From an uncultured Eubacteriales bacterium (GTDB lineage: Bacteria > Bacillota > Clostridia > Christensenellales > Aristaeellaceae), in assembly GCA_902790175.1 (NCBI GenBank), contig CADAQZ010000026.1:1-49931 (forward strand): a stretch of 49,931 nucleotides of DNA. The letters are read 5' to 3'. Under the pieces are notes generated by a model. That model searched no databases. It was not told where the DNA came from and saw only the letters and a list, made by a program, of their open reading frames with translations. The position numbers and the translations under genes are program-made. Shown piece after piece: positions 1 through 49,931 of this stretch (its first letter is position 1; each line of letters starts with the position of its first letter).

Positions 1-2
1 TC

Positions 3-2525
3 TCAGTGCCTGCTCATCAGCCAGCCCTTGATGTCGCTGACGCCGCGGTACTTCTCGAAGCTGTCGCCGTGGCGGAGCACGAGGGTGGGCGCCTGCTTGA
101 CGCCGTACTGATTGGTCAGCTCGCGGGCATCGGCGGCGTTCACGGTCTCATAGTGGATCCCGGCGCGATCCAGCAAGGCCATGGCGGCCTTGCAGTTCGG
201 GCAGGTGGGCGACTTGAACAGGATCGTGTCGGCGCTGCCGGGATCGGCGGCCTGCGCCGTCTTGACCTGAGCTGCGACCTTGGCCTCGGCCGCGACCTTG
301 GCCTCGGCGGCCTGCTCGGCGCGGGCGGCGCGCTCGCTGTCGGTTTCGGGCTTCATCAGCACCTGCGCCGGCTCGCAGCAGCCGCGCTCCATCGAAGCCT
401 CGAGGGCGGCGTCGGCGTTGGTGATCGTGGTCTTGGGGCCGCTGTGGCTCAGGTGGGAGTGGCCGATGTTGTACACCTTGCGGTCCTTGAACTCCTGGGC
501 CTTGCCGTCGTTCCAGTTCTGCACCGGGCGATAGTAGCCGGTGATGCGGCTGTAGACCTCGGTCTTCTGGCCGCAGTGGGGGCAGGTGTACTGCTCGCCA
601 GCCAGGTAGCCGTGATCCTTGCACACGCTGTAGGTGGGGCTCATCGTGTAGTAGGGCAGCTTGTAGTTCTCGGCGATCTTGCGCACGAGGTTCGCCGCGG
701 CCTTCCAGTCGGGCAGCTTCTCGCCCAGGAAGGCATGGAACACGGTGCCGGAGGTGTACAGCGTCTGCAGATCGTCCTGGATGTCCAGCGCGGAGAACAC
801 GTCCTCGGTGAAGCCCACGGGCAGGTGGCTGCTGTTGGTGTAGTAGGGCGTGCCGTTCATGTTGGCGGTGATGATGTCCGGGTAGAGCTCCACGTCGTGC
901 TTGGCGAAGCGGTAGGTGGTGCTCTCCGCGGGGGTCGCCTCCAGGTTGAACAGGTCGCCGTACTTCTCCTGGTAGTCGGACAGGCGGTCGCGCATGTGGT
1001 TCAGCACGGCCTGGGTGAAGCGCTGGGTGCGCGCGTCGGTCAGGTCGGCACGCAGCCACTTCGCGTTCAGGCCCACCTCGTTCATGCCGATCAGGCCGAT
1101 GGTGGAGAAGTGGTTGTTGAAGTTGCCCAGGTAGCGGCGGGTGTAGGGATACAGGCCCTGGTCCAGCAGCTGGGTGATGACGCGGCGCTTGGTGTTCAGG
1201 CTGCGGGCGGCGATGTCCATCAGCGTGTCCAGGCGCTTGTAGAAGTCGGCCTCGTCCGCCGCCAGGTAGGCGATGCGCGGCATGTTGATGGTCACCACGC
1301 CGATGGAGCCGGTGCTCTCGCCGCTGCCGAAGAAGCCGCCGGCCTTCTTGCGCAGCTCGCGCAGATCCAGGCGCAGGCGGCAGCACATGCTGCGCACGTC
1401 GCTGGGCTCCATGTCGGAGTTGATGTAGTTGGAGAAGTAGGGCGTGCCGTACTTCGCGGTCATCTCAAACAGCAGCTTGTTGTTCTCGGTCTCGCTCCAG
1501 TCGAAGTCGCGGGTGATGGAATAGGTGGGGATCGGGTACTGGAAGCCGCGGCCGTTGGCGTCGCCCTCGATCATGATCTCGATGAACGCCTTGTTCACCA
1601 TGTCCATTTCCTTCTGGCAGTCGCCGTAGGTGAAGTCCATCTCCTTGCCGCCCACGATGGCCGGCAGGTTCTTCAGGTCGCCCGGCACGGTCCAGTCCAG
1701 CGTGACGTTCGAGAAGGGCGCCTGGGTGCCCCAGCGGGAGGGGGTGTTCACGCCGTAGATGAAGCTCTGCACGCACTGCTTGACTTCCTTCTGGGTCAGG
1801 TTATCCACCTTCACGAAGGGCGCCAGGTAGGTGTCGAACGAGGAGAATGCCTGCGCGCCGGCCCACTCGTTCTGCATGATGCCCAGGAAGTTGACCATCT
1901 GGTTGCACAGCGTGGACAGGTGGCTGGCCGGGGAGGACGTGATCTTCCCGGGCACGCCGCCCAGGCCCTCCTGGATCAGCTGCTTCAGGCTCCAGCCGGC
2001 GCAGTAGCCGGTGAGCATGGACAGGTCGTGCAGGTGGATGGCGGCGCTGCGGTGGGCCTCGGCGATCTCCTCGTCGTAGACCTCGCTCAGCCAATAGTTC
2101 GCGGTGATCGCGCCGCTGTTGGACAGGATCAGGCCGCCCACGGAATAGGAGACCGTGGCGTTTTCCTTCACGCGCCAGTCGTTGATCTGCAGATAGTTGT
2201 CCACGAGGTCCTTGTAGTTGAGGAGCGCGGAGTTGACGTTGCGCACCTTCTCGCGCTGCTTGCGGTAGAGAATGTAGGCCTTGGCGACATCGGCGTAGCC
2301 GGACTCGGACAGCACCTTCTCCACGCTGTCCTGGATGTCCTCCACGGCGATCTTGCCGTCCTTGATCTTGCTGTCAAAGTCCGACGTCACGTGCAGCGCC
2401 AGCAGCTCGATCACGCTGGGGTGATACTGCTTGCCGGTGGCCTCGAAGGCCTTGGTGATGGCCGCGCTGATCTTGCCGATGGAGAATTCCACCGTCTTGC
2501 CGTCTCGCTTCAATACCTCGTACAT
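3..2525 (-). CDS. nrdD: Anaerobic (class III) ribonucleoside-triphosphate reductase with fused C-terminal redoxin
   Basis: Reduces ribonucleotides to deoxyribonucleotides without oxygen, using a glycyl radical. The 840-residue protein has an ATP-cone at about residues 1-95 (allosteric site), then the barrel domain. Near the C-terminus are a zinc-site pattern (C..H..YL.GE, then CPHCG) and the motif RITGYY, whose Gly663 should carry the radical. After an Ala/Lys-rich linker, residues about 768-840 form a glutaredoxin-like domain with a CPNC redox motif (Cys775, Cys778). Typical NrdD proteins end soon after the glycyl loop, so this is a fusion. It suggests, by inference, that electrons come from the redoxin and not from formate. 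The start is set by GAGGGGG 8 bases upstream. The promoter carries two NrdR-type boxes. The activase gene nrdG lies just upstream on the same strand. Confidence 0.96.
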   Translation of the reverse strand: MYEVLKRDGKTVEFSIGKISAAITKAFEATGKQYHPSVIELLALHVTSDFDSKIKDGKIAVEDIQDSVEKVLSESGYADVAKAYILYRKQREKVRNVNSALLNYKDLVDNYLQINDWRVKENATVSYSVGGLILSNSGAITANYWLSEVYDEEIAEAHRSAAIHLHDLSMLTGYCAGWSLKQLIQEGLGGVPGKITSSPASHLSTLCNQMVNFLGIMQNEWAGAQAFSSFDTYLAPFVKVDNLTQKEVKQCVQSFIYGVNTPSRWGTQAPFSNVTLDWTVPGDLKNLPAIVGGKEMDFTYGDCQKEMDMVNKAFIEIMIEGDANGRGFQYPIPTYSITRDFDWSETENNKLLFEMTAKYGTPYFSNYINSDMEPSDVRSMCCRLRLDLRELRKKAGGFFGSGESTGSIGVVTINMPRIAYLAADEADFYKRLDTLMDIAARSLNTKRRVITQLLDQGLYPYTRRYLGNFNNHFSTIGLIGMNEVGLNAKWLRADLTDARTQRFTQAVLNHMRDRLSDYQEKYGDLFNLEATPAESTTYRFAKHDVELYPDIITANMNGTPYYTNSSHLPVGFTEDVFSALDIQDDLQTLYTSGTVFHAFLGEKLPDWKAAANLVRKIAENYKLPYYTMSPTYSVCKDHGYLAGEQYTCPHCGQKTEVYSRITGYYRPVQNWNDGKAQEFKDRKVYNIGHSHLSHSGPKTTITNADAALEASMERGCCEPAQVLMKPETDSERAARAEQAAEAKVAAEAKVAAQVKTAQAADPGSADTILFKSPTCPNCKAAMALLDRAGIHYETVNAADARELTNQYGVKQAPTLVLRHGDSFEKYRGVSDIKGWLMSRH

Positions 2526-2633
2526 AAAAAAATCCCCCTCGATGGATTGTAATCTGCTTCATTCCGAGTGGCGCACCCGCCAAACGGAGCAGAATAAACG
2601 TACCACAAAATATGGGGAAAGTCAAGGGGGTGA

Positions 2634-2681
2634 AAACTATATATTGTGCCCCAGATTTATCAAAAACGTCATATATTGTGT
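2634..2681 (-). promoter_or_regulatory. Tandem NrdR boxes
   Basis: Two copies of a 12-bp core, CTATATATTGTG (2637-2648) and TCATATATTGTG (2669-2680) on the plus strand, resemble the NrdR box. Their spacing is 32 bp, three helical turns, as known for NrdR pairs. One box covers the -10 and the other lies just upstream of the -35. NrdR is a zinc-finger/ATP-cone repressor of ribonucleotide reductase genes; its own gene is not in this window. Confidence 0.82.
2636..2663 (-). promoter_or_regulatory. nrdD promoter
   Basis: On the minus strand a -35 TTGATA (2658-2663) and a -10 TATAGT (2636-2641) are 16 bp apart, each matching consensus at 5 of 6 positions. The leader to the nrdD start would be about 100 nt. 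The downstream NrdR-type box covers the -10, so repressor binding would block the polymerase. Confidence 0.72.
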
Positions 2682-2826
2682 TTTCCGACTTCGGTTTGGT
2701 TCTGCGCAAAGCGCGCCGGGACGCGCTTTGCGACGCCCCCGCTTGCGCCCGTTGGATTACAAAAATATGACAATCCCCCGCGCGGAAAAATGAGACAATT
2801 TTATGGCATTTTGGGAAGGGAGGAAC

Positions 2827-3519
2827 TCACTCCACGCCGCGCAGCCGCGTATCCGGCACGTAGGGGCGCGCGGCGTCGGCGCAGCGGCGCAGCTTCTCCC
2901 CGGAGGGGGCGTGCAGGCCGGCAAAGGGCACGGACTCGCGGTCCTCGAACGCCTGCAGGAAGTAGCGCGCGGCGCCCTCGATCCACCGGCCGATGGCTTC
3001 GAAGTCCGCCTCCGCGTGCAGCTCGTCCACCACCGTGGTGCGGAACTCGTAGTCCGTCCCGCCCGCCATCAGCAGCTTCGCGCTCGCGCGGACGGGCGCG
3101 AGGTCGATCGCCTCCAGGCCGACCGTGGCGGCGTACTTCTCCGGGCTGTTCTTGATGTCCATGGACACGTAGTCCGCCAGCCCCGCTGCGAGGATCGCCT
3201 CCAGGCGGTCCGGGTGGTTGCCGTTCGTGTCCAGCTTCACGGCGTAGCCCATGTCCTTGATCCGGCGCATCATGTCCATAAGGTCGGGCCGCAGGCAGGG
3301 CTCGCCGCCAGTGATGGCCACGCCGTCCAAGAGCCCCCGCCGCTTTTCGAGGAACGCGAAGAGCTCCCCCACCTCCATGACGGCCGGGGCGCTGCCGTCC
3401 ACCAGCTCGAAGTTGTGGCAGAAGGGGCAGCGAAAGTCGCACCCGCCCAGGAACACCGTGCAGGCCACCCTGCCCGGGAAGTCGAGCAGGGTCATCTTTT
3501 GCAGGCCGTGAATTTTCAT
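2827..3519 (-). CDS. nrdG: Anaerobic ribonucleotide reductase activating protein (radical SAM)
   Basis: Radical SAM enzyme of 230 residues that places the glycyl radical on NrdD. It opens with the family start MKIHGLQKMTLLDFPG and has the iron-sulfur motif CX3CX2C (Cys27, Cys31, Cys34), followed by a GGEP SAM-binding motif near residue 75. The start at 3519 is chosen over an in-frame start at 3543 because GAGG lies 9 bases upstream and the longer form would overlap the fucosidase gene. It starts 14 bases after that gene's stop, so the two are probably co-transcribed. nrdD follows after a 300-base gap with its own promoter. Confidence 0.9.
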   Translation of the reverse strand: MKIHGLQKMTLLDFPGRVACTVFLGGCDFRCPFCHNFELVDGSAPAVMEVGELFAFLEKRRGLLDGVAITGGEPCLRPDLMDMMRRIKDMGYAVKLDTNGNHPDRLEAILAAGLADYVSMDIKNSPEKYAATVGLEAIDLAPVRASAKLLMAGGTDYEFRTTVVDELHAEADFEAIGRWIEGAARYFLQAFEDRESVPFAGLHAPSGEKLRRCADAARPYVPDTRLRGVE

Positions 3520-3532
3520 GGTGATCGCCTCG

Positions 3533-4996
3533 TCAATCCACAATGATCTTGAACGCCACGGGCATGTCGCCGACGGTGGCGTGATTCAGATGCAGGCCGT
3601 CCGCGTCGCGGGTGAAGGGCACGTCCGCGCCGCCGTCCAGCGCCGTGACGCGCCGCACGATGCCGTGGAAGTTCGCCAGCTTTGAGGCGTCCTGCTCGCC
3701 CAGCGAGCGGATGCAGTAGCGCCCGTCTGCGCTCGGCTTCAGCGCGACGGCGTACAGCGCGCCCCCGGCGGTGGTGAAGCGGAAGTCCGCGCTGGTGAAG
3801 TTCTTTTGGATGCCGTCGGCGAACTGGCCCTCCACGATCTGCGTGGGACCCTCGCCGTACTTGCGCCACGTGCGCGTGCCGTAGATCGCCTCGCCGTTTT
3901 TCGCGAGCCACGCGCCGATCTTCTCCAGGATCGCCGCGTCCTCGTCCGGGATCGTGCCGTCCGCGCGGGGGCCGACGTTCAAGAGCAGGCAGCCGTTCTT
4001 GCTCACGATGTCCACCAAATCGCGTGTGAGGTCCGCCGCGTCGCGGTAGACGTTGCCCTCGGTGTGGCACCAGGAGTTCAGCGCCACGGCGGTGTCGGTC
4101 TGCCACACGTAGGGCTTCACGTCCGCGAACTGGCCGCGCTCCACGTCCGGCACCGCCGCGCCGAACAGGAAGGCGTCGTGCTTGTAGGTGATCAATCCCT
4201 CCTGGCCCCACTCGGCAGCGCGGTTGTAGTAGTAGGCCGCCAGCTTCTTCAGCCATGGCTTCACGGCGCTGTGCTGGATCCACCAGTCGAAGTAGAGGAT
4301 GCGCGGGCGATAGTTGTCGATGATCTCGCAGGTGCGGCAGAGCCAGTCCTGCATGAACTCGTCGGAGGGCATGGGCTCGCTGTAGAGGTCCTGGAAGTCG
4401 CCCTCCGGCATCGCGGGCCAGTAGAGGTCGCCGCGGCGCAGCGGCTCCTTCACATCGCTGTCGAACTCCCTGCCGTGGCCCATGAAGAACCAGTGCTCCA
4501 CCCGGTGGGAGGACGCGCCCAGCACCAGGCCGCGGGCCTCGCAGCTGGCCTTCAACTCGCCCAGCACGTCGCGGTGCGGGCCCATCTCAAAGGCGTTCCA
4601 GTGGGAGATGTCGCTCTTGTACATCTGGAAGCCGTCGTGGTGCTCCGCCACCGGCACCACGTAGCGCGCCCCGGCGCGCTCAAACAGCGCGGCCCAGGCG
4701 TCGGGGTCGAACTTCTCCGCCCTGAACAGGGGCACGAGGTCCTTGTAGCCGAAGTCCTTGTGCGGGCCGTAGGTCTGGACGTGGTGCTCGAAGGCCTTGG
4801 AGCCGGGCATGTACATGTTGCGCGGATACCACTCGCAGTCGTAAGCGGGCACGCTGTACACGCCCCAGTGGATGAAGATGCCGAACTTCGCGTCCCGATA
4901 CCACTCGGGAGGCCGGAAGTTCGAGAGCGAGGCCCAGTCGGCGCTGTAGGGGCCCCGGGCGATGACGCGATCGATTTCGGCGAGGCGCTGTTTCAT
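3533..4996 (-). CDS. Alpha-L-fucosidase, GH29
   Basis: Glycoside hydrolase of 487 residues that removes terminal alpha-L-fucose. GH29 landmarks are FIHWGVYSVP (residues 41-50), AEHHDGF (117-123) and RILYFDWW (232-239), in which Asp237 is the likely nucleophile. No signal peptide is visible, so it should act in the cytoplasm on imported oligosaccharides. The start at 4996 has AAAGGAGGTC upstream; the longer reading frame translates a repeat. The alpha-xylosidase gene lies upstream on the same strand, which suggests a joint role on fucosylated xyloglucan pieces. nrdG follows closely, an odd partner for a sugar gene. Confidence 0.92.
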   Translation of the reverse strand: MKQRLAEIDRVIARGPYSADWASLSNFRPPEWYRDAKFGIFIHWGVYSVPAYDCEWYPRNMYMPGSKAFEHHVQTYGPHKDFGYKDLVPLFRAEKFDPDAWAALFERAGARYVVPVAEHHDGFQMYKSDISHWNAFEMGPHRDVLGELKASCEARGLVLGASSHRVEHWFFMGHGREFDSDVKEPLRRGDLYWPAMPEGDFQDLYSEPMPSDEFMQDWLCRTCEIIDNYRPRILYFDWWIQHSAVKPWLKKLAAYYYNRAAEWGQEGLITYKHDAFLFGAAVPDVERGQFADVKPYVWQTDTAVALNSWCHTEGNVYRDAADLTRDLVDIVSKNGCLLLNVGPRADGTIPDEDAAILEKIGAWLAKNGEAIYGTRTWRKYGEGPTQIVEGQFADGIQKNFTSADFRFTTAGGALYAVALKPSADGRYCIRSLGEQDASKLANFHGIVRRVTALDGGADVPFTRDADGLHLNHATVGDMPVAFKIIVD

Positions 4997-5013
4997 GGAA
5001 AGACCTCCTTTGG

Positions 5014-5067
5014 GTGAGTGAGGAGTTTGGAGTTGAGAGAGTGAAGAGTGGAGAGTGGAGAGTGGAA
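5014..5067 (+). repeat. Purine heptamer tail repeat
   Basis: Degenerate tandem of GAGTGAG/GGAGAGT units on the plus strand. It lies just upstream of the fucosidase ribosome site and abuts the next palindromic element. Confidence 0.75.
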
Positions 5068-5187
5068 ACAACCCCTCAGACGCGCTTCGCGCGCCAGCTC
5101 CCCTTACACAGGGGAGCCAAGGCTGCCGCGGAAATAACTTGCCTCCCCTTTAAAGGGGAGGTGGCCCGTTAGGGCCGGAGGGGTTGT
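5068..5187. repeat. MITE-like palindromic element with ACAACCCCTC ends
   Basis: A 120-bp unit bounded by inverted ends ACAACCCCTC and GAGGGGTTGT. Inside are three hairpins: around CGCGCTTCGCGCG, CTCCCCTTACACAGGGGAG and CCTCCCCTTTAAAGGGGAGG. It has no coding capacity. Partial relatives occur at about 12.2, 14.1 and 18.6 kb. Confidence 0.75.
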
Positions 5188-5199
5188 CCTGTATACTGT

Positions 5200-7419
5200 C
5201 TACCTGTGCACAACCACCTTATACGCCTTTTTGCAATCCGTCTCGACGGTGGTCGCGCCATCCTTTGTGCGCACGACGTACCGCGCGGCGGGATTCCCGT
5301 GCACATCCGGCACGGTCACGGCGATCTCGCCGTCCTCGGGCGCGAACACGTGCAGCTCCAGGCCGTCCGCGTAGTCGTAGTCGGGCCGCTCCTCGCAGGC
5401 GCCCATCGGGATCACGCTGTTGGGCCGCGCCATCAAGGGCAGCGACAAAAAGCCGTGCGTCTCGCGCCGCCAGGTGTCGCCCGTCGCCTTCTCGCCGGTG
5501 AGGAGATTCGTCCAGACGCCCGCGGGCAGGTAGTAGTCCACGTGGTTGTCGGCGTGCATCACCGGCGCGACCAGCAGGTTCGCGCCCAGCATGTACTGCC
5601 GGTCGCACGTCTCGCAGGCGATGCTCTCCGGGAACTCGAAGATCATCGGCCTGAGCATCGGCACGCCCTTTTCGTGCGCCTCGACGGCCGCGCCGTACAG
5701 GTACGGCATCAGCCGGTTTTTCAGCCGCGCAAAGCGCTTCACGACCTCGTTCGCCTCGTCGTCGAACAGCCACGGCACGCGATAGCTGGTCGAGCCGTGC
5801 AGGCGGCTGTGGCTGGAGAGCAGGCCGAACGCCGCCCAACGCTTGTACACGTCCGCCGTGGCCGTCTGCTCGAAGCCGGCGATGTCGTGGCTCCAGAAGC
5901 CGAAGCCGCTGTGGCTGATGGACAGGCCGCTGCGCAGCGTCTCCGCCATGCTCATGTAGCTGGCGGAGCTGTCGCCGTTCCAGTGCACCGGGAACTGCTG
6001 CCCGCCCACGGTGGCGCTGCGGGCGAACACCACCGCGTCGCCCTCCCCGCGATAGTCGCGGATGCAGTCGAACACCATCTTATTATACAGGTAGGCGTAG
6101 TAGTTGTGCATGCGCAGCGGGTCGCTGCCGTCGTAGTACTTCACGCCCCGCACCGGGATGCGCTCGCCGAAGTCGGTCTTGAAGCAGTCCACGCCCATCT
6201 CCATCAGCCTGCGCAGCCTTTCGCAGAACCACGCCCGCGCCGCCGGGTTCGTCACGTCCAATATCGCCATGCCCGGCTGCCACATGTCGGTCTGCCAGAC
6301 GTCGCCGTTCTCCTTCTGGATGAAGTAGCCCTCGCGGACGCCCTCGTCGAACATCGCGCTCTCCTGCGCAATGTAGGAGTTGATCCAGCAGCACACGTGC
6401 AGGCCGCGCGCCTTCAGCTTCTTGAGGAGCCCCTCCGGGTCCGGGAACACGTCGGGGTCCCAGGTCAGGTCCGTCAGGTGGTTGTCCTTCATCCAGAAGC
6501 AGTCGAAGTGGAACACGGACAGCGGGATGTCCCGCTGCGCCATGCCGTCGATGAAGGACGTGACGGTCTTTTCGTCGTAGCTGGTGGTGAACGACGTGGA
6601 AAGCCACAGCCCGAAGCTCCACGCCGGGGGCAGCGCCGGGCGGCCCGCCAGCGCCGTGTAGCGCTCGAGGATGCCCTTAGGGGTCCCGCCGTAGATCACG
6701 TCGTAGACCAGCTTCTGCCCCGGCAGGCTGAACTGCACGCGCTCCACCTTCTCGCTGGCCACCTCGAAGCTCACGTCGCCGCTGTCCTCCACCAGCACGC
6801 CATAGCCGCGGTTGGTCATGTAGAAGGGCACGTTCTTGTAGGCCATCTCGCTGGCGGTGCCGCCGTCGCCGTTCCAGATGTCCACCACCTGGCCGTTCTT
6901 CACGTACTCGGTAAAGCGCTCGCCCAGGCCGTACACGCGCTCGCCCACGTCCAGATCCAGCGATTCGATCATGTAGTCGCGGCCGGTCTCGCGGTTGAAG
7001 GCGTGCGCCATCGCGTGATGGCCGGACTCGGTCAGCTTTTCGCCGTCGCCCTCGTAGGTCACGCGCCAGCCGCCGAACGCCTTGCGGATCACGGCCTTCG
7101 CGCGGCCGGACTGGAAGGTGTAGGCGTCCTCCGTCTCGGTGATGACCGGCTTGACGGGGCTCTCATTGAGCTCAAAGTGCGGGCCGCGGTCCTGCGCGCC
7201 GCGCCAGTGTTCGACGCGCACGCGGATGACGTCCGGCATCGGGGCGGTGAACGTGACGGTCAGCGTCGCGTGGTTCAGCAGGGCCCCGCGCCCGTTCACG
7301 GGCACGCAGGCGCACACGATCCGCAGCGCGTCGCCGTCGATGGACGCCGAGAAGCTCTGCGTGGCAAAGTTGAAGTCGTATTCGGGCTTGTTCACCCAGT
7401 AGCCGTCGGTAAATTTCAT
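5200..7419 (-). CDS. yicI: Alpha-xylosidase, GH31 (YicI-like)
   Basis: Retaining glycoside hydrolase of 739 residues that cleaves alpha-xylosyl groups, as on xyloglucan oligosaccharides. The motif CFKTDFGER carries the likely nucleophile Asp416 and NGDSSASY the acid/base Asp483, almost the same numbering as E. coli YicI. SGFGFWSHDI is also conserved. It has no signal peptide and is probably cytoplasmic. The ATG at 7419 overlaps the stop of the small upstream gene by four bases (ATGA), so translation is probably coupled; GGGAGG lies 10 bases upstream. Alpha-glucosidase activity is the alternative, but the YicI-type active site favours xyloside. Confidence 0.9.
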   Translation of the reverse strand: MKFTDGYWVNKPEYDFNFATQSFSASIDGDALRIVCACVPVNGRGALLNHATLTVTFTAPMPDVIRVRVEHWRGAQDRGPHFELNESPVKPVITETEDAYTFQSGRAKAVIRKAFGGWRVTYEGDGEKLTESGHHAMAHAFNRETGRDYMIESLDLDVGERVYGLGERFTEYVKNGQVVDIWNGDGGTASEMAYKNVPFYMTNRGYGVLVEDSGDVSFEVASEKVERVQFSLPGQKLVYDVIYGGTPKGILERYTALAGRPALPPAWSFGLWLSTSFTTSYDEKTVTSFIDGMAQRDIPLSVFHFDCFWMKDNHLTDLTWDPDVFPDPEGLLKKLKARGLHVCCWINSYIAQESAMFDEGVREGYFIQKENGDVWQTDMWQPGMAILDVTNPAARAWFCERLRRLMEMGVDCFKTDFGERIPVRGVKYYDGSDPLRMHNYYAYLYNKMVFDCIRDYRGEGDAVVFARSATVGGQQFPVHWNGDSSASYMSMAETLRSGLSISHSGFGFWSHDIAGFEQTATADVYKRWAAFGLLSSHSRLHGSTSYRVPWLFDDEANEVVKRFARLKNRLMPYLYGAAVEAHEKGVPMLRPMIFEFPESIACETCDRQYMLGANLLVAPVMHADNHVDYYLPAGVWTNLLTGEKATGDTWRRETHGFLSLPLMARPNSVIPMGACEERPDYDYADGLELHVFAPEDGEIAVTVPDVHGNPAARYVVRTKDGATTVETDCKKAYKVVVHR

Positions 7420-7571
7420 GGCGCGTCGCCCTCCCCGTGCGTCTGTTGGCTCTGTTCCCGCTCGCGGCGCTTGCGCTCGTCGCGCCGCTTTTGGGCCTTG
7501 ATGTACACGTACAGCGCGTCGAAGGGCCCGATCACCAGGCAGATGAGCAGCGCGATCCAGTACCAGCGCAC
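7416..7571 (-). CDS. Small single-pass membrane protein, unknown function
   Basis: About 51 residues from a GTG start at 7571, preceded by GGGAGGTG. One hydrophobic helix (residues about 3-24, around WIALLICLVIGPF) is followed by a highly charged Lys/Arg/Glu tail. An upstream ATG at 7634 exists but has no ribosome site and would sit on the promoter. The stop overlaps the alpha-xylosidase start as ATGA. The product is not recognised; it may anchor or regulate, or serve only to couple translation. Confidence 0.62.
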   Translation of the reverse strand: MRWYWIALLICLVIGPFDALYVYIKAQKRRDERKRREREQSQQTHGEGDAP

Positions 7572-7603
7572 GCCCTTCACCTCCCGCCGTCGTGTTGGAT
7601 GGG

Positions 7604-7632
7604 GTCGGCGGATACTGATGGAATCCGCCGAC
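7604..7632. promoter_or_regulatory. Perfect inverted repeat, likely operator
   Basis: Ten-base arms GTCGGCGGAT and ATCCGCCGAC flank a 9-base spacer. The repeat starts about 5 bp downstream of the -10 of the alpha-xylosidase promoter, at the expected transcription start. It has no T-tract, so a repressor operator or a 5' mRNA hairpin is more likely than a terminator. Confidence 0.65.
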
Positions 7633-7636
7633 ATTC

Positions 7637-7666
7637 ATTCTACCATCGCGCCCCGGCGGGCGTCAA
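7637..7666 (-). promoter_or_regulatory. Promoter of the small membrane protein/alpha-xylosidase operon
   Basis: Minus-strand -35 TTGACG (7661-7666) and -10 TAGAAT (7637-7642) with an 18-bp spacer. Confidence 0.7.
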
Positions 7667-7684
7667 GGCTCCCCGGGGCGAATT

Positions 7685-8419
7685 TCATAGAAAGTGGCCG
7701 TCGTTATTCAGGCGCAGGCGCAGGTCCGCGGGCAGCGAATGCTCCAGGCACAGCCGCGCGTTGGCCATGTCGCTGCGCCGGACGAACGCAGCGGCCTCCT
7801 CCGGGCTCCTGCCGCCCCCGACGTGCCGCGCCACGAGCCGCCGGTACAGCAGCGCCGGGTCGGCGTCGATGAAGATCGTGTAGTCCGCGTACCGGCGCAA
7901 CTCGCGCCAGCCGGGAGCGTCCAGCAACAGGTAGTTGCCCTCGACGAGCGCGATCTCCCCCGTCGGCACGTCGCCCGGCACCGGCTCGTGCAGCGCGCGG
8001 TCGTAGCGGGGCCAGGCGACGGCCTCGCCCGCCGCCACGCGGCAGAGGGCGTCCGTGAGCGCGGCGACGTCGAAGGTCTCGGGCGCGCCCTTGACGCTCG
8101 CCAGCGAAACCGCCTCGCCATCGCGCACGACGGTGTGACTGGACAAATACGCCTGGGGATAGTGGAAGCCGTCCATGCCCAGCGCGTCGAGGGCCAGGAG
8201 CCCCGGCGTCTCGCGCGAGAGCGCCGCCAATAGCGCCGACAGCGTGCTCTTGCCCGCGCCCGGCGGGGCCGCCAGCAGTGCCGCCACGCGGCGGCCCTTT
8301 TCGCGCCGCAGCGCCGTCAGCCGCCTCAAAAGCGGCAGGAACACGCGCTCGACGTCCGCGTCGCGGAACTCGGCCTCGACCCTCCGCCCGCTGTTTTCCA
8401 ACGCGCGCCGCATCGCCAC
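7685..8419 (-). CDS. Nucleoside/sugar kinase-like P-loop protein (uridine kinase/pantothenate kinase superfamily, YggC-like)
   Basis: Protein of 244 residues with a Walker A motif (APPGAGKST, about residues 50-58), the lid-region signature MDGFHYP and the motif LVEGNYLLLD. This pattern belongs to P-loop kinases that phosphorylate small hydroxyl substrates such as nucleosides or sugars; the substrate cannot be read from the sequence. The GTG at 8419 and an ATG at 8413 are both possible starts behind a GGGGAGGGGGG stretch. It lies upstream of the xylosidase operon on the same strand, but that operon has its own promoter. A role in sugar or nucleoside salvage is inference. Confidence 0.72.
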   Translation of the reverse strand: MAMRRALENSGRRVEAEFRDADVERVFLPLLRRLTALRREKGRRVAALLAAPPGAGKSTLSALLAALSRETPGLLALDALGMDGFHYPQAYLSSHTVVRDGEAVSLASVKGAPETFDVAALTDALCRVAAGEAVAWPRYDRALHEPVPGDVPTGEIALVEGNYLLLDAPGWRELRRYADYTIFIDADPALLYRRLVARHVGGGRSPEEAAAFVRRSDMANARLCLEHSLPADLRLRLNNDGHFL

Positions 8420-8435
8420 GCCCCCCTCCCCGAAC

Positions 8436-8465
8436 AGTGTAGCACAGCAGGCAACCGGGATGCAA
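8436..8465 (-). promoter_or_regulatory. Promoter of the P-loop kinase gene
   Basis: Minus-strand -35 TTGCAT (8460-8465) and -10 TACACT (8436-8441) with an 18-bp spacer, about 17 bp before the start codon. Confidence 0.55.
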
Positions 8466-8483
8466 GGGGAACAACGTTGAGCG

Positions 8484-8530
8484 GAAATGAGGAATTAGGA
8501 ATGAGGAATGAGGAATGGATGGCGGCAGCC
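8484..8530 (+). repeat. Heptamer tail repeat with head-like end
   Basis: Tandem GGAATGA/GGAATTA units ending in ATGGCGGCAGCC, related to the head-plus-tail repeat seen elsewhere. It sits in the divergent gap and supplies the sequence just upstream of the next promoter. Confidence 0.7.
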
Positions 8531-8539
8531 ACAAAAATG

Positions 8540-8548
8540 TGCTATACT
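8540..8548 (+). promoter_or_regulatory. Extended -10 promoter for the WYL regulator
   Basis: TGCTATACT (TGn plus TATACT) lies about 35 bp before the start of the WYL gene. No good -35 is seen; that position falls in repeat sequence. Confidence 0.5.
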
Positions 8549-8583
8549 ATCCCCATCGACCATCATCGCGGGGAGGGCGTTCC

Positions 8584-9576
8584 ATGAAGGGAGAAAACCA
8601 GAAGCTGAAGATGCTTTACCTGTCGAAGCTGTTCATGGAGCAGACGGACGACGAGCACGGCCTGACCATGCCCGAGATCATCGAGAAGCTGGCCGCACAG
8701 GGCGTGAACGCCGACCGCAAGACGCTGTACATGGACCTGGAGGAGCTGCGCCGCTACGGGCTGGACATCCTCAGCCAGCAGGTGGGCCACAGGACCTACT
8801 ACTCCCTGGGCGCGCGGGACTTCGAGCTTCCGGAACTGAAGCTGCTGGTAGACTCGGTGCAGGCGGCGAAGTTCATCACGGACAAGAAGTCGCGCGAGTT
8901 GATCCGCAAGCTGGAAGGCCTCGTGTCCGTGCACCAGGCGCGCCAGCTGCATCGGCAGGTGCTGATATCGGGCCGCGTCAAGACCATGAACGAGAGCATC
9001 TACTATAACATCGACAAGCTGCACGGCGCGATCAACGCCGATTCGCAGATCCGCTTCCAGTACTACCAGTGGAACCTGCGCCGGGAGATGGAGCTGCGCC
9101 GCGGCGGGGCCTGGTACGAGGTGAGCCCGTGGGCGCTGATCTGGGATGACGAGAACTACTACCTGGTGGCCTTCGACGCCGCGGACAATCGGATCAAGCA
9201 CTACCGCGTGGACAAGATGCTGCGCATCAGGACGACGGACGAGCGGCGGCTGGGCCGCGAGACGTTCCGCGCGTTCGACATGGCCAAATACACGAAGAGC
9301 CTTTTCGGGATGTACGGCGGCGAGGAGACGGCCGTGACGCTTCAGGGCGAGAGCCGCTTCGCCGGCGTGGTGATCGACCGCTTCGGCAAGGACATCGCGC
9401 TTCTGCCCATCGGAGACGACCGCTTCGAGGCGAAGGTGAACGTGGCCGTCAGCCCCCAGTTCTTCGGCTGGGTGATGGGCCTGGGCGGCGGCGTGGTCGT
9501 CACCGGCCCCGGCCCGGTGGTGAAGCGGATGCGCGAGACCGTGCAGACGCTGGCGGAGCAATACTTGGAAAAGTGA
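8584..9576 (+). CDS. WYL-domain transcriptional regulator
   Basis: Protein of 330 residues with an N-terminal winged helix-turn-helix (about residues 10-65, with the motif RKTLYMDLEELRRYG) and a WYL ligand-sensing domain (about 130-310, containing WYEVSPWALIWDD). WYL proteins bind nucleotides or nucleic acids and act as transcription factors, often beside defence or DNA-stress genes; no such system is recognised here. The start at 8584 is set by GGGGAGGG. It is divergent from the kinase gene and ends at a strong terminator. Three tiny ORFs follow and are its nearest candidate targets (inference). Confidence 0.85.
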   Translation: MKGENQKLKMLYLSKLFMEQTDDEHGLTMPEIIEKLAAQGVNADRKTLYMDLEELRRYGLDILSQQVGHRTYYSLGARDFELPELKLLVDSVQAAKFITDKKSRELIRKLEGLVSVHQARQLHRQVLISGRVKTMNESIYYNIDKLHGAINADSQIRFQYYQWNLRREMELRRGGAWYEVSPWALIWDDENYYLVAFDAADNRIKHYRVDKMLRIRTTDERRLGRETFRAFDMAKYTKSLFGMYGGEETAVTLQGESRFAGVVIDRFGKDIALLPIGDDRFEAKVNVAVSPQFFGWVMGLGGGVVVTGPGPVVKRMRETVQTLAEQYLEK

Positions 9577-9619
9577 CAAAAACCCGCCCTTTCAAGGGTG
9601 AAAAACGGGACATCAAAAT

Positions 9620-9648
9620 GCCCTCGACGCAAGTCGAGGGCGTTTTTT
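9620..9648 (+). terminator. Intrinsic terminator of the WYL gene
   Basis: Perfect 9-bp stem GCCCTCGAC / GTCGAGGGC with a GCAA tetraloop, followed by GTTTTTT. Confidence 0.93.
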
Positions 9649-9654
9649 CGGACA

Positions 9655-9702
9655 CCCCTTTTGATAGACTGTCTTCAGACGGAAGGCAGACTGTCAAAGG
9701 GG
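9655..9702 (+). promoter_or_regulatory. Leader hairpin covering the ribosome site of a small ORF
   Basis: Two arms of 22 and 21 bases (9655-9676 and 9682-9702) pair with one bulged U, two G-U pairs and one mismatch. The 3' arm contains AAAGGGG of the AAAGGGGG ribosome site for the ORF at 9711. The fold would hide that site, so translation of the small ORF may be switched by RNA structure. No clear promoter is seen between the terminator and this hairpin. Confidence 0.6.
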
Positions 9703-9710
9703 GTTTTCAT

Positions 9711-9866
9711 ATGCACAGCATCCGTTATCTACAGAAGATCAAGAAGCGCGGGCCGTTCGGCCTGCCCTACACCGCGCTGGTCGTGCGGGTGGCGCACGTG
9801 GACGATCGCCACTGGCAGCGACTCAGGCACCGCCCGTTTTCGCTGAACGACATGCTGATCTACTGA
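9711..9866 (+). CDS. Small basic protein, 51 aa, unknown
   Basis: Starts MHSIRYLQKIKKRG and is rich in Arg, Lys and His, with no membrane helix. AAAGGGGG lies 8 bases before the ATG but inside a leader hairpin. It is first of three small ORFs in a row on the same strand and uses GC-rich codons like its neighbours. It could be a short nucleic-acid-binding or leader peptide. No family is recognised. Confidence 0.6.
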   Translation: MHSIRYLQKIKKRGPFGLPYTALVVRVAHVDDRHWQRLRHRPFSLNDMLIY

Positions 9867-9879
9867 GGGGGTGAAAGAC

Positions 9880-10008
9880 ATGTTCAAACCCGCGGGATAC
9901 TACACCAGCCAGGGCTACACCGGCTTTCTGCCGAGCGGTGGCCGCATGGCCTTCCCCACCCAGGAGGAATACCTGGACTTCGTGCGCGAATGGCAGGAGG
10001 CCGCCTGA
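9880..10008 (+). CDS. Small protein, 42 aa, unknown
   Basis: Starts MFKPAGYYTSQGYTGFLPSG and ends in an acidic helix (EEYLDFVREWQEAA). A strong ribosome site, GAGGGGGTG, lies upstream. The Gly/Tyr-rich front followed by a short acidic helix looks like a compact folded domain. It begins 13 bases after the preceding ORF and overlaps the next by one base (TGATG). The family is unknown. Confidence 0.66.
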   Translation: MFKPAGYYTSQGYTGFLPSGGRMAFPTQEEYLDFVREWQEAA

Positions 10009-10142
10009 TGGACGGCCTCCTGCAAGACGCCGCGCCCGAGAAGGACGCGGCCCGGGAGGAGCGCCCCGACCGGGAGCCGGACATCGACATCGACTTCTGG
10101 ACGCTGCTGTGCGAGGCGCGGATCATACAGCTGCATGGATAG
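10008..10142 (+). CDS. Small acidic protein, 44 aa, unknown
   Basis: Its ATG shares the A of the previous stop codon (TGATG), a sign of translational coupling. The sequence is acidic in the middle (PDREPDIDIDF) with a short hydrophobic end. GGAGG just upstream can act as ribosome site. With the preceding 51- and 42-residue proteins it makes a small operon of unknown function. It converges with the response regulator gene. Confidence 0.58.
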   Translation: MDGLLQDAAPEKDAAREERPDREPDIDIDFWTLLCEARIIQLHG

Positions 10143-10198
10143 GTCGATGGCTTTGCGAATTTTTTACACCATGTAACTTGTGTAACCCATGTAACTTT

Positions 10199-10963
10199 TC
10201 ATCCCTTCCCCAGGCTGTCGCGATACTCGCCAGGGGTCATGCCCTCCAGGCGCTTGAAGCTCTTGGAGAAGTGGGCCACGTCCACGTAGCCCGCCTGCTC
10301 AGCCACGGCGTGGATGCGCAGGCTGCCGTCCGCCAGCAGCACCTTCGCGCGCTCGATGCGCATGCGGCCCAGCAGGTCGAAGAAGCTCTGGTTCGTGTGC
10401 TTGTTGATGAGCTTGGACAGGTGCCACTGGCTGACGTACACGTGGTCGGCCACGTCGCCCAGGCTCAGATGCTCGGCGCAGTGGGCGCGCATGTAGTCCA
10501 GCGCCTGGCGCACGATGAAATTCCCGGCGGCGCTGCCCGCGGCGGCGGGGTCGTCCTCCGGCTCCGCGCCCGCGGGGACGGGCGGCAGCGCGTCCAGCCG
10601 CGCCGTCATCGTGCGGATGGCCTCGTACAGCTCGTCCAGCTTGCTGGGCTTGAGCAGATACCGGCACACGCCCAGATTCAGCGCGGTCTGGGCGTATTCA
10701 AAGTCGCGAAACGCCGTGAGCACCGCGATCTGCAGCCGCGGGAACTCGCTGCGCAGCGCCGCCACCATGCTCAGGCCGTCCATGTTGGGCATGCGGATGT
10801 CGGTGAGCAGTATATCCGGGCGCAATTCGCGCACCAGCCGCAGGCCCTCCTCGCCGTTTGAAGCCGTGCCGACCACCTCGCAGCCCATGTCGCCCCAGCG
10901 CACCGCCTTGGACAGGCCGTCCAGTATGATGTGTTCGTCGTCCACCAGCACCACGCGATACAT
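10199..10963 (-). CDS. Response regulator with AraC-type DNA-binding domain (YesN-like)
   Basis: Protein of 254 residues. The receiver domain (1-120) has the acidic pair in VVLVDDE, the phosphoacceptor Asp in LLTDIRMP near residue 54 and the Lys in LLKPSKLDE. The C-terminal AraC domain (about 150-250) has two helix-turn-helices and ends MTPGEYRDS. A GGAGG ribosome site precedes the ATG. It lies 10 bases after the solute-binding protein gene and is the likely partner of the sensor kinase two genes upstream. Targets are unknown; sugar uptake genes are the usual ones for this family. Confidence 0.9.
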   Translation of the reverse strand: MYRVVLVDDEHIILDGLSKAVRWGDMGCEVVGTASNGEEGLRLVRELRPDILLTDIRMPNMDGLSMVAALRSEFPRLQIAVLTAFRDFEYAQTALNLGVCRYLLKPSKLDELYEAIRTMTARLDALPPVPAGAEPEDDPAAAGSAAGNFIVRQALDYMRAHCAEHLSLGDVADHVYVSQWHLSKLINKHTNQSFFDLLGRMRIERAKVLLADGSLRIHAVAEQAGYVDVAHFSKSFKRLEGMTPGEYRDSLGKG

Positions 10964-10973
10964 ATTGACCTCC

Positions 10974-12170
10974 TCACTCGCTGAACGGCTCCAGTGCCAT
11001 CACCGTCTCCCAACACGCCTCCGCCGTCATGCGGCCGTCGGCCACGGCGGGCACACAGTTGAGGAGCCACGCCTCGCGGGCATCCTTGTTCATGTCGTCC
11101 TGCACCGGGCCGAGCAGCACCTCCGCCCCGTCCAGCAGCGCCAGCGCCGACTCCTGCATCGCGCCGGAGGTCTGCTCCTGGTTCAGCAGCGCCAGGTGCT
11201 CCGGCGACGTGAGCCAGGCCAGCAGCTGCACCGCGGCGTCGCGGCGCTCGGGGTCGTCCCAGGCGCGGCGGGTCAGGTAGAAGCCCATCGACACGCCGCC
11301 GATCACCGCGCCGCCCGCGCCCTCGCGGCGCGGCACGGGCAGCACCTGCACGCTGTCCATGCTCTCAGCGGGCAGCGTGTTGGCGAACCAGCTGCCGTCG
11401 AACTGCATCGCGGCCTTCTTGTCGCGGAACATCTGGCTGGTGACGGTCTCGGACGTGTTCAGCGCGTCCGCCGGGAACGCGCCCAGCTCGTACAGCCGCC
11501 GGATCAGCGCCATGCCCTCGCGCCAGCTCTCGGGCACCTGGTCCGCCGACGCGGGCCGCGCGGCATACTCGTCCGGCGTGGCGCAGGCCAGCACGCAGCA
11601 CTCCGCCAGGTAGTGCGGGATGTCGGAGAACGACACCGCGATCGGCGTGACGCCCGCCGCGGCGAAGCCCGCCACCGCCGCCTCCAGGTGGTCCCACGTG
11701 TCCGGCAGGGGCAGGCCGTACTGCTCGAACAGGTCGGTGTTCACGAACAGGCCCTCGTAGTAGGGCCGGGCCGGGATGGCGTACACCACGCCGTCGTCCT
11801 CGCGCAGGGCCTCGCTCTCCGGCAGCGAAAGCTGGGGATAGGCGGCGTTGATCTCTTCGATGGGCACCATCCGGCGCAATATCGGCGCGGAATCGCCGCT
11901 GCACGCGAAGAAAAACAGCACGTCCGGCTCGTTGCCCGCGGCGAAATCGCTCAGCACGCGCGCCTTCCATGTCTCGTCGCTGGTGGCCGAGGCGTCCTCC
12001 ACGATGTTGCCGGTGCGCTCCTCGTAGTCGCGCAGCAGCTCCGCGTAGGTGATCGCCGCCACGTCCTCCCCGGCGAAGCAGCTCACCGTCTTCAGCGCCA
12101 CGCCCTCCGAGAGCGCGCCGAGGTTTGCGAATATCGCAAGGGCCAGGAATAATAGTATCGTTCGCTTCAT
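10974..12170 (-). CDS. Extracellular solute-binding protein (sugar type, family 1)
   Basis: Protein of 398 residues with an N-terminal signal peptide (MKRTILLFLALAIFA...) and no clear lipobox cysteine. The mature part resembles family 1 sugar-binding proteins. AAAAGGAG precedes the ATG. It sits between the YesM-like kinase and the YesN-like regulator, with no permease genes beside it. It may therefore serve as the external ligand sensor for the kinase, or pair with transporter genes elsewhere. Both ideas are inference. Confidence 0.82.
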   Translation of the reverse strand: MKRTILLFLALAIFANLGALSEGVALKTVSCFAGEDVAAITYAELLRDYEERTGNIVEDASATSDETWKARVLSDFAAGNEPDVLFFFACSGDSAPILRRMVPIEEINAAYPQLSLPESEALREDDGVVYAIPARPYYEGLFVNTDLFEQYGLPLPDTWDHLEAAVAGFAAAGVTPIAVSFSDIPHYLAECCVLACATPDEYAARPASADQVPESWREGMALIRRLYELGAFPADALNTSETVTSQMFRDKKAAMQFDGSWFANTLPAESMDSVQVLPVPRREGAGGAVIGGVSMGFYLTRRAWDDPERRDAAVQLLAWLTSPEHLALLNQEQTSGAMQESALALLDGAEVLLGPVQDDMNKDAREAWLLNCVPAVADGRMTAEACWETVMALEPFSE

Positions 12171-12185
12171 GGCATCTCCTTTTCT

Positions 12186-12236
12186 ATGAGTGAGGAGTTA
12201 GGAGTGTGGAGTGAGGAGTTGATGGCGGCTGACGCG
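12186..12236 (+). repeat. Head-plus-tail repeat (inverted copy)
   Basis: Tail units GTGAGGAGTTAGGAG run from 12186, followed by a head variant GCGGCTGACGCG at 12225-12236, which is the reverse complement of the usual head with one change. It stands just upstream of the solute-binding protein's ribosome site. Confidence 0.72.
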
Positions 12237-12245
12237 AATCCAAAT

Positions 12246-12335
12246 GTCTTCCCCTTTAGGGGAGGCAAGAAGTCGCGTTAGCCTTGGCTCCCCTGTGTAA
12301 GGGGAGCTGTCACCGTAGGTGACTGAGGGGTTGGC
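12246..12335. repeat. MITE-like palindromic element (partial)
   Basis: Contains CTTCCCCTTTAGGGGAGG and CTCCCCTGTGTAAGGGGAG hairpins and ends in GAGGGGTTGGC, matching one end of the 5.1-kb element. Confidence 0.7.
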
Positions 12336-12338
12336 TAT

Positions 12339-12375
12339 TAACTCCTCACTCCTAATTCCTCACTCCTCACTCCTC
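12339..12375 (-). repeat. Heptamer tail at the 3' end of the sensor kinase gene
   Basis: On the minus strand GGAGTGA/GGAATTA units start inside the last codons of the kinase gene and encode its final Glu-Glu and TGA stop. Confidence 0.75.
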
Positions 12376-14082
12376 CTGCGGTATCTCGACAAACACCCTC
12401 GTCCATCCCGGCTCGTCGGTGACGACGCGCAGGCGCGCGCGGTCGCCGTAGATCAGCTTCAGGCGGGTGCAGATGTTCGCCAGGCCCAGGTGGGAGCCGC
12501 CCTGGCTGTCGCCGTTCAGCGCGGCCTCGATGCGGCGGCGATCCTCGGCGGTGGCCATCCGGCCGCTGTTGGCGACCTCCAGGCGCAGCGCGCCGTCCTC
12601 GTGGGCGCAGCGCAGCAGTATCTCCCCGCCGCCCTCGGGCGCGATGCCGTGCTCCACGGCGTTTTCGATCAGCGGCTGCAGCGTCAGCGCGGGCAGCACG
12701 TCCTCCAGTGCCTGCGGCGCGGCGTCGATCCGGCTCTTGAGCCGTTCGCCGAAGCGCAGGCCCACGAAGTAGAAGTAGGCGTTGGCCGTCTCCAGCTCCT
12801 CGCGCAGCGTCAGCGTGCGCCTGTCGCCGCGCGACATCCCCGCGTTGAGCAGCACGCTCAGCGATTCCACCATCGCCGAGATCGACTCAGAGCCCTCGAT
12901 GCGCGCCTGCCAGTTGATCGTCTCCAGCGCGTTGTTGATGAAGTGCGGGTTGATGCGGCTCTGCATGGCCTGGATGCGCGCGTCCCGCAGGGCGATCTCT
13001 TCCTTATAAGTCTTGTCGATCAGCTCGCGCAGCCGCAGGCTCATGTTCGAGAAGGCCTTGCCCAGCGTGCCCAGCTCGTCGTCGCCCTGCATCGGCACGG
13101 TCACGCCCAGCTCCCCGGCCTCGATGCGGTTCGCGGCGTCGGAGAGGATGGCGATGGGCCGCGTGATGCGCCGGTAGACGTACCAGGCGATCACGAGCAG
13201 GATCGGCGCCAGCAGCAGGATCAGCCCGCCCAGCAGCAGCCGGAACGCGTCCAGCTCGCCGTAGAGCCGCGCGCGGCCCAGCAAAAGCCCCGCGCGCAGG
13301 TCGTAGTCGCGGTCCGCGCCCACGCGCATCAGCGCGTACTGCCCTGCCCCGGCGACGGCGATCTCGCCCTCGGGCAGCGCGTCCCACCGCGCGCCCTCCG
13401 GCCCGCCCGCGCCGGTGCCGGTCACGTCGTCCAGCGCCACGTCGTCCAGCGCCACGTCCAGCCGCGCGTCCCAGCTCTTCGCCAGCGCCGCCAGCGGCCC
13501 GATCAGCGCGTCGGTGTCGATGCCCAGCACCAGCATGCCGTAGGGCTTCATGCGCAAATTCATCAGGTTGCGCACCAGGTACACCTCGCCGTCTACGCTC
13601 ACAAAGCGCCCGCGGGTGTCCAGCGCCTCGCCCATGGCCTTCACCTGCTCGTGCGCCTTCGCCTGGTAGGCCGCCGCGGCGTCCGCGCCGCCGCGGTTCA
13701 CCAGCAACAGGTCCGGGTTGTCCAGCGTGAAGCAGGCCGCGAAGGTCAAAAGGGCCTCGCGGCTGTACTTGCGCTCGATGTAGCTGCGGGCGCGGCGCAG
13801 GAACTCGCTGCCCTGGATGGCCCCGGAATCGCGCTGGGCCGCGGCGTCGGTCAGCTCGCCGTCGTAGGTGGCGTCGCGGGAGAGCGTCACCAGCTTCCTG
13901 AGGTTGTCCTCCGCGAGCGTCATGGAGTAGTCCATGCCGGCGAGCAGCGCGGACTCCGTCTTGGCCTGGAAGTCCTTGAACACGGCGCCGCCCATGTACA
14001 GGCCCAGCACCACCGCGGGCAGCAGGTAGCAGATCAGCACGATCGCCGTCAGCTGGACGCGAATCTTCCGAAACACACGCAT
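12367..14082 (-). CDS. Sensor histidine kinase (YesM/LytS-like)
   Basis: Protein of 571 residues from the ATG at 14082, preceded by GGAGG. It has a first membrane helix (about residues 10-33), an extracellular sensing part, a second helix (about 275-300), a HAMP domain, the His-kinase motif MQSRINPHFINNALE with the phosphoacceptor His, and a C-terminal ATPase domain with LTLQPLIENAVEHG and GGSHLGLANIC. This is the YesM class, which pairs with AraC-type response regulators. The extracellular part contains a short duplication, DVALDDVALDDV. The kinase, binding protein and regulator genes follow one another on one strand. Confidence 0.92.
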   Translation of the reverse strand: MRVFRKIRVQLTAIVLICYLLPAVVLGLYMGGAVFKDFQAKTESALLAGMDYSMTLAEDNLRKLVTLSRDATYDGELTDAAAQRDSGAIQGSEFLRRARSYIERKYSREALLTFAACFTLDNPDLLLVNRGGADAAAAYQAKAHEQVKAMGEALDTRGRFVSVDGEVYLVRNLMNLRMKPYGMLVLGIDTDALIGPLAALAKSWDARLDVALDDVALDDVTGTGAGGPEGARWDALPEGEIAVAGAGQYALMRVGADRDYDLRAGLLLGRARLYGELDAFRLLLGGLILLLAPILLVIAWYVYRRITRPIAILSDAANRIEAGELGVTVPMQGDDELGTLGKAFSNMSLRLRELIDKTYKEEIALRDARIQAMQSRINPHFINNALETINWQARIEGSESISAMVESLSVLLNAGMSRGDRRTLTLREELETANAYFYFVGLRFGERLKSRIDAAPQALEDVLPALTLQPLIENAVEHGIAPEGGGEILLRCAHEDGALRLEVANSGRMATAEDRRRIEAALNGDSQGGSHLGLANICTRLKLIYGDRARLRVVTDEPGWTRVFVEIPQEE

Positions 14083-14102
14083 GGCAGACCTCCGATTATT
14101 GG

Positions 14103-14177
14103 ACAACCCCTCCGGCGCTGACGCTTCGCTAGGCCCTGCGGGCTGCGCCACCTCCCCTTACACAGGGGAGGCTTTTG
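14103..14177. repeat. MITE-like palindromic element (partial)
   Basis: Starts ACAACCCCTCCGGCGC and ends with the hairpin CCTCCCCTTACACAGGGGAGG plus CTTTT, which could end plus-strand transcription. Confidence 0.68.
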
Positions 14178-14222
14178 GGCGGGCGCGGGGGCGGACCTTC
14201 CGCCGCAACGCCGCCCCTACGG
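14178..14222. repeat. GC-rich palindromic repeat, CGCCGCCCCTAC type
   Basis: GGGCGGGCGCGGGGGCGGAC, then CTTCCGCCGC and ending CGCCCCTACGG. Nearly identical copies occur at 18534-18576 and, as a longer version, at 27575-27650. Confidence 0.7.
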
Positions 14223-14230
14223 AGAGAACG

Positions 14231-14269
14231 CGCGGCAGCCGCTATTCCTACTCCCTACTCCCTATTCCC
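14231..14269 (-). repeat. Head-plus-tail repeat at the 3' end of the mutase gene
   Basis: Head CGCGGCAGCCGC (14231-14242), then tail units read on the minus strand as GGGAGTAGGGAGTAGG. The first tail unit supplies the natural TAG stop of the mutase at 14269-14271. Confidence 0.72.
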
Positions 14270-15703
14270 TAAAACGGCAAATTCAAATAATCCGCCATCA
14301 TGCCCACCAGCGCGCGGGCGCGCTCCATGGTTTCGGCCTCGGCGAACACGCGCACGCGCGGCTCGGTGCCGGCGCACGCGCGGCTCGGTGCCGGAGAAGC
14401 GCAGTATGATCCACTCGTCCCCGAGGTAGATCTTGCAGCCGTCCTCCCAGCTGACGCGGGTGATCGGCGCGTCGAACGTCGGCAGCTCGCGCCGCTCGAA
14501 CACGCGCGAGGAGATCTCCTGCTTGCGCGCCTCGGTCAGCAGCCAGTCGTACTCCGCCATGTGCAACTCGCCGAACTCGTCGAATATCTCCTGCACCGTC
14601 TGCGAAAGCGGTTTATTCGTCACGGCCAGCATCTCCACCAGCAGCGAGGCGGCGTAGAGGCCGTCCTTGCCGAAGATGTGGCCGCGCACCGTGAGGCCAC
14701 CGGAGCTCTCGCCGCCCAGCAGCGCGTCGTGCTCCTGCATCGCGGCGGAGATGTTCTTGAAGCCCACGGGCACCTCGACGCATTCCTCGCCGAACTTCGC
14801 GGCCACGCGGTCGAGCAGATGCGTGGTGGCGATGTTGCGCACCACGGCTCCCTTCCAGCCCTTGTACCTGAGCAGGTAGTAGTACAGCAGCACGAGGATC
14901 TCGTTGGCGGAGACGTAGCGGCCCTTCTCGTCGATCACGCCCAGGCGGTCGGCGTCGCCGTCGGTGGCGATGCCCAGGTCGGCCTCCTGGTCGATCACCT
15001 GGCGCTGCAGATCCGCCAGCGTGTCCACGGTGGGCGCGGGCAGGCGGCGGCCGAAGAAGGCGTCGTGGGTGTCGTGGATGACGGTCACGTCGCAGCGGCA
15101 GCTGTACAGTATGGTCATCAGGCCCGTGCGGCTGACGCCGTACATCGGGTCCAGCACGATGCGCGGGCGGCGGCGGCGGATGGCCTTCGTATCGATGCGC
15201 TCGAGGATCGAATCGAGGTAGGCGTCGCGGGTGTCCACCAGCGCGATGGCCCCCGACTGCTTGCCCTCCTCGAAGTCGATCGGATGGATGTCCGCGGGGG
15301 TGAGCGCGTTGGCCACGGACTGGATCTCGTCCGTCACCTCCGGCAGCGCGTCGCGCCCGCCGTAGGTGAACAGCTTGATGCCGTTGTACAGCGCCGGGTT
15401 GTGGCTGGCGGTGATGGCCGCGCCGTAGGGCAGCTCCCAGCTCTTGACCGTGAACATGATCTGCGGCGTGGGCGGGGAGATGTTGATGAAGTCCACCTTC
15501 ACGCCCTCCCCCGCGATGGCCTCGGAGAACCATACGGCGGCCTCGCGGCTAAGGAAGCGCCGGTCGTAGCCGATGCAGATCTCCCTGCGGACGCCCTCGC
15601 GGACGATGCGCCGCCCCAGCGCCACCGCGACCTTCTGGATGTTCTCGCGCGTGAACCCGTCGCCGATGACGGCGCGCCACCCGCCGGTACCGAATTGGAT
15701 CAT
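14269..15703 (-). CDS. Phosphoglucomutase/phosphomannomutase, frameshifted near the C-terminus
   Basis: Interconverts hexose 1- and 6-phosphates, here most likely turning glucose 1-phosphate from the neighbouring phosphorylases into glucose 6-phosphate. Alpha-D-phosphohexomutase landmarks are ITASHNP (phosphoserine loop), DGDADRLGV (metal loop), GGESSGG (sugar loop) and RFSGTEP (phosphate loop). After RFSGTEPRV the frame is lost: a 22-bp unit is present twice in tandem at 14350-14393. Removing one copy restores a normal ending (RVFAEAETMERA...) and a stop at 14269. Read literally, the frame runs on to 14255 with an abnormal Arg-rich end. The AGGAGTG ribosome site supports the ATG at 15703. 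All active-site loops come before the lesion. Confidence 0.88.
14350..14393. repeat. 22-bp tandem duplication inside the mutase gene
   Basis: Two perfect copies of the unit at 14350-14371 and 14372-14393, beginning GCGCACGCGCGGCTC. The extra 22 bp shift the reading frame by one base. Confidence 0.95.
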
Positions 15704-15744
15704 AACGGATCACTCCTGTTGATATGTTCTTCCACATTTTGCGT

Positions 15745-15839
15745 ACAGATTCTTCGACTTCATTTCGCCTGCGGCTCCATTTCGCTCAGAATGACAGCGT
15801 TTCGCATCGTTGTCATCCTGAGCGAAGCGAAGGATCTGT
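15745..15839. repeat. Inverted GTCATCCTGAGCG repeat
   Basis: Two facing arms: CAGATTCTTCGACTTC...GCTCAGAATGAC and GTCATCCTGAGCGAAGCG...GGATCTG. It fills most of the 204-base gap between mutase and phosphorylase. Translated, it gives the known spurious CHPERSEG-type peptide. Confidence 0.85.
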
Positions 15840-15907
15840 ACATTGCGCTTTCAAATACCATCTTGCATGGACCAGCAGGGCTTCGCATGCCTGCCAATCG
15901 CCGGCAA

Positions 15908-18310
15908 TCATTCCTGATTGACTCCCATTACCACGACGACCTCGTGCTCTCCCCCTGGGAAAGCGGGGATGGTTTCGCGGCGCTCGCCGTCCACCTCGAT
16001 CGCCCGAACGCCCTTCTCCACGTGGTCAGGGTTTTCGACGCGGATGCGATAGGTCGCGCCGCGCCAGCGCCTTGTGACGGCGAAGCCATCCCAGTCGGCG
16101 GGCACGCAGGGGTCCACCGTCAGGCGGTCGAACTGAGGCCGCACGCCCAGCATGTAGCGCGTGGCGGCGAAGTAGGCCCAGCCCGCCGAGCCGGTCATGA
16201 ACGGGTGCCGCGCGCGCCCGTGGGCGGCGTGGTCGCGGCCCATGATGAACTGGCAGTAGCTGTAGGGCTCGGCCTGGCGGATTTCCATGATGTCGTTCTG
16301 GTTCTCGGGCAGCAGCGCGTCGTAGAACTTCATCGCGCGGCTTCCGCGGCCCAGCCTGCACTCGGCCACCCACGCCCAGGGGTTCGGATGGCTGAACACC
16401 GCGCCGTTCTCCTTGATGCCGGGATACACGCGCGTGACGAAGCCGACGCCGTCGTCGCGCTCGGTGAACGCCGGGGCGTTGAGCATCAGGCCGTAGGGCG
16501 TGTAGAGCCATTCGTCCACCGCGTCCATCGCCTTGAGCCCCTGCTCGCGCGTGGCCGCGCCGGAGGCCACCGCCCAGGCGTTGCTCTCCAGGTGTACCTT
16601 GCCCTCCTTGGCGGCATGGCTGCCGATGGGCCGACCATCGGCAGTGAAGCCGCGCAGGAACCACGCGCCGTCCCACAGGCAGGCCTGGCAGGCGTCCTTC
16701 AGCGCGGCCAGCTTCGCGCCGTACTTCTCGACGTCCCCGTCGCGGCCCTGGAAGCGCGCAGCGTCCAAAAAGTGCTCCGTGGCCCAGACCAGCAGGAAGG
16801 CCACCATGGCGCTCTCGCCGCCGCCCAGGTTCAGGCAGTCGTTCCAGTCGGCGCGCAGGCCCTTCGTGATGCCGTGGCTGCCCAGCTGGGAATACGAGAA
16901 ATCGAGGATGCGCCGCATGTGCGCCCACACCGATTCGGCCTCGCCGTCGGCGTAGGGCACGTCTTGCTCGAAGAACGCCATCTCGCCCGTCTCGCGCGCG
17001 TACTCCACGATGGCGGGGATCAGCCACAGCGCGTCGTCGGCGCAGGCGTCCTCGATGCCGTGCACGCGCTTGTTGTCCGCGGCCTTCGGCACCACCGTGG
17101 GCGACCACTCCTCCTCTTTCTCCTTGCCCTCGAACCACGCGGGGTCGAACAGGTGCAGGCCGTAGCCGGCGCGGGTCAGGCCGTTTAGCAGCTGCAATAT
17201 GCGCTTCTTGCAGCCCTCGGGCTCGGCGTGGGGGATACACATGGCGTCCTGCGCCGTGTCGCGGAAGCCCAGCCCGGTGCGCCCGCCCACCTCGATGAAC
17301 GACGCGAAGCGCGAGAACAGCACGTTCACCTCGCTCTGGTACAGATTCCAGATGTTCAAGCTGCGGTTCATGTTCGCGTGCGGGGTGTCCACGCGCAGCG
17401 CGCCCAGCTTCTCATCCCAGAACGCGGCGAGTTCGGCGAACGCCCGGTCGGTCCCGGCGAAATCGTACTTCGCGCGGGCGGCCTTCGCGGCTTCGCCCCG
17501 GCCCGTGCCCAGGTAGAACAGCAGCCGCTGCTCCTCGCCGGGCTGAAGCGTCAGCCGCTTCATCAGCGCGCCGACGGGGTTGCCGCCGTTCTCACAGCCG
17601 CCCGCGAGGCCCTTCTCCACGCCGATCGGGTTTCTCTCGGTGCGATAGGGGCCGATGAAGCCGTCGCGGGTGCCCTCCCAGCCGTCCGGCTCGAACGACG
17701 CCGCGAAGAACTGGAAGCTGTCGGGCTCGTAGTGCAGCTCGCACACCGCCGCGCCGTCCTCGAAGAACGACCCGGCGCAGTACAGGCTCATCTGGAAGTT
17801 CTGGTTGTCGATGTCGATGTTGTGGAACGAGAACTCCACGTAGCCGGTCACGTCGATGCGCCGCGGGCGGTCCGAGTCGTTGCGCACGCGCACGTCGAAG
17901 ATCTCCACCGGGTCCGCATCGCCATCCTCGCGGGGGATGAACAGCGTCTGGCTCGCGGCGATGCCGCCCCTTTCGCAGGTGTAGACGGAATAGCTCAGCC
18001 CGTGTCGGCAGGCATACTTCGCTTCCCTCAAATCCGCGCCCACGGGCTGCCAGCTGACGGACCAGCAGTCTCCCGTCTCCGCGTCCTTCAGATACACGTA
18101 GTGCCCGGGGAAGTCCATCGGCACGCCGTTGGGCCGAAAGCGCGTGATGCGGTGGAACTGGGGCGAATCCAGCCAGCAGTAGCCGCCCGCGTTGTGAGAC
18201 ACGACCGCGCCCATCCGCTGGGTGCCCAGGTAGTTGGTCATGGAAAAGGGCGCGTCCACCCGGTCGATCACATACTCCCGCGCCGCATCGTCAAAATAGC
18301 CGTAGCGCAT
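15908..18310 (-). CDS. GH94 glycoside phosphorylase, cellobiose phosphorylase-like
   Basis: Inverting phosphorylase of 800 residues that splits a beta-linked glucose disaccharide with phosphate into glucose 1-phosphate and glucose. The start (MRYGYFDDAAREYVI) and NYLGT...AGGYCW match the cellobiose phosphorylase family. Asp491 in ADWNDCLNL aligns with the catalytic acid. It has no signal peptide and is cytoplasmic. The ATG at 18310 follows GGAGG and is preferred to an in-frame ATG at 18337, which overlaps the promoter. It precedes the mutase gene on the same strand, a sensible pair. Cellobiose is the best guess for substrate; laminaribiose or another beta-glucoside cannot be excluded. Confidence 0.88.
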   Translation of the reverse strand: MRYGYFDDAAREYVIDRVDAPFSMTNYLGTQRMGAVVSHNAGGYCWLDSPQFHRITRFRPNGVPMDFPGHYVYLKDAETGDCWSVSWQPVGADLREAKYACRHGLSYSVYTCERGGIAASQTLFIPREDGDADPVEIFDVRVRNDSDRPRRIDVTGYVEFSFHNIDIDNQNFQMSLYCAGSFFEDGAAVCELHYEPDSFQFFAASFEPDGWEGTRDGFIGPYRTERNPIGVEKGLAGGCENGGNPVGALMKRLTLQPGEEQRLLFYLGTGRGEAAKAARAKYDFAGTDRAFAELAAFWDEKLGALRVDTPHANMNRSLNIWNLYQSEVNVLFSRFASFIEVGGRTGLGFRDTAQDAMCIPHAEPEGCKKRILQLLNGLTRAGYGLHLFDPAWFEGKEKEEEWSPTVVPKAADNKRVHGIEDACADDALWLIPAIVEYARETGEMAFFEQDVPYADGEAESVWAHMRRILDFSYSQLGSHGITKGLRADWNDCLNLGGGESAMVAFLLVWATEHFLDAARFQGRDGDVEKYGAKLAALKDACQACLWDGAWFLRGFTADGRPIGSHAAKEGKVHLESNAWAVASGAATREQGLKAMDAVDEWLYTPYGLMLNAPAFTERDDGVGFVTRVYPGIKENGAVFSHPNPWAWVAECRLGRGSRAMKFYDALLPENQNDIMEIRQAEPYSYCQFIMGRDHAAHGRARHPFMTGSAGWAYFAATRYMLGVRPQFDRLTVDPCVPADWDGFAVTRRWRGATYRIRVENPDHVEKGVRAIEVDGERRETIPAFPGGEHEVVVVMGVNQE

Positions 18311-18335
18311 ATCGCCGCCTCCTGCCGTCGGTATC

Positions 18336-18364
18336 ATTTTACCTTAAATTCATTTTAACCGCAA
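18336..18364 (-). promoter_or_regulatory. Promoter of the GH94 gene
   Basis: Minus-strand -35 TTGCGG (18359-18364) and -10 TAAAAT (18336-18341) with a 17-bp spacer. Confidence 0.6.
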
Positions 18365-18424
18365 GGGGCAGAAAAGGAAATGGCTGTGGGTGCGGTTTGT
18401 TGTGCGGGATTGCGGAGTTGGAAA

Positions 18425-18533
18425 AAAGATCCTTCGACTCCGCCGCAATTGCGGCTCCGCTCAGGATGACAGGTATGCGGTTGTCGCATCGTTGTCATCC
18501 TGAGCGGAGCGTCAGCGAAGTCGAAGGATCTTT
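18425..18533. repeat. Inverted GTCATCCTGAGCG repeat
   Basis: Arms AAGATCCTTCGACTCCGCCG and GTCATCCTGAGCGGAGCG...GAAGGATC face each other. It is part of the 394-base gap 18311-18704, which otherwise holds the GH94 promoter and three more repeat types. Confidence 0.85.
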
Positions 18534-18576
18534 GGGCGGGCGCGGGGGCGGACCTTCCGCCGCATCGCCGCCCCTA
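18534..18576. repeat. GC-rich palindromic repeat, CGCCGCCCCTAC type
   Basis: Near-identical to the copy at 14178-14222 and directly joined to the preceding and following repeats. Confidence 0.7.
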
Positions 18577-18629
18577 CAACCCTTCCGGCCCTGACGGGCC
18601 ACCTCCCCTTGCACAGGGGAGGCTTTTGG
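18577..18629. repeat. MITE-like palindromic element (partial)
   Basis: CAACCCTTCCGGCCCTGACGG, then the hairpin CCTCCCCTTGCACAGGGGAGG and CTTTTGG. Confidence 0.68.
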
Positions 18630-18635
18630 AAAGTG

Positions 18636-18704
18636 CGCGGCAGCCGCCATCAACTCCTAACTCCTCACTCTCCACTCTCCACTCTCCACTCTCCACTCTC
18701 CACT
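18636..18704 (-). repeat. Head-plus-tail repeat at the 3' end of glgP
   Basis: Head CGCGGCAGCCGC (18636-18647), then about seven degenerate heptamers read on the minus strand as GGAGAGT/GGAGTGA. The tail runs straight into the TAG stop of glgP. Confidence 0.78.
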
Positions 18705-20929
18705 CTACTTCCTCAGCCCCCAAATATCCCGGTCATACTCGGCGATGGTGCGGTCGGAGGAGAAGAACCCGGCCATGGCGATGTTCGCGAGGGCCTTGCG
18801 GCTCCAAGCGTTCTCGTCGCCCATGTCGGCAAGGGCCTGCGCCTTGGCACGGCAGTAGTCGGCAAAATCCGGGAAGGTCATGAACCAGTCCTTATTGGCC
18901 AGCTCGTCGTGCAGGCGGGTCAGGCTCTGCGCGTCCCCGGCGGCCAGCATCTCTTCGCCGGTCAAAAAGTCCAGCGCCTCGGCCAGAGCCGCGTCAGCCT
19001 CCAGGTACGCCTTGGGGTCGTAGTCGCCGCGGCGGTAGCGCTCAATCACCTCGTCAGAGGACGCGCCGAACGTGTAGATGTTGTCCGGGCCCACCAGCTC
19101 TGCGATCTCGACGTTCGCGCCGTCCATCGTGCCCAGCGTCACCGCGCCGTTGAGCATGAACTTCATGTTGCCGGTGCCGCTGGCCTCCTTGGAGGCGAGG
19201 GAGATCTGCTCGGACAGGTCGCAGGCCGGGATCAGCTTTTCGGCGGCGGAGACGTTGTAGTTCTCCACCATCACGACCTTCAGCCACTTCGACGCCACGG
19301 GGTCGGCGGCGATCACGTCCGACAGGCAGAGGATCGCGTGGATGATGTCCTTGGCGACGGTGTAGGCCGGGGCGGCCTTCGCGCCGAAGATCGCGGTCAC
19401 GGGGCGCTCGGGCGTCTTCCCGGCGCGGATGTCCAGCAATTCGCGGACGATCCACAGCAGGTTCAGCTGCTGGCGCTTGTACTCGTGCAGGCGCTTGGAC
19501 TGCACGTCGAACACGGATTCCGGATCGATCACCGCGCCCTGGTGCTCCTTCAGCCAGTCGGCAAAGCGCCGCTTGTTCGCGCGCTTCACGCCCGCCAGCC
19601 GCTTCAGGAAGGCCGCGTCGTTTGAAAACGCCTTGAGCTTCTCCAGCTGCGCGGCGTCCGCGCGCCAGCCCATGCCGATCGCGCCGTCGATCAGGTCCGC
19701 GAGGTCGCGGTTGCAGCTCATCAGCCAGCGGCGGAACGTGATGCCGTTGGTCTTGTTGTTGAACTTCTCCGGGTACGCGGCGTAGAACGGCGCGAGCTCG
19801 GCGTTCTTCAGGATCTCGGTGTGCAGCCGCGCCACGCCGTTGACGGAGTGGCTGAAGTGGATGTCGAGGTTGGCCATGTGCACGAAGTCGGCCTCGTCGA
19901 TGATCCACAGGAAGGGGTCGTCAAACTCCGCCTTCACGCGCGCGTCCAGGCGGCGGATGATCGGCATCAGCTGCGGCACGGCGCGCTCCAGGTACGCGAC
20001 GGGCCACTTCTCCAGCGCCTCGGCCAGGATCGTGTGGTTCGTGTAGCCGCAGACGTTCGTCACGATCCCGACGGCCTCGTCCTCGCCGATCCCCCGCTCC
20101 CCGAGCAGCCGGATCAGCTCCGGGATCACCAGCGTCGGGTGCGTGTCGTTGATCTGGATGGCGGCGTAGTCGGCCAGGTCGTGCAGGTCGCTGCCGCGGG
20201 CGACGCACTCGTCCAGGATCAGCCGCGCGGCGTTGGCCACCATGAAGTACTCCTGGTACACGCGCAGCAGGCGGCCCGCGTCGGTGCTGTCGTCGGGATA
20301 GAGGAACAGCGTCAGGTTCTTCGCCAGGTCGGCCTGGTCGAACGCGATGCCGGATTTGATCAGCCGCTCGTCGGCTGTGTCCACGTCGAACAGGCGCAGC
20401 CTTCCGCACTGGCCGTGGTAGCCGGTCACGGTGATCTCATACATCGTGGAGCGCAGCGTCGCCCCGCCAAAGGGGATGTCGTAGTGGGTGGCGGTGCGGT
20501 GCATCCAGCTCTCGGTGCCCCAGCGCAGCCACGTGTCCGGCGTCTCGGCCTGGCGATTGTCCACGAAGTTCTGCTTGAACAGGCCGCAGTGGTAGGCCAG
20601 GCCCACGCCGTCGGCGGGCAGGCCCAGCGTCGCCAGGCTGTCCAGGAAGCACGCGGCCAGTCGGCCCAGCCCGCCGTTGCCCAGCGAAGGCTCCAGCTCG
20701 AACTCCTCCAGGTCGGAAAGCGCCACGCCCGCGGCGGCCAGCTCGGCCTTCACCTCGTCGTAGAGGCCCAGGTTGATCAGGTTGTTGCTCAGCAGCTTGC
20801 CGATCAAAAACTCCGCCGAGATGTAGTACAGCTTCTTCTTGCCCTCGTTGAAGCCCGGGCGTTGAACAGCTCCAGCTTCGTGCACTCGTTCAGGGGCTTT
20901 TTGGCGTAATCTTTCAGGGTGCGGCTCAT
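18705..20929 (-). pseudogene. glgP: Glycogen/maltodextrin phosphorylase, frame broken near the N-terminus
   Basis: PLP enzyme (GT35) that releases glucose 1-phosphate from alpha-1,4-glucans. Most of the protein is intact, including KKLYYISAEFLIGKLLSNN, the PLP-lysine motif GTGNMKF and a normal end. The natural start is the ATG at 20929 after AGGAGG, giving MSRTLKDYAKKPLNECTKLE. At about 20853-20863 that frame is lost and the rest lies in another frame. Relatives have roughly 12-20 more residues at this point, so a short deletion of 3n+1 bases is likely. As written the full enzyme cannot be made unless translation re-starts. An AraC regulator gene is divergent from it. Confidence 0.85.
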
Positions 20930-21050
20930 GGCGCATTCCTCCTGTCAGTGTGATAACTGCATTATACTCCCTTATTGTGCGAAAAGTCTTGCAGGATTCG
21001 GTCAGTTTATGATACAATACTATCATATGAGGGAATACGCGGAGGTGCGC
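20930..21050. promoter_or_regulatory. Divergent promoter region of glgP and the AraC gene
   Basis: Toward glgP, a perfect -10 TATAAT lies at 20961-20966 on the minus strand with no good -35, which fits an activator-dependent promoter. Toward araC, TTGCAG (20989-20994) and TACAAT (21013-21018) are 18 bp apart. CTATCAT at 21020-21026 matches a motif found again upstream of the ABC operon. Confidence 0.55.
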
Positions 21051-21877
21051 ATGGAACTCGAGCAATACACCCAGTACCAGGAGACGCGGCTGCACGAGCA
21101 GCCGGGGTTTGCCTACGACACGTACCTGTGCACGATCCCGCAGGACTTCGACCGCGTGAACCCGCACTGGCACGAGCAGATGGAGCTGATCTACATCAAG
21201 AAGGGCAGCGGCGCGGTGTCGGTGAACCTGGAGAGCTACTCGAGGGCGACCCCGGCGGGCGCATGGAGTACGAAAACATCATCTTTTCGCTGGCGCTGCT
21301 GGACAGCGCGGAGGCGGACGACTGGTGCCGCGGCGTGGTGGACGCGCTGCGCCAGGGCGAGCTGCTCGTCGAGCGGCCCATCCGCCCGGGCACGCCGCTG
21401 CACGCCGACGTGAGCGCCGCGCTGGACGGCGCGGACGCCGCCTGCGCCGAGAAGGCCCCGGGCTACCCGCTGCTGGTGAAGAGCCAGCTGTTCAAGCTGC
21501 TGTTCGCGCTGAACCGACACCGGCTGGCCGCGCCGCAGGGCAAGCCCGCCGAGGATGCGGAGAAGCTGAAGGGCCTGTTCGGCTACGTGAAGGCCAACTT
21601 CAGCCGGCCCATCGCCGTGGCGGACGCCGCCGCCGTGGCGGGCTACAGCCCCTCCCACTTCATGCGCATCTTCCGCCAGGTGACCGGCCGCACGTTCGTG
21701 GACTACCTGACGGACTACCGGCTCTCGGCGGCCGTCTACTACTTAAAGGAGACCGGCGACGACATCTCCGCCGTGGCCGAAAACTGCGGCTTTGACAACG
21801 TCAGCTACTTCATCCGCCGCTTCCGCCGCAAGTACGGCACCTCCCCGGGGCGCTACCGAAAGAACAAAAAATCATGA
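21051..21877 (+). pseudogene. AraC-family transcriptional regulator, frame broken in the cupin domain
   Basis: The natural start, MELEQYTQYQETRL at 21051, follows GGAGG and runs into a cupin ligand domain (VNPHWHEQMELIYIKKG). At about 21237-21262 the frame is lost; a second frame resumes at GGRMEYENIIFSLALL and continues to the C-terminal AraC domain with both helix-turn-helices (VAGYSPSHFMRIFRQ and AENCGFDNVSYF). The second half of the cupin, about 20 residues, is missing, so this looks like a 3n+1-base deletion. The gene lies between glgP and the sugar ABC operon and would be the activator of both. A shorter product from the ATG at 21264 could still bind DNA. Confidence 0.85.
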
Positions 21878-21891
21878 AAACTGGCAATATC

Positions 21892-21918
21892 CTATCATGG
21901 GACAAAAAAATTCTATCA
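21892..21918 (+). promoter_or_regulatory. Direct-repeat half-sites upstream of the ABC operon
   Basis: CTATCA occurs at 21892-21897 and again at 21913-21918, 21 bp apart (two helical turns), 27 bp before the -35. This is the usual layout for AraC-family activators, and such a gene lies just upstream. Confidence 0.55.
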
Positions 21919-21944
21919 ACTTGCCAAAAAGCGCCCTTTTCCTT

Positions 21945-21973
21945 TTGACAAGAAGTTAACAGAGTGCTATAAT
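21945..21973 (+). promoter_or_regulatory. Consensus promoter of the sugar ABC operon
   Basis: TTGACA (21945-21950), 17-bp spacer, TATAAT (21968-21973): a perfect sigma-70-type promoter. Confidence 0.92.
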
Positions 21974-22049
21974 AGCGTTGTTCTCAATGGGGGTGACCCC
22001 ATTCGCGGGCCGCGAAGCGGCGCGCGACACAATAAAAGGAGGTTTTACC

Positions 22050-23225
22050 ATGAAGAAACTGTTTGCTCTTGCGCTGGCCGTCGCGCTGGTGCTGACCCTG
22101 AGCTGCGCCGCGTTCGCGGAGGGCTACAGCGGCGACCTGAAGGTTTGGGTCCCCGACGCCGCCGTGGATTTCACCGCCGAGCAGGTTGAGGCCTTCAAGG
22201 CCGCCAATCCCGAGTACGCCGACATGAACGTCACCATCGAGCCCGTGGGCGAGGGCGACGCCGCCGGCAAGGTCATCACCGACGTGGACGCCGCCGCGGA
22301 CGTGTTCAACTTCGCGCAGGACCAGCTGGCCCGCATCGTCGCCGCCGGCGCCCTGGAAGAGGTTGAGCCCGGCAACGCCGAGATCGTCAAGGCCGAGAAC
22401 GACGCCGGTTCCGTCGGCGCCGCCACGATGGGCGACACGCTGTACGCCTATCCGCTGACCAGCGACAACGGCTACTTCATGTACTACGACAAGAGCGTCG
22501 TCACCGATCCCACCGACCTGGACCAGATCCTGGCCGACTGCGAGGCCGCGGGCAAGAGCTTCTACATGGAGATCAACTCCGGCTGGTATCAGACCGCGTT
22601 CTTCTTCGGCACCGGCTGCACCCTGACCTATGATTCCGACGACGAGGGCAACCTGATCGCCTGCAACAGCGACTATGCCTCCGAGAACGGCCTGAAGGCC
22701 CTCAAGAGCATGATCAAGCTGTCCAAGAGCCCCGCCTTCCAGAACGGCTCCTCCATCTCCAACGCCACCAACGTGGGCGCGATCGTGGACGGCACCTGGG
22801 ATTCCGAGGCCGCCAAGGAGCTCTTCGGCGACAACTACGCCGCCGCCAAGCTGCCCACCGTCGACGGCTATCAGCTGTCCGGCTTCGGCGGCTTCAAGCT
22901 GCTGGGCGTGAAGCCCCAGACCGACGAGGACAAGCTGGCCGCGTGCGACGCGCTGGCCGCGTGGCTGTCCTCTGGCGACGTGCAGCTGGCCCGCTACGAG
23001 GCCCTGGGCTGGGGTCCCTCCAACCTGGCGGCCCAGCAGAGCGCGCTGGCTGAGCAGCTGGCCTTCACCATCCCGCAGGGCCAGTATCCCGGCGATTACT
23101 GGAGCCTGGCCACCGGCCTGGGCGACCGGATCATCGGCAAGGAGTTCGACGACGCGTACGACGACACCCTGATGGCCGCGCTGACCGAGTTCCAGGAGAC
23201 CTGCGAATCCTACGCCGCGAAGTAA
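22050..23225 (+). CDS. Sugar ABC transporter substrate-binding protein (MalE-like)
   Basis: Protein of 391 residues from the ATG at 22050, preceded by AAAAGGAGG. It has a signal peptide (MKKLFALALAVALVLTL...) with an AFA-EG cleavage site and no proper lipobox. The mature part is like maltose/maltodextrin-binding proteins (AYPLTSDNGYFMYYD, GWGPSN). It is first in an operon with two permeases and an ATPase, followed by an internal terminator that should make it the most expressed member. The natural ligand is probably an alpha-glucan or another oligosaccharide; the glgP neighbour favours maltodextrin. Confidence 0.9.
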   Translation: MKKLFALALAVALVLTLSCAAFAEGYSGDLKVWVPDAAVDFTAEQVEAFKAANPEYADMNVTIEPVGEGDAAGKVITDVDAAADVFNFAQDQLARIVAAGALEEVEPGNAEIVKAENDAGSVGAATMGDTLYAYPLTSDNGYFMYYDKSVVTDPTDLDQILADCEAAGKSFYMEINSGWYQTAFFFGTGCTLTYDSDDEGNLIACNSDYASENGLKALKSMIKLSKSPAFQNGSSISNATNVGAIVDGTWDSEAAKELFGDNYAAAKLPTVDGYQLSGFGGFKLLGVKPQTDEDKLAACDALAAWLSSGDVQLARYEALGWGPSNLAAQQSALAEQLAFTIPQGQYPGDYWSLATGLGDRIIGKEFDDAYDDTLMAALTEFQETCESYAAK

Positions 23226-23240
23226 GCGCGGCAGCGACAC

Positions 23241-23267
23241 GGACCGGGTTCATTCCCCGGTCCTTTT
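23241..23267 (+). terminator. Internal terminator after the binding protein
   Basis: Stem GGACCGGG / CCCGGTCC with a short loop, then TTTT. It lies between the binding-protein and permease genes, where partial termination is common. Confidence 0.72.
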
Positions 23268-23326
23268 CGATGAACGGAGGCAGAGATCGTTTCATATAAA
23301 AGAGGCGTTGTGCCGCTTTGATATGT

Positions 23327-23444
23327 ACAGATCCTTCGACTTCGCCTTGCTGTTCGCAAGGCTTCGCTCAGGATGACAAACGACCCGGCAGCGCGTCATT
23401 CTGAGCGAAGCGCCGCGGAAAGCGACGCGCAGTCGAAGAATCTT
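23327..23444. repeat. Inverted GTCATCCTGAGCG repeat
   Basis: Arms CAGATCCTTCGACTTCGC...GCTCAGGATGAC and GTCATTCTGAGCGAAGC...CGAAGAATC face each other. It lies inside the ABC operon and separates the binding-protein gene from the permease genes. Confidence 0.85.
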
Positions 23445-23496
23445 TCAACCGTCGCCTCCTATCCTTGAACAACATCGAACAAAGGGGTAGTATCAC

Positions 23497-24938
23497 ATGG
23501 TCGATTTAAACTATCTCAAAATGAGCAAGCCCCAAAAGTTTGCCTACAACTGCGGCAAATTCTTCAAGGCGCTGCCCGGGCGGATCGGCGGCGGCTTCGT
23601 GAAGCTGGGGCGGGCCATCGCGGGCTTCTTCAAGGCCTTCGGCCTGTCCGTCGCGGACCTGTTCACCACGTTCAAGAACGGCGACTGGAAGACGCGCCTG
23701 TCCTACCTGATCATGGGCTCGGGCAGCATGGCGCGCGGGCAGTGGGGCCGCGGCCTGCTGTTCTTCCTGTTCCAGACGGTGTTCAACCTCTACATGGTGA
23801 ACTTCGGCATGGCGTACCTGTCCAAGCTGGGCACGCTGGGCACCGTGGCCACCGAGAAGGTGGGCCGCAAGACCGTCTACGGCGACAACTCGTTCCTGAT
23901 CCTGCTCTACGGCGTGCTGACGCTGTTCTTCGTGCTGGCGTTCATCTACACCTGGCGCGTGAACATCAAGCAGAACAAGATCGCGCAGCAGATCGAGGCC
24001 TCCGGCAAGAAGCTCAAGAGCACCAAGGAGGACCTGCAGTCGCTGATGGACAGCCAGTTCCACAAGACGCTGCTGGCGCTGCCGACGCTGGGCGTGTTCG
24101 TGTTCACGATCCTGCCGATCTTCTTCATGATCCTGGTCGCGTTCACGAACTTCGACTACAACCACCAGCCCCCCGCCAAGCTGTTTACGTGGGTGGGCTT
24201 TGAGAACTTCAAGCAGCTGCTGTCCTCCGGCTCGGCCAGCTATGGCGACACGTTCCGCCAGGTGCTGTTCTGGACGCTGGTGTGGGCCTTCTTCGCCACG
24301 TTCCTCAACTACTTCCTGGGCATGTTCGTGGCCATCATGATCGCACGATCCTGGTCATGACCATCGCCATCCCGCAGTTCGTGTCTCTCTTGTACGTGTC
24401 CAAGATGTTCGCGGCGGACGGCCTGATCAACACCTACCTTCTCAAGTGGGGCATCATCCACGAGAAGATCCCGTTCTGGACCGACCCGGGCTGGGCGCGG
24501 TTCACGATCATCCTCATCAACATCTGGATCGGCATCCCCTACCTGATGCTGATCGCCACCGGCATACTGATGAACATCCCGGCCGACCTGTACGAGTCCG
24601 CGCGCATCGACGGCGCGAACGCGATGCAGATGTACGGCAAGATCACGCTGCCCTACATGCTGTTCGTCACGGGCCCGTACCTGCTGACGAGCTTCACCGG
24701 CAACATCAACAACTTCAACGTCATATTCCTGCTGTCGCAAGGCAAGCCGATGGGCCTGGCGGGCAACGCCGGCAGCACCGACCTGTTGATCACATGGCTG
24801 TACCGCATGACCGTATCGGACACGAACTACAAGATCGCCGCCGTCATCGGCATCATGGTGTTCGTGGTGCTGGCCGTGATCAACCTGGTGGTCTACAACC
24901 TGATACCGTCCGTGAAGAATGAGGAGGATTTCCAGTAA
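23497..24938 (+). pseudogene. Sugar ABC transporter permease (MalF-like), frame broken
   Basis: Membrane permease of the MalF type. The first frame (from MVDLNYLKMSKPQK, behind AAAGGGG) covers an N-terminal extension with extra membrane helices and the first permease helices up to FLGMFVAIMI. At about 24343 the frame is lost; the next frame continues at RTILVMTIAIPQFVSLLYVS and carries the conserved coupling loop (YESARIDGANAMQMYGKIT) to the end. About 11 residues between the two parts, present in relatives as NKKG...LW, are absent, so a 3n+1-base deletion (about 34 bases) is likely. The stop overlaps the next ATG by one base (TAATG). Confidence 0.85.
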
Positions 24939-26263
24939 TGGCTGAGAAGAATACGCTGGCAGCGCAGCCCAAGCTGCGCAGCAAGAAGGGCCACGAGCGC
25001 CGGACGAACGGCACGATCTACACCGTGCTGACCATCATGTCCATCATCTGGCTCGTCCCCTTCGTGTTCCTGGTCCTCCAGTCCTTCCGCTCCTATAAAT
25101 TGGAGAAGGGCGGCATGGTGGACTACCTGCTCCCCAAGCACTTTTCGCTGGACAACTACGCCTTCCTGTTCGAGGGCAGCAACTTCTTCTCCTGGTGCGG
25201 CAAGGCCATACTCGTCGGCCTGATCGCGGCCGCGGTGGCCACGCTGCTGGTGCACCTGTGCGGCAAGGCGCTGGACAGGCGCGAGGGCGAGGACAAGGGC
25301 GCGCGCATCCTGATGATCGGCGGCAGCCTGCTGGTCGCCTTCGCCGCGCTCGTCGCGCTCACGGCCGCGCTGCATGGCTTCGCCCTGGCCGGCGAGGCGG
25401 GCACGCTCCTGATCGCGCTGGCGCTGTTCATCCTCGTGGGCTTCATCATGGCCCGGGTCTATCTGAAGCAGGACAGCAAGCTGCTGCGCTCCATCCCCGG
25501 CTACGTGGTGGAGGACAAGCACGAGGGCGCGAAGAAGCTGTGCACGCTGGCGCTGGAGTTCCTGGTGCTCTCCATCATCATCCAGCACATGCTGGCCCCG
25601 ATGACCACGAGCCAGTACGTGCGCTGGTACATCAACACGCTGACCATCGCCCTGTTCACCGCCGTGCTGCAGACGGCCATCGTGCTGTCCGTCAGCTACG
25701 CGCTCAGCCGCCTGCGCTTCAAGGGGCGCAAGCTGATCATGAACGCGGTGCTGGTGCTGGGCCTGTTCCCGGGCTTCTTGACGATGATCACGCTGTACTT
25801 CCTGCTCAAGCAACTGGGCCTGACCCAGGCGAACGCGGTACCCGGCCTGATCCTGATCTACTGCGCTTCCTCGGGCATGGGCTACTACATTTCCAAGGGC
25901 TTCTTCGACACGATCCCCAAGTCCCTGGACGAATCCGCCCGCATCGACGGCGCGACGCGCTTCCAGGTGTTTTTGAAGATCATCATGCCGCTGGCCAAGC
26001 CCATCGTGATCTACACGGTGCTGATGGCGTTCATGGCCCCCTGGGGCGACTACGTGTTCGCCAGCTACGTGGCGTTCGGCGACCCGAAGGGCTACAACGT
26101 GGCGGTCGGTCTTTACAACTGGGTCAACACCAACGACTTCCAGAACTACTTTACCCGCTTCTGCGCGGGCGGCGTGCTGGTGGCGGTGCCGATCACGGCG
26201 CTGTTCCTGGCGCTGCAGAAGTACTATGTCGAAGGCGTTACCGGCGGAGCCGTGAAGGGATAG
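24938..26263 (+). CDS. Sugar ABC transporter permease (MalG-like) with a long internal insertion
   Basis: Protein of 441 residues, compared with about 280 for a usual MalG. The C-terminal half is typical: WYINTLTIALFTAVLQT, LFPGFLTMI, and the coupling loop LDESARIDGATRFQ. Between the LDNYAFLFEGSNF region and the core lie about 150 extra residues with roughly three added hydrophobic segments and charged loops (RREGEDKGARI). The gene is intact and uses the same codons as its neighbours, so the insertion looks native. The start overlaps the previous stop (TAATG), with GAGGA upstream. Confidence 0.88.
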   Translation: MAEKNTLAAQPKLRSKKGHERRTNGTIYTVLTIMSIIWLVPFVFLVLQSFRSYKLEKGGMVDYLLPKHFSLDNYAFLFEGSNFFSWCGKAILVGLIAAAVATLLVHLCGKALDRREGEDKGARILMIGGSLLVAFAALVALTAALHGFALAGEAGTLLIALALFILVGFIMARVYLKQDSKLLRSIPGYVVEDKHEGAKKLCTLALEFLVLSIIIQHMLAPMTTSQYVRWYINTLTIALFTAVLQTAIVLSVSYALSRLRFKGRKLIMNAVLVLGLFPGFLTMITLYFLLKQLGLTQANAVPGLILIYCASSGMGYYISKGFFDTIPKSLDESARIDGATRFQVFLKIIMPLAKPIVIYTVLMAFMAPWGDYVFASYVAFGDPKGYNVAVGLYNWVNTNDFQNYFTRFCAGGVLVAVPITALFLALQKYYVEGVTGGAVKG

Positions 26264-26265
26264 AG

Positions 26266-26321
26266 CCCCCCTCATGCCTTCCCCTTGAGGGGAAGGTGGC
26301 GCGAAGCGCCGGATGAGGTGG
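26266..26321. repeat. Palindromic repeat, CTTCCCCTTGAGGGGAAGG type
   Basis: Hairpin CCTTCCCCTTGAGGGGAAGG followed by GCGCGAAGCGC and CGGATGAGGTGG, between the MalG and ATPase genes. Confidence 0.72.
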
Positions 26322-26370
26322 AAATCCGCCCAAGATATGTGCCATCCCAAGAATTGGAGGATTGTAGAAT

Positions 26371-27419
<1,049 letters not shown>

Positions 27420-27443
27420 CGCGGAGGCTTCCATAACCCGTTA

Positions 27444-27544
27444 AAAGATCCTTGACGCTGCGCTAGACCTGCGGCAGCACTTCGTTCAGGATGACAAGTC
27501 GGCGAAAACCGCGTCGTTGTCATCCTGAGCGCACCGAAGGATCT
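27444..27544. repeat. Inverted GTCATCCTGAGCG repeat (degenerate)
   Basis: Arms AAGATCCTTGACGCTGCG...TTCAGGATGAC and GTCATCCTGAGCGCACCGAAGG. It is part of the 383-base gap 27420-27802, which holds only repeats. Confidence 0.8.
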
Positions 27545-27574
27545 GTACGTTCCGTTTCCAATCGGCAAACAAAA

Positions 27575-27650
27575 GTAGGGGCGCCGTTGCGGCGCCCGCC
27601 CATGAACGTTTCGTTGCGTTCAGGGCGGGCGGCGCATCGCCGCCCCTACG
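27575..27650. repeat. GC-rich palindromic repeat, long version
   Basis: Begins GTAGGGGCGCC and ends CGCCGCCCCTACG, so the ends are inverted copies. The centre reads CATGAACGTTTCGTTGCG. It is the full-length form of the repeats at 14178 and 18534. Confidence 0.72.
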
Positions 27651-27658
27651 GATTATTG

Positions 27659-27711
27659 CGCGGCAGCCGCTATCAACTCCTCACTCCTCACTCCTAACTC
27701 CTCACTCATCA
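27659..27711. repeat. Head-plus-tail repeat
   Basis: Head CGCGGCAGCCGC (27659-27670), then TATCAACTCCTCACTCC and further heptamers. Here a palindromic element separates it from the 3' end of the next gene. Confidence 0.78.
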
Positions 27712-27739
27712 TCCGGCCCGACGGGGGTGGACGGGAAGC

Positions 27740-27790
27740 GACCTCATCCGGCGCTTCGCGCCACCTTCCCCTAAAAGGGAAGGCTTTTGG
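27740..27790. repeat. Palindromic repeat, CTTCCCCTAAAAGGGAAGG type
   Basis: ACCTCATCCGGCGCTTCGCG, then the hairpin CCTTCCCCTAAAAGGGAAGG and CTTTTGG, just past the stop of the secreted-protein gene. Confidence 0.7.
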
Positions 27791-27802
27791 GTGCGCCGCG
27801 TT

Positions 27803-28416
27803 CTACTCTACGATCTTCACCCATTTCCTTACGGTAATGTCGCCGTAGGTGGCGGTATACACCACCACGCTGCCGGCGGTCAGCTTCTTCCGGTCGTCCG
27901 ATGAGATTCTCCATGTCGCGACGCCGTTATATGGGTCTTGACCTTTTTGGCCATGTCCCCGAAGCTGAACAGCACGTATTCTCCCTTTACGGGCTGGCCG
28001 TCGATCGTGAGCGTCGCCTCCAGGGCCCGTTTCTTCCCGCTCTTGCTGATCGCGTCGGCCTCTGTCAGCGTCAGCTTGACATTCGCGCGCCGCCACTGGG
28101 CGTACAGGGTAGCGGTGTTGGTGTAGGCGAAATAGTAGCTGGCCCCGTCCTTGTAGGGCGTGCCCGTGCCGTCCGAGGCCGTGTTCCAGCCCGTGAAGGC
28201 GTAGCCCGACTTGATCTGAAACGGGTTGAGCCGCAGCGCCGTCGCCTCGCGGCTCCAGGCGACCTGGGTGGCGATGTTGTTTCCATACCAGTAGGGGATC
28301 ACGCAGTGGTCGTCCGCGTAGGTCACGGTCGCGGCGACGTCCGCCCACGCGGCCAGGCAGCCGAGCGCCAGGATCAACGCCATCAACAGCGCCAGCAGCT
28401 TTCTCGTGTTCTTCAT
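27803..28416 (-). pseudogene. Secreted protein with InlB-type B-repeat, frame broken
   Basis: The frame starting at 28416 (behind GGAGAAGGGG) encodes a signal peptide ending near AWADVAAT and a domain with GYAFTGWNTASDGTG and YTNTATLYAQW, the Listeria-Bacteroides (InlB B) repeat. At about 27925-27950 the frame is lost after FSFGDMAKKVK. The continuation, GVATWRISSDDRKKL to VRKWVKIVE, lies in another frame and looks like a beta-sandwich end. The total length is one base short of a multiple of three. Its function is probably cell-surface or adhesion-related (inference). It is divergent from the capD-like gene. Confidence 0.75.
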
Positions 28417-28550
28417 ACGGTATACCCCTTCTCCGCGCCGCGTGGAAATATTTGGTTACATTAGTACTAACCTTCTCGTATCATTTTGTTGATGTTTTCT
28501 TAACATGGAATTATAGCTTTTCTGTGATGTTTTTTGTCGGTCCACCCCAT

Positions 28551-28578
28551 TTGACAGAATCCCATAAATCGCTATAAT
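28551..28578 (+). promoter_or_regulatory. Promoter of the capD-like gene
   Basis: TTGACA (28551-28556), 16-bp spacer, TATAAT (28573-28578). In the same gap a minus-strand TATAAT (28510-28515) could serve the secreted-protein gene. Confidence 0.88.
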
Positions 28579-28635
28579 ATATCATGGTGGTTTGGGCGCT
28601 GCCCTGCCCCAGTACTCGCGTTTCAGGAGAACAAG

Positions 28636-30498
28636 ATGAAGTCAATCCTCTACGGAAGATCGGGAAAGTGGATTCGGCGGGCCCTGCTGTTCCTGCTGGA
28701 CCTGTTCTTCGTGTACCTGTCCGTGCGGGCGGCGCTGCTGCTGCGCTTCGAGGGCGTGGTGAGCCGCTCGCAACTCGCGTGGTCGATGAAGGCGCTGCCG
28801 CTGATCATGGCGGTGTACGCCGCGTGCAGCGTGCTCTGCGGGCTGTATGAGATGATCTGGCGCTTCGCCTCCGGGCCGGAATTTCTGCGGCTCGGCGCGG
28901 CCTACGCGGCCTCGGGGCTGATCACGCTGCTGATGAACCACCTGCTGCGCTGGCACATGAGCCGCACGGTACTCGTGATGACGGCCATGATCATGCTGAT
29001 CCTGGTGGTGGCCTCCCGCTTCATGTGGAAGTGGCTGCGCGGCGTGCTCTCCGGCGGCGTCGGGCGGCAGACCCGCATACTGATCGTGGGCGCGGGCGAG
29101 GGCGGCGCTTACGCCGTGCGCATCTGCCAGCAGAACCGCGCCAACTTCGGCACGCCCGTGGCCTTCGTGGACGACGACCCGATGAAGCGGCGCATGCGCG
29201 TCAGCGGCATCCCCGTCTGCGGCACCGTGGCCGACATCCCGGAGATCGTCAAGCAAAAGAACATCGACGAGATCATCGTGGCGGTGCCCGGCACGCACGG
29301 CGACCGCCTGACGGAGATCATCAGCCTGTGCCAGTCCACGCGCTGCCGCACGCGCATGCTCTCCGACCCCAACGACGTGGACCGCGCCGGGCGCGCCAGG
29401 GCCTTCCGCGAGCTGAACACGTCCGACTTCCTCTCCCGCGCCGAAGTGGCGCTGGACATGCAGCTGATCCGCGGCTACCTGGCCGATCAGGTCGTGATGG
29501 TCACCGGCGGCGGCGGCAGCATCGGCAGCGAGATCTGCCGGCAGATCATGCGCTTTGGCCCGAAGAAGCTGTTGATCTTCGACATCTACGAAAACTGCGC
29601 CTACGAGCTGGAGTGCGAGTTGCGCCAGAAGTACGGGCAGGACTGCCCCGTCGAGGTGCTGATCGGCTCCATCCGCGACCGGCGCAGGCTGGACGAGGTG
29701 TTCGACCAGTATCGGCCCCGCGTGGTATTCCACGCCGCGGCCCACAAGCACGTGCCGCTGATGGAGATCAGCCCCGGCGAGGCCGTGAAGAACAACGTGT
29801 TCGGCACGCTGAACCTGCTCCGCTCCGCCGACGCGCACGGCGTGGAGCGCTTCGTGCAGCTGTCCACCGACAAGGCCGTGAACCCCACCAACGTGATGGG
29901 CGCCACCAAGCGCGTGACGGAGATGCTGCTGCAATCGTTCGCCCGCCGCACCGAGATGAAGTGCATGGCCGTGCGCTTCGGCAACGTGCTGGGCAGCCAC
30001 GGCAGCGTGATCCCGCTGTTCGAGGCGCAGATCCGCAAGGGCGGGCCCGTGACGCTCACCCACCCGGACATCACCCGCTACTTCATGACCATCCCCGAGG
30101 CGGCCCAGCTGGTGCTGCAGGCGGGCGGCCTGGCGCAGTCCGGCGCGATCTACGTGCTGGACATGGGCGAGCCGGTGAAAATCATCGACCTGGCCAAGAA
30201 GCTGATCCGCTTCTACGGCTACGAGCCGGGCGTGGACATGGAGATCACCACCATCGGCCTGCGCCCCGGCGAAAAGCTGTACGAGGAATTGATGATGGAC
30301 AAGGAGAGCGCGGGCGTCACCCGCACGGCCCACGACAAGATCTTCGTCGCCCCGCCGCTGGACTTCTCCGACGAGACCTTCAAAGCGCAGCTGGAGGCGC
30401 TCAAGGCCGCCGTGGACGCCAACGACGACCAGGCCGTGGTGGACGGGCTGGTGGCCGTCGTGCCCACGTACCACCCGAACAGGGATATGCTGGAATAG
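28636..30498 (+). CDS. Membrane-bound nucleotide-sugar 4,6-dehydratase/epimerase (CapD/WbpM family)
   Basis: Protein of 620 residues with four N-terminal membrane helices (about residues 12-135), a first Rossmann domain (RILIVGAGEGGAYAV) and a catalytic SDR domain beginning VTGGGGSIGSE. The active-site region is STDKAVNPTNVMGATK, with Met in place of the usual Tyr before the Lys, as known for the long WbpM/CapD form. It acts on UDP-GlcNAc or similar sugars for surface polysaccharide or glycan synthesis at the membrane. AGGAG precedes the ATG. The neighbouring LCP gene also fits envelope glycan work. Confidence 0.9.
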   Translation: MKSILYGRSGKWIRRALLFLLDLFFVYLSVRAALLLRFEGVVSRSQLAWSMKALPLIMAVYAACSVLCGLYEMIWRFASGPEFLRLGAAYAASGLITLLMNHLLRWHMSRTVLVMTAMIMLILVVASRFMWKWLRGVLSGGVGRQTRILIVGAGEGGAYAVRICQQNRANFGTPVAFVDDDPMKRRMRVSGIPVCGTVADIPEIVKQKNIDEIIVAVPGTHGDRLTEIISLCQSTRCRTRMLSDPNDVDRAGRARAFRELNTSDFLSRAEVALDMQLIRGYLADQVVMVTGGGGSIGSEICRQIMRFGPKKLLIFDIYENCAYELECELRQKYGQDCPVEVLIGSIRDRRRLDEVFDQYRPRVVFHAAAHKHVPLMEISPGEAVKNNVFGTLNLLRSADAHGVERFVQLSTDKAVNPTNVMGATKRVTEMLLQSFARRTEMKCMAVRFGNVLGSHGSVIPLFEAQIRKGGPVTLTHPDITRYFMTIPEAAQLVLQAGGLAQSGAIYVLDMGEPVKIIDLAKKLIRFYGYEPGVDMEITTIGLRPGEKLYEELMMDKESAGVTRTAHDKIFVAPPLDFSDETFKAQLEALKAAVDANDDQAVVDGLVAVVPTYHPNRDMLE

Positions 30499-30536
30499 AA
30501 ACATGACCACCGGCAAAGCCGGTGGTCATGTTTCTA
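30496..30536. terminator. Bidirectional terminator, 19-bp perfect stem
   Basis: TAGAAACATGACCACCGGC and its exact complement flank an AAA loop; the stop TAG of the capD-like gene is part of the stem. It lies between two convergent genes and has A- and T-rich ends on both sides. Confidence 0.85.
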
Positions 30537-30552
30537 TACTGTTTATGTACCC

Positions 30553-31566
30553 TTATTCCCCGTAAATGAACTGATGCAGCGCGGCGGCGTTCGCCTCAAA
30601 GTCGGGCTTGATGCACCAGGTATTGCCGAACATGCCGGCCTCGAAGGTGTCGTCCACGGGGATGCGCAGCTCCTGGATCTCGTCCAGGTTCGCGTTCATG
30701 CAGATGCCCGCGATGGACATGATGTCCTCGAAGGTCAGGTTCGTCTCCACGTATTGCAGCATGTTGGTCACGATGCCGGCCAGACTCAAAAGGTCCTGCT
30801 CCTGCAGCTTCCGGGCGATGATCAGCAGCACCTCGCGCTGCCGCTGGGTGCGGTTGTAATCGTTGTCCAGGCTGCGGATGCGGGCGTAGCCCAGCGCCTG
30901 CTTGCCGTTCACCAGCACCTGCGTGCCGCTGGACACGTGCTGCCCGGCGAAGCGGGCGTTGGCGTCGTGGGTGTTGCGGTCGTCGTCAAACAGCTTGTTG
31001 ATGGCGCGGGCCTCGCTGCCGCTGATGTCCAGCCGGATGCCGCCCAGCGCGTCCACGATGCTCGTCAGGCACTCCATGTTCACCAGCACGTAGCTCTCCA
31101 GGTTCAGGCCGAAGTACTCGTTGATCACGCGCATCGTCAGCTCCGGGCCGCCATAGACGCAGGCCGCGTTCAGCTTCTGGCCGCCCAGCTCGGGCAGCTG
31201 CACCCAGATGTCGCGCATCAGCGACGCCATGCGGATCTGCTTCGTCTCGGCGTTCAGCGAGAGCACGATCATCGTGTCGGTGCGCAGGTGCTTCTTGCTG
31301 GTGCGGGAGTCGGTGCCCAGCAGCAGTATGTTGCGCCAGTTCGAGGACAGGCCCTCGGTCACGGCGAGGTCGGTCACCTCTATGTATTCGTCCGGGGAGA
31401 CCTCGATCTCCACATCCTCGCCCTCGCCCATGTCGCTGCCCTCGCTGGCGCGCAGGAAGAAGCCCAGCAGATCGTTGATCGGCTCCTCCTCCGCCAGCGC
31501 ACCCGCGGCGCAGACGGCCAGCAGGCACAGCGCCAGCAGCGCGGCAATCATTCTTTTCATATTCAT
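30553..31566 (-). CDS. LytR-CpsA-Psr (LCP) family protein
   Basis: Protein of 337 residues that probably attaches glycopolymers to the cell wall, or regulates this. It has a signal sequence (residues about 1-25, ending AGALAEEEP), an acidic stretch (SDMGEGEDVEIEVSPDEY), then the LCP core with LLLGTDSR, RTDTMIVLSLN, SLMRDIWV, the conserved Arg/Asp in GYARIRSLDNDYNRTQRQREV, and a C-terminal tail. Most LCP proteins are anchored by a helix; this one has a plausible ALA-E cleavage site and may be released. GGAGG lies before the ATG at 31566. It is convergent with the capD-like gene. Confidence 0.9.
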   Translation of the reverse strand: MNMKRMIAALLALCLLAVCAAGALAEEEPINDLLGFFLRASEGSDMGEGEDVEIEVSPDEYIEVTDLAVTEGLSSNWRNILLLGTDSRTSKKHLRTDTMIVLSLNAETKQIRMASLMRDIWVQLPELGGQKLNAACVYGGPELTMRVINEYFGLNLESYVLVNMECLTSIVDALGGIRLDISGSEARAINKLFDDDRNTHDANARFAGQHVSSGTQVLVNGKQALGYARIRSLDNDYNRTQRQREVLLIIARKLQEQDLLSLAGIVTNMLQYVETNLTFEDIMSIAGICMNANLDEIQELRIPVDDTFEAGMFGNTWCIKPDFEANAAALHQFIYGE

Positions 31567-31607
31567 ATCACAGCCTCCAAGCATGTCTTGATTCGGGATA
31601 TGCTCTT

Positions 31608-31636
31608 ATTTTACCAGCCCGCGGCCATAAAATCAA
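31608..31636 (-). promoter_or_regulatory. Promoter of the LCP gene
   Basis: Minus-strand -35 TTGATT (31631-31636) and -10 TAAAAT (31608-31613) with a 17-bp spacer. Confidence 0.7.
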
Positions 31637-31790
31637 TCCCACGCGCGAAAATCAAACGATAAATAAACGCAGCTTCATATTCGCGGAAAAAGTGCGGCGT
31701 TTTCGGGCTTTTCGCAGGATTTTGGGCCGCCGGGAGCGAATAAAACCCCGTGGAAAGCCAAACATTCCCAGCGACGACGGAGGGCCGGGC

Positions 31791-32351
31791 ATGAACGTCT
31801 ACGACTTCGACAACACCATCCTGCGGGGGGACAGCACCGCCCGCTTCTTCGCCTGGTGCCTGCGCAAGCGGCCGCGGATGTGGCGCGACGCGCCCGCGCA
31901 GGCCGTCAACGGGCTGCTGTTCGTATTGAAGCTGCGCAAGAAGCAGGCGTTCAAGCAGCGCATGCTCCACTTTTTGACGCTGATCGGCGACGTGGACCGG
32001 GCGGTGGACGAATTCTGGGCGGACAACTTCTCGCGCGTGAAGGCGTGGTATCCGCCGCGCCACCAGGACGACGACGTGGTGATCTCCGCCTCGCCGGAGT
32101 TTTTGATCCGCCCCGCCTGCCAGAAGCTGGGCATCCGGGTGGTGATCGGCTCGCCGGTGGACAAGCGCAGCGGGCTGTTCCTCGGCCCGAACTGCCACGG
32201 CCGGGAGAAGGTCGCGCGCTTCCGCGCCCGCTTCCCCGGCGGCCGGATCGACGAATTCTTCTCCGACTCCCGCTCCGATAGGCCGCTGGCCGAGCTGGCG
32301 GAGAAGGCGTGGCTGGTGAAGGGGGAGAAGCTATTACCTTGGCAGCCCTGA
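31791..32351 (+). CDS. HAD-superfamily phosphatase (subfamily IB-like)
   Basis: Protein of 186 residues from the ATG at 31791, behind GGAGGG. HAD motif I is at the very start (VYDFDNTIL), motif II is VVISASPEFL, and the later motif is FFSDSRSDRPL. This is the phosphoserine-phosphatase-like subfamily, which acts on small phosphorylated molecules or lipid-linked ones. The substrate is unknown. The usual product is somewhat longer, so the cap is small. It is divergent from the LCP gene. Confidence 0.8.
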   Translation: MNVYDFDNTILRGDSTARFFAWCLRKRPRMWRDAPAQAVNGLLFVLKLRKKQAFKQRMLHFLTLIGDVDRAVDEFWADNFSRVKAWYPPRHQDDDVVISASPEFLIRPACQKLGIRVVIGSPVDKRSGLFLGPNCHGREKVARFRARFPGGRIDEFFSDSRSDRPLAELAEKAWLVKGEKLLPWQP

Positions 32352-32393
32352 TGTATTGCGGCATCATCAACATGTGGCAACGGACCGCAGCCG

Positions 32394-32532
32394 ACAGATT
32401 CTTCGACTTCATTCCGCCTGCGGCTCCATTCCGCTCAGAATGACATCGTTGCGCGTCGATCGTCATCCTGAGCGGAGCCTTGCGCACGGCAAGGCGCAGT
32501 CGTGCCGTAGGCCTGCGAAGCAAAGGATCTGT
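32394..32532. repeat. Inverted GTCATCCTGAGCG repeat (long form)
   Basis: Arms CAGATTCTTCGACTTCATTC and GTCATCCTGAGCGGAGCC...AAAGGATCTG, with an inserted TTGCGCACGGCAAGGCG hairpin. It is part of the 406-base gap 32352-32757, which also holds a terminator but no gene that I can see. Confidence 0.85.
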
Positions 32533-32581
32533 AAGAAGGTAAAAGACGACATCACGATGTTTCATCATAGCAATGTTCGGA

Positions 32582-32617
32582 AAAACGCCGCCATGCTCCG
32601 CTGCATGGCGGCGTTTT
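32582..32617. terminator. Bidirectional intrinsic terminator
   Basis: 15-bp stem AAAACGCCGCCATGC / GCATGGCGGCGTTTT with a 6-base loop, downstream of the HAD gene. Confidence 0.82.
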
Positions 32618-32757
32618 CGCGCCCGTCGAGTGTAAATCCCGAACTTTCACCCCGACAAACCCCACAATTTACAATATCAGCGTTCAGTTGTAACTTTGCT
32701 TGTGTATGATAACCACACAAGCCCCGCAGGGCTGAAAATGAGAAGGAGACATTGATT

Positions 32758-33972
32758 ATGAAGAAGATCGCATCCGTCCTCCTGGTCCTGGCCATGTTGC
32801 TCTGCTCCGTCGCTTTCGCGGAAGTGGCGGCGGAAGACATGAAGGTTGGCCTGATCTGCCTGCACGACGAGAACATGGGCTACGACGCCAACTTCATCGA
32901 CAGCATGAAGGCTGCTGTGGCGAACCTGGGCCTCGATCCCGATACCCAGCTGATCATCAAGACCAACATCCCCGAGAGCCAGGAGGCCTACGACGCCGCC
33001 GCGGACCTGGCGGACATGGGCTGCAAGTACATCCTCGCCGATTCCTTCGGCCATGAGGACTACATCATCCAGGCCGCTTCCGAGTTCCCGGAGGTCCAGT
33101 TCTCCCACGCCACCGGCACCAAGAGCCAGAGCGCGGGCCTGGACAACTTCCACAACGCCTTCGCCTCCATCTATCAGGGCCGCTTCGCCGCGGGCTACGC
33201 CGCCGGCCTGAAGCTGAACGAGATGATCGAGAAGGGCGAGATCACCGAGGACCAGGCCAAGGTCGGCTACGTGGGCGCGTTCCCCTATGCCGAGGTCATC
33301 AGCGGCTACACCTCCACCTTCCTGGGCATCCGCTACGCCTGCCCCTCCGCCACCATGACCGTGAAGTTCACCAACAGCTGGGGCGACCAGGCCCTGGAGC
33401 AGGAAGCCGCCACCGCGCTGATCGCCACGAACGGCTGCGTGCTGATGAGCGAGCACGCCGACACCGTCGGCGCGCCCACCGCCTGCGAGGACAACGGCGT
33501 GCCGAACGTCGGCTACAACATTTCCTTCGCCGCCGTGGCCCCCAACACCGCGCTGGTTTCTTCCAAGATCAACTGGACTCCCTACATGCAGATGGCCATC
33601 GAGGCGACCATGAAGGGCGAGAGCTTCCCGACCGACATCGCGCTGGGCATGGCCGACGGCGCTGTTGAGCTGACCGAGCTGAACGAGAACGTGGCCGCCG
33701 AGGGCACCGCCGAGAAGGTCCAGGAGGTCCTGGCGAAGCTGGAGAGCGGCGAGCTGCAGGTGTTCGACACCAGCACCTTCACCGTGAACGGCATGACCCC
33801 CGAGGAGTACGTGCAGACCGAGGACTACCTGCAGGATACCGCCAACGGCGGCTTCAACGCTGCGGTCCATCAGGTCGCCGCGGGCTATGTGACGGACGGC
33901 TACTTCCACGAGTCCGAGTTCCAGTCCGCTCCCTACTTCGACCTGCCGATCGACGGCATCACGCTGGACTGA
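32758..33972 (+). CDS. BMP-family ABC transporter substrate-binding protein
   Basis: Protein of 404 residues with a signal peptide (MKKIASVLLVLAMLLCSVAFA) cleaved at AFA-E and no usable lipobox. The family pattern includes VGLICLHDENMGYDANFID, YILADSFGHEDYI and FASIYQGRFAAGYAAG. BMP proteins bind nucleosides or related ligands for an ABC importer (as PnrA does), but no permease or ATPase gene is beside it. The ATG at 32758 follows AGAAGGAGAC; a TTG six bases upstream is less likely. It ends at a strong terminator, so it is a single-gene unit. Confidence 0.88.
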   Translation: MKKIASVLLVLAMLLCSVAFAEVAAEDMKVGLICLHDENMGYDANFIDSMKAAVANLGLDPDTQLIIKTNIPESQEAYDAAADLADMGCKYILADSFGHEDYIIQAASEFPEVQFSHATGTKSQSAGLDNFHNAFASIYQGRFAAGYAAGLKLNEMIEKGEITEDQAKVGYVGAFPYAEVISGYTSTFLGIRYACPSATMTVKFTNSWGDQALEQEAATALIATNGCVLMSEHADTVGAPTACEDNGVPNVGYNISFAAVAPNTALVSSKINWTPYMQMAIEATMKGESFPTDIALGMADGAVELTELNENVAAEGTAEKVQEVLAKLESGELQVFDTSTFTVNGMTPEEYVQTEDYLQDTANGGFNAAVHQVAAGYVTDGYFHESEFQSAPYFDLPIDGITLD

Positions 33973-33995
33973 TCGCTGGACGATTGACAATTGAC

Positions 33996-34031
33996 AAAAC
34001 CACCGGCGCGGAAACCGCGCCGGTGGTTTTT
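33996..34031 (+). terminator. Intrinsic terminator of the BMP gene
   Basis: 16-bp stem AAAACCACCGGCGCGG / CCGCGCCGGTGGTTTT with an AAA loop; the mirror-image A-tract would also stop minus-strand transcripts. Confidence 0.92.
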
Positions 34032-34042
34032 GAATAATGCGA

Positions 34043-34142
34043 AAAGATCCTTCGCTTCGCTCAGGATGACAACGCTGCGGTTTCCGCGAGCCTGTCATCC
34101 TGAGCGGAGCCTTGCATCAGCAAGGCGCAGTCGAAGGATCTT
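34043..34142. repeat. Inverted GTCATCCTGAGCG repeat
   Basis: Arms AAGATCCTTCGCTTCGCTC and GTCATCCTGAGCGGAGCC...TCGAAGGATCTT, between the BMP terminator and the 3' end of the GGDEF-EAL gene. Confidence 0.85.
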
Positions 34143-34156
34143 GTCTCTCTTACCCC

Positions 34157-37045
34157 CTACGCCTCCCTGAACACGCAGATGTACTCCACCTTGCTGTTCT
34201 TGTCGTCCACGTGGTCGTTCTTCATGTGCAGGCGCAGGGGCTGGCCATCGGGGCGGCGGATGGTGAAGTCGAACTCGAAAGGCTCCTTGTTCTCCAGGGC
34301 CGCCATCGTCACGCCGGCCAGGCGCTCGGCCTCCTCGGGGTCCATCATCCGGTAGAGCTCGCCGCTGTTGAGCAGCTTTTCAAACGCCTTCGCGGGCACG
34401 CCGAGCTTGTCCTCCAGGCCGTGCACCACCACGCGATACTTGTAGCCGTCGCCCTTGCGGCGCACGAACACCACGTCGTCCGACGAGAACTTGCTCAAGA
34501 GCCGCATCTGGTTGCGCAGCTTCACCATGTCCGTCACGTCGATGGCGACGCTCTGGAAGCTGAGCTGGCCGTTCAGGTCGGTCAGGCGGCTCTGGTTCAC
34601 CACGTAGATGTAGCCGTCGTCCTTGCGCTTGAGGCGATAGGGCGCGTTCGCGGGCTCCTGGCCCTTCAGGATGTCGTCGGCGCGCCGGCGCATGATCTGG
34701 GCGTCGTCCTTGTGCACCAGGTTCAGGAAGCTGTTGCCGAACTGCTCGCGGATCTCGGCCTGCGTGTAGCCCACCATGTCCGCGAAGCCCCTGCTGACGT
34801 AGAGGAACTCGAAGCGGCCGTCCGCGGTGCAGCGGTAGTAGCCGCCGGGCAGGTCCTCGTTCACGTACTGCAGCTCGCTCACGTCCTCGCAGGAGCCGTA
34901 GAAGTTCATGCCCTGCTCGTTGCGGTCCATGTAGTACAGCTGCATGGAGATCCACACGAACGTGCCGTTCGGCTTGAACACGCGCAGCACGCCCTTGGCG
35001 CCGTTGAGCCGGTCGTGGGTGGCGCGCTCCAGCATGGCGAAGAGCTTAGGCCGGTCCTCCGGGTGCACGAAGCGCTGCATGCCGTTGATGCGCTCGTTCA
35101 GCTCGTTCAATTCGATGCCCACCATCTGGTAGAACTGCTGGTTGTAGCGGATGATGTCCACCTCGTCGTCCTTCCAGCGGTAGATGGCCACCGGGCCGAG
35201 GATGTTGTTGAGCATCGCGTCGTTGAACACGTTGGCGTCCAGGAACTCGCGCGTGTGGATCTGCTCGTTGGCCTTGAACTCAAAGCCATTGAGGTCGATG
35301 CGCTTCTCGTCGCGGATCAGGTTTTCAAACTCCTCCACCGGCATCGGGCGATAGAAGTAGTAGCCCTGCATGTAGCGGCAGCCCAGGTCGGACAGGAAGT
35401 TGATCTGCTCCGGCGTCTCCACGCCCTCCACGATCACGGGAATCGTCATGGCCTTGGCCATGCTGATGATGGATTCGAGGATGCTGATGCCGCGGCGGGA
35501 CTCGCTCTCGCTGATGTGCAAAAACTGCGCGTCCAGCTTGAGCACATCCACGTTCAGGCTGCGCAGCATGTTCAGCGAGGAATAGCCGCTGCCGAAGTCG
35601 TCCATCAGCACCAGGAACCCGGCCTCGCGCAGGCGGCGCGCCGTCTCGCGCACCACGGCGGTGTCCTCCACGTAGGCCGACTCGGTGATCTCGATCTTGA
35701 TCAACCCCGCCGGCAGGCCGTACTTCTCCAGCAGCGCGGCAAAGTGGGCGGGCACGTCGATGGTGAAGATGTCGATCTGCGACACGTTCACCGACACCGG
35801 CACCGCCACGTGGCCCTCGTCCTGCCACTTGCGCAGCCACTTGCACACGCTCTCCCAGATGAACTTGTCCAGGTTGGTGACCATGCTGTACTTCTCCAGG
35901 ATGGGCACGAACCGGTTCGGCGGGATCATTCGGCCGTCCTTGGTGCGCCAGCGGGCCAGCGCCTCCGCGCCCACCACGTTGCCCGTGGACACGCGGCACT
36001 GGGGCTGCAGGCAGAAGAAGATCTCCCCGCCCTCCAGGCTCTGCTGGAAGTCGGCGAGGATCTTGTATTCCTCGGTGTTTTTCTTGTAGGTGGCGGGGTT
36101 GTACACCCGGATGCGGTTGCGGAAGTCGCCCTTGATCTGCTCGGCGGTCAGCGCGGCGTGGTTGTACAGCTCCATGATCGCGTCGCCGTCGCTCTCGATC
36201 ATGCAGATGCCGAAGATCGGCTGGAAGCCCACGGAGTTGCCCTGGGAGACGATCAGCGCGCTCAGTTCGTCGTACAGCGCGTTCAGCCGCTGAATGTCGT
36301 AGGGCGCCAGCAGCGCGAAGTCGTCCTGGCCGCGATAGCCCGCCAGGCCGCCGGTCTCGCGCTCCAGGCGCAGCAACACCTCGCCCACGCCCGCCAGCAA
36401 AAAGTGGCCCACCTGCTGGCCGTGCCAGTCGCAGAACAGCTTGAAGTTTTCGATGTCCACCGCCACGACGCACCACTGGCCCGACAGCGTGGGCAGTATT
36501 TTCTGCGCCAGCGAGAAGAACTCGCGGTCCAGCAACAGGCCCGTCAGCTCGTCGCGCTTGGGCGGGGCGGACATGGAATTGGCGGGGGCGATGCGCCCCT
36601 GGGCGCGCTGCTTCTGCACGGTGATGTCAAACACGTAGACGTAGACCACGCCCTCGGGCAGGCCGTTCCGGGCGCCGGAGACGATCACCTGCCGCGTCCA
36701 GATCCACTCGCCGTTCACGCCGCGGCAGCGCAGTTCCAGGCTCAGCACGCCGGGGGTCCGGCTGGCCTCCAGGCGGCTTTGCAGCTTGTCGGGGTCCATC
36801 AGGGCCGAATAGCTGCCCCGGTCCGAGGGGTGGATCATGTGCTCGATGGCATAGCGATACATGTCGCGCCAGGCGCCCTCTATGAGGGGCATGAAGTACT
36901 TGCCTTCGATGTGATAGATGTTGCGGCAACGGTTGTTGTAGAGGTCGATCTCGATCAGCTCGTCATAGGGCGCGCCGTTCAGGCGATCCACGATGGTCTG
37001 GTAATCGCCCGCGCTGCTCTCCAGATTCAGCCAATCCGCCTTCAT
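34157..37045 (-). CDS. PAS-GGDEF-EAL-PAS protein, likely cyclic di-GMP phosphodiesterase
   Basis: Protein of 962 residues. A PAS domain (about 30-150) precedes a GGDEF domain (about 165-325) whose signature reads GQDDF, so cyclase activity is doubtful. The EAL domain (about 335-580) keeps the key residues: EALARW, the Asn in VSVNVSQ, the Glu in IKIEITES, the Asp pair in LMDDFGSGYSS, the Lys in VLKLDAQF, the Glu in VIVEGVET and the Gln in MQGYYFYRP. It should therefore cleave cyclic di-GMP. After EAL come two or three more PAS-like domains (about 605-960), an unusual place for sensors. No membrane helix is seen, so it is cytosolic. Confidence 0.9.
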   Translation of the reverse strand: MKADWLNLESSAGDYQTIVDRLNGAPYDELIEIDLYNNRCRNIYHIEGKYFMPLIEGAWRDMYRYAIEHMIHPSDRGSYSALMDPDKLQSRLEASRTPGVLSLELRCRGVNGEWIWTRQVIVSGARNGLPEGVVYVYVFDITVQKQRAQGRIAPANSMSAPPKRDELTGLLLDREFFSLAQKILPTLSGQWCVVAVDIENFKLFCDWHGQQVGHFLLAGVGEVLLRLERETGGLAGYRGQDDFALLAPYDIQRLNALYDELSALIVSQGNSVGFQPIFGICMIESDGDAIMELYNHAALTAEQIKGDFRNRIRVYNPATYKKNTEEYKILADFQQSLEGGEIFFCLQPQCRVSTGNVVGAEALARWRTKDGRMIPPNRFVPILEKYSMVTNLDKFIWESVCKWLRKWQDEGHVAVPVSVNVSQIDIFTIDVPAHFAALLEKYGLPAGLIKIEITESAYVEDTAVVRETARRLREAGFLVLMDDFGSGYSSLNMLRSLNVDVLKLDAQFLHISESESRRGISILESIISMAKAMTIPVIVEGVETPEQINFLSDLGCRYMQGYYFYRPMPVEEFENLIRDEKRIDLNGFEFKANEQIHTREFLDANVFNDAMLNNILGPVAIYRWKDDEVDIIRYNQQFYQMVGIELNELNERINGMQRFVHPEDRPKLFAMLERATHDRLNGAKGVLRVFKPNGTFVWISMQLYYMDRNEQGMNFYGSCEDVSELQYVNEDLPGGYYRCTADGRFEFLYVSRGFADMVGYTQAEIREQFGNSFLNLVHKDDAQIMRRRADDILKGQEPANAPYRLKRKDDGYIYVVNQSRLTDLNGQLSFQSVAIDVTDMVKLRNQMRLLSKFSSDDVVFVRRKGDGYKYRVVVHGLEDKLGVPAKAFEKLLNSGELYRMMDPEEAERLAGVTMAALENKEPFEFDFTIRRPDGQPLRLHMKNDHVDDKNSKVEYICVFREA

Positions 37046-37117
37046 GCTGACACACCCCCTTCCCCGCTTTTTTCAATGCCATGGCAAAGCGGGCGGCATT
37101 TCCCCGTTTACATTTTC

Positions 37118-37154
37118 GCTAATATATATTAGCACACAATTTTTTCCATTGCAA
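37118..37154 (-). promoter_or_regulatory. Promoter of the GGDEF-EAL gene with palindromic operator
   Basis: Minus-strand -35 TTGCAA (37149-37154) and -10 TAATAT (37126-37131) with a 17-bp spacer. The -10 lies inside a perfect 16-bp palindrome GCTAATATATATTAGC (37118-37133), a likely repressor site. Confidence 0.68.
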
Positions 37155-37182
37155 GGGGATAATCGCAAATCCATAGCCTCGC

Positions 37183-37211
37183 TTGCAAACCGGCGGCCTT
37201 TGTCCTATAAT
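37183..37211 (+). promoter_or_regulatory. Promoter of the first aldo/keto reductase gene
   Basis: TTGCAA (37183-37188), 17-bp spacer, TATAAT (37206-37211). Confidence 0.8.
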
Positions 37212-37251
37212 GATGGCAGACGACCGGAAAAACGCGAAAAGGAGCAGACCC

Positions 37252-38433
37252 ATGCAATATCGAATCAACCCCCGCAACGGCGATTCCCTGTCCGCGCTGG
37301 GCTTCGGCTGCATGCGCTTCACGCGGCGCGGCGGCGGGATCGACCAGGAGAAGGCCAACCGCGAGATGAAGCGCGCGCTGGAGCTGGGCGTCAACTACTT
37401 TGACACCGCCTACGCCTACCCCGGCAGCGAGGCCTGCCTGGGAAGCTTCATGAAGACCTACGGCTGCCGCGATGAGATCAAGATCGCCACGAAGCTGCCG
37501 CAGTACCGCGTGCAGAAGCCGGAGGATGCCGAGCGCTGGTTTAACGAGGAGCTCGAGCGGCTCCAGACCGACCACGTGGACTACTACCTGATGCACATGC
37601 TCAACGACGAGGGAAGCTGGGCGCGGCTGCGCGCGCTGGGCGTGGATAAGTGGCTGGAGGAGAAGAAGGCCAGCGGCGCGATCCGCAACGCCGGCTTCTC
37701 GTTCCACGGCGGCACGCTGCAATTCAAGGCGCTGCTGGACGCCTGGGACTGGGATTTCTGCCAGATCCAGTTCAACTACATGGACGAGCGCAGCCAGGCC
37801 GGCATCGACGGGTTGAAGTACGCGAACGAGAAGGGCCTGCCGGTGATCATCATGGAGCCCCTTCGCGGCGGCAGGCTGGCGGGCGGGCTGCCCGCGACGG
37901 CGCGGCAGGCGTTCGACGCCTCCGGCACAGTGCGCTCGCCCGCGGACTGGGGCCTGCGCTGGATCTGGAACCACCCGGAGGTCACCGTCGTCCTCAGCGG
38001 CATGAACGACCTTGCGCAAGTGGAGGAGAACTGCCGCGTGGCCTCGGAGGCCCTGCCCGGGCATCTTTCGGACGCGGAGCTGGCCCTGTACGACAAGGCG
38101 CTCGGAGAGATCCAGAAGAACATCAAGGTGGGCTGCACCGGCTGCGGCTACTGCCAGCCCTGCCCGCGGGGCGTGGACATCCCCACCTGCTTCGCCGCCT
38201 ACAACGCCAGCTACGCCGACGGGCTCATCAACGGCATGCGCGAGTACCTGATGTGCACCACGCTGCGCAAGACCCACAGCAACGCCGGGCTCTGCGTGAA
38301 GTGCGGCAAGTGCGAGGCGGCCTGTCCCCAGCACATCGCCATCCGCGACATGCTCGACGGCGTGAAAAGGCGCCTCGAGAACCCGATCTACAAGATCGCG
38401 GCCTGGGGCGCGCCGAAGATTATGAAGTATTGA
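37252..38433 (+). CDS. Aldo/keto reductase with C-terminal 4Fe-4S ferredoxin domain
   Basis: Protein of 393 residues. The barrel carries the catalytic set: Asp and Tyr in YFDTAYAYPG, Lys in IATKLPQ, and His in YYLMHML. The C-terminal part has two cysteine clusters, CTGCGYCQPCP (near residue 294) and CVKCGKCEAACPQ (near 347), which should hold iron-sulfur clusters. Such fusions are common in gut anaerobes and link carbonyl reduction to ferredoxin-type electron transfer; the substrate is unknown. The ATG at 37252 follows AAAAGGAG, with its own promoter just upstream. Confidence 0.9.
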   Translation: MQYRINPRNGDSLSALGFGCMRFTRRGGGIDQEKANREMKRALELGVNYFDTAYAYPGSEACLGSFMKTYGCRDEIKIATKLPQYRVQKPEDAERWFNEELERLQTDHVDYYLMHMLNDEGSWARLRALGVDKWLEEKKASGAIRNAGFSFHGGTLQFKALLDAWDWDFCQIQFNYMDERSQAGIDGLKYANEKGLPVIIMEPLRGGRLAGGLPATARQAFDASGTVRSPADWGLRWIWNHPEVTVVLSGMNDLAQVEENCRVASEALPGHLSDAELALYDKALGEIQKNIKVGCTGCGYCQPCPRGVDIPTCFAAYNASYADGLINGMREYLMCTTLRKTHSNAGLCVKCGKCEAACPQHIAIRDMLDGVKRRLENPIYKIAAWGAPKIMKY

Positions 38434-38452
38434 GTCATTGCGCTTTCAATAC

Positions 38453-38491
38453 AAACCAAAAGCCTTCCCCATAGGGGAAGGCTTTTGGTTT
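38453..38491. terminator. Bidirectional terminator, 18-bp perfect stem
   Basis: AAACCAAAAGCCTTCCCC and its exact complement flank an ATA loop, between two convergent genes. Its core, CCTTCCCC...GGGGAAGG, is also the core of the palindromic repeats. Confidence 0.88.
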
Positions 38492-38495
38492 GCCG

Positions 38496-38581
38496 CGCGG
38501 CAGCCGCCATCAACTCCTCACTCCTCACTCCTCACTCCTAACTCCTCACTCTCCACTCTCCACTCTTCACTCTCAACTCTC
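38496..38581 (-). repeat. Head-plus-tail repeat at the 3' end of the flavoprotein gene
   Basis: Head CGCGGCAGCCGC (38496-38507), then about nine heptamers (minus strand GGAGTGA, GGAGTTA, GGAGAGT). The tail reaches into the gene and encodes its last residues (Arg-Glu-Ser) and TGA stop. Confidence 0.8.
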
Positions 38582-39958
38582 CCTAATCCCCGCGATCTCC
38601 CGCGCCACGTACACCCCGCTGGCGGAGGCGTGGCTCAAGGAGTGCGTGACGCCGGAGCCGTCGCCGATGACGTAGAGGCCCTTGTGGCAGGTCTCCAGGT
38701 GGCGGTCGAGCTCCACTTCCATGTTGTAGAACTTCACCTCCACGCCGTAGAGGAGCGTGTCGTCGTTGGCGGTGCCGGGGGCGATCTTGTCCAGCGCGTA
38801 GATCATCTCGATGATGCCGTCGAGGATGCGCTTGGGCAGCACGAGGCTCAGATCGCCCGGCGTGGCCGCCAGCGTAGGCTTCACGGTGCCCTCGTCGATG
38901 CGCTTGGGCGTGCTGCGGCGACCGCGCTCGAGATCCCCGAAGCGCTGTACGATGGCCCCGCCGCCCAGCATGTTGGACAGCCGCACGATGCTCTCGCCGT
39001 AGCCGTTCGAGTCGTGGAAGGGCTCGGAGAAGTGCTTGGACACCAACAGCGCGAAGTTCGTGTTCTCGGTCTTGCGGCCCTCGTCCTCGAAGCTGTGGCC
39101 GTTCACGGTCACGATGCCGTTCGTGTTCTCGTTGACCACGATGCCGCGCGGGTTCATGCAGAACGTGCGCACCTGGTCCTCGTACTTCTCGGTGCGGTAG
39201 AGGATCTTGCTCTCGTACAGCTCGTCGGTGATGTGGGCGAAGATCACGGCGGGCAGCTCCACGCGCACGCCCAGGTCCACGCGGTTGGACTTCGTGGCGA
39301 TGCCCAGCGCGCCGCAGACGTGCTCCATCCACTTGCTGCCGCTGCGGCCCACGGACACCACGCACCGGCGGCACTCGTAGGCGTCGTCGCCGCAGCGCAC
39401 GCGGTAGCCCTCGTCCAGGCCGATCACCTCGATGGCGTCCACCATCGTGTTGAAGTAAAAGTCCACCTTATCGCGCAGCTTTTCATACAGATTGCCCAGC
39501 ACCACGTAGTTGATGTCGGTGCCCAGGTGGCGCACCGAGGCCTCCAGCAGCGTGAGCCTATTCTGCATGCACAGCTTCTTGAAGCGCGTGCCGGCGGTGG
39601 AGTACAGCGCGGTGCCCTGGCCGCCGTTTTCCACGTTGATGCGGTCCACGTAGCGCATCAGGTCCATGGCCTCGTCGCGCCCGATGTACTCGTACAGCGT
39701 GCCGCCGAAGTCGTTGGTGATGTTGTACTTGCCGTCGGAGAAGGCCCCCGCGCCGCCAAATCCGTTCATGATCGCGCAGGTGGGGCACTTCACGCAGCTC
39801 TTGATCTTTTTGCCGTCGATCGGGCACTTGCGCTTGTCCAGCGGGTTGCCGGCCTCGAACACGGCCACCTTCAGATCCGGGCGCCTCTGGGTCAGCTCCC
39901 AGGCGGTGAAGATGCCGCCGGGGCCCGCGCCGATGATGATCACGTCGTAGTTGTTCAT
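38573..39958 (-). CDS. FAD-dependent oxidoreductase (BaiN/HI0933-like or COG2509 type)
   Basis: Protein of 461 residues with an N-terminal FAD-binding motif (VIIIGAGPGGIFTAW) and a C-terminal FAD motif (GLYVIGDGSGVTHSL). A cysteine-rich patch (CPIDGKKIKSCVKCPTCAIM) follows the first motif, as in COG2509 dehydrogenases. The exact reaction is unknown. GGAGG precedes the ATG. It starts 20 bases after the second aldo/keto reductase on the same strand, so the two probably form a redox pair. The last three residues come from a heptamer repeat. Confidence 0.85.
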   Translation of the reverse strand: MNNYDVIIIGAGPGGIFTAWELTQRRPDLKVAVFEAGNPLDKRKCPIDGKKIKSCVKCPTCAIMNGFGGAGAFSDGKYNITNDFGGTLYEYIGRDEAMDLMRYVDRINVENGGQGTALYSTAGTRFKKLCMQNRLTLLEASVRHLGTDINYVVLGNLYEKLRDKVDFYFNTMVDAIEVIGLDEGYRVRCGDDAYECRRCVVSVGRSGSKWMEHVCGALGIATKSNRVDLGVRVELPAVIFAHITDELYESKILYRTEKYEDQVRTFCMNPRGIVVNENTNGIVTVNGHSFEDEGRKTENTNFALLVSKHFSEPFHDSNGYGESIVRLSNMLGGGAIVQRFGDLERGRRSTPKRIDEGTVKPTLAATPGDLSLVLPKRILDGIIEMIYALDKIAPGTANDDTLLYGVEVKFYNMEVELDRHLETCHKGLYVIGDGSGVTHSLSHASASGVYVAREIAGIRES

Positions 39959-39978
39959 ATCTCTGTTCCTCCGAAAAA

Positions 39979-41121
39979 TTATCCAAACAGCTCCGCCGCC
40001 TTCGCCATGCGCTCGGCGATATTCACGCCAAACGGGCAGTTCGGCTCGCAGCTCTTGCAGCCCACGCAGTCAGCGGCATTGCGCGGTAGGTCGCGGTAGT
40101 GCGCGCGCAGGCTTTGGGGCACCGCCTCCTGCCGGACGGCCAGGTCGTACAGCTTGTTCACCGCGGCGATGTCGATGCCCATCGGGCAGGGCTGGCAGTG
40201 GCCGCAGTAGGTACACAGGCCCGTATAGCCGTGCATCGGCGCGCGCGCCAGCACCGAGGCGTAGTCGCGCGCGTCGGCGTCGGCCGTCTCGTAGGCAACG
40301 GCGGCGTCGATCTGATCCACGGTGTCGTAGCCGCAGAGGATCGAGGCCACGCCCGGGCGAGTCAGCGCGTAGTGGATCAGCTGCGCGGGCGTGAACGCCA
40401 CGCCGAAGGGCGAGCGCTTTTCGTCCAGTAGCGCGCCGCCGAAAAAGCCCTTCATCACCGTGATGCCCACGTCCTTTTCCTCGCACAGGCGGTAGAGCGC
40501 CGCGCGCTCCTCGTCGATGCCGCGCTCGTCCGCGCCGAACTTGCCCTGCAAGAGCTCCATCAAATCCTCGGTGGCCGGGTGCATGTCAAACGCCGGGTTC
40601 ACCGAGAACAACAGCATCTCCACGATGCCCGCCTCCACGGCGCGCGCAGCCATGCGCGGGTTGTGGGTGCTCATGCCGATGTGGCGGATCAAGCCGTCGC
40701 TTCGCAGTTTCAGCACGTAGTCCAAGAACGGGGATTCCATCGCGGCCTGCCAGTCGGCCTCGGAGTCCACGTAGTGGATCATGCCCAGGTCGATGTAGCC
40801 GCCGCCGATGCGCCGCAGCAGGTCCTCGAACGCGGGCCGAACGAACGCCAGATCGCGCGAGCGCACGTACTGGCCGCCCTGCCAGGTGGAGCCCACGTGG
40901 CCCTGCACGAACCACTCGCCGCGGCAATCGGCGATGCCCTTGCCGATGATGTCGCGGCTCTTGGGGTCCGGCATCCAGCAGTCGATGATGTTGACGCCCC
41001 TCTCATGGGCGTGGCGGATCAGGTTGACGGAGTGGGCCTCGTCGTGGCGCTCCAGCCATTCCCCGCCGAAGCCCACCTCGCTGACCATCAGGCCGGTCCT
41101 GCCCAGGCGGCGGTAGTTCAT
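39979..41121 (-). CDS. Aldo/keto reductase-like protein with 4Fe-4S domain, active site degenerate
   Basis: Protein of 380 residues with the aldo/keto reductase fold start (YRRLGRTGLMVSEVGFGG) and two cysteine clusters near the end (CTYCGHCQPCP and CVGCKSCEPNCP). The Asp remains (NIIDCWMPD) and a His is seen (GMIHYVD). The usual catalytic Tyr is absent, and the usual Lys position reads VQGHVGS. It may thus not be a classical reductase. AAAGGAG lies before the ATG. It forms a likely operon with the flavoprotein gene that follows. Confidence 0.85.
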   Translation of the reverse strand: MNYRRLGRTGLMVSEVGFGGEWLERHDEAHSVNLIRHAHERGVNIIDCWMPDPKSRDIIGKGIADCRGEWFVQGHVGSTWQGGQYVRSRDLAFVRPAFEDLLRRIGGGYIDLGMIHYVDSEADWQAAMESPFLDYVLKLRSDGLIRHIGMSTHNPRMAARAVEAGIVEMLLFSVNPAFDMHPATEDLMELLQGKFGADERGIDEERAALYRLCEEKDVGITVMKGFFGGALLDEKRSPFGVAFTPAQLIHYALTRPGVASILCGYDTVDQIDAAVAYETADADARDYASVLARAPMHGYTGLCTYCGHCQPCPMGIDIAAVNKLYDLAVRQEAVPQSLRAHYRDLPRNAADCVGCKSCEPNCPFGVNIAERMAKAAELFG

Positions 41122-41185
41122 GGGAATGCTCCTTTCGCTCGTATATGTTTTCTTCTTAATTACAGTGTCCTTCGCTTCGCAACGG

Positions 41186-41270
41186 ACAGATCCTTCGCTT
41201 CGCTCAGGATGACAGGCGATCCGTTATACTGTCATTCTGAGCGAAGGCGCAGCCGAAGTCGAAGAATCTG
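41186..41270. repeat. Inverted GTCATTCTGAGCG repeat
   Basis: Arms CAGATCCTTCGCTTCGCTC and GTCATTCTGAGCGAAGGC...CGAAGAATCTG, in the gap between the cobalamin operon end and the aldo/keto reductase gene. Confidence 0.85.
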
Positions 41271-41296
41271 TACATCTCTTGTCCTGCGACAACTCA

Positions 41297-42259
41297 TCAG
41301 AACGTTGTATGCGCCATCGCCGCGATCCCCACGATCCCCGCCAGCACGATCCCGGCGCTCGCAAACATCAGCCGATTCACCCGCCGGATGTCCTCGCCCT
41401 CGGGGGGGCGGACGTCGTCGCCGATGGTCGGCTTGCGCACGAGCCTGCCGAAGTAGGTGTGGTCGCCGCCGAGCCGCACGCCCAGCGCGCCCGCCGCGGC
41501 GGCCTCGCTCCAGGCGCAGTTGGGCGAGAGGTGGTTCGCGTGGTCGCGGCGCACGGTATGGAAGGCACGCCGCCCGTCCAGCCCCAGCGGGAACGCGGAA
41601 AGGCACATCGCGAGCGCCGTGATTCGCGCGGGCACGTAGTTCCACACGTCGTCGGCCTTCGCCGCGAACCGGCCCACGTCCCGGTACTTCTCGTCCAGAT
41701 AGCCGATCATGCTGTCCAGCGTGCTGGCGGCCTTGAACGCCAGGCCCAGCACCGGCCCGCCCAGCGCGAGATACAGCATCGGGGAGATCACGCCGTCGGT
41801 CGCGTTCTCGGCCACGGTCTCGATCGTCGCGCAGAGCACCTCCCGCGCATCGAGGCCGTCGGTGTCACGGCCCACGATGCGCGCCACGCGCCCGCGCCCC
41901 GCTTCCAGCGACGCCTCCAGCGCCCGGCACACGCCCTCGGCCTCGTCCGCGAGGTTGCGCGCGGACAGGCACGTCCAGCTCATAAGCGCCATGCCGACGA
42001 AGCGCGGCCAGCGGCCCCACAGCCCGAGCAGATAGAGTATACCCGCCGCCGCGCCCGCTGTCAACAGCACCGTTAAAACGGCCAGCACGGCCCCGCGTCG
42101 GCGCAGGACTTCGGGTGACGGGTCGCCCCGCCGCGCGCGCCTCTCGGCGAACGCGACGAACTTCCCCACCAGCCGCACGGGGTGGGGAAACCACTCGGGA
42201 TCGCCGATCAGCAGATCGAGCGCCGCCCCGGCGAGGAGGGCCGCAATGTGGGTAGGCAT
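41297..42259 (-). CDS. cbiB: Adenosylcobinamide-phosphate synthase CbiB
   Basis: Integral membrane enzyme of 320 residues that joins the aminopropanol arm to cobyric acid in cobalamin synthesis. Family signs are LLIGDPEWFPHPVRLVGK near the N-terminus, TVAENATDGVISPM and a C-terminal LGGDHTYFGR. Several membrane helices are visible. The ATG at 42259 lies 4 bases past the cbiP stop and uses GAGG in the end of that gene. It is last in the cobalamin gene row, and its arm donor would be made by the CobD encoded upstream. Confidence 0.93.
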   Translation of the reverse strand: MPTHIAALLAGAALDLLIGDPEWFPHPVRLVGKFVAFAERRARRGDPSPEVLRRRGAVLAVLTVLLTAGAAAGILYLLGLWGRWPRFVGMALMSWTCLSARNLADEAEGVCRALEASLEAGRGRVARIVGRDTDGLDAREVLCATIETVAENATDGVISPMLYLALGGPVLGLAFKAASTLDSMIGYLDEKYRDVGRFAAKADDVWNYVPARITALAMCLSAFPLGLDGRRAFHTVRRDHANHLSPNCAWSEAAAAGALGVRLGGDHTYFGRLVRKPTIGDDVRPPEGEDIRRVNRLMFASAGIVLAGIVGIAAMAHTTF

Positions 42260-42263
42260 AACC

Positions 42264-43772
42264 TCATTCCTCATTCCTCAAAATCCGATAAACCTTCTCC
42301 ATATCCAGGCTCGCGCGCACGACATCGGCGAGCTTGTCGAACTGCGCCTCGCGGTAGGCGGCGAAGTCGGGGGCGGGGGCCGCGCCGTCCTCCGGCAGGC
42401 CCTTGATCGCCCGCGCGCGCCGGATGAGCGCGTCGGACAGCCGCCCATCATCGAATAGCCCGTGCAGATAGGTGCCCAGCACGTTGCCCGCGGTGTTGCA
42501 GGCTCCGAGGGGCCTCCCCGCGCCGTCCGCGAGCCAGACGCGCGCGCCCGGCCCGTAGGCGTTTTCGCCGTTGTGGATCTCGTAGCCCGCGATGCCCGCG
42601 CCGCGCAGCCCCGCCAGCCAGTCCGGCCCGCCGCAGACCGCGCCCGTCGCCTGGGCGGTGCGCTTTTCGGCATGGAAGGAGACCTCTATGTCGATCAGGC
42701 CCAGACCCGCGGCCTCGGGCGCGTCCGATTCCACGCCCTCGGGGTCGCGCAGCGCGTTCCCCAGCATCTGGAAGCCCCCGCACACGCCCGCCAGCAGCCC
42801 GCCCGCGCGGGCGTGGCGCACGATAGGCGCGAGCATGCCGCGCCGCTTCAGGTCGTTCAGGTCCCCGATGGTGTTCTTCGTGCCGGGCAGGATGATCACG
42901 TCCGCGCCCGCCAGGTCCTCCGGCGCGAGCGCGTACTTCAGCGTCACGCCGGGGTGCAGCGACAGCGCCTGGAAGTCCGTAAAGTTTGAGATGTGCTTGA
43001 GCCGCACCACCGCCACGGTGATCTCCCCCGCGCCGGTCTGCGCCGTCAGCCGCCGGGACACGCTGTCCTCGTCCTCGATGTCCGCGTCCGTCCACGGCAC
43101 CACGCCCAGCACCGGGATGCCCAGCCTGTCCTCGATCATCCGCAGCCCCGGCTCCAGGATCGCCAGATCCCCGCGGAACTTGTTGATGATCAGGCCCTTG
43201 ACCCGCGCGCGCTCGTTCGGCTCCAACAGCATCACGGTGCCGTAAAGCGCCGCGAACACGCCGCCGCAGTCGATGTCGCCCACGAGCACGACCGGCGCGT
43301 CGGCGGCTTCGGCCATCCACATGTTCACCAGGTCGCCCTCGCGCAAATTGATCTCCGCAGGGCTGCCCGCGCCTTCGATCACCACGGCGTCGTATTGCGC
43401 CTCCAGCACGTCGTAGGTCTGTTTCACCAACGTCCGCAGTCTGGGCTTGTACAGGTGGTACTCCATCGCCGTCATGCTGCCGATGGGCCTGCCCATGCAG
43501 ATCACCTGGCTATGTCTGTCGCCGGTGGGCTTCAACAGGATCGGGTTCATCGCCGCGACGGGCTCCAGGCCCGCGGCCTGCGCCTGCACGGCCTGGGCGC
43601 GGCCGATCTCCAGGCCCTCGCGCGTGGCAAAGCTGTTCAGCGCCATGTTCTGGCTCTTGAACGGCGCGACGCGCAGGCCGTCCTGCCGAAACACGCGGCA
43701 CAGCCCCGCGCACAGCATGGACTTCCCCACCGACGAGCCGGTGCCCTGGAGCATGATACACTTCCCGCGCAT
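42264..43772 (-). CDS. cbiP: Cobyric acid synthase CbiP/CobQ
   Basis: Protein of 502 residues that amidates four side chains of adenosyl-cobyrinic acid diamide using glutamine and ATP. The N-terminal part has the P-loop (LQGTGSSVGKS) and KSQNMALNS; the C-terminal amidotransferase part has the nucleophile Cys in GVCGGFQMLG and the His in GTYLHGLFDD. AGGAGG precedes the ATG at 43772. It follows the acetyltransferase by 9 bases. The last residues (Arg-Asn-Glu-Glu) come from GAGGAATGAGG, resembling the heptamer tail seen elsewhere. Confidence 0.95.
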   Translation of the reverse strand: MRGKCIMLQGTGSSVGKSMLCAGLCRVFRQDGLRVAPFKSQNMALNSFATREGLEIGRAQAVQAQAAGLEPVAAMNPILLKPTGDRHSQVICMGRPIGSMTAMEYHLYKPRLRTLVKQTYDVLEAQYDAVVIEGAGSPAEINLREGDLVNMWMAEAADAPVVLVGDIDCGGVFAALYGTVMLLEPNERARVKGLIINKFRGDLAILEPGLRMIEDRLGIPVLGVVPWTDADIEDEDSVSRRLTAQTGAGEITVAVVRLKHISNFTDFQALSLHPGVTLKYALAPEDLAGADVIILPGTKNTIGDLNDLKRRGMLAPIVRHARAGGLLAGVCGGFQMLGNALRDPEGVESDAPEAAGLGLIDIEVSFHAEKRTAQATGAVCGGPDWLAGLRGAGIAGYEIHNGENAYGPGARVWLADGAGRPLGACNTAGNVLGTYLHGLFDDGRLSDALIRRARAIKGLPEDGAAPAPDFAAYREAQFDKLADVVRASLDMEKVYRILRNEE

Positions 43773-43781
43773 AGGCGCCTC

Positions 43782-44231
43782 CTACAGACGGTATTGCATG
43801 AAGTTGCCGTTCTTTTTGAACCCGAAGTCGCCGTACAGCAGCACGCCCGCGTCCGACGCCGTGACCTGCACCGCGCCGCAGCCATATGCCCGCGCCGCGT
43901 CCACCACGCGCGAGAGCAGCTCGCGCGCGATGCCCCGGCGGCGGTATTCCGGCTCGGTGAACATGCCCGAGAGCAGGCCGATTTTGCCGGTGGGACAGGA
44001 GAAGTAGGGCGGCTTTTCGACGAACGACATGCCGCTGGTGGCGACGATGCGCCCGCCGTCCACGGCCAGCCAGGCGACGAACGTGCCGTCCGCGAGGTGG
44101 CGGGCGTAGTGGTCGCGCAGGGCGGGGCGCAGGTCGACCGCCTCCGTCGCGCCCTCCTCCCGCAGCTGGCGCACGCGCATTTCGATGTACGGCTCGATGT
44201 CCGCCTCGGTCATCCGGCGATAGATAAGCAT
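43782..44231 (-). CDS. GNAT-family N-acetyltransferase
   Basis: Protein of 149 residues from the ATG at 44231, preceded by AAGGAGG. The acetyl-CoA motif (GMFTEPEYRRRGIARELL) and a later VQVTASDAGVLLYGDFGF fit a GNAT fold. The substrate is unknown. It sits between cobalamin genes, 9 bases before cbiP, so it is probably in the operon. A role in cobalamin synthesis is not known for this family, and it may be a passenger. Confidence 0.85.
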   Translation of the reverse strand: MLIYRRMTEADIEPYIEMRVRQLREEGATEAVDLRPALRDHYARHLADGTFVAWLAVDGGRIVATSGMSFVEKPPYFSCPTGKIGLLSGMFTEPEYRRRGIARELLSRVVDAARAYGCGAVQVTASDAGVLLYGDFGFKKNGNFMQYRL

Positions 44232-44264
44232 GGTGGGCCTCCTTGTGATGTGATTGCATGGCTG

Positions 44265-44435
44265 CCAAAAGGCTTCCCCTCTGGGGAAGCTGTCAGCATC
44301 CTTGGATGCTGACTGAAGAGGTCGACGTGGTACAGTGAAATGGCAGTCCATTAATCGACCTCTTCCGACCTCGCTGCGCTCGGTCACCTGACGCTGACAC
44401 TAGGCCTGTGGCCCCCAAAGGGGAAGGCTTTGGGG
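44265..44435. repeat. Long palindromic MITE-like element
   Basis: A 171-bp unit with outer hairpins CCAAAAGGCTTCCCCTCTGG and CCCCCAAAGGGGAAGGCTTT, and an inner inverted pair GAGGTCGAC / TCGACCTC. It separates cobD from the acetyltransferase inside the cobalamin gene row. Confidence 0.78.
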
Positions 44436-44437
44436 AT

Positions 44438-44480
44438 CGCGGCAGCCGCTAACTCCAACTCCTCACTCCTAACTCCCTTA
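44438..44480 (-). repeat. Head-plus-tail repeat at the 3' end of cobD
   Basis: Head CGCGGCAGCCGC (44438-44449), then tail units read as GGAGTTAGGAGTGAGGAGTT. The tail encodes the last nine residues of CobD (RELGVRSWS), and the TAG stop lies at the head-tail junction. Confidence 0.82.
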
Positions 44481-45459
44481 GCGCCCGCACCAGCCGCGCA
44501 TTCTCCGCCTCCGTTCGCACGGCGAGGCGGACGTGGCCGTCGGTGAGGCCGGGAAACGCGCCGCAGGGGCGCACGAGGATGCGATTTTCACGCAGGGCCT
44601 CGACGGCGGGACGCATGTCCCTCCCGAAATCGCAGAGCAGGAAGTTGGCCTCCGAGGGCTGCACCTTCGCGCCGAGATCCTCCAGCGCGACGGCGAACGC
44701 CGCGCGACGGTGGGCATTTCTCTCGCGAATCACCTCAAAATCCCCCTCGCGTCCCGGCAGCGCCGCCGCCACGGCCTCGGCCGCGCAGTTCAGCCGCCAT
44801 GGGGGCAAGCTTTCCTCCAGCGCCGCGATCACCGACGAGTGCGCCGCGACGTAGCCCAGCCGCGCGCCCGGGATCGCCAGCGCCTTGGTCAGCGACCCCA
44901 GCACGATCAGCGCCGGATGCGCCGCCACTTCCCGCGCCACGCCGTGCCCGGGGCAGTAGTCGATGAACGCCTCGTCCACGACCAGCCGCCCGCCCTCGGC
45001 CTCGACGCGCGCCAGCAGCGCCAGCACGTCCTCCCGCGAGAGCGCCGCGCCGGTGGGGTTGTTCGGGTTGCACAGCCACACGCACTCGCCGGGCTCCGGG
45101 GCAAAATCCCGCCAGTTTTCCCAATCGACATTCCTGTGCGCGCCGCACAGGCGTGCGTACTCCTGAAACGTCGGCTGGAGGATCGCGTGGCGGTTCAACA
45201 GCCGGGCCACCGCCGCCGCCGCCTCGACGCCGCCGCTCATGGGCAAAATACACTCCGGCGACACGCCCGCGTGCGCCGCCAGCCCCGCGCGCGCCGATTC
45301 GGAGCGCGGGTCGGGATAGTAGCCCGCGTTTTCGAGCCCCGCCGCCAGCGCCGCGCGCACCCAGTCGGGCGGGCCGTCGGGGTTCAGGCTCGCGGAGAAG
45401 TCCAGCCAGTCCCCGGGGCGGCTGCCGCGCCAGACGTCCCCGCCGTGAACGACGCTCAT
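44449..45459 (-). CDS. cobD: Threonine-phosphate decarboxylase-like PLP enzyme CobD
   Basis: PLP-dependent enzyme of 336 residues, related to histidinol-phosphate aminotransferase, that makes aminopropanol phosphate for the cobalamin arm. Family signs are DFSASLNPDGPPDWV, CNPNNPTG, VVDEAFIDY, the PLP lysine in GSLTKALAIPG and the Arg in ARLGY. The start overlaps the cbiA stop by four bases (ATGA). The extreme C-terminus is made of repeat-derived codons. The location in the cobalamin operon favours CobD over histidine synthesis. Confidence 0.9.
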   Translation of the reverse strand: MSVVHGGDVWRGSRPGDWLDFSASLNPDGPPDWVRAALAAGLENAGYYPDPRSESARAGLAAHAGVSPECILPMSGGVEAAAAVARLLNRHAILQPTFQEYARLCGAHRNVDWENWRDFAPEPGECVWLCNPNNPTGAALSREDVLALLARVEAEGGRLVVDEAFIDYCPGHGVAREVAAHPALIVLGSLTKALAIPGARLGYVAAHSSVIAALEESLPPWRLNCAAEAVAAALPGREGDFEVIRERNAHRRAAFAVALEDLGAKVQPSEANFLLCDFGRDMRPAVEALRENRILVRPCGAFPGLTDGHVRLAVRTEAENARLVRALRELGVRSWS

Positions 45460-46718
45460 CGCAGTATCCTCTCTATCAGCGCCGGGCGGTCGAACCAGTG
45501 CAGGTGCGGGTAGCCCGCCAGCGCATTCATGTATACATACCCCTCACGCCACGTCGCCGCGCCCTTGCGCACCTCGAAGCGCGTCTCAAGCGGCGCAGTC
45601 GGCTCCACGGCGGAGTGGTGGAATTCGTGGGCCGGGAACGAGAGGTCGCCGTCCGACACGGTGACGTAGCCGAAGCGCCGCAGCCCGCCGGTCATTTTCC
45701 AGCGCATCGGCAGCGCGCCGATCATCGCCAGGTACAGCATGCCGCCGCACTCCGCGTACACCCGCAGCCCGCCCTCGATCGCGCCGCGCACCGAGGCCGC
45801 CATGGCCGCGTTGCCGGTCAATTCGGCCTCGAACGCCTCGGGAAAGCCGCCGGGCAGGATCAGCGCGTCGAGGCTTTCCGGCAGCGCGGCGTCAGCAAGC
45901 GGCGAGAACTCGACGACCTCCGCGCCCATGTCCGAAAGCGCCCACAGGTTCGGCTCGTAGATGAAGGAAAAGGCGGCGTCCCGGGCGACGCCCACGCGCA
46001 TACCGGCGAGGGTCCGGGGGTATTCAAACGCCGGGACCTCGACGGCCTGCGCCGCGCGGGCGACGCGCATCAGCCCCTCCGCGTCCAGCCGCAGCAGCCC
46101 CGCCGCGCGCTCGATCTGCGCCGCCGCCTGCGGGCGCTCCTGCGCGGGCACGAGCCCCAGGTGCCGCTCGGGCATGGCGAGCCCCGCGTCCTTTGGAAGC
46201 CACCCCAGGCAGGGAAGGCTGATCTTCTCCAGCGCCGCGCGCACCAGCTCGTAGTGGCGCTCGCCGGAGGCCCGGTTTACCAGCGCCGCGACGATCGTGT
46301 GATCCGGGCGATACTTCAAAAATCCCAGCGCCGAGGCCGCGCAGCTGGCCGCGCCGCCGGATGCGTCCAGCGCCAGCACGACCGGCGTGCCGGTGTGCTT
46401 CGCCAGCGCGTAGGCGCTGCAGGCGTCGCCGCCGTCCAGCCCGTCGTAAAAGCCCATGGCCCCCTCGATCACGGCGATATCCGCCCCCGAAGCGCCGCGC
46501 GCGAGGATGCGCCGCACGCTGCCCGGCGCACAGAGCCACTCGTCCAGGTTGTGCGAGACGCGCCCGCAGGCGAGGCGGTGGAAACCGGGGTCGATGTAGT
46601 CCGGTCCGGCCTTGAACGGCGCGACCGACAGGCCCCGCGCGCGCAGCGCCGCCATCAGCGCCAGCGACAGCGTGGTCTTGCCGCAGCCGCTGCCGGTGCC
46701 CGCCAGCATGATCCGCAT
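45456..46718 (-). CDS. cbiA: Cobyrinate a,c-diamide synthase CbiA
   Basis: Protein of 420 residues that amidates the a and c side chains of cobyrinate. It has a P-loop near the N-terminus (AGTGSGCGKTTLS), FKAGPDYIDPGFH, and the amidotransferase part with LPGGFPE and the Cys in YAECGGMLYL. It is the first gene of the operon; a second ATG three codons in is also possible because the ribosome site (GGGGCGG) is weak. The leader is about 35 nt and holds no cobalamin riboswitch that I can see. Confidence 0.94.
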   Translation of the reverse strand: MRIMLAGTGSGCGKTTLSLALMAALRARGLSVAPFKAGPDYIDPGFHRLACGRVSHNLDEWLCAPGSVRRILARGASGADIAVIEGAMGFYDGLDGGDACSAYALAKHTGTPVVLALDASGGAASCAASALGFLKYRPDHTIVAALVNRASGERHYELVRAALEKISLPCLGWLPKDAGLAMPERHLGLVPAQERPQAAAQIERAAGLLRLDAEGLMRVARAAQAVEVPAFEYPRTLAGMRVGVARDAAFSFIYEPNLWALSDMGAEVVEFSPLADAALPESLDALILPGGFPEAFEAELTGNAAMAASVRGAIEGGLRVYAECGGMLYLAMIGALPMRWKMTGGLRRFGYVTVSDGDLSFPAHEFHHSAVEPTAPLETRFEVRKGAATWREGYVYMNALAGYPHLHWFDRPALIERILR

Positions 46719-46756
46719 CCGCCCCGCCCCCCGTGTGCCGATTTATCTTCAATATA

Positions 46757-46786
46757 AGTATAGCACATTCCGCGAATCGGTGACAA
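46757..46786 (-). promoter_or_regulatory. Promoter of the cobalamin operon
   Basis: Minus-strand -35 TTGTCA (46781-46786) and -10 TATACT (46757-46762) with an 18-bp spacer. Confidence 0.75.
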
Positions 46787-46813
46787 GGGGCGGCGCGCCT
46801 CATTGTCATACAC

Positions 46814-46842
46814 TTGCAAAACTAATGCAATACTTCTATGAA
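46814..46842 (+). promoter_or_regulatory. Possible promoter of the PQQ-propeller gene
   Basis: TTGCAA (46814-46819) and TATGAA (46837-46842) with a 17-bp spacer; the leader would be about 70 nt. Confidence 0.42.
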
Positions 46843-46920
46843 CATCCCGCCACACATCCGATGTAAAATGAAATTTGGTGGAAATATGACTTTATTTTGA
46901 TAACAGGATGACAAACGGCC

Positions 46921-48825
46921 ATGAGAGACAACCACGCCGCCGCGCGGCGAACGGCGAGGCGGCCGGGCACGACCCGCGCCCGCGCCGTGCAGCGCCGCAG
47001 GCAGCGGCTGAAAAACATCATAATCGCCTCGACATGCCTGCTGATCGTGCTGGGCTGCGGCGCGTTCTGGGCGCTCTCCGCCCTGACGCCAAAACCCGCG
47101 CGCATCGCGCCGCAGGTGCAGGTCGCGGCCCCGGCAATGGACGCGCGCCTGATGGGTGAAAACGCGCCGAAGCTGGCGGTACCCGAGCCGGAGCGCACGC
47201 CGCTTCCGACCCGCGCGCCCACCGAGGCCCCGACCCCAGAGCCGGAGCCTACGCCCGAGCCCACCACCACGCTGGAGCCGGTCCCCGAGGCCGTGGCCAA
47301 GCGCGGCGACAATCTGGACGCCGCGGTGTATCGCCAGGCGGCGGTCGCCGCCGTGGAATACGCCGATCCCGGCGCGAACCAGCTGGTGTCCAAGACCGAG
47401 GTGTTCGCCGAGGACGCCGCGCCCCTCGCCGCAGAGAGCGAGATCCACATGGGCGCGTCCGCCGAATACGCCGCCATCGAGGGCGTGACCACCTTCCGCG
47501 GCACCAACTACCGCGACGGCGGGGCCTACGGCGAGATCCCCGAAAACCCCCGGGCGCTGTTCGTGGCCTGGCAGAAGCGCATCGGCAGCCTGGACAACTG
47601 GACCGGCGTGGGCTGGACGGGCCAGGCCAGCGTGGTGCGCTGGCCGGCGGACCTGCGCGCGCAGATGAACATCAACCGCGCCAAGAAGAACAAGAATGGC
47701 CTGACGGAGGTGCTCTACGCCACGCTGGACGGCCACATCTACTTCCTCGACCTGGAGGACGGCCAGGAGACCCGCGGCGCGATCAACATCGGCGCGCCCA
47801 TCAAGGGCAGCCTGACGGTGGACCCGCGCGGCGTGCCGCTGTTGTACTGCGGGCAGGGCATCTACGAGTTTGAAAACGGCAAGCGCGTGCAGTGCGGCAC
47901 CCGCATCTGGAGCCTCATCGACCAGCAGCAGCTCTACTTCCTCAACGGCAGCGATTCCAAGGCCCACCGCCACTGGTTCGCCTTCGACTGCTCGCCGCTG
48001 GTGGACGGCGCGACCGACACGATGATCACCGCCGGGGAGAACGGCGTGCTCTACAAGGTGAAGCTGAACACGCGGCAGGCCGCGGATCAGGTGTCTGTGG
48101 ACCCGACCGTCACCCGCTACACCTACAAGCAGAAGGTCGATGGCAAGCTGGGCACGGAGAACTCCGTGGCCGTGTACAACAGCTACGCTTACTTCGCCAA
48201 CAACACCGGCATCATCCAGTGCGTGGACCTGAACGCCATGGAGCTCATCTGGAGCTACGCCGACGGCGACGACACCGACGCCAGCCTGGTGATCGAGCCG
48301 GAGGCGGACGGGCAGGTGGCGCTCTACGCCGTGAACGAGGTGGACAAGCGCGGCAGCCGCGGCGCGAGCCAGATGATCAAGCTGAACGCGCTGACCGGCG
48401 AGGTGCTCTGGAGCGTGGACTCCGACCCCATCTACCAGAACGACGAGAACGGCGGCGGCGGCTTCGCCACCCCGGCGGTGGGCAAGGGCAGCCTTTCCGA
48501 TCTCGTGTACTTCCACATCTGCCGCACCGAGCACACCCACGGCATGCTCTACGCGCTGGACAAGCGCACGGGCGAGACCGTCTGGGCCCGGAGCCTGGAG
48601 CGCTACGGCTGGTCGTCGCCCACGTGCCTGTACGCGCCCTCCGGCAAGGGCTACGTGCTGGTGGGCTCCAGCGACGGCACGCTGCGGCTGCTGGACGGCC
48701 TGACCGGCGAGGACGTCGCCAGCGTCCAGCTGAACGGCAACATCGAGGGCACCCCCGCCGTGTTCGACGACATGATCGTCGTCGGCACCCGCGGCAGCGT
48801 GATCTATGGGATCAAGATTGTGTGA
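46921..48825 (+). CDS. Membrane-anchored PQQ-like beta-propeller protein
   Basis: Protein of 634 residues. A basic cytoplasmic start is followed by one membrane helix (about residues 32-52) and a Pro/Thr/Glu-rich linker (about 80-120, PTEAPTPEPEPTPEPT). The rest is an extracellular beta-propeller with repeating blades such as LYATLDGHIYFLDLEDG, GMLYALDKRTGETVW and VGSSDGTLRLLDGLTG. These are PQQ-type repeats (BamB fold) but lack signs of an enzyme site, so a scaffold or binding role is likely. The ribosome site is weak. It is divergent from the cobalamin operon, and there is no clear functional link. Confidence 0.85.
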   Translation: MRDNHAAARRTARRPGTTRARAVQRRRQRLKNIIIASTCLLIVLGCGAFWALSALTPKPARIAPQVQVAAPAMDARLMGENAPKLAVPEPERTPLPTRAPTEAPTPEPEPTPEPTTTLEPVPEAVAKRGDNLDAAVYRQAAVAAVEYADPGANQLVSKTEVFAEDAAPLAAESEIHMGASAEYAAIEGVTTFRGTNYRDGGAYGEIPENPRALFVAWQKRIGSLDNWTGVGWTGQASVVRWPADLRAQMNINRAKKNKNGLTEVLYATLDGHIYFLDLEDGQETRGAINIGAPIKGSLTVDPRGVPLLYCGQGIYEFENGKRVQCGTRIWSLIDQQQLYFLNGSDSKAHRHWFAFDCSPLVDGATDTMITAGENGVLYKVKLNTRQAADQVSVDPTVTRYTYKQKVDGKLGTENSVAVYNSYAYFANNTGIIQCVDLNAMELIWSYADGDDTDASLVIEPEADGQVALYAVNEVDKRGSRGASQMIKLNALTGEVLWSVDSDPIYQNDENGGGGFATPAVGKGSLSDLVYFHICRTEHTHGMLYALDKRTGETVWARSLERYGWSSPTCLYAPSGKGYVLVGSSDGTLRLLDGLTGEDVASVQLNGNIEGTPAVFDDMIVVGTRGSVIYGIKIV

Positions 48826-48829
48826 TAGG

Positions 48830-48969
48830 AAAAAAGCCTTCCCCTTTGGGGAAGGTGGCAGCCCGTAGGGCTGACGAATGAGGTCGCACAGCGTTCATAC
48901 GCACCGTTGTACCATGTCGACCTCATCCGGCGCTGACGCGCCACCTTCCCCAGAGGGGAAGGCTTTTTT
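48830..48969. repeat. 140-bp inverted-repeat element acting as bidirectional terminator
   Basis: Ends AAAAAAGCCTTCCCC and GGGGAAGGCTTTTTT are exact inverted copies. Next inwards are the GGCAGCCCGTAGGGCTG and GGCGCTGACGCGCC hairpins, then the pair AATGAGGTCG / CGACCTCAT. It starts a few bases after the PQQ-gene stop, between two convergent genes. Confidence 0.82.
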
Positions 48970-48979
48970 GTTCTGCCGC

Positions 48980-49017
48980 TTCACTCTCCACTCTCCACTC
49001 TTCACTCTCCACTCTCC
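48980..49017 (-). repeat. Heptamer tail at the 3' end of the thioesterase gene
   Basis: Minus-strand GGAGAGT/GAAGAGT units begin inside the gene, encode its last residues (Glu-Ser-Gly-Glu) and the TGA stop, then continue. No 12-bp head follows here. Confidence 0.75.
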
Positions 49018-49745
49018 TGTCTCTCCTCCAGCCTTCCCGCCACGCAGAAGCAGCGCTTGCCGTCGGCGGAGCCGCAGAAGCTGAAGCGGTCGCCCAGGCG
49101 GACGAGCTGGGTTTGCACCGCCTCGTCGGGCAGGATCTCGCGCTCGTACCCGACGGCAAACTCCGCCACGCGGAAGCGATCCATCACATCGTGCCCCAGC
49201 GCGCTGCACGTCCAGTCCAGGTACTTGGTGTTGTTCGCGTGGCCGTTCAGGTCGAAGTCGGCGTAGGGTGGCGTGAACGCGCCCTCCACGGCTGGGCCGT
49301 CGAGGGGCCGCGCCGCGCCCAGCGGGATGCCCGCGGGCATGTCGGCGTTCTCCGGAAGCCGCGCCAGCACCGCGTCGCTCGTGACGGCGCGCCGGTTTTT
49401 CAGGTCCATCAGCAGCCACAGGCTGCTGGCCTCGCCGATCACCTTGCCCGATGCGTCGCGGAAGGCGTTGATCCTCGGGTAGAACAGGTGCTTCGGCGGC
49501 AGCGGCCAGGTCTCCACCGAGATCACCTCGCCCAGCCGGGGCGCGCGCCTGAGCACCACGCGGCTGCGCGACAGCACCCAGATGATGCCCAGCGCATCGG
49601 TGAACGCCCGGGGCAGGCCCAGCTGCTTGCAGTGTTCGGTCGCCGTCTCCTGCATGCTCTCCAAAATCGCGCTCGGCTTCCACTGGCCGCTCTTGTCGCA
49701 CATGCCCGTGCGCAGCGCGAAGGTCTCCGTGTAGCTCTTTTCCAT
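49002..49745 (-). CDS. Acyl-ACP thioesterase (Fat family)
   Basis: Protein of 247 residues that releases fatty acids from acyl carrier protein. It has the double hot-dog pattern of the family: an N-terminal half with MQETATEHCKQLGL and IIWVLSR, and a C-terminal half with FDLNGHANNTKYLDW, which holds the conserved Asn and His. The ATG at 49745 is used because AAGGAAGGG precedes it; the longer frame runs into the promoter. The C-terminal residues come from a heptamer repeat. The gene stands alone, divergent from rarA. Confidence 0.9.
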   Translation of the reverse strand: MEKSYTETFALRTGMCDKSGQWKPSAILESMQETATEHCKQLGLPRAFTDALGIIWVLSRSRVVLRRAPRLGEVISVETWPLPPKHLFYPRINAFRDASGKVIGEASSLWLLMDLKNRRAVTSDAVLARLPENADMPAGIPLGAARPLDGPAVEGAFTPPYADFDLNGHANNTKYLDWTCSALGHDVMDRFRVAEFAVGYEREILPDEAVQTQLVRLGDRFSFCGSADGKRCFCVAGRLEERQESGE

Positions 49746-49770
49746 GTCGCGTTCCCTTCCTTCCGGCACC

Positions 49771-49799
49771 ACTTTACCACATTTTCGGGGATTGTTCAA
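49771..49799 (-). promoter_or_regulatory. Promoter of the acyl-ACP thioesterase gene
   Basis: Minus-strand -35 TTGAAC (49794-49799) and -10 TAAAGT (49771-49776) with a 17-bp spacer. Confidence 0.7.
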
Positions 49800-49813
49800 G
49801 GGCGGGTTCCCAC

Positions 49814-49842
49814 TTGCAAACCGCCGCGCATCCCGCTATAAT
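49814..49842 (+). promoter_or_regulatory. Promoter of the rarA-like gene
   Basis: TTGCAA (49814-49819), 17-bp spacer, TATAAT (49837-49842). Confidence 0.82.
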
Positions 49843-49870
49843 ACAGGTAGCACATCCTACGGAGGCTCCC

Positions 49871-49931
49871 ATGGAACAGATGACGTTGTTTGACCGCCCG
49901 GCGTCGCAGCCGCTGGCGGCCCGCCTGCGCC
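49871..49931 (+). CDS. rarA: Start of a replication-associated recombination protein (RarA/MgsA AAA ATPase), cut by window end
   Basis: Only 20 codons are present: MEQMTLFDRPASQPLAARLR. A short lead with LFD and then PLAARLR is the usual beginning of RarA/MgsA, an AAA ATPase at stalled replication forks. GGAGG lies 5 bases before the ATG and a good promoter lies upstream. The call rests on this short start only. Confidence 0.66.
   Translation, partial: MEQMTLFDRPASQPLAARLR

What the first reader, a model, noticed from the sequence alone, without database searches (positions are those of the whole stretch)
12339..49017. Head-plus-heptamer-tail repeat that forms the 3' ends of genes
A 12-bp head, CGCGGCAGCCGC, occurs exactly at 14231, 18636, 27659, 38496 and 44438, with a variant at 12225. 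Each is followed by a variable run of GGAGTGA-like heptamers. In at least five genes (sensor kinase, flavoprotein, cobD, thioesterase, and cbiP in a mini form) the tail lies inside the reading frame and supplies the last 2-9 residues and the stop codon. In glgP and the mutase it starts at the stop. In sense direction the tail is a row of Shine-Dalgarno-like GGAG motifs. It could be a mobile or retro-type unit that targets gene ends, or a ribosome recycling or re-initiation device. Heptamer arrays recall cyanobacterial STRRs, but the fixed head and the position at stop codons look distinct.
Basis: partly seen in the sequence, partly recalled or inferred. Interest (0 to 1): 0.78.

Follow-up and report, generated by a model that had tools for sequence, protein, structure and literature searches.

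The report
Intergenic seven-base tandem repeat arrays
Arrays of seven-base repeats sit in the gaps between genes of this bacterium and press up against gene ends, so they often include the stop signal; this is a new example of a repeat type already described in other bacteria, and the link to stop signals looks passive rather than aimed.

Summary
Seven genes in the window end at or in a heptamer array with the purine strand in sense. In 917 kb of the genome, period-7 runs number 66 in noncoding DNA and 0 deep in genes, against 0-1 noncoding runs for periods 4, 5, 8, 10, 11 and 13. Of 76 arrays, 37 have the purine-strand edge within -30..+10 of a stop (simulated mean 9.2, maximum 19); none has the C-rich strand in sense there.

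The head is not fixed (18 of 76 arrays by a crude motif sort). Between same-direction genes, 27 arrays sit at the upstream gene's 3' end and 23 at the downstream gene's 5' side. Sister species show array-free sites, or other heptamers inside the same gene borders.

Best reading: STRR-like heptamer arrays, partly arms of intergenic inverted-repeat modules, which expand locally and end at functional borders. Nearly the same geometry is published for Xanthomonas and Nostoc heptamers (PMC4692102), and it recurs for GGAGT[GT]A in loci titled from many phyla. Function and the cause of period seven remain unshown.

The parts
5038..5066 (+). heptamer array, unit AGAGTGG, about 41 bp upstream of the start of the alpha-L-fucosidase gene (C-rich strand in sense)
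   Evidence: Pfam
8486..8517 (+). heptamer array, unit AATGAGG, in a divergent gap
12188..12219 (+). heptamer array, unit GAGTGAG, about 22 bp upstream of the solute-binding-protein gene 10974-12170; left arm of an inverted pair with 12341-12375
   Evidence: Pfam
12225..12236 (-). head variant with one mismatch
12341..12375 (-). heptamer array at the 3' end of the sensor kinase gene 12367-14151; holds its last 2 codons and stop
   Evidence: Pfam
14231..14242 (+). head CGCGGCAGCCGC
14247..14271 (-). heptamer array, unit TAGGGAG, at the 3' end of the mutase gene 14255-15703, which appears frameshifted against orthologues
18636..18647 (+). head CGCGGCAGCCGC
18652..18706 (-). heptamer array, units AGAGTGG and GGAGTTA, beginning in the stop codon of glgP
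27659..27670 (+). head CGCGGCAGCCGC, not at a gene end
27676..27711 (-). heptamer array, unit AGGAGTG, 168 bp from the nearest gene end on that side
38496..38507 (+). head CGCGGCAGCCGC
38513..38581 (-). heptamer array at the 3' end of the FAD-dependent protein gene 38573-39958; sister G162 has a different unit and core in the same gap
42262..42280 (-). short heptamer array, unit AATGAGG, at the 3' end of cbiP 42264-43772
44438..44449 (+). head CGCGGCAGCCGC
44449..44476 (-). irregular heptamer array at the 3' end of the cobD-like gene 44449-45459; found by TRF, below the threshold of the 76-array set
48982..49017 (-). heptamer array, unit AGAGTGG, at the 3' end of the acyl-ACP thioesterase gene (stop at 49002)

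Best explanation
These are intergenic heptanucleotide tandem arrays of the STRR-like kind, mostly one T plus six purines per unit. A part of them are the arms of intergenic inverted-repeat modules: purine heptamers, a short core, then the complementary heptamers. The head is one of several core elements. Shown: the arrays in the sample are outside genes or at gene edges, the period is seven, the purine strand mostly reads from the nearer gene into the gap, paired arms share units more than shuffled pairs, and units and cores change between close species inside the same gene borders. Inferred: arrays grow and turn over by local seven-base duplication (slippage or hairpin-mediated template switching) and by replacement of whole modules, and they spread over neutral DNA until a functional border stops them: the stop codon on a 3' side, the ribosome-binding or leader region on a 5' side. 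The link to stop codons is then passive: seven is not a multiple of three and T-purine-purine is often a stop, so an array that touches a gene end can supply the stop and a few residues. No cellular function is shown, and why the period is seven is not explained.
For: Period seven alone is enriched in noncoding DNA. 0 of 76 arrays deep in a called gene. Purine edge within -30..+10 of a stop in 37 of 76 (simulated mean 9.2, maximum 19), C-rich strand in sense there 0; inward reading 65 of 76 (mean 37.8, maximum 56); successive arrays in a gap face each other in 19 of 20; identical arm units 9 of 19 (shuffled mean 2.4, maximum 7). Same-direction gaps: 27 on the 3' side, 23 on the 5' side; on 5' sides the nearest array edge of the inward kind is 15 bp from the called start. 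Unit and core turnover between G000 and G162 and between G146 and G108. 10 of 75 orthologous 3' ends have a purine-sense array near the stop, 0 a pyrimidine-sense one. Same geometry in other phyla: 33 of 51 within -22..+10 of a stop.
Against: Most arrays stand alone: an inverted match of at most 3 mismatches on the inner side in 32 of 75, with a composition control at 21 of 75, so the two-armed module covers only part of them. L292 against L293 looks like a true insertion with a duplicated palindrome. In other phyla 7 of 48 arrays on a 5' side lie within 10 bp of the called start, which a ribosome-binding border would not allow, though starts were called mechanically. The seven-base duplication itself was not observed, only inferred from species differences.
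Confidence: 0.6

Rival explanations
1. Arrays are kept for a function: a DNA or RNA hairpin between arms, transcription termination through the C-rich strand, or stabilisation of mRNA ends.
For: The same orientation rule in this genome and in loci titled from many phyla; divergent gaps are poor in arrays (0.25 per kb against 0.83 tandem and 0.9 convergent); arm units agree.
Against: 3'-side and 5'-side arrays show opposite strands to the transcript, so a strand-specific RNA role cannot serve both. Only 10 of 75 orthologous 3' ends have an array near the stop. Most arrays have no clear partner arm.
Confidence: 0.2
2. A mobile or retro-type unit with head and tail that targets gene ends or stop codons.
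For: Arrays begin at the stop to within a few bases in many genes (20 of 76 within -5..+5); different modules at the same place in sister species; L292 against L293 looks like an insertion; heads are mostly next to arrays (20 of 26).
Against: As many arrays on 5' sides as on 3' sides in same-direction gaps; inner neighbours differ between arrays; 22 RAYT-type genes without arrays nearby. No general search for another mobiliser was made.
Confidence: 0.1
3. Products of RAYT/REP-type (Y1 transposase) activity.
For: By my count from the tables, 12 of 17 family genomes with a long-frame (245 aa or more) Y1 gene are array-positive, against 17 of the other 133; Fisher value about 1e-6 (computed).
Against: That test ignores kinship within genera. 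None of 22 RAYT-type genes has a heptamer run within 260 bp; many carry other inverted repeats of the GGGGACGGTTC type. Array-rich genomes G044 and G118 are not among the 56 with a Y1 match.
Confidence: 0.04
4. Assembly artefact of a metagenome-like draft.
For: The genome is a 72-contig draft of 87.8% completeness and repeats can be misassembled.
Against: Arrays at the same gene ends in other genomes, and the same geometry in records of named isolates.
Confidence: 0.02

Closest known systems
G-rich heptamer repeats GGGAATC of Xanthomonas and GGGGA(C/T)T of Nostoc (Rehm et al. 2015, PMC4692102; abstract and sections 3, 10, 11, 13, 14, 16 read)
   Same: Period seven, mostly intergenic, within 50 bp of the stop on the coding strand including overlap with the stop, or within 50 bp upstream of a start on the non-coding strand; few between divergent genes; in the xanthomonads 70 and 75 inverted pairs; extensive length variation between close species.
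   Different: Other units (19 of 76 arrays here have a GGG run by the unit list, so most do not fit a three-tetrad G-quadruplex); other host group; here sister species change unit and core, whereas in Xanthomonas 83% of repeats were found in the same context; in Nostoc inverted pairs were few.
Cyanobacterial STRR heptanucleotides (name and original description recalled; seen here only as citing lines in PMC4692102 and as search listings)
   Same: Dispersed intergenic heptanucleotide tandem arrays; the GGAGT[GT]A unit itself occurs in Nostoc, Calothrix and other cyanobacterial records.
   Different: Host group and unit mix; partner palindromes.
TAACTGA heptamer repeats of Beggiatoaceae, cyanobacteria and Bacteroidetes (MacGregor 2015, PMC4679880; abstract and section 10 read)
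   Same: Heptamer arrays between genes, patchy distribution over phyla, indels in 7-nt steps between strains.
   Different: One fixed unit, and in the Beggiatoa genome mostly just upstream of start codons.
Foldback transposons with tandem-repeat inverted ends (recalled, no call)
   Same: Inverted ends built of short tandem repeats.
   Different: No transposase, no constant core and no general target duplication seen here.

Membership tests
Intergenic heptanucleotide tandem arrays (STRR-like) | tandem units of seven bases, several copies | tested here: met
   66 noncoding period-7 runs, other non-triplet periods 0-1 apart from the harmonic 14
Intergenic heptanucleotide tandem arrays (STRR-like) | dispersed over the genome and outside genes | tested here: met
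   76 arrays on 8 sampled contigs, 0 deep in called genes
Intergenic heptanucleotide tandem arrays (STRR-like) | found in cyanobacteria in the original sense of STRR (recalled) | tested here: inconclusive
G4-forming heptamer repeats (Rehm et al. 2015) | three or more consecutive G per unit | tested here: not met
   19 of 76 array units hold GGG, 57 do not (unit list)
G4-forming heptamer repeats (Rehm et al. [quoted passage not shown]
G4-forming heptamer repeats (Rehm et al. 2015) | G-quadruplex formation in vitro | not testable with these tools
   no biophysics here
MITE or other mobile element | constant unit with defined ends at many sites | tested here: not met
   inner neighbours differ between arrays; crude motif sort
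MITE or other mobile element | target duplication at filled sites | tested here: inconclusive
   duplicated palindrome in L292 against L293; not seen in the other filled/empty gaps read by eye
RAYT/REP system | cognate repeats flanking the RAYT gene | tested here: not met
   0 of 22 RAYT-type genes have a heptamer run within 260 bp
Foldback transposon | inverted ends made of tandem repeats | tested here: met
   19 inward pairs of 20 successive arrays, but most arrays lack a clear partner
Foldback transposon | transposition | not testable with these tools
   only presence and absence between species were seen

The most novel reading that the evidence does not exclude
Bacteria of many phyla share one unrecognised process that builds seven-base repeats at intergenic palindromes: it extends both arms of a hairpin with the same unit, purine strand inward, exchanges units between close species, and stops exactly at functional gene borders. 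The arrays would then be a natural map of where neutral DNA ends.
Probability: 0.2. Interest if true: 0.75.

Novelty: new member of a known kind. Interest (0 to 1): 0.45.

Why it matters
Heptamer arrays have been noted in several bacteria, but the papers seen here leave their origin and role open (PMC4692102, PMC4679880). This genus offers close species pairs in which gain, loss, unit change and replacement can be read gap by gap, and the orientation rule repeats in loci titled from many phyla. That makes the origin of the period seven and of the fixed orientation testable. It also warns annotators that the last residues and the stop of such genes may come from a repeat.

Tried and rejected
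RAYT/Y1 transposases as mobiliser: raw association, but no array beside 22 RAYT-type genes; rejected as direct cause. Fixed head: rejected. Special position at stop codons: rejected on class counts, although flush contact with stops is real. Ribosome re-initiation: set aside because 5'-side arrays are C-rich in the sense RNA; no ribosome data. Rfam: 0 matches in the window at gathering scores. Stop-codon usage: TAA 1 of 20 where an array begins at the stop and 1 of 17 where the stop is inside it, against 212 of 720 elsewhere; TAG 7 of 20 and 5 of 17 against 129 of 720; this fits stops supplied by the units but the numbers are small. Intrastrand triplex motifs (PMC4666352): abstract and outline seen, not followed. 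Literature searches listed nothing closer than PMC4692102 and PMC4679880.

Superseded steps: my first gene caller settled on the wrong strand and was replaced; (41 arrays of one unit pattern, 5 contigs) was replaced (any unit, 8 contigs); the head count 16 of 26 looked at one side only and (20 of 26) replaces it.

Limits: the gene caller is home-made, and starts are less sure than stops. The sort is crude: by eye one of the 18 'head' rows is not the head and several of the 39 'other' rows carry degenerate heads. The set of 76 misses weaker arrays, such as cobD's and 12188-12219. The pattern covers one unit family, so negative genomes may carry other units; its reversed-pattern control is as high as or higher than the pattern in G086, G108 and G146, probably because it matches GGAATGA-type arrays (inference). 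The reading of titles as phyla is my own knowledge. Only Y1-type genes were tested as possible mobilisers.
Full report
What is there. The window is contig C26 of an unnamed 2.43-Mb, 72-contig genome. The head CGCGGCAGCCGC is exact at the five places named, and also at 48349 (+) and 45418 (-) inside called genes. Heptamer runs stand behind the five heads; others without the exact head occur at 5038, 8486, 12188, 12341, 42262 and 48982. Seven genes in the window end at or in an array with the purine strand in sense. The 27659 unit lies 168 bp from the nearest gene end on that side. Two arrays in the window lie upstream of gene starts.

Is it chance? I took 917 kb of the genome (window included) as stretches and called 762 genes with a simple self-trained caller. 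Runs of period seven number 66 in noncoding DNA and edges and none deep in genes; noncoding runs of periods 4, 5, 8, 10, 11 and 13 number 0 or 1, period 14 (39) is the harmonic, and periods 6, 9, 12 and 15 occur mainly in coding DNA. A slightly looser cut gave 76 merged arrays. Units are mostly one T (52 of 76) and six purines (51 of 76).

Where do they sit? Reading along the purine strand, the gene before the array shows its 3' end in 45 of 76 cases and its 5' end in 31. By class: same-direction gaps hold 27 arrays on the upstream gene's 3' side and 23 on the downstream gene's 5' side, convergent gaps 18, divergent gaps 8. Per kb of gap this is 0.83, 0.9 and 0.25 for tandem, convergent and divergent. 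So arrays are not special to gene 3' ends. But at 3' ends they are flush: 37 of 76 have the purine edge within -30..+10 of a stop (simulated mean 9.2, maximum 19 in 2000 placements), 20 within -5..+5 (mean 2.6, maximum 8), and none has the C-rich strand in sense within -30..+10. On 5' sides with the purine strand leading away from the gene, the nearest edge is 15 bp from the called start. In 65 of 76 the purine strand reads from the nearer gene into the gap (mean 37.8, maximum 56).

Pairs and heads. With a more sensitive cut, successive arrays in one gap face each other in 19 of 20 cases, and the two arms have the identical unit in 9 of 19 (shuffled mean 2.4, maximum 7). Yet most arrays stand alone: 32 of 75 have an inverted match of at most three mismatches on the inner side, against 21 of 75 for a complement control, 6 for direct and 4 for mirror words. 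The inner neighbour varies: head-like in 18, a GGGGCGGC palindrome in 13, an AAATCC hairpin in 6, other sequence in 39, by a crude motif sort that by eye misses some degenerate heads. The head is thus one of several partners, though 20 of 26 exact heads in the genome have a period-7 run within 80 bp, against 40 of 2000 random sites.

Sister species. In a draw of 150 family genomes, 29 carry the triple pattern, among them all 7 of the same genus, own included; the reversed-pattern control is as high or higher in three of those (G086, G108, G146), probably through GGAATGA arrays. In a phylum draw 7 of 398, own included, carry GGAGT[GT]A x2.7. For four window genes I compared 75 orthologous 3' ends: 10 have a purine-sense array within -30..+20 of the stop, 0 a pyrimidine-sense one; three of the 10 are the window's own, the window's cobD array and two glgP ends with visible GGAATGA units (G108, G146) fell below the threshold. 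The glgP end shows the range: GAGTGGA units in the window species, GACTGAA in G162 with a near-identical head, GGAATGA/GGAATTA in G086, none in others.

Gap by gap, the window genome and the held part of G162 (150 reciprocal best pairs, mean identity 94.7%) share 95 gaps: 77 without arrays, 10 with arrays in both, 4 and 4 called in one only; by eye two of those eight carry a weak array in both. Of the 10, eight differ in main unit by my reading. At C14:45442 and C26:38433 unit and core differ within the same borders. At C1:44910 neighbouring blocks are amplified differently (GGAATTC against GGGAACA). At C26:20885 G162 has a module where the window species has none. The held parts of G146 and G108 (114 pairs, 96.3% identity) share 76 gaps: 65 without, 6 both, 5 one only. 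One G146 module stands in place of some 20-25 bp, from the last codons of one gene to just before the next ribosome-binding site; another gap holds two unrelated modules (my reading). In L292 against L293 an array-core-array unit lies between two copies of a palindrome that the relative has once; this one looks like an insertion.

Why the tail is in the reading frame. The heptamer shifts frame with each copy and T-purine-purine is often a stop: 41 of 76 arrays have stops in all three frames of the purine strand, 7 in none. An array that touches a gene end can therefore capture the frame. TAA is rare at array stops, 2 of 37 against 212 of 720 at other genes. The mutase is the clearest case: in G169 the gene ends CCG TTT TAG and the array begins at that TAG; the window gene reaches the matching DNA in another frame and stops a few codons later in the array. 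Second-frame matches to its last residues in G162, G169, G108, G146, G086 and G153 agree with a frameshift in the window copy, real or an assembly error.

Beyond this genus. In these loci 106 arrays had genes on both sides: 7 deep in genes; 33 on the tandem 3' side, 39 on the tandem 5' side, 18 convergent, 9 divergent. With a gene 3' end behind them, 33 of 51 lie within -22..+10 of the stop; with the C-rich strand in sense, 1 of 57 lies within -30..+10. On 5' sides 7 of 48 lie within 10 bp of the called start, closer than in the window genome. With the seed arrays and 300 bp on each side removed, the loci still hold 84 period-7 runs, against 7 for period 8, 12 for period 9 and 0 for 4, 5, 10 and 11. 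The loci were chosen for having arrays, so this says how arrays sit, not how common they are.

Compared with print. Rehm et al. (PMC4692102; abstract and sections 3, 10, 11, 13, 14, 16 read) describe GGGAATC in Xanthomonas and GGGGA(C/T)T in Nostoc: mostly intergenic; most within 50 bp of the stop on the coding strand, overlaps with the stop included, or within 50 bp upstream of a start on the non-coding strand; in the xanthomonads 30-35% in each same-direction class, 16% convergent, 7-8% divergent, and 70 and 75 inverted pairs; in Nostoc 18%, 34%, 11% and 9%, with few pairs. The present shares are 36%, 30%, 24% and 11%. MacGregor (PMC4679880; abstract and section 10 read) describes TAACTGA arrays with mostly 7-nt indels between two strains. 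The position at stop codons is therefore not new. What I did not find in print is this host group and unit mix, the agreement of arm units, and the exchange of units and cores within fixed borders between close species.

How it most likely works. Shown: location, orientation, period, turnover between species. Inferred: local seven-base duplication, partly as arms of a hairpin, limited by coding and ribosome-binding sequence. Not shown: why seven, which enzyme, whether any function is selected. A strand-specific RNA role does not fit, since 3'-side and 5'-side arrays show opposite strands to the transcript; a strand-symmetric hairpin role remains possible. The Y1/RAYT idea had a raw association (12 of 17 against 17 of 133, counted by me; Fisher value) that ignores kinship, and none of 22 RAYT-type genes has an array nearby.

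Verdict. Real and striking within the genome, already known in kind, and not aimed at stop codons.

Noticed in passing
L358 (G000:C44:1-6000) and the other loci: RAYT-type Y1 transposase genes with inverted repeats of the GGGGACGGTTC type close to many of them.
   Followed up: partly
L292, L337, L295: Some array modules in other species are bounded by a further palindrome of the CTGATTTGTCG type outside the heptamer arms, present twice in L292 and once in L293.
   Followed up: partly
window 14255-15703 (-): The mutase gene appears frameshifted near its 3' end relative to orthologues in the genus; real or an assembly error cannot be told.
   Followed up: partly
window 15745-15854, 18453-18536, 27479-27561, 32393-32502, 34040-34120, 41178-41253: Other dispersed palindromes (TCATCCTGAGCG... 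type, CCTTCCCC hairpins, GGGGCGGCGATGCGCCGCC type with a leading GTAG) stack with the arrays in the gaps.
   Followed up: no
G162 gap orthologous to G000:C3:60765: Where the window species has a heptamer module, G162 has a longer stretch whose sequence looks like a Y1-type transposase gene (not searched) between GTAGGGACGCCATAATTGGCGTCC palindromes.
   Followed up: no
G000:C5, gap after 108617: A short frame GTGAATCGCAGCGCGTACAGCTATTACTACTTTTACTTTATCGGCACTTGCGGATAG, rich in Tyr and Phe codons and conserved in G162, followed by an inverted repeat, looks like a leader peptide of an attenuator (my reading).
   Followed up: no
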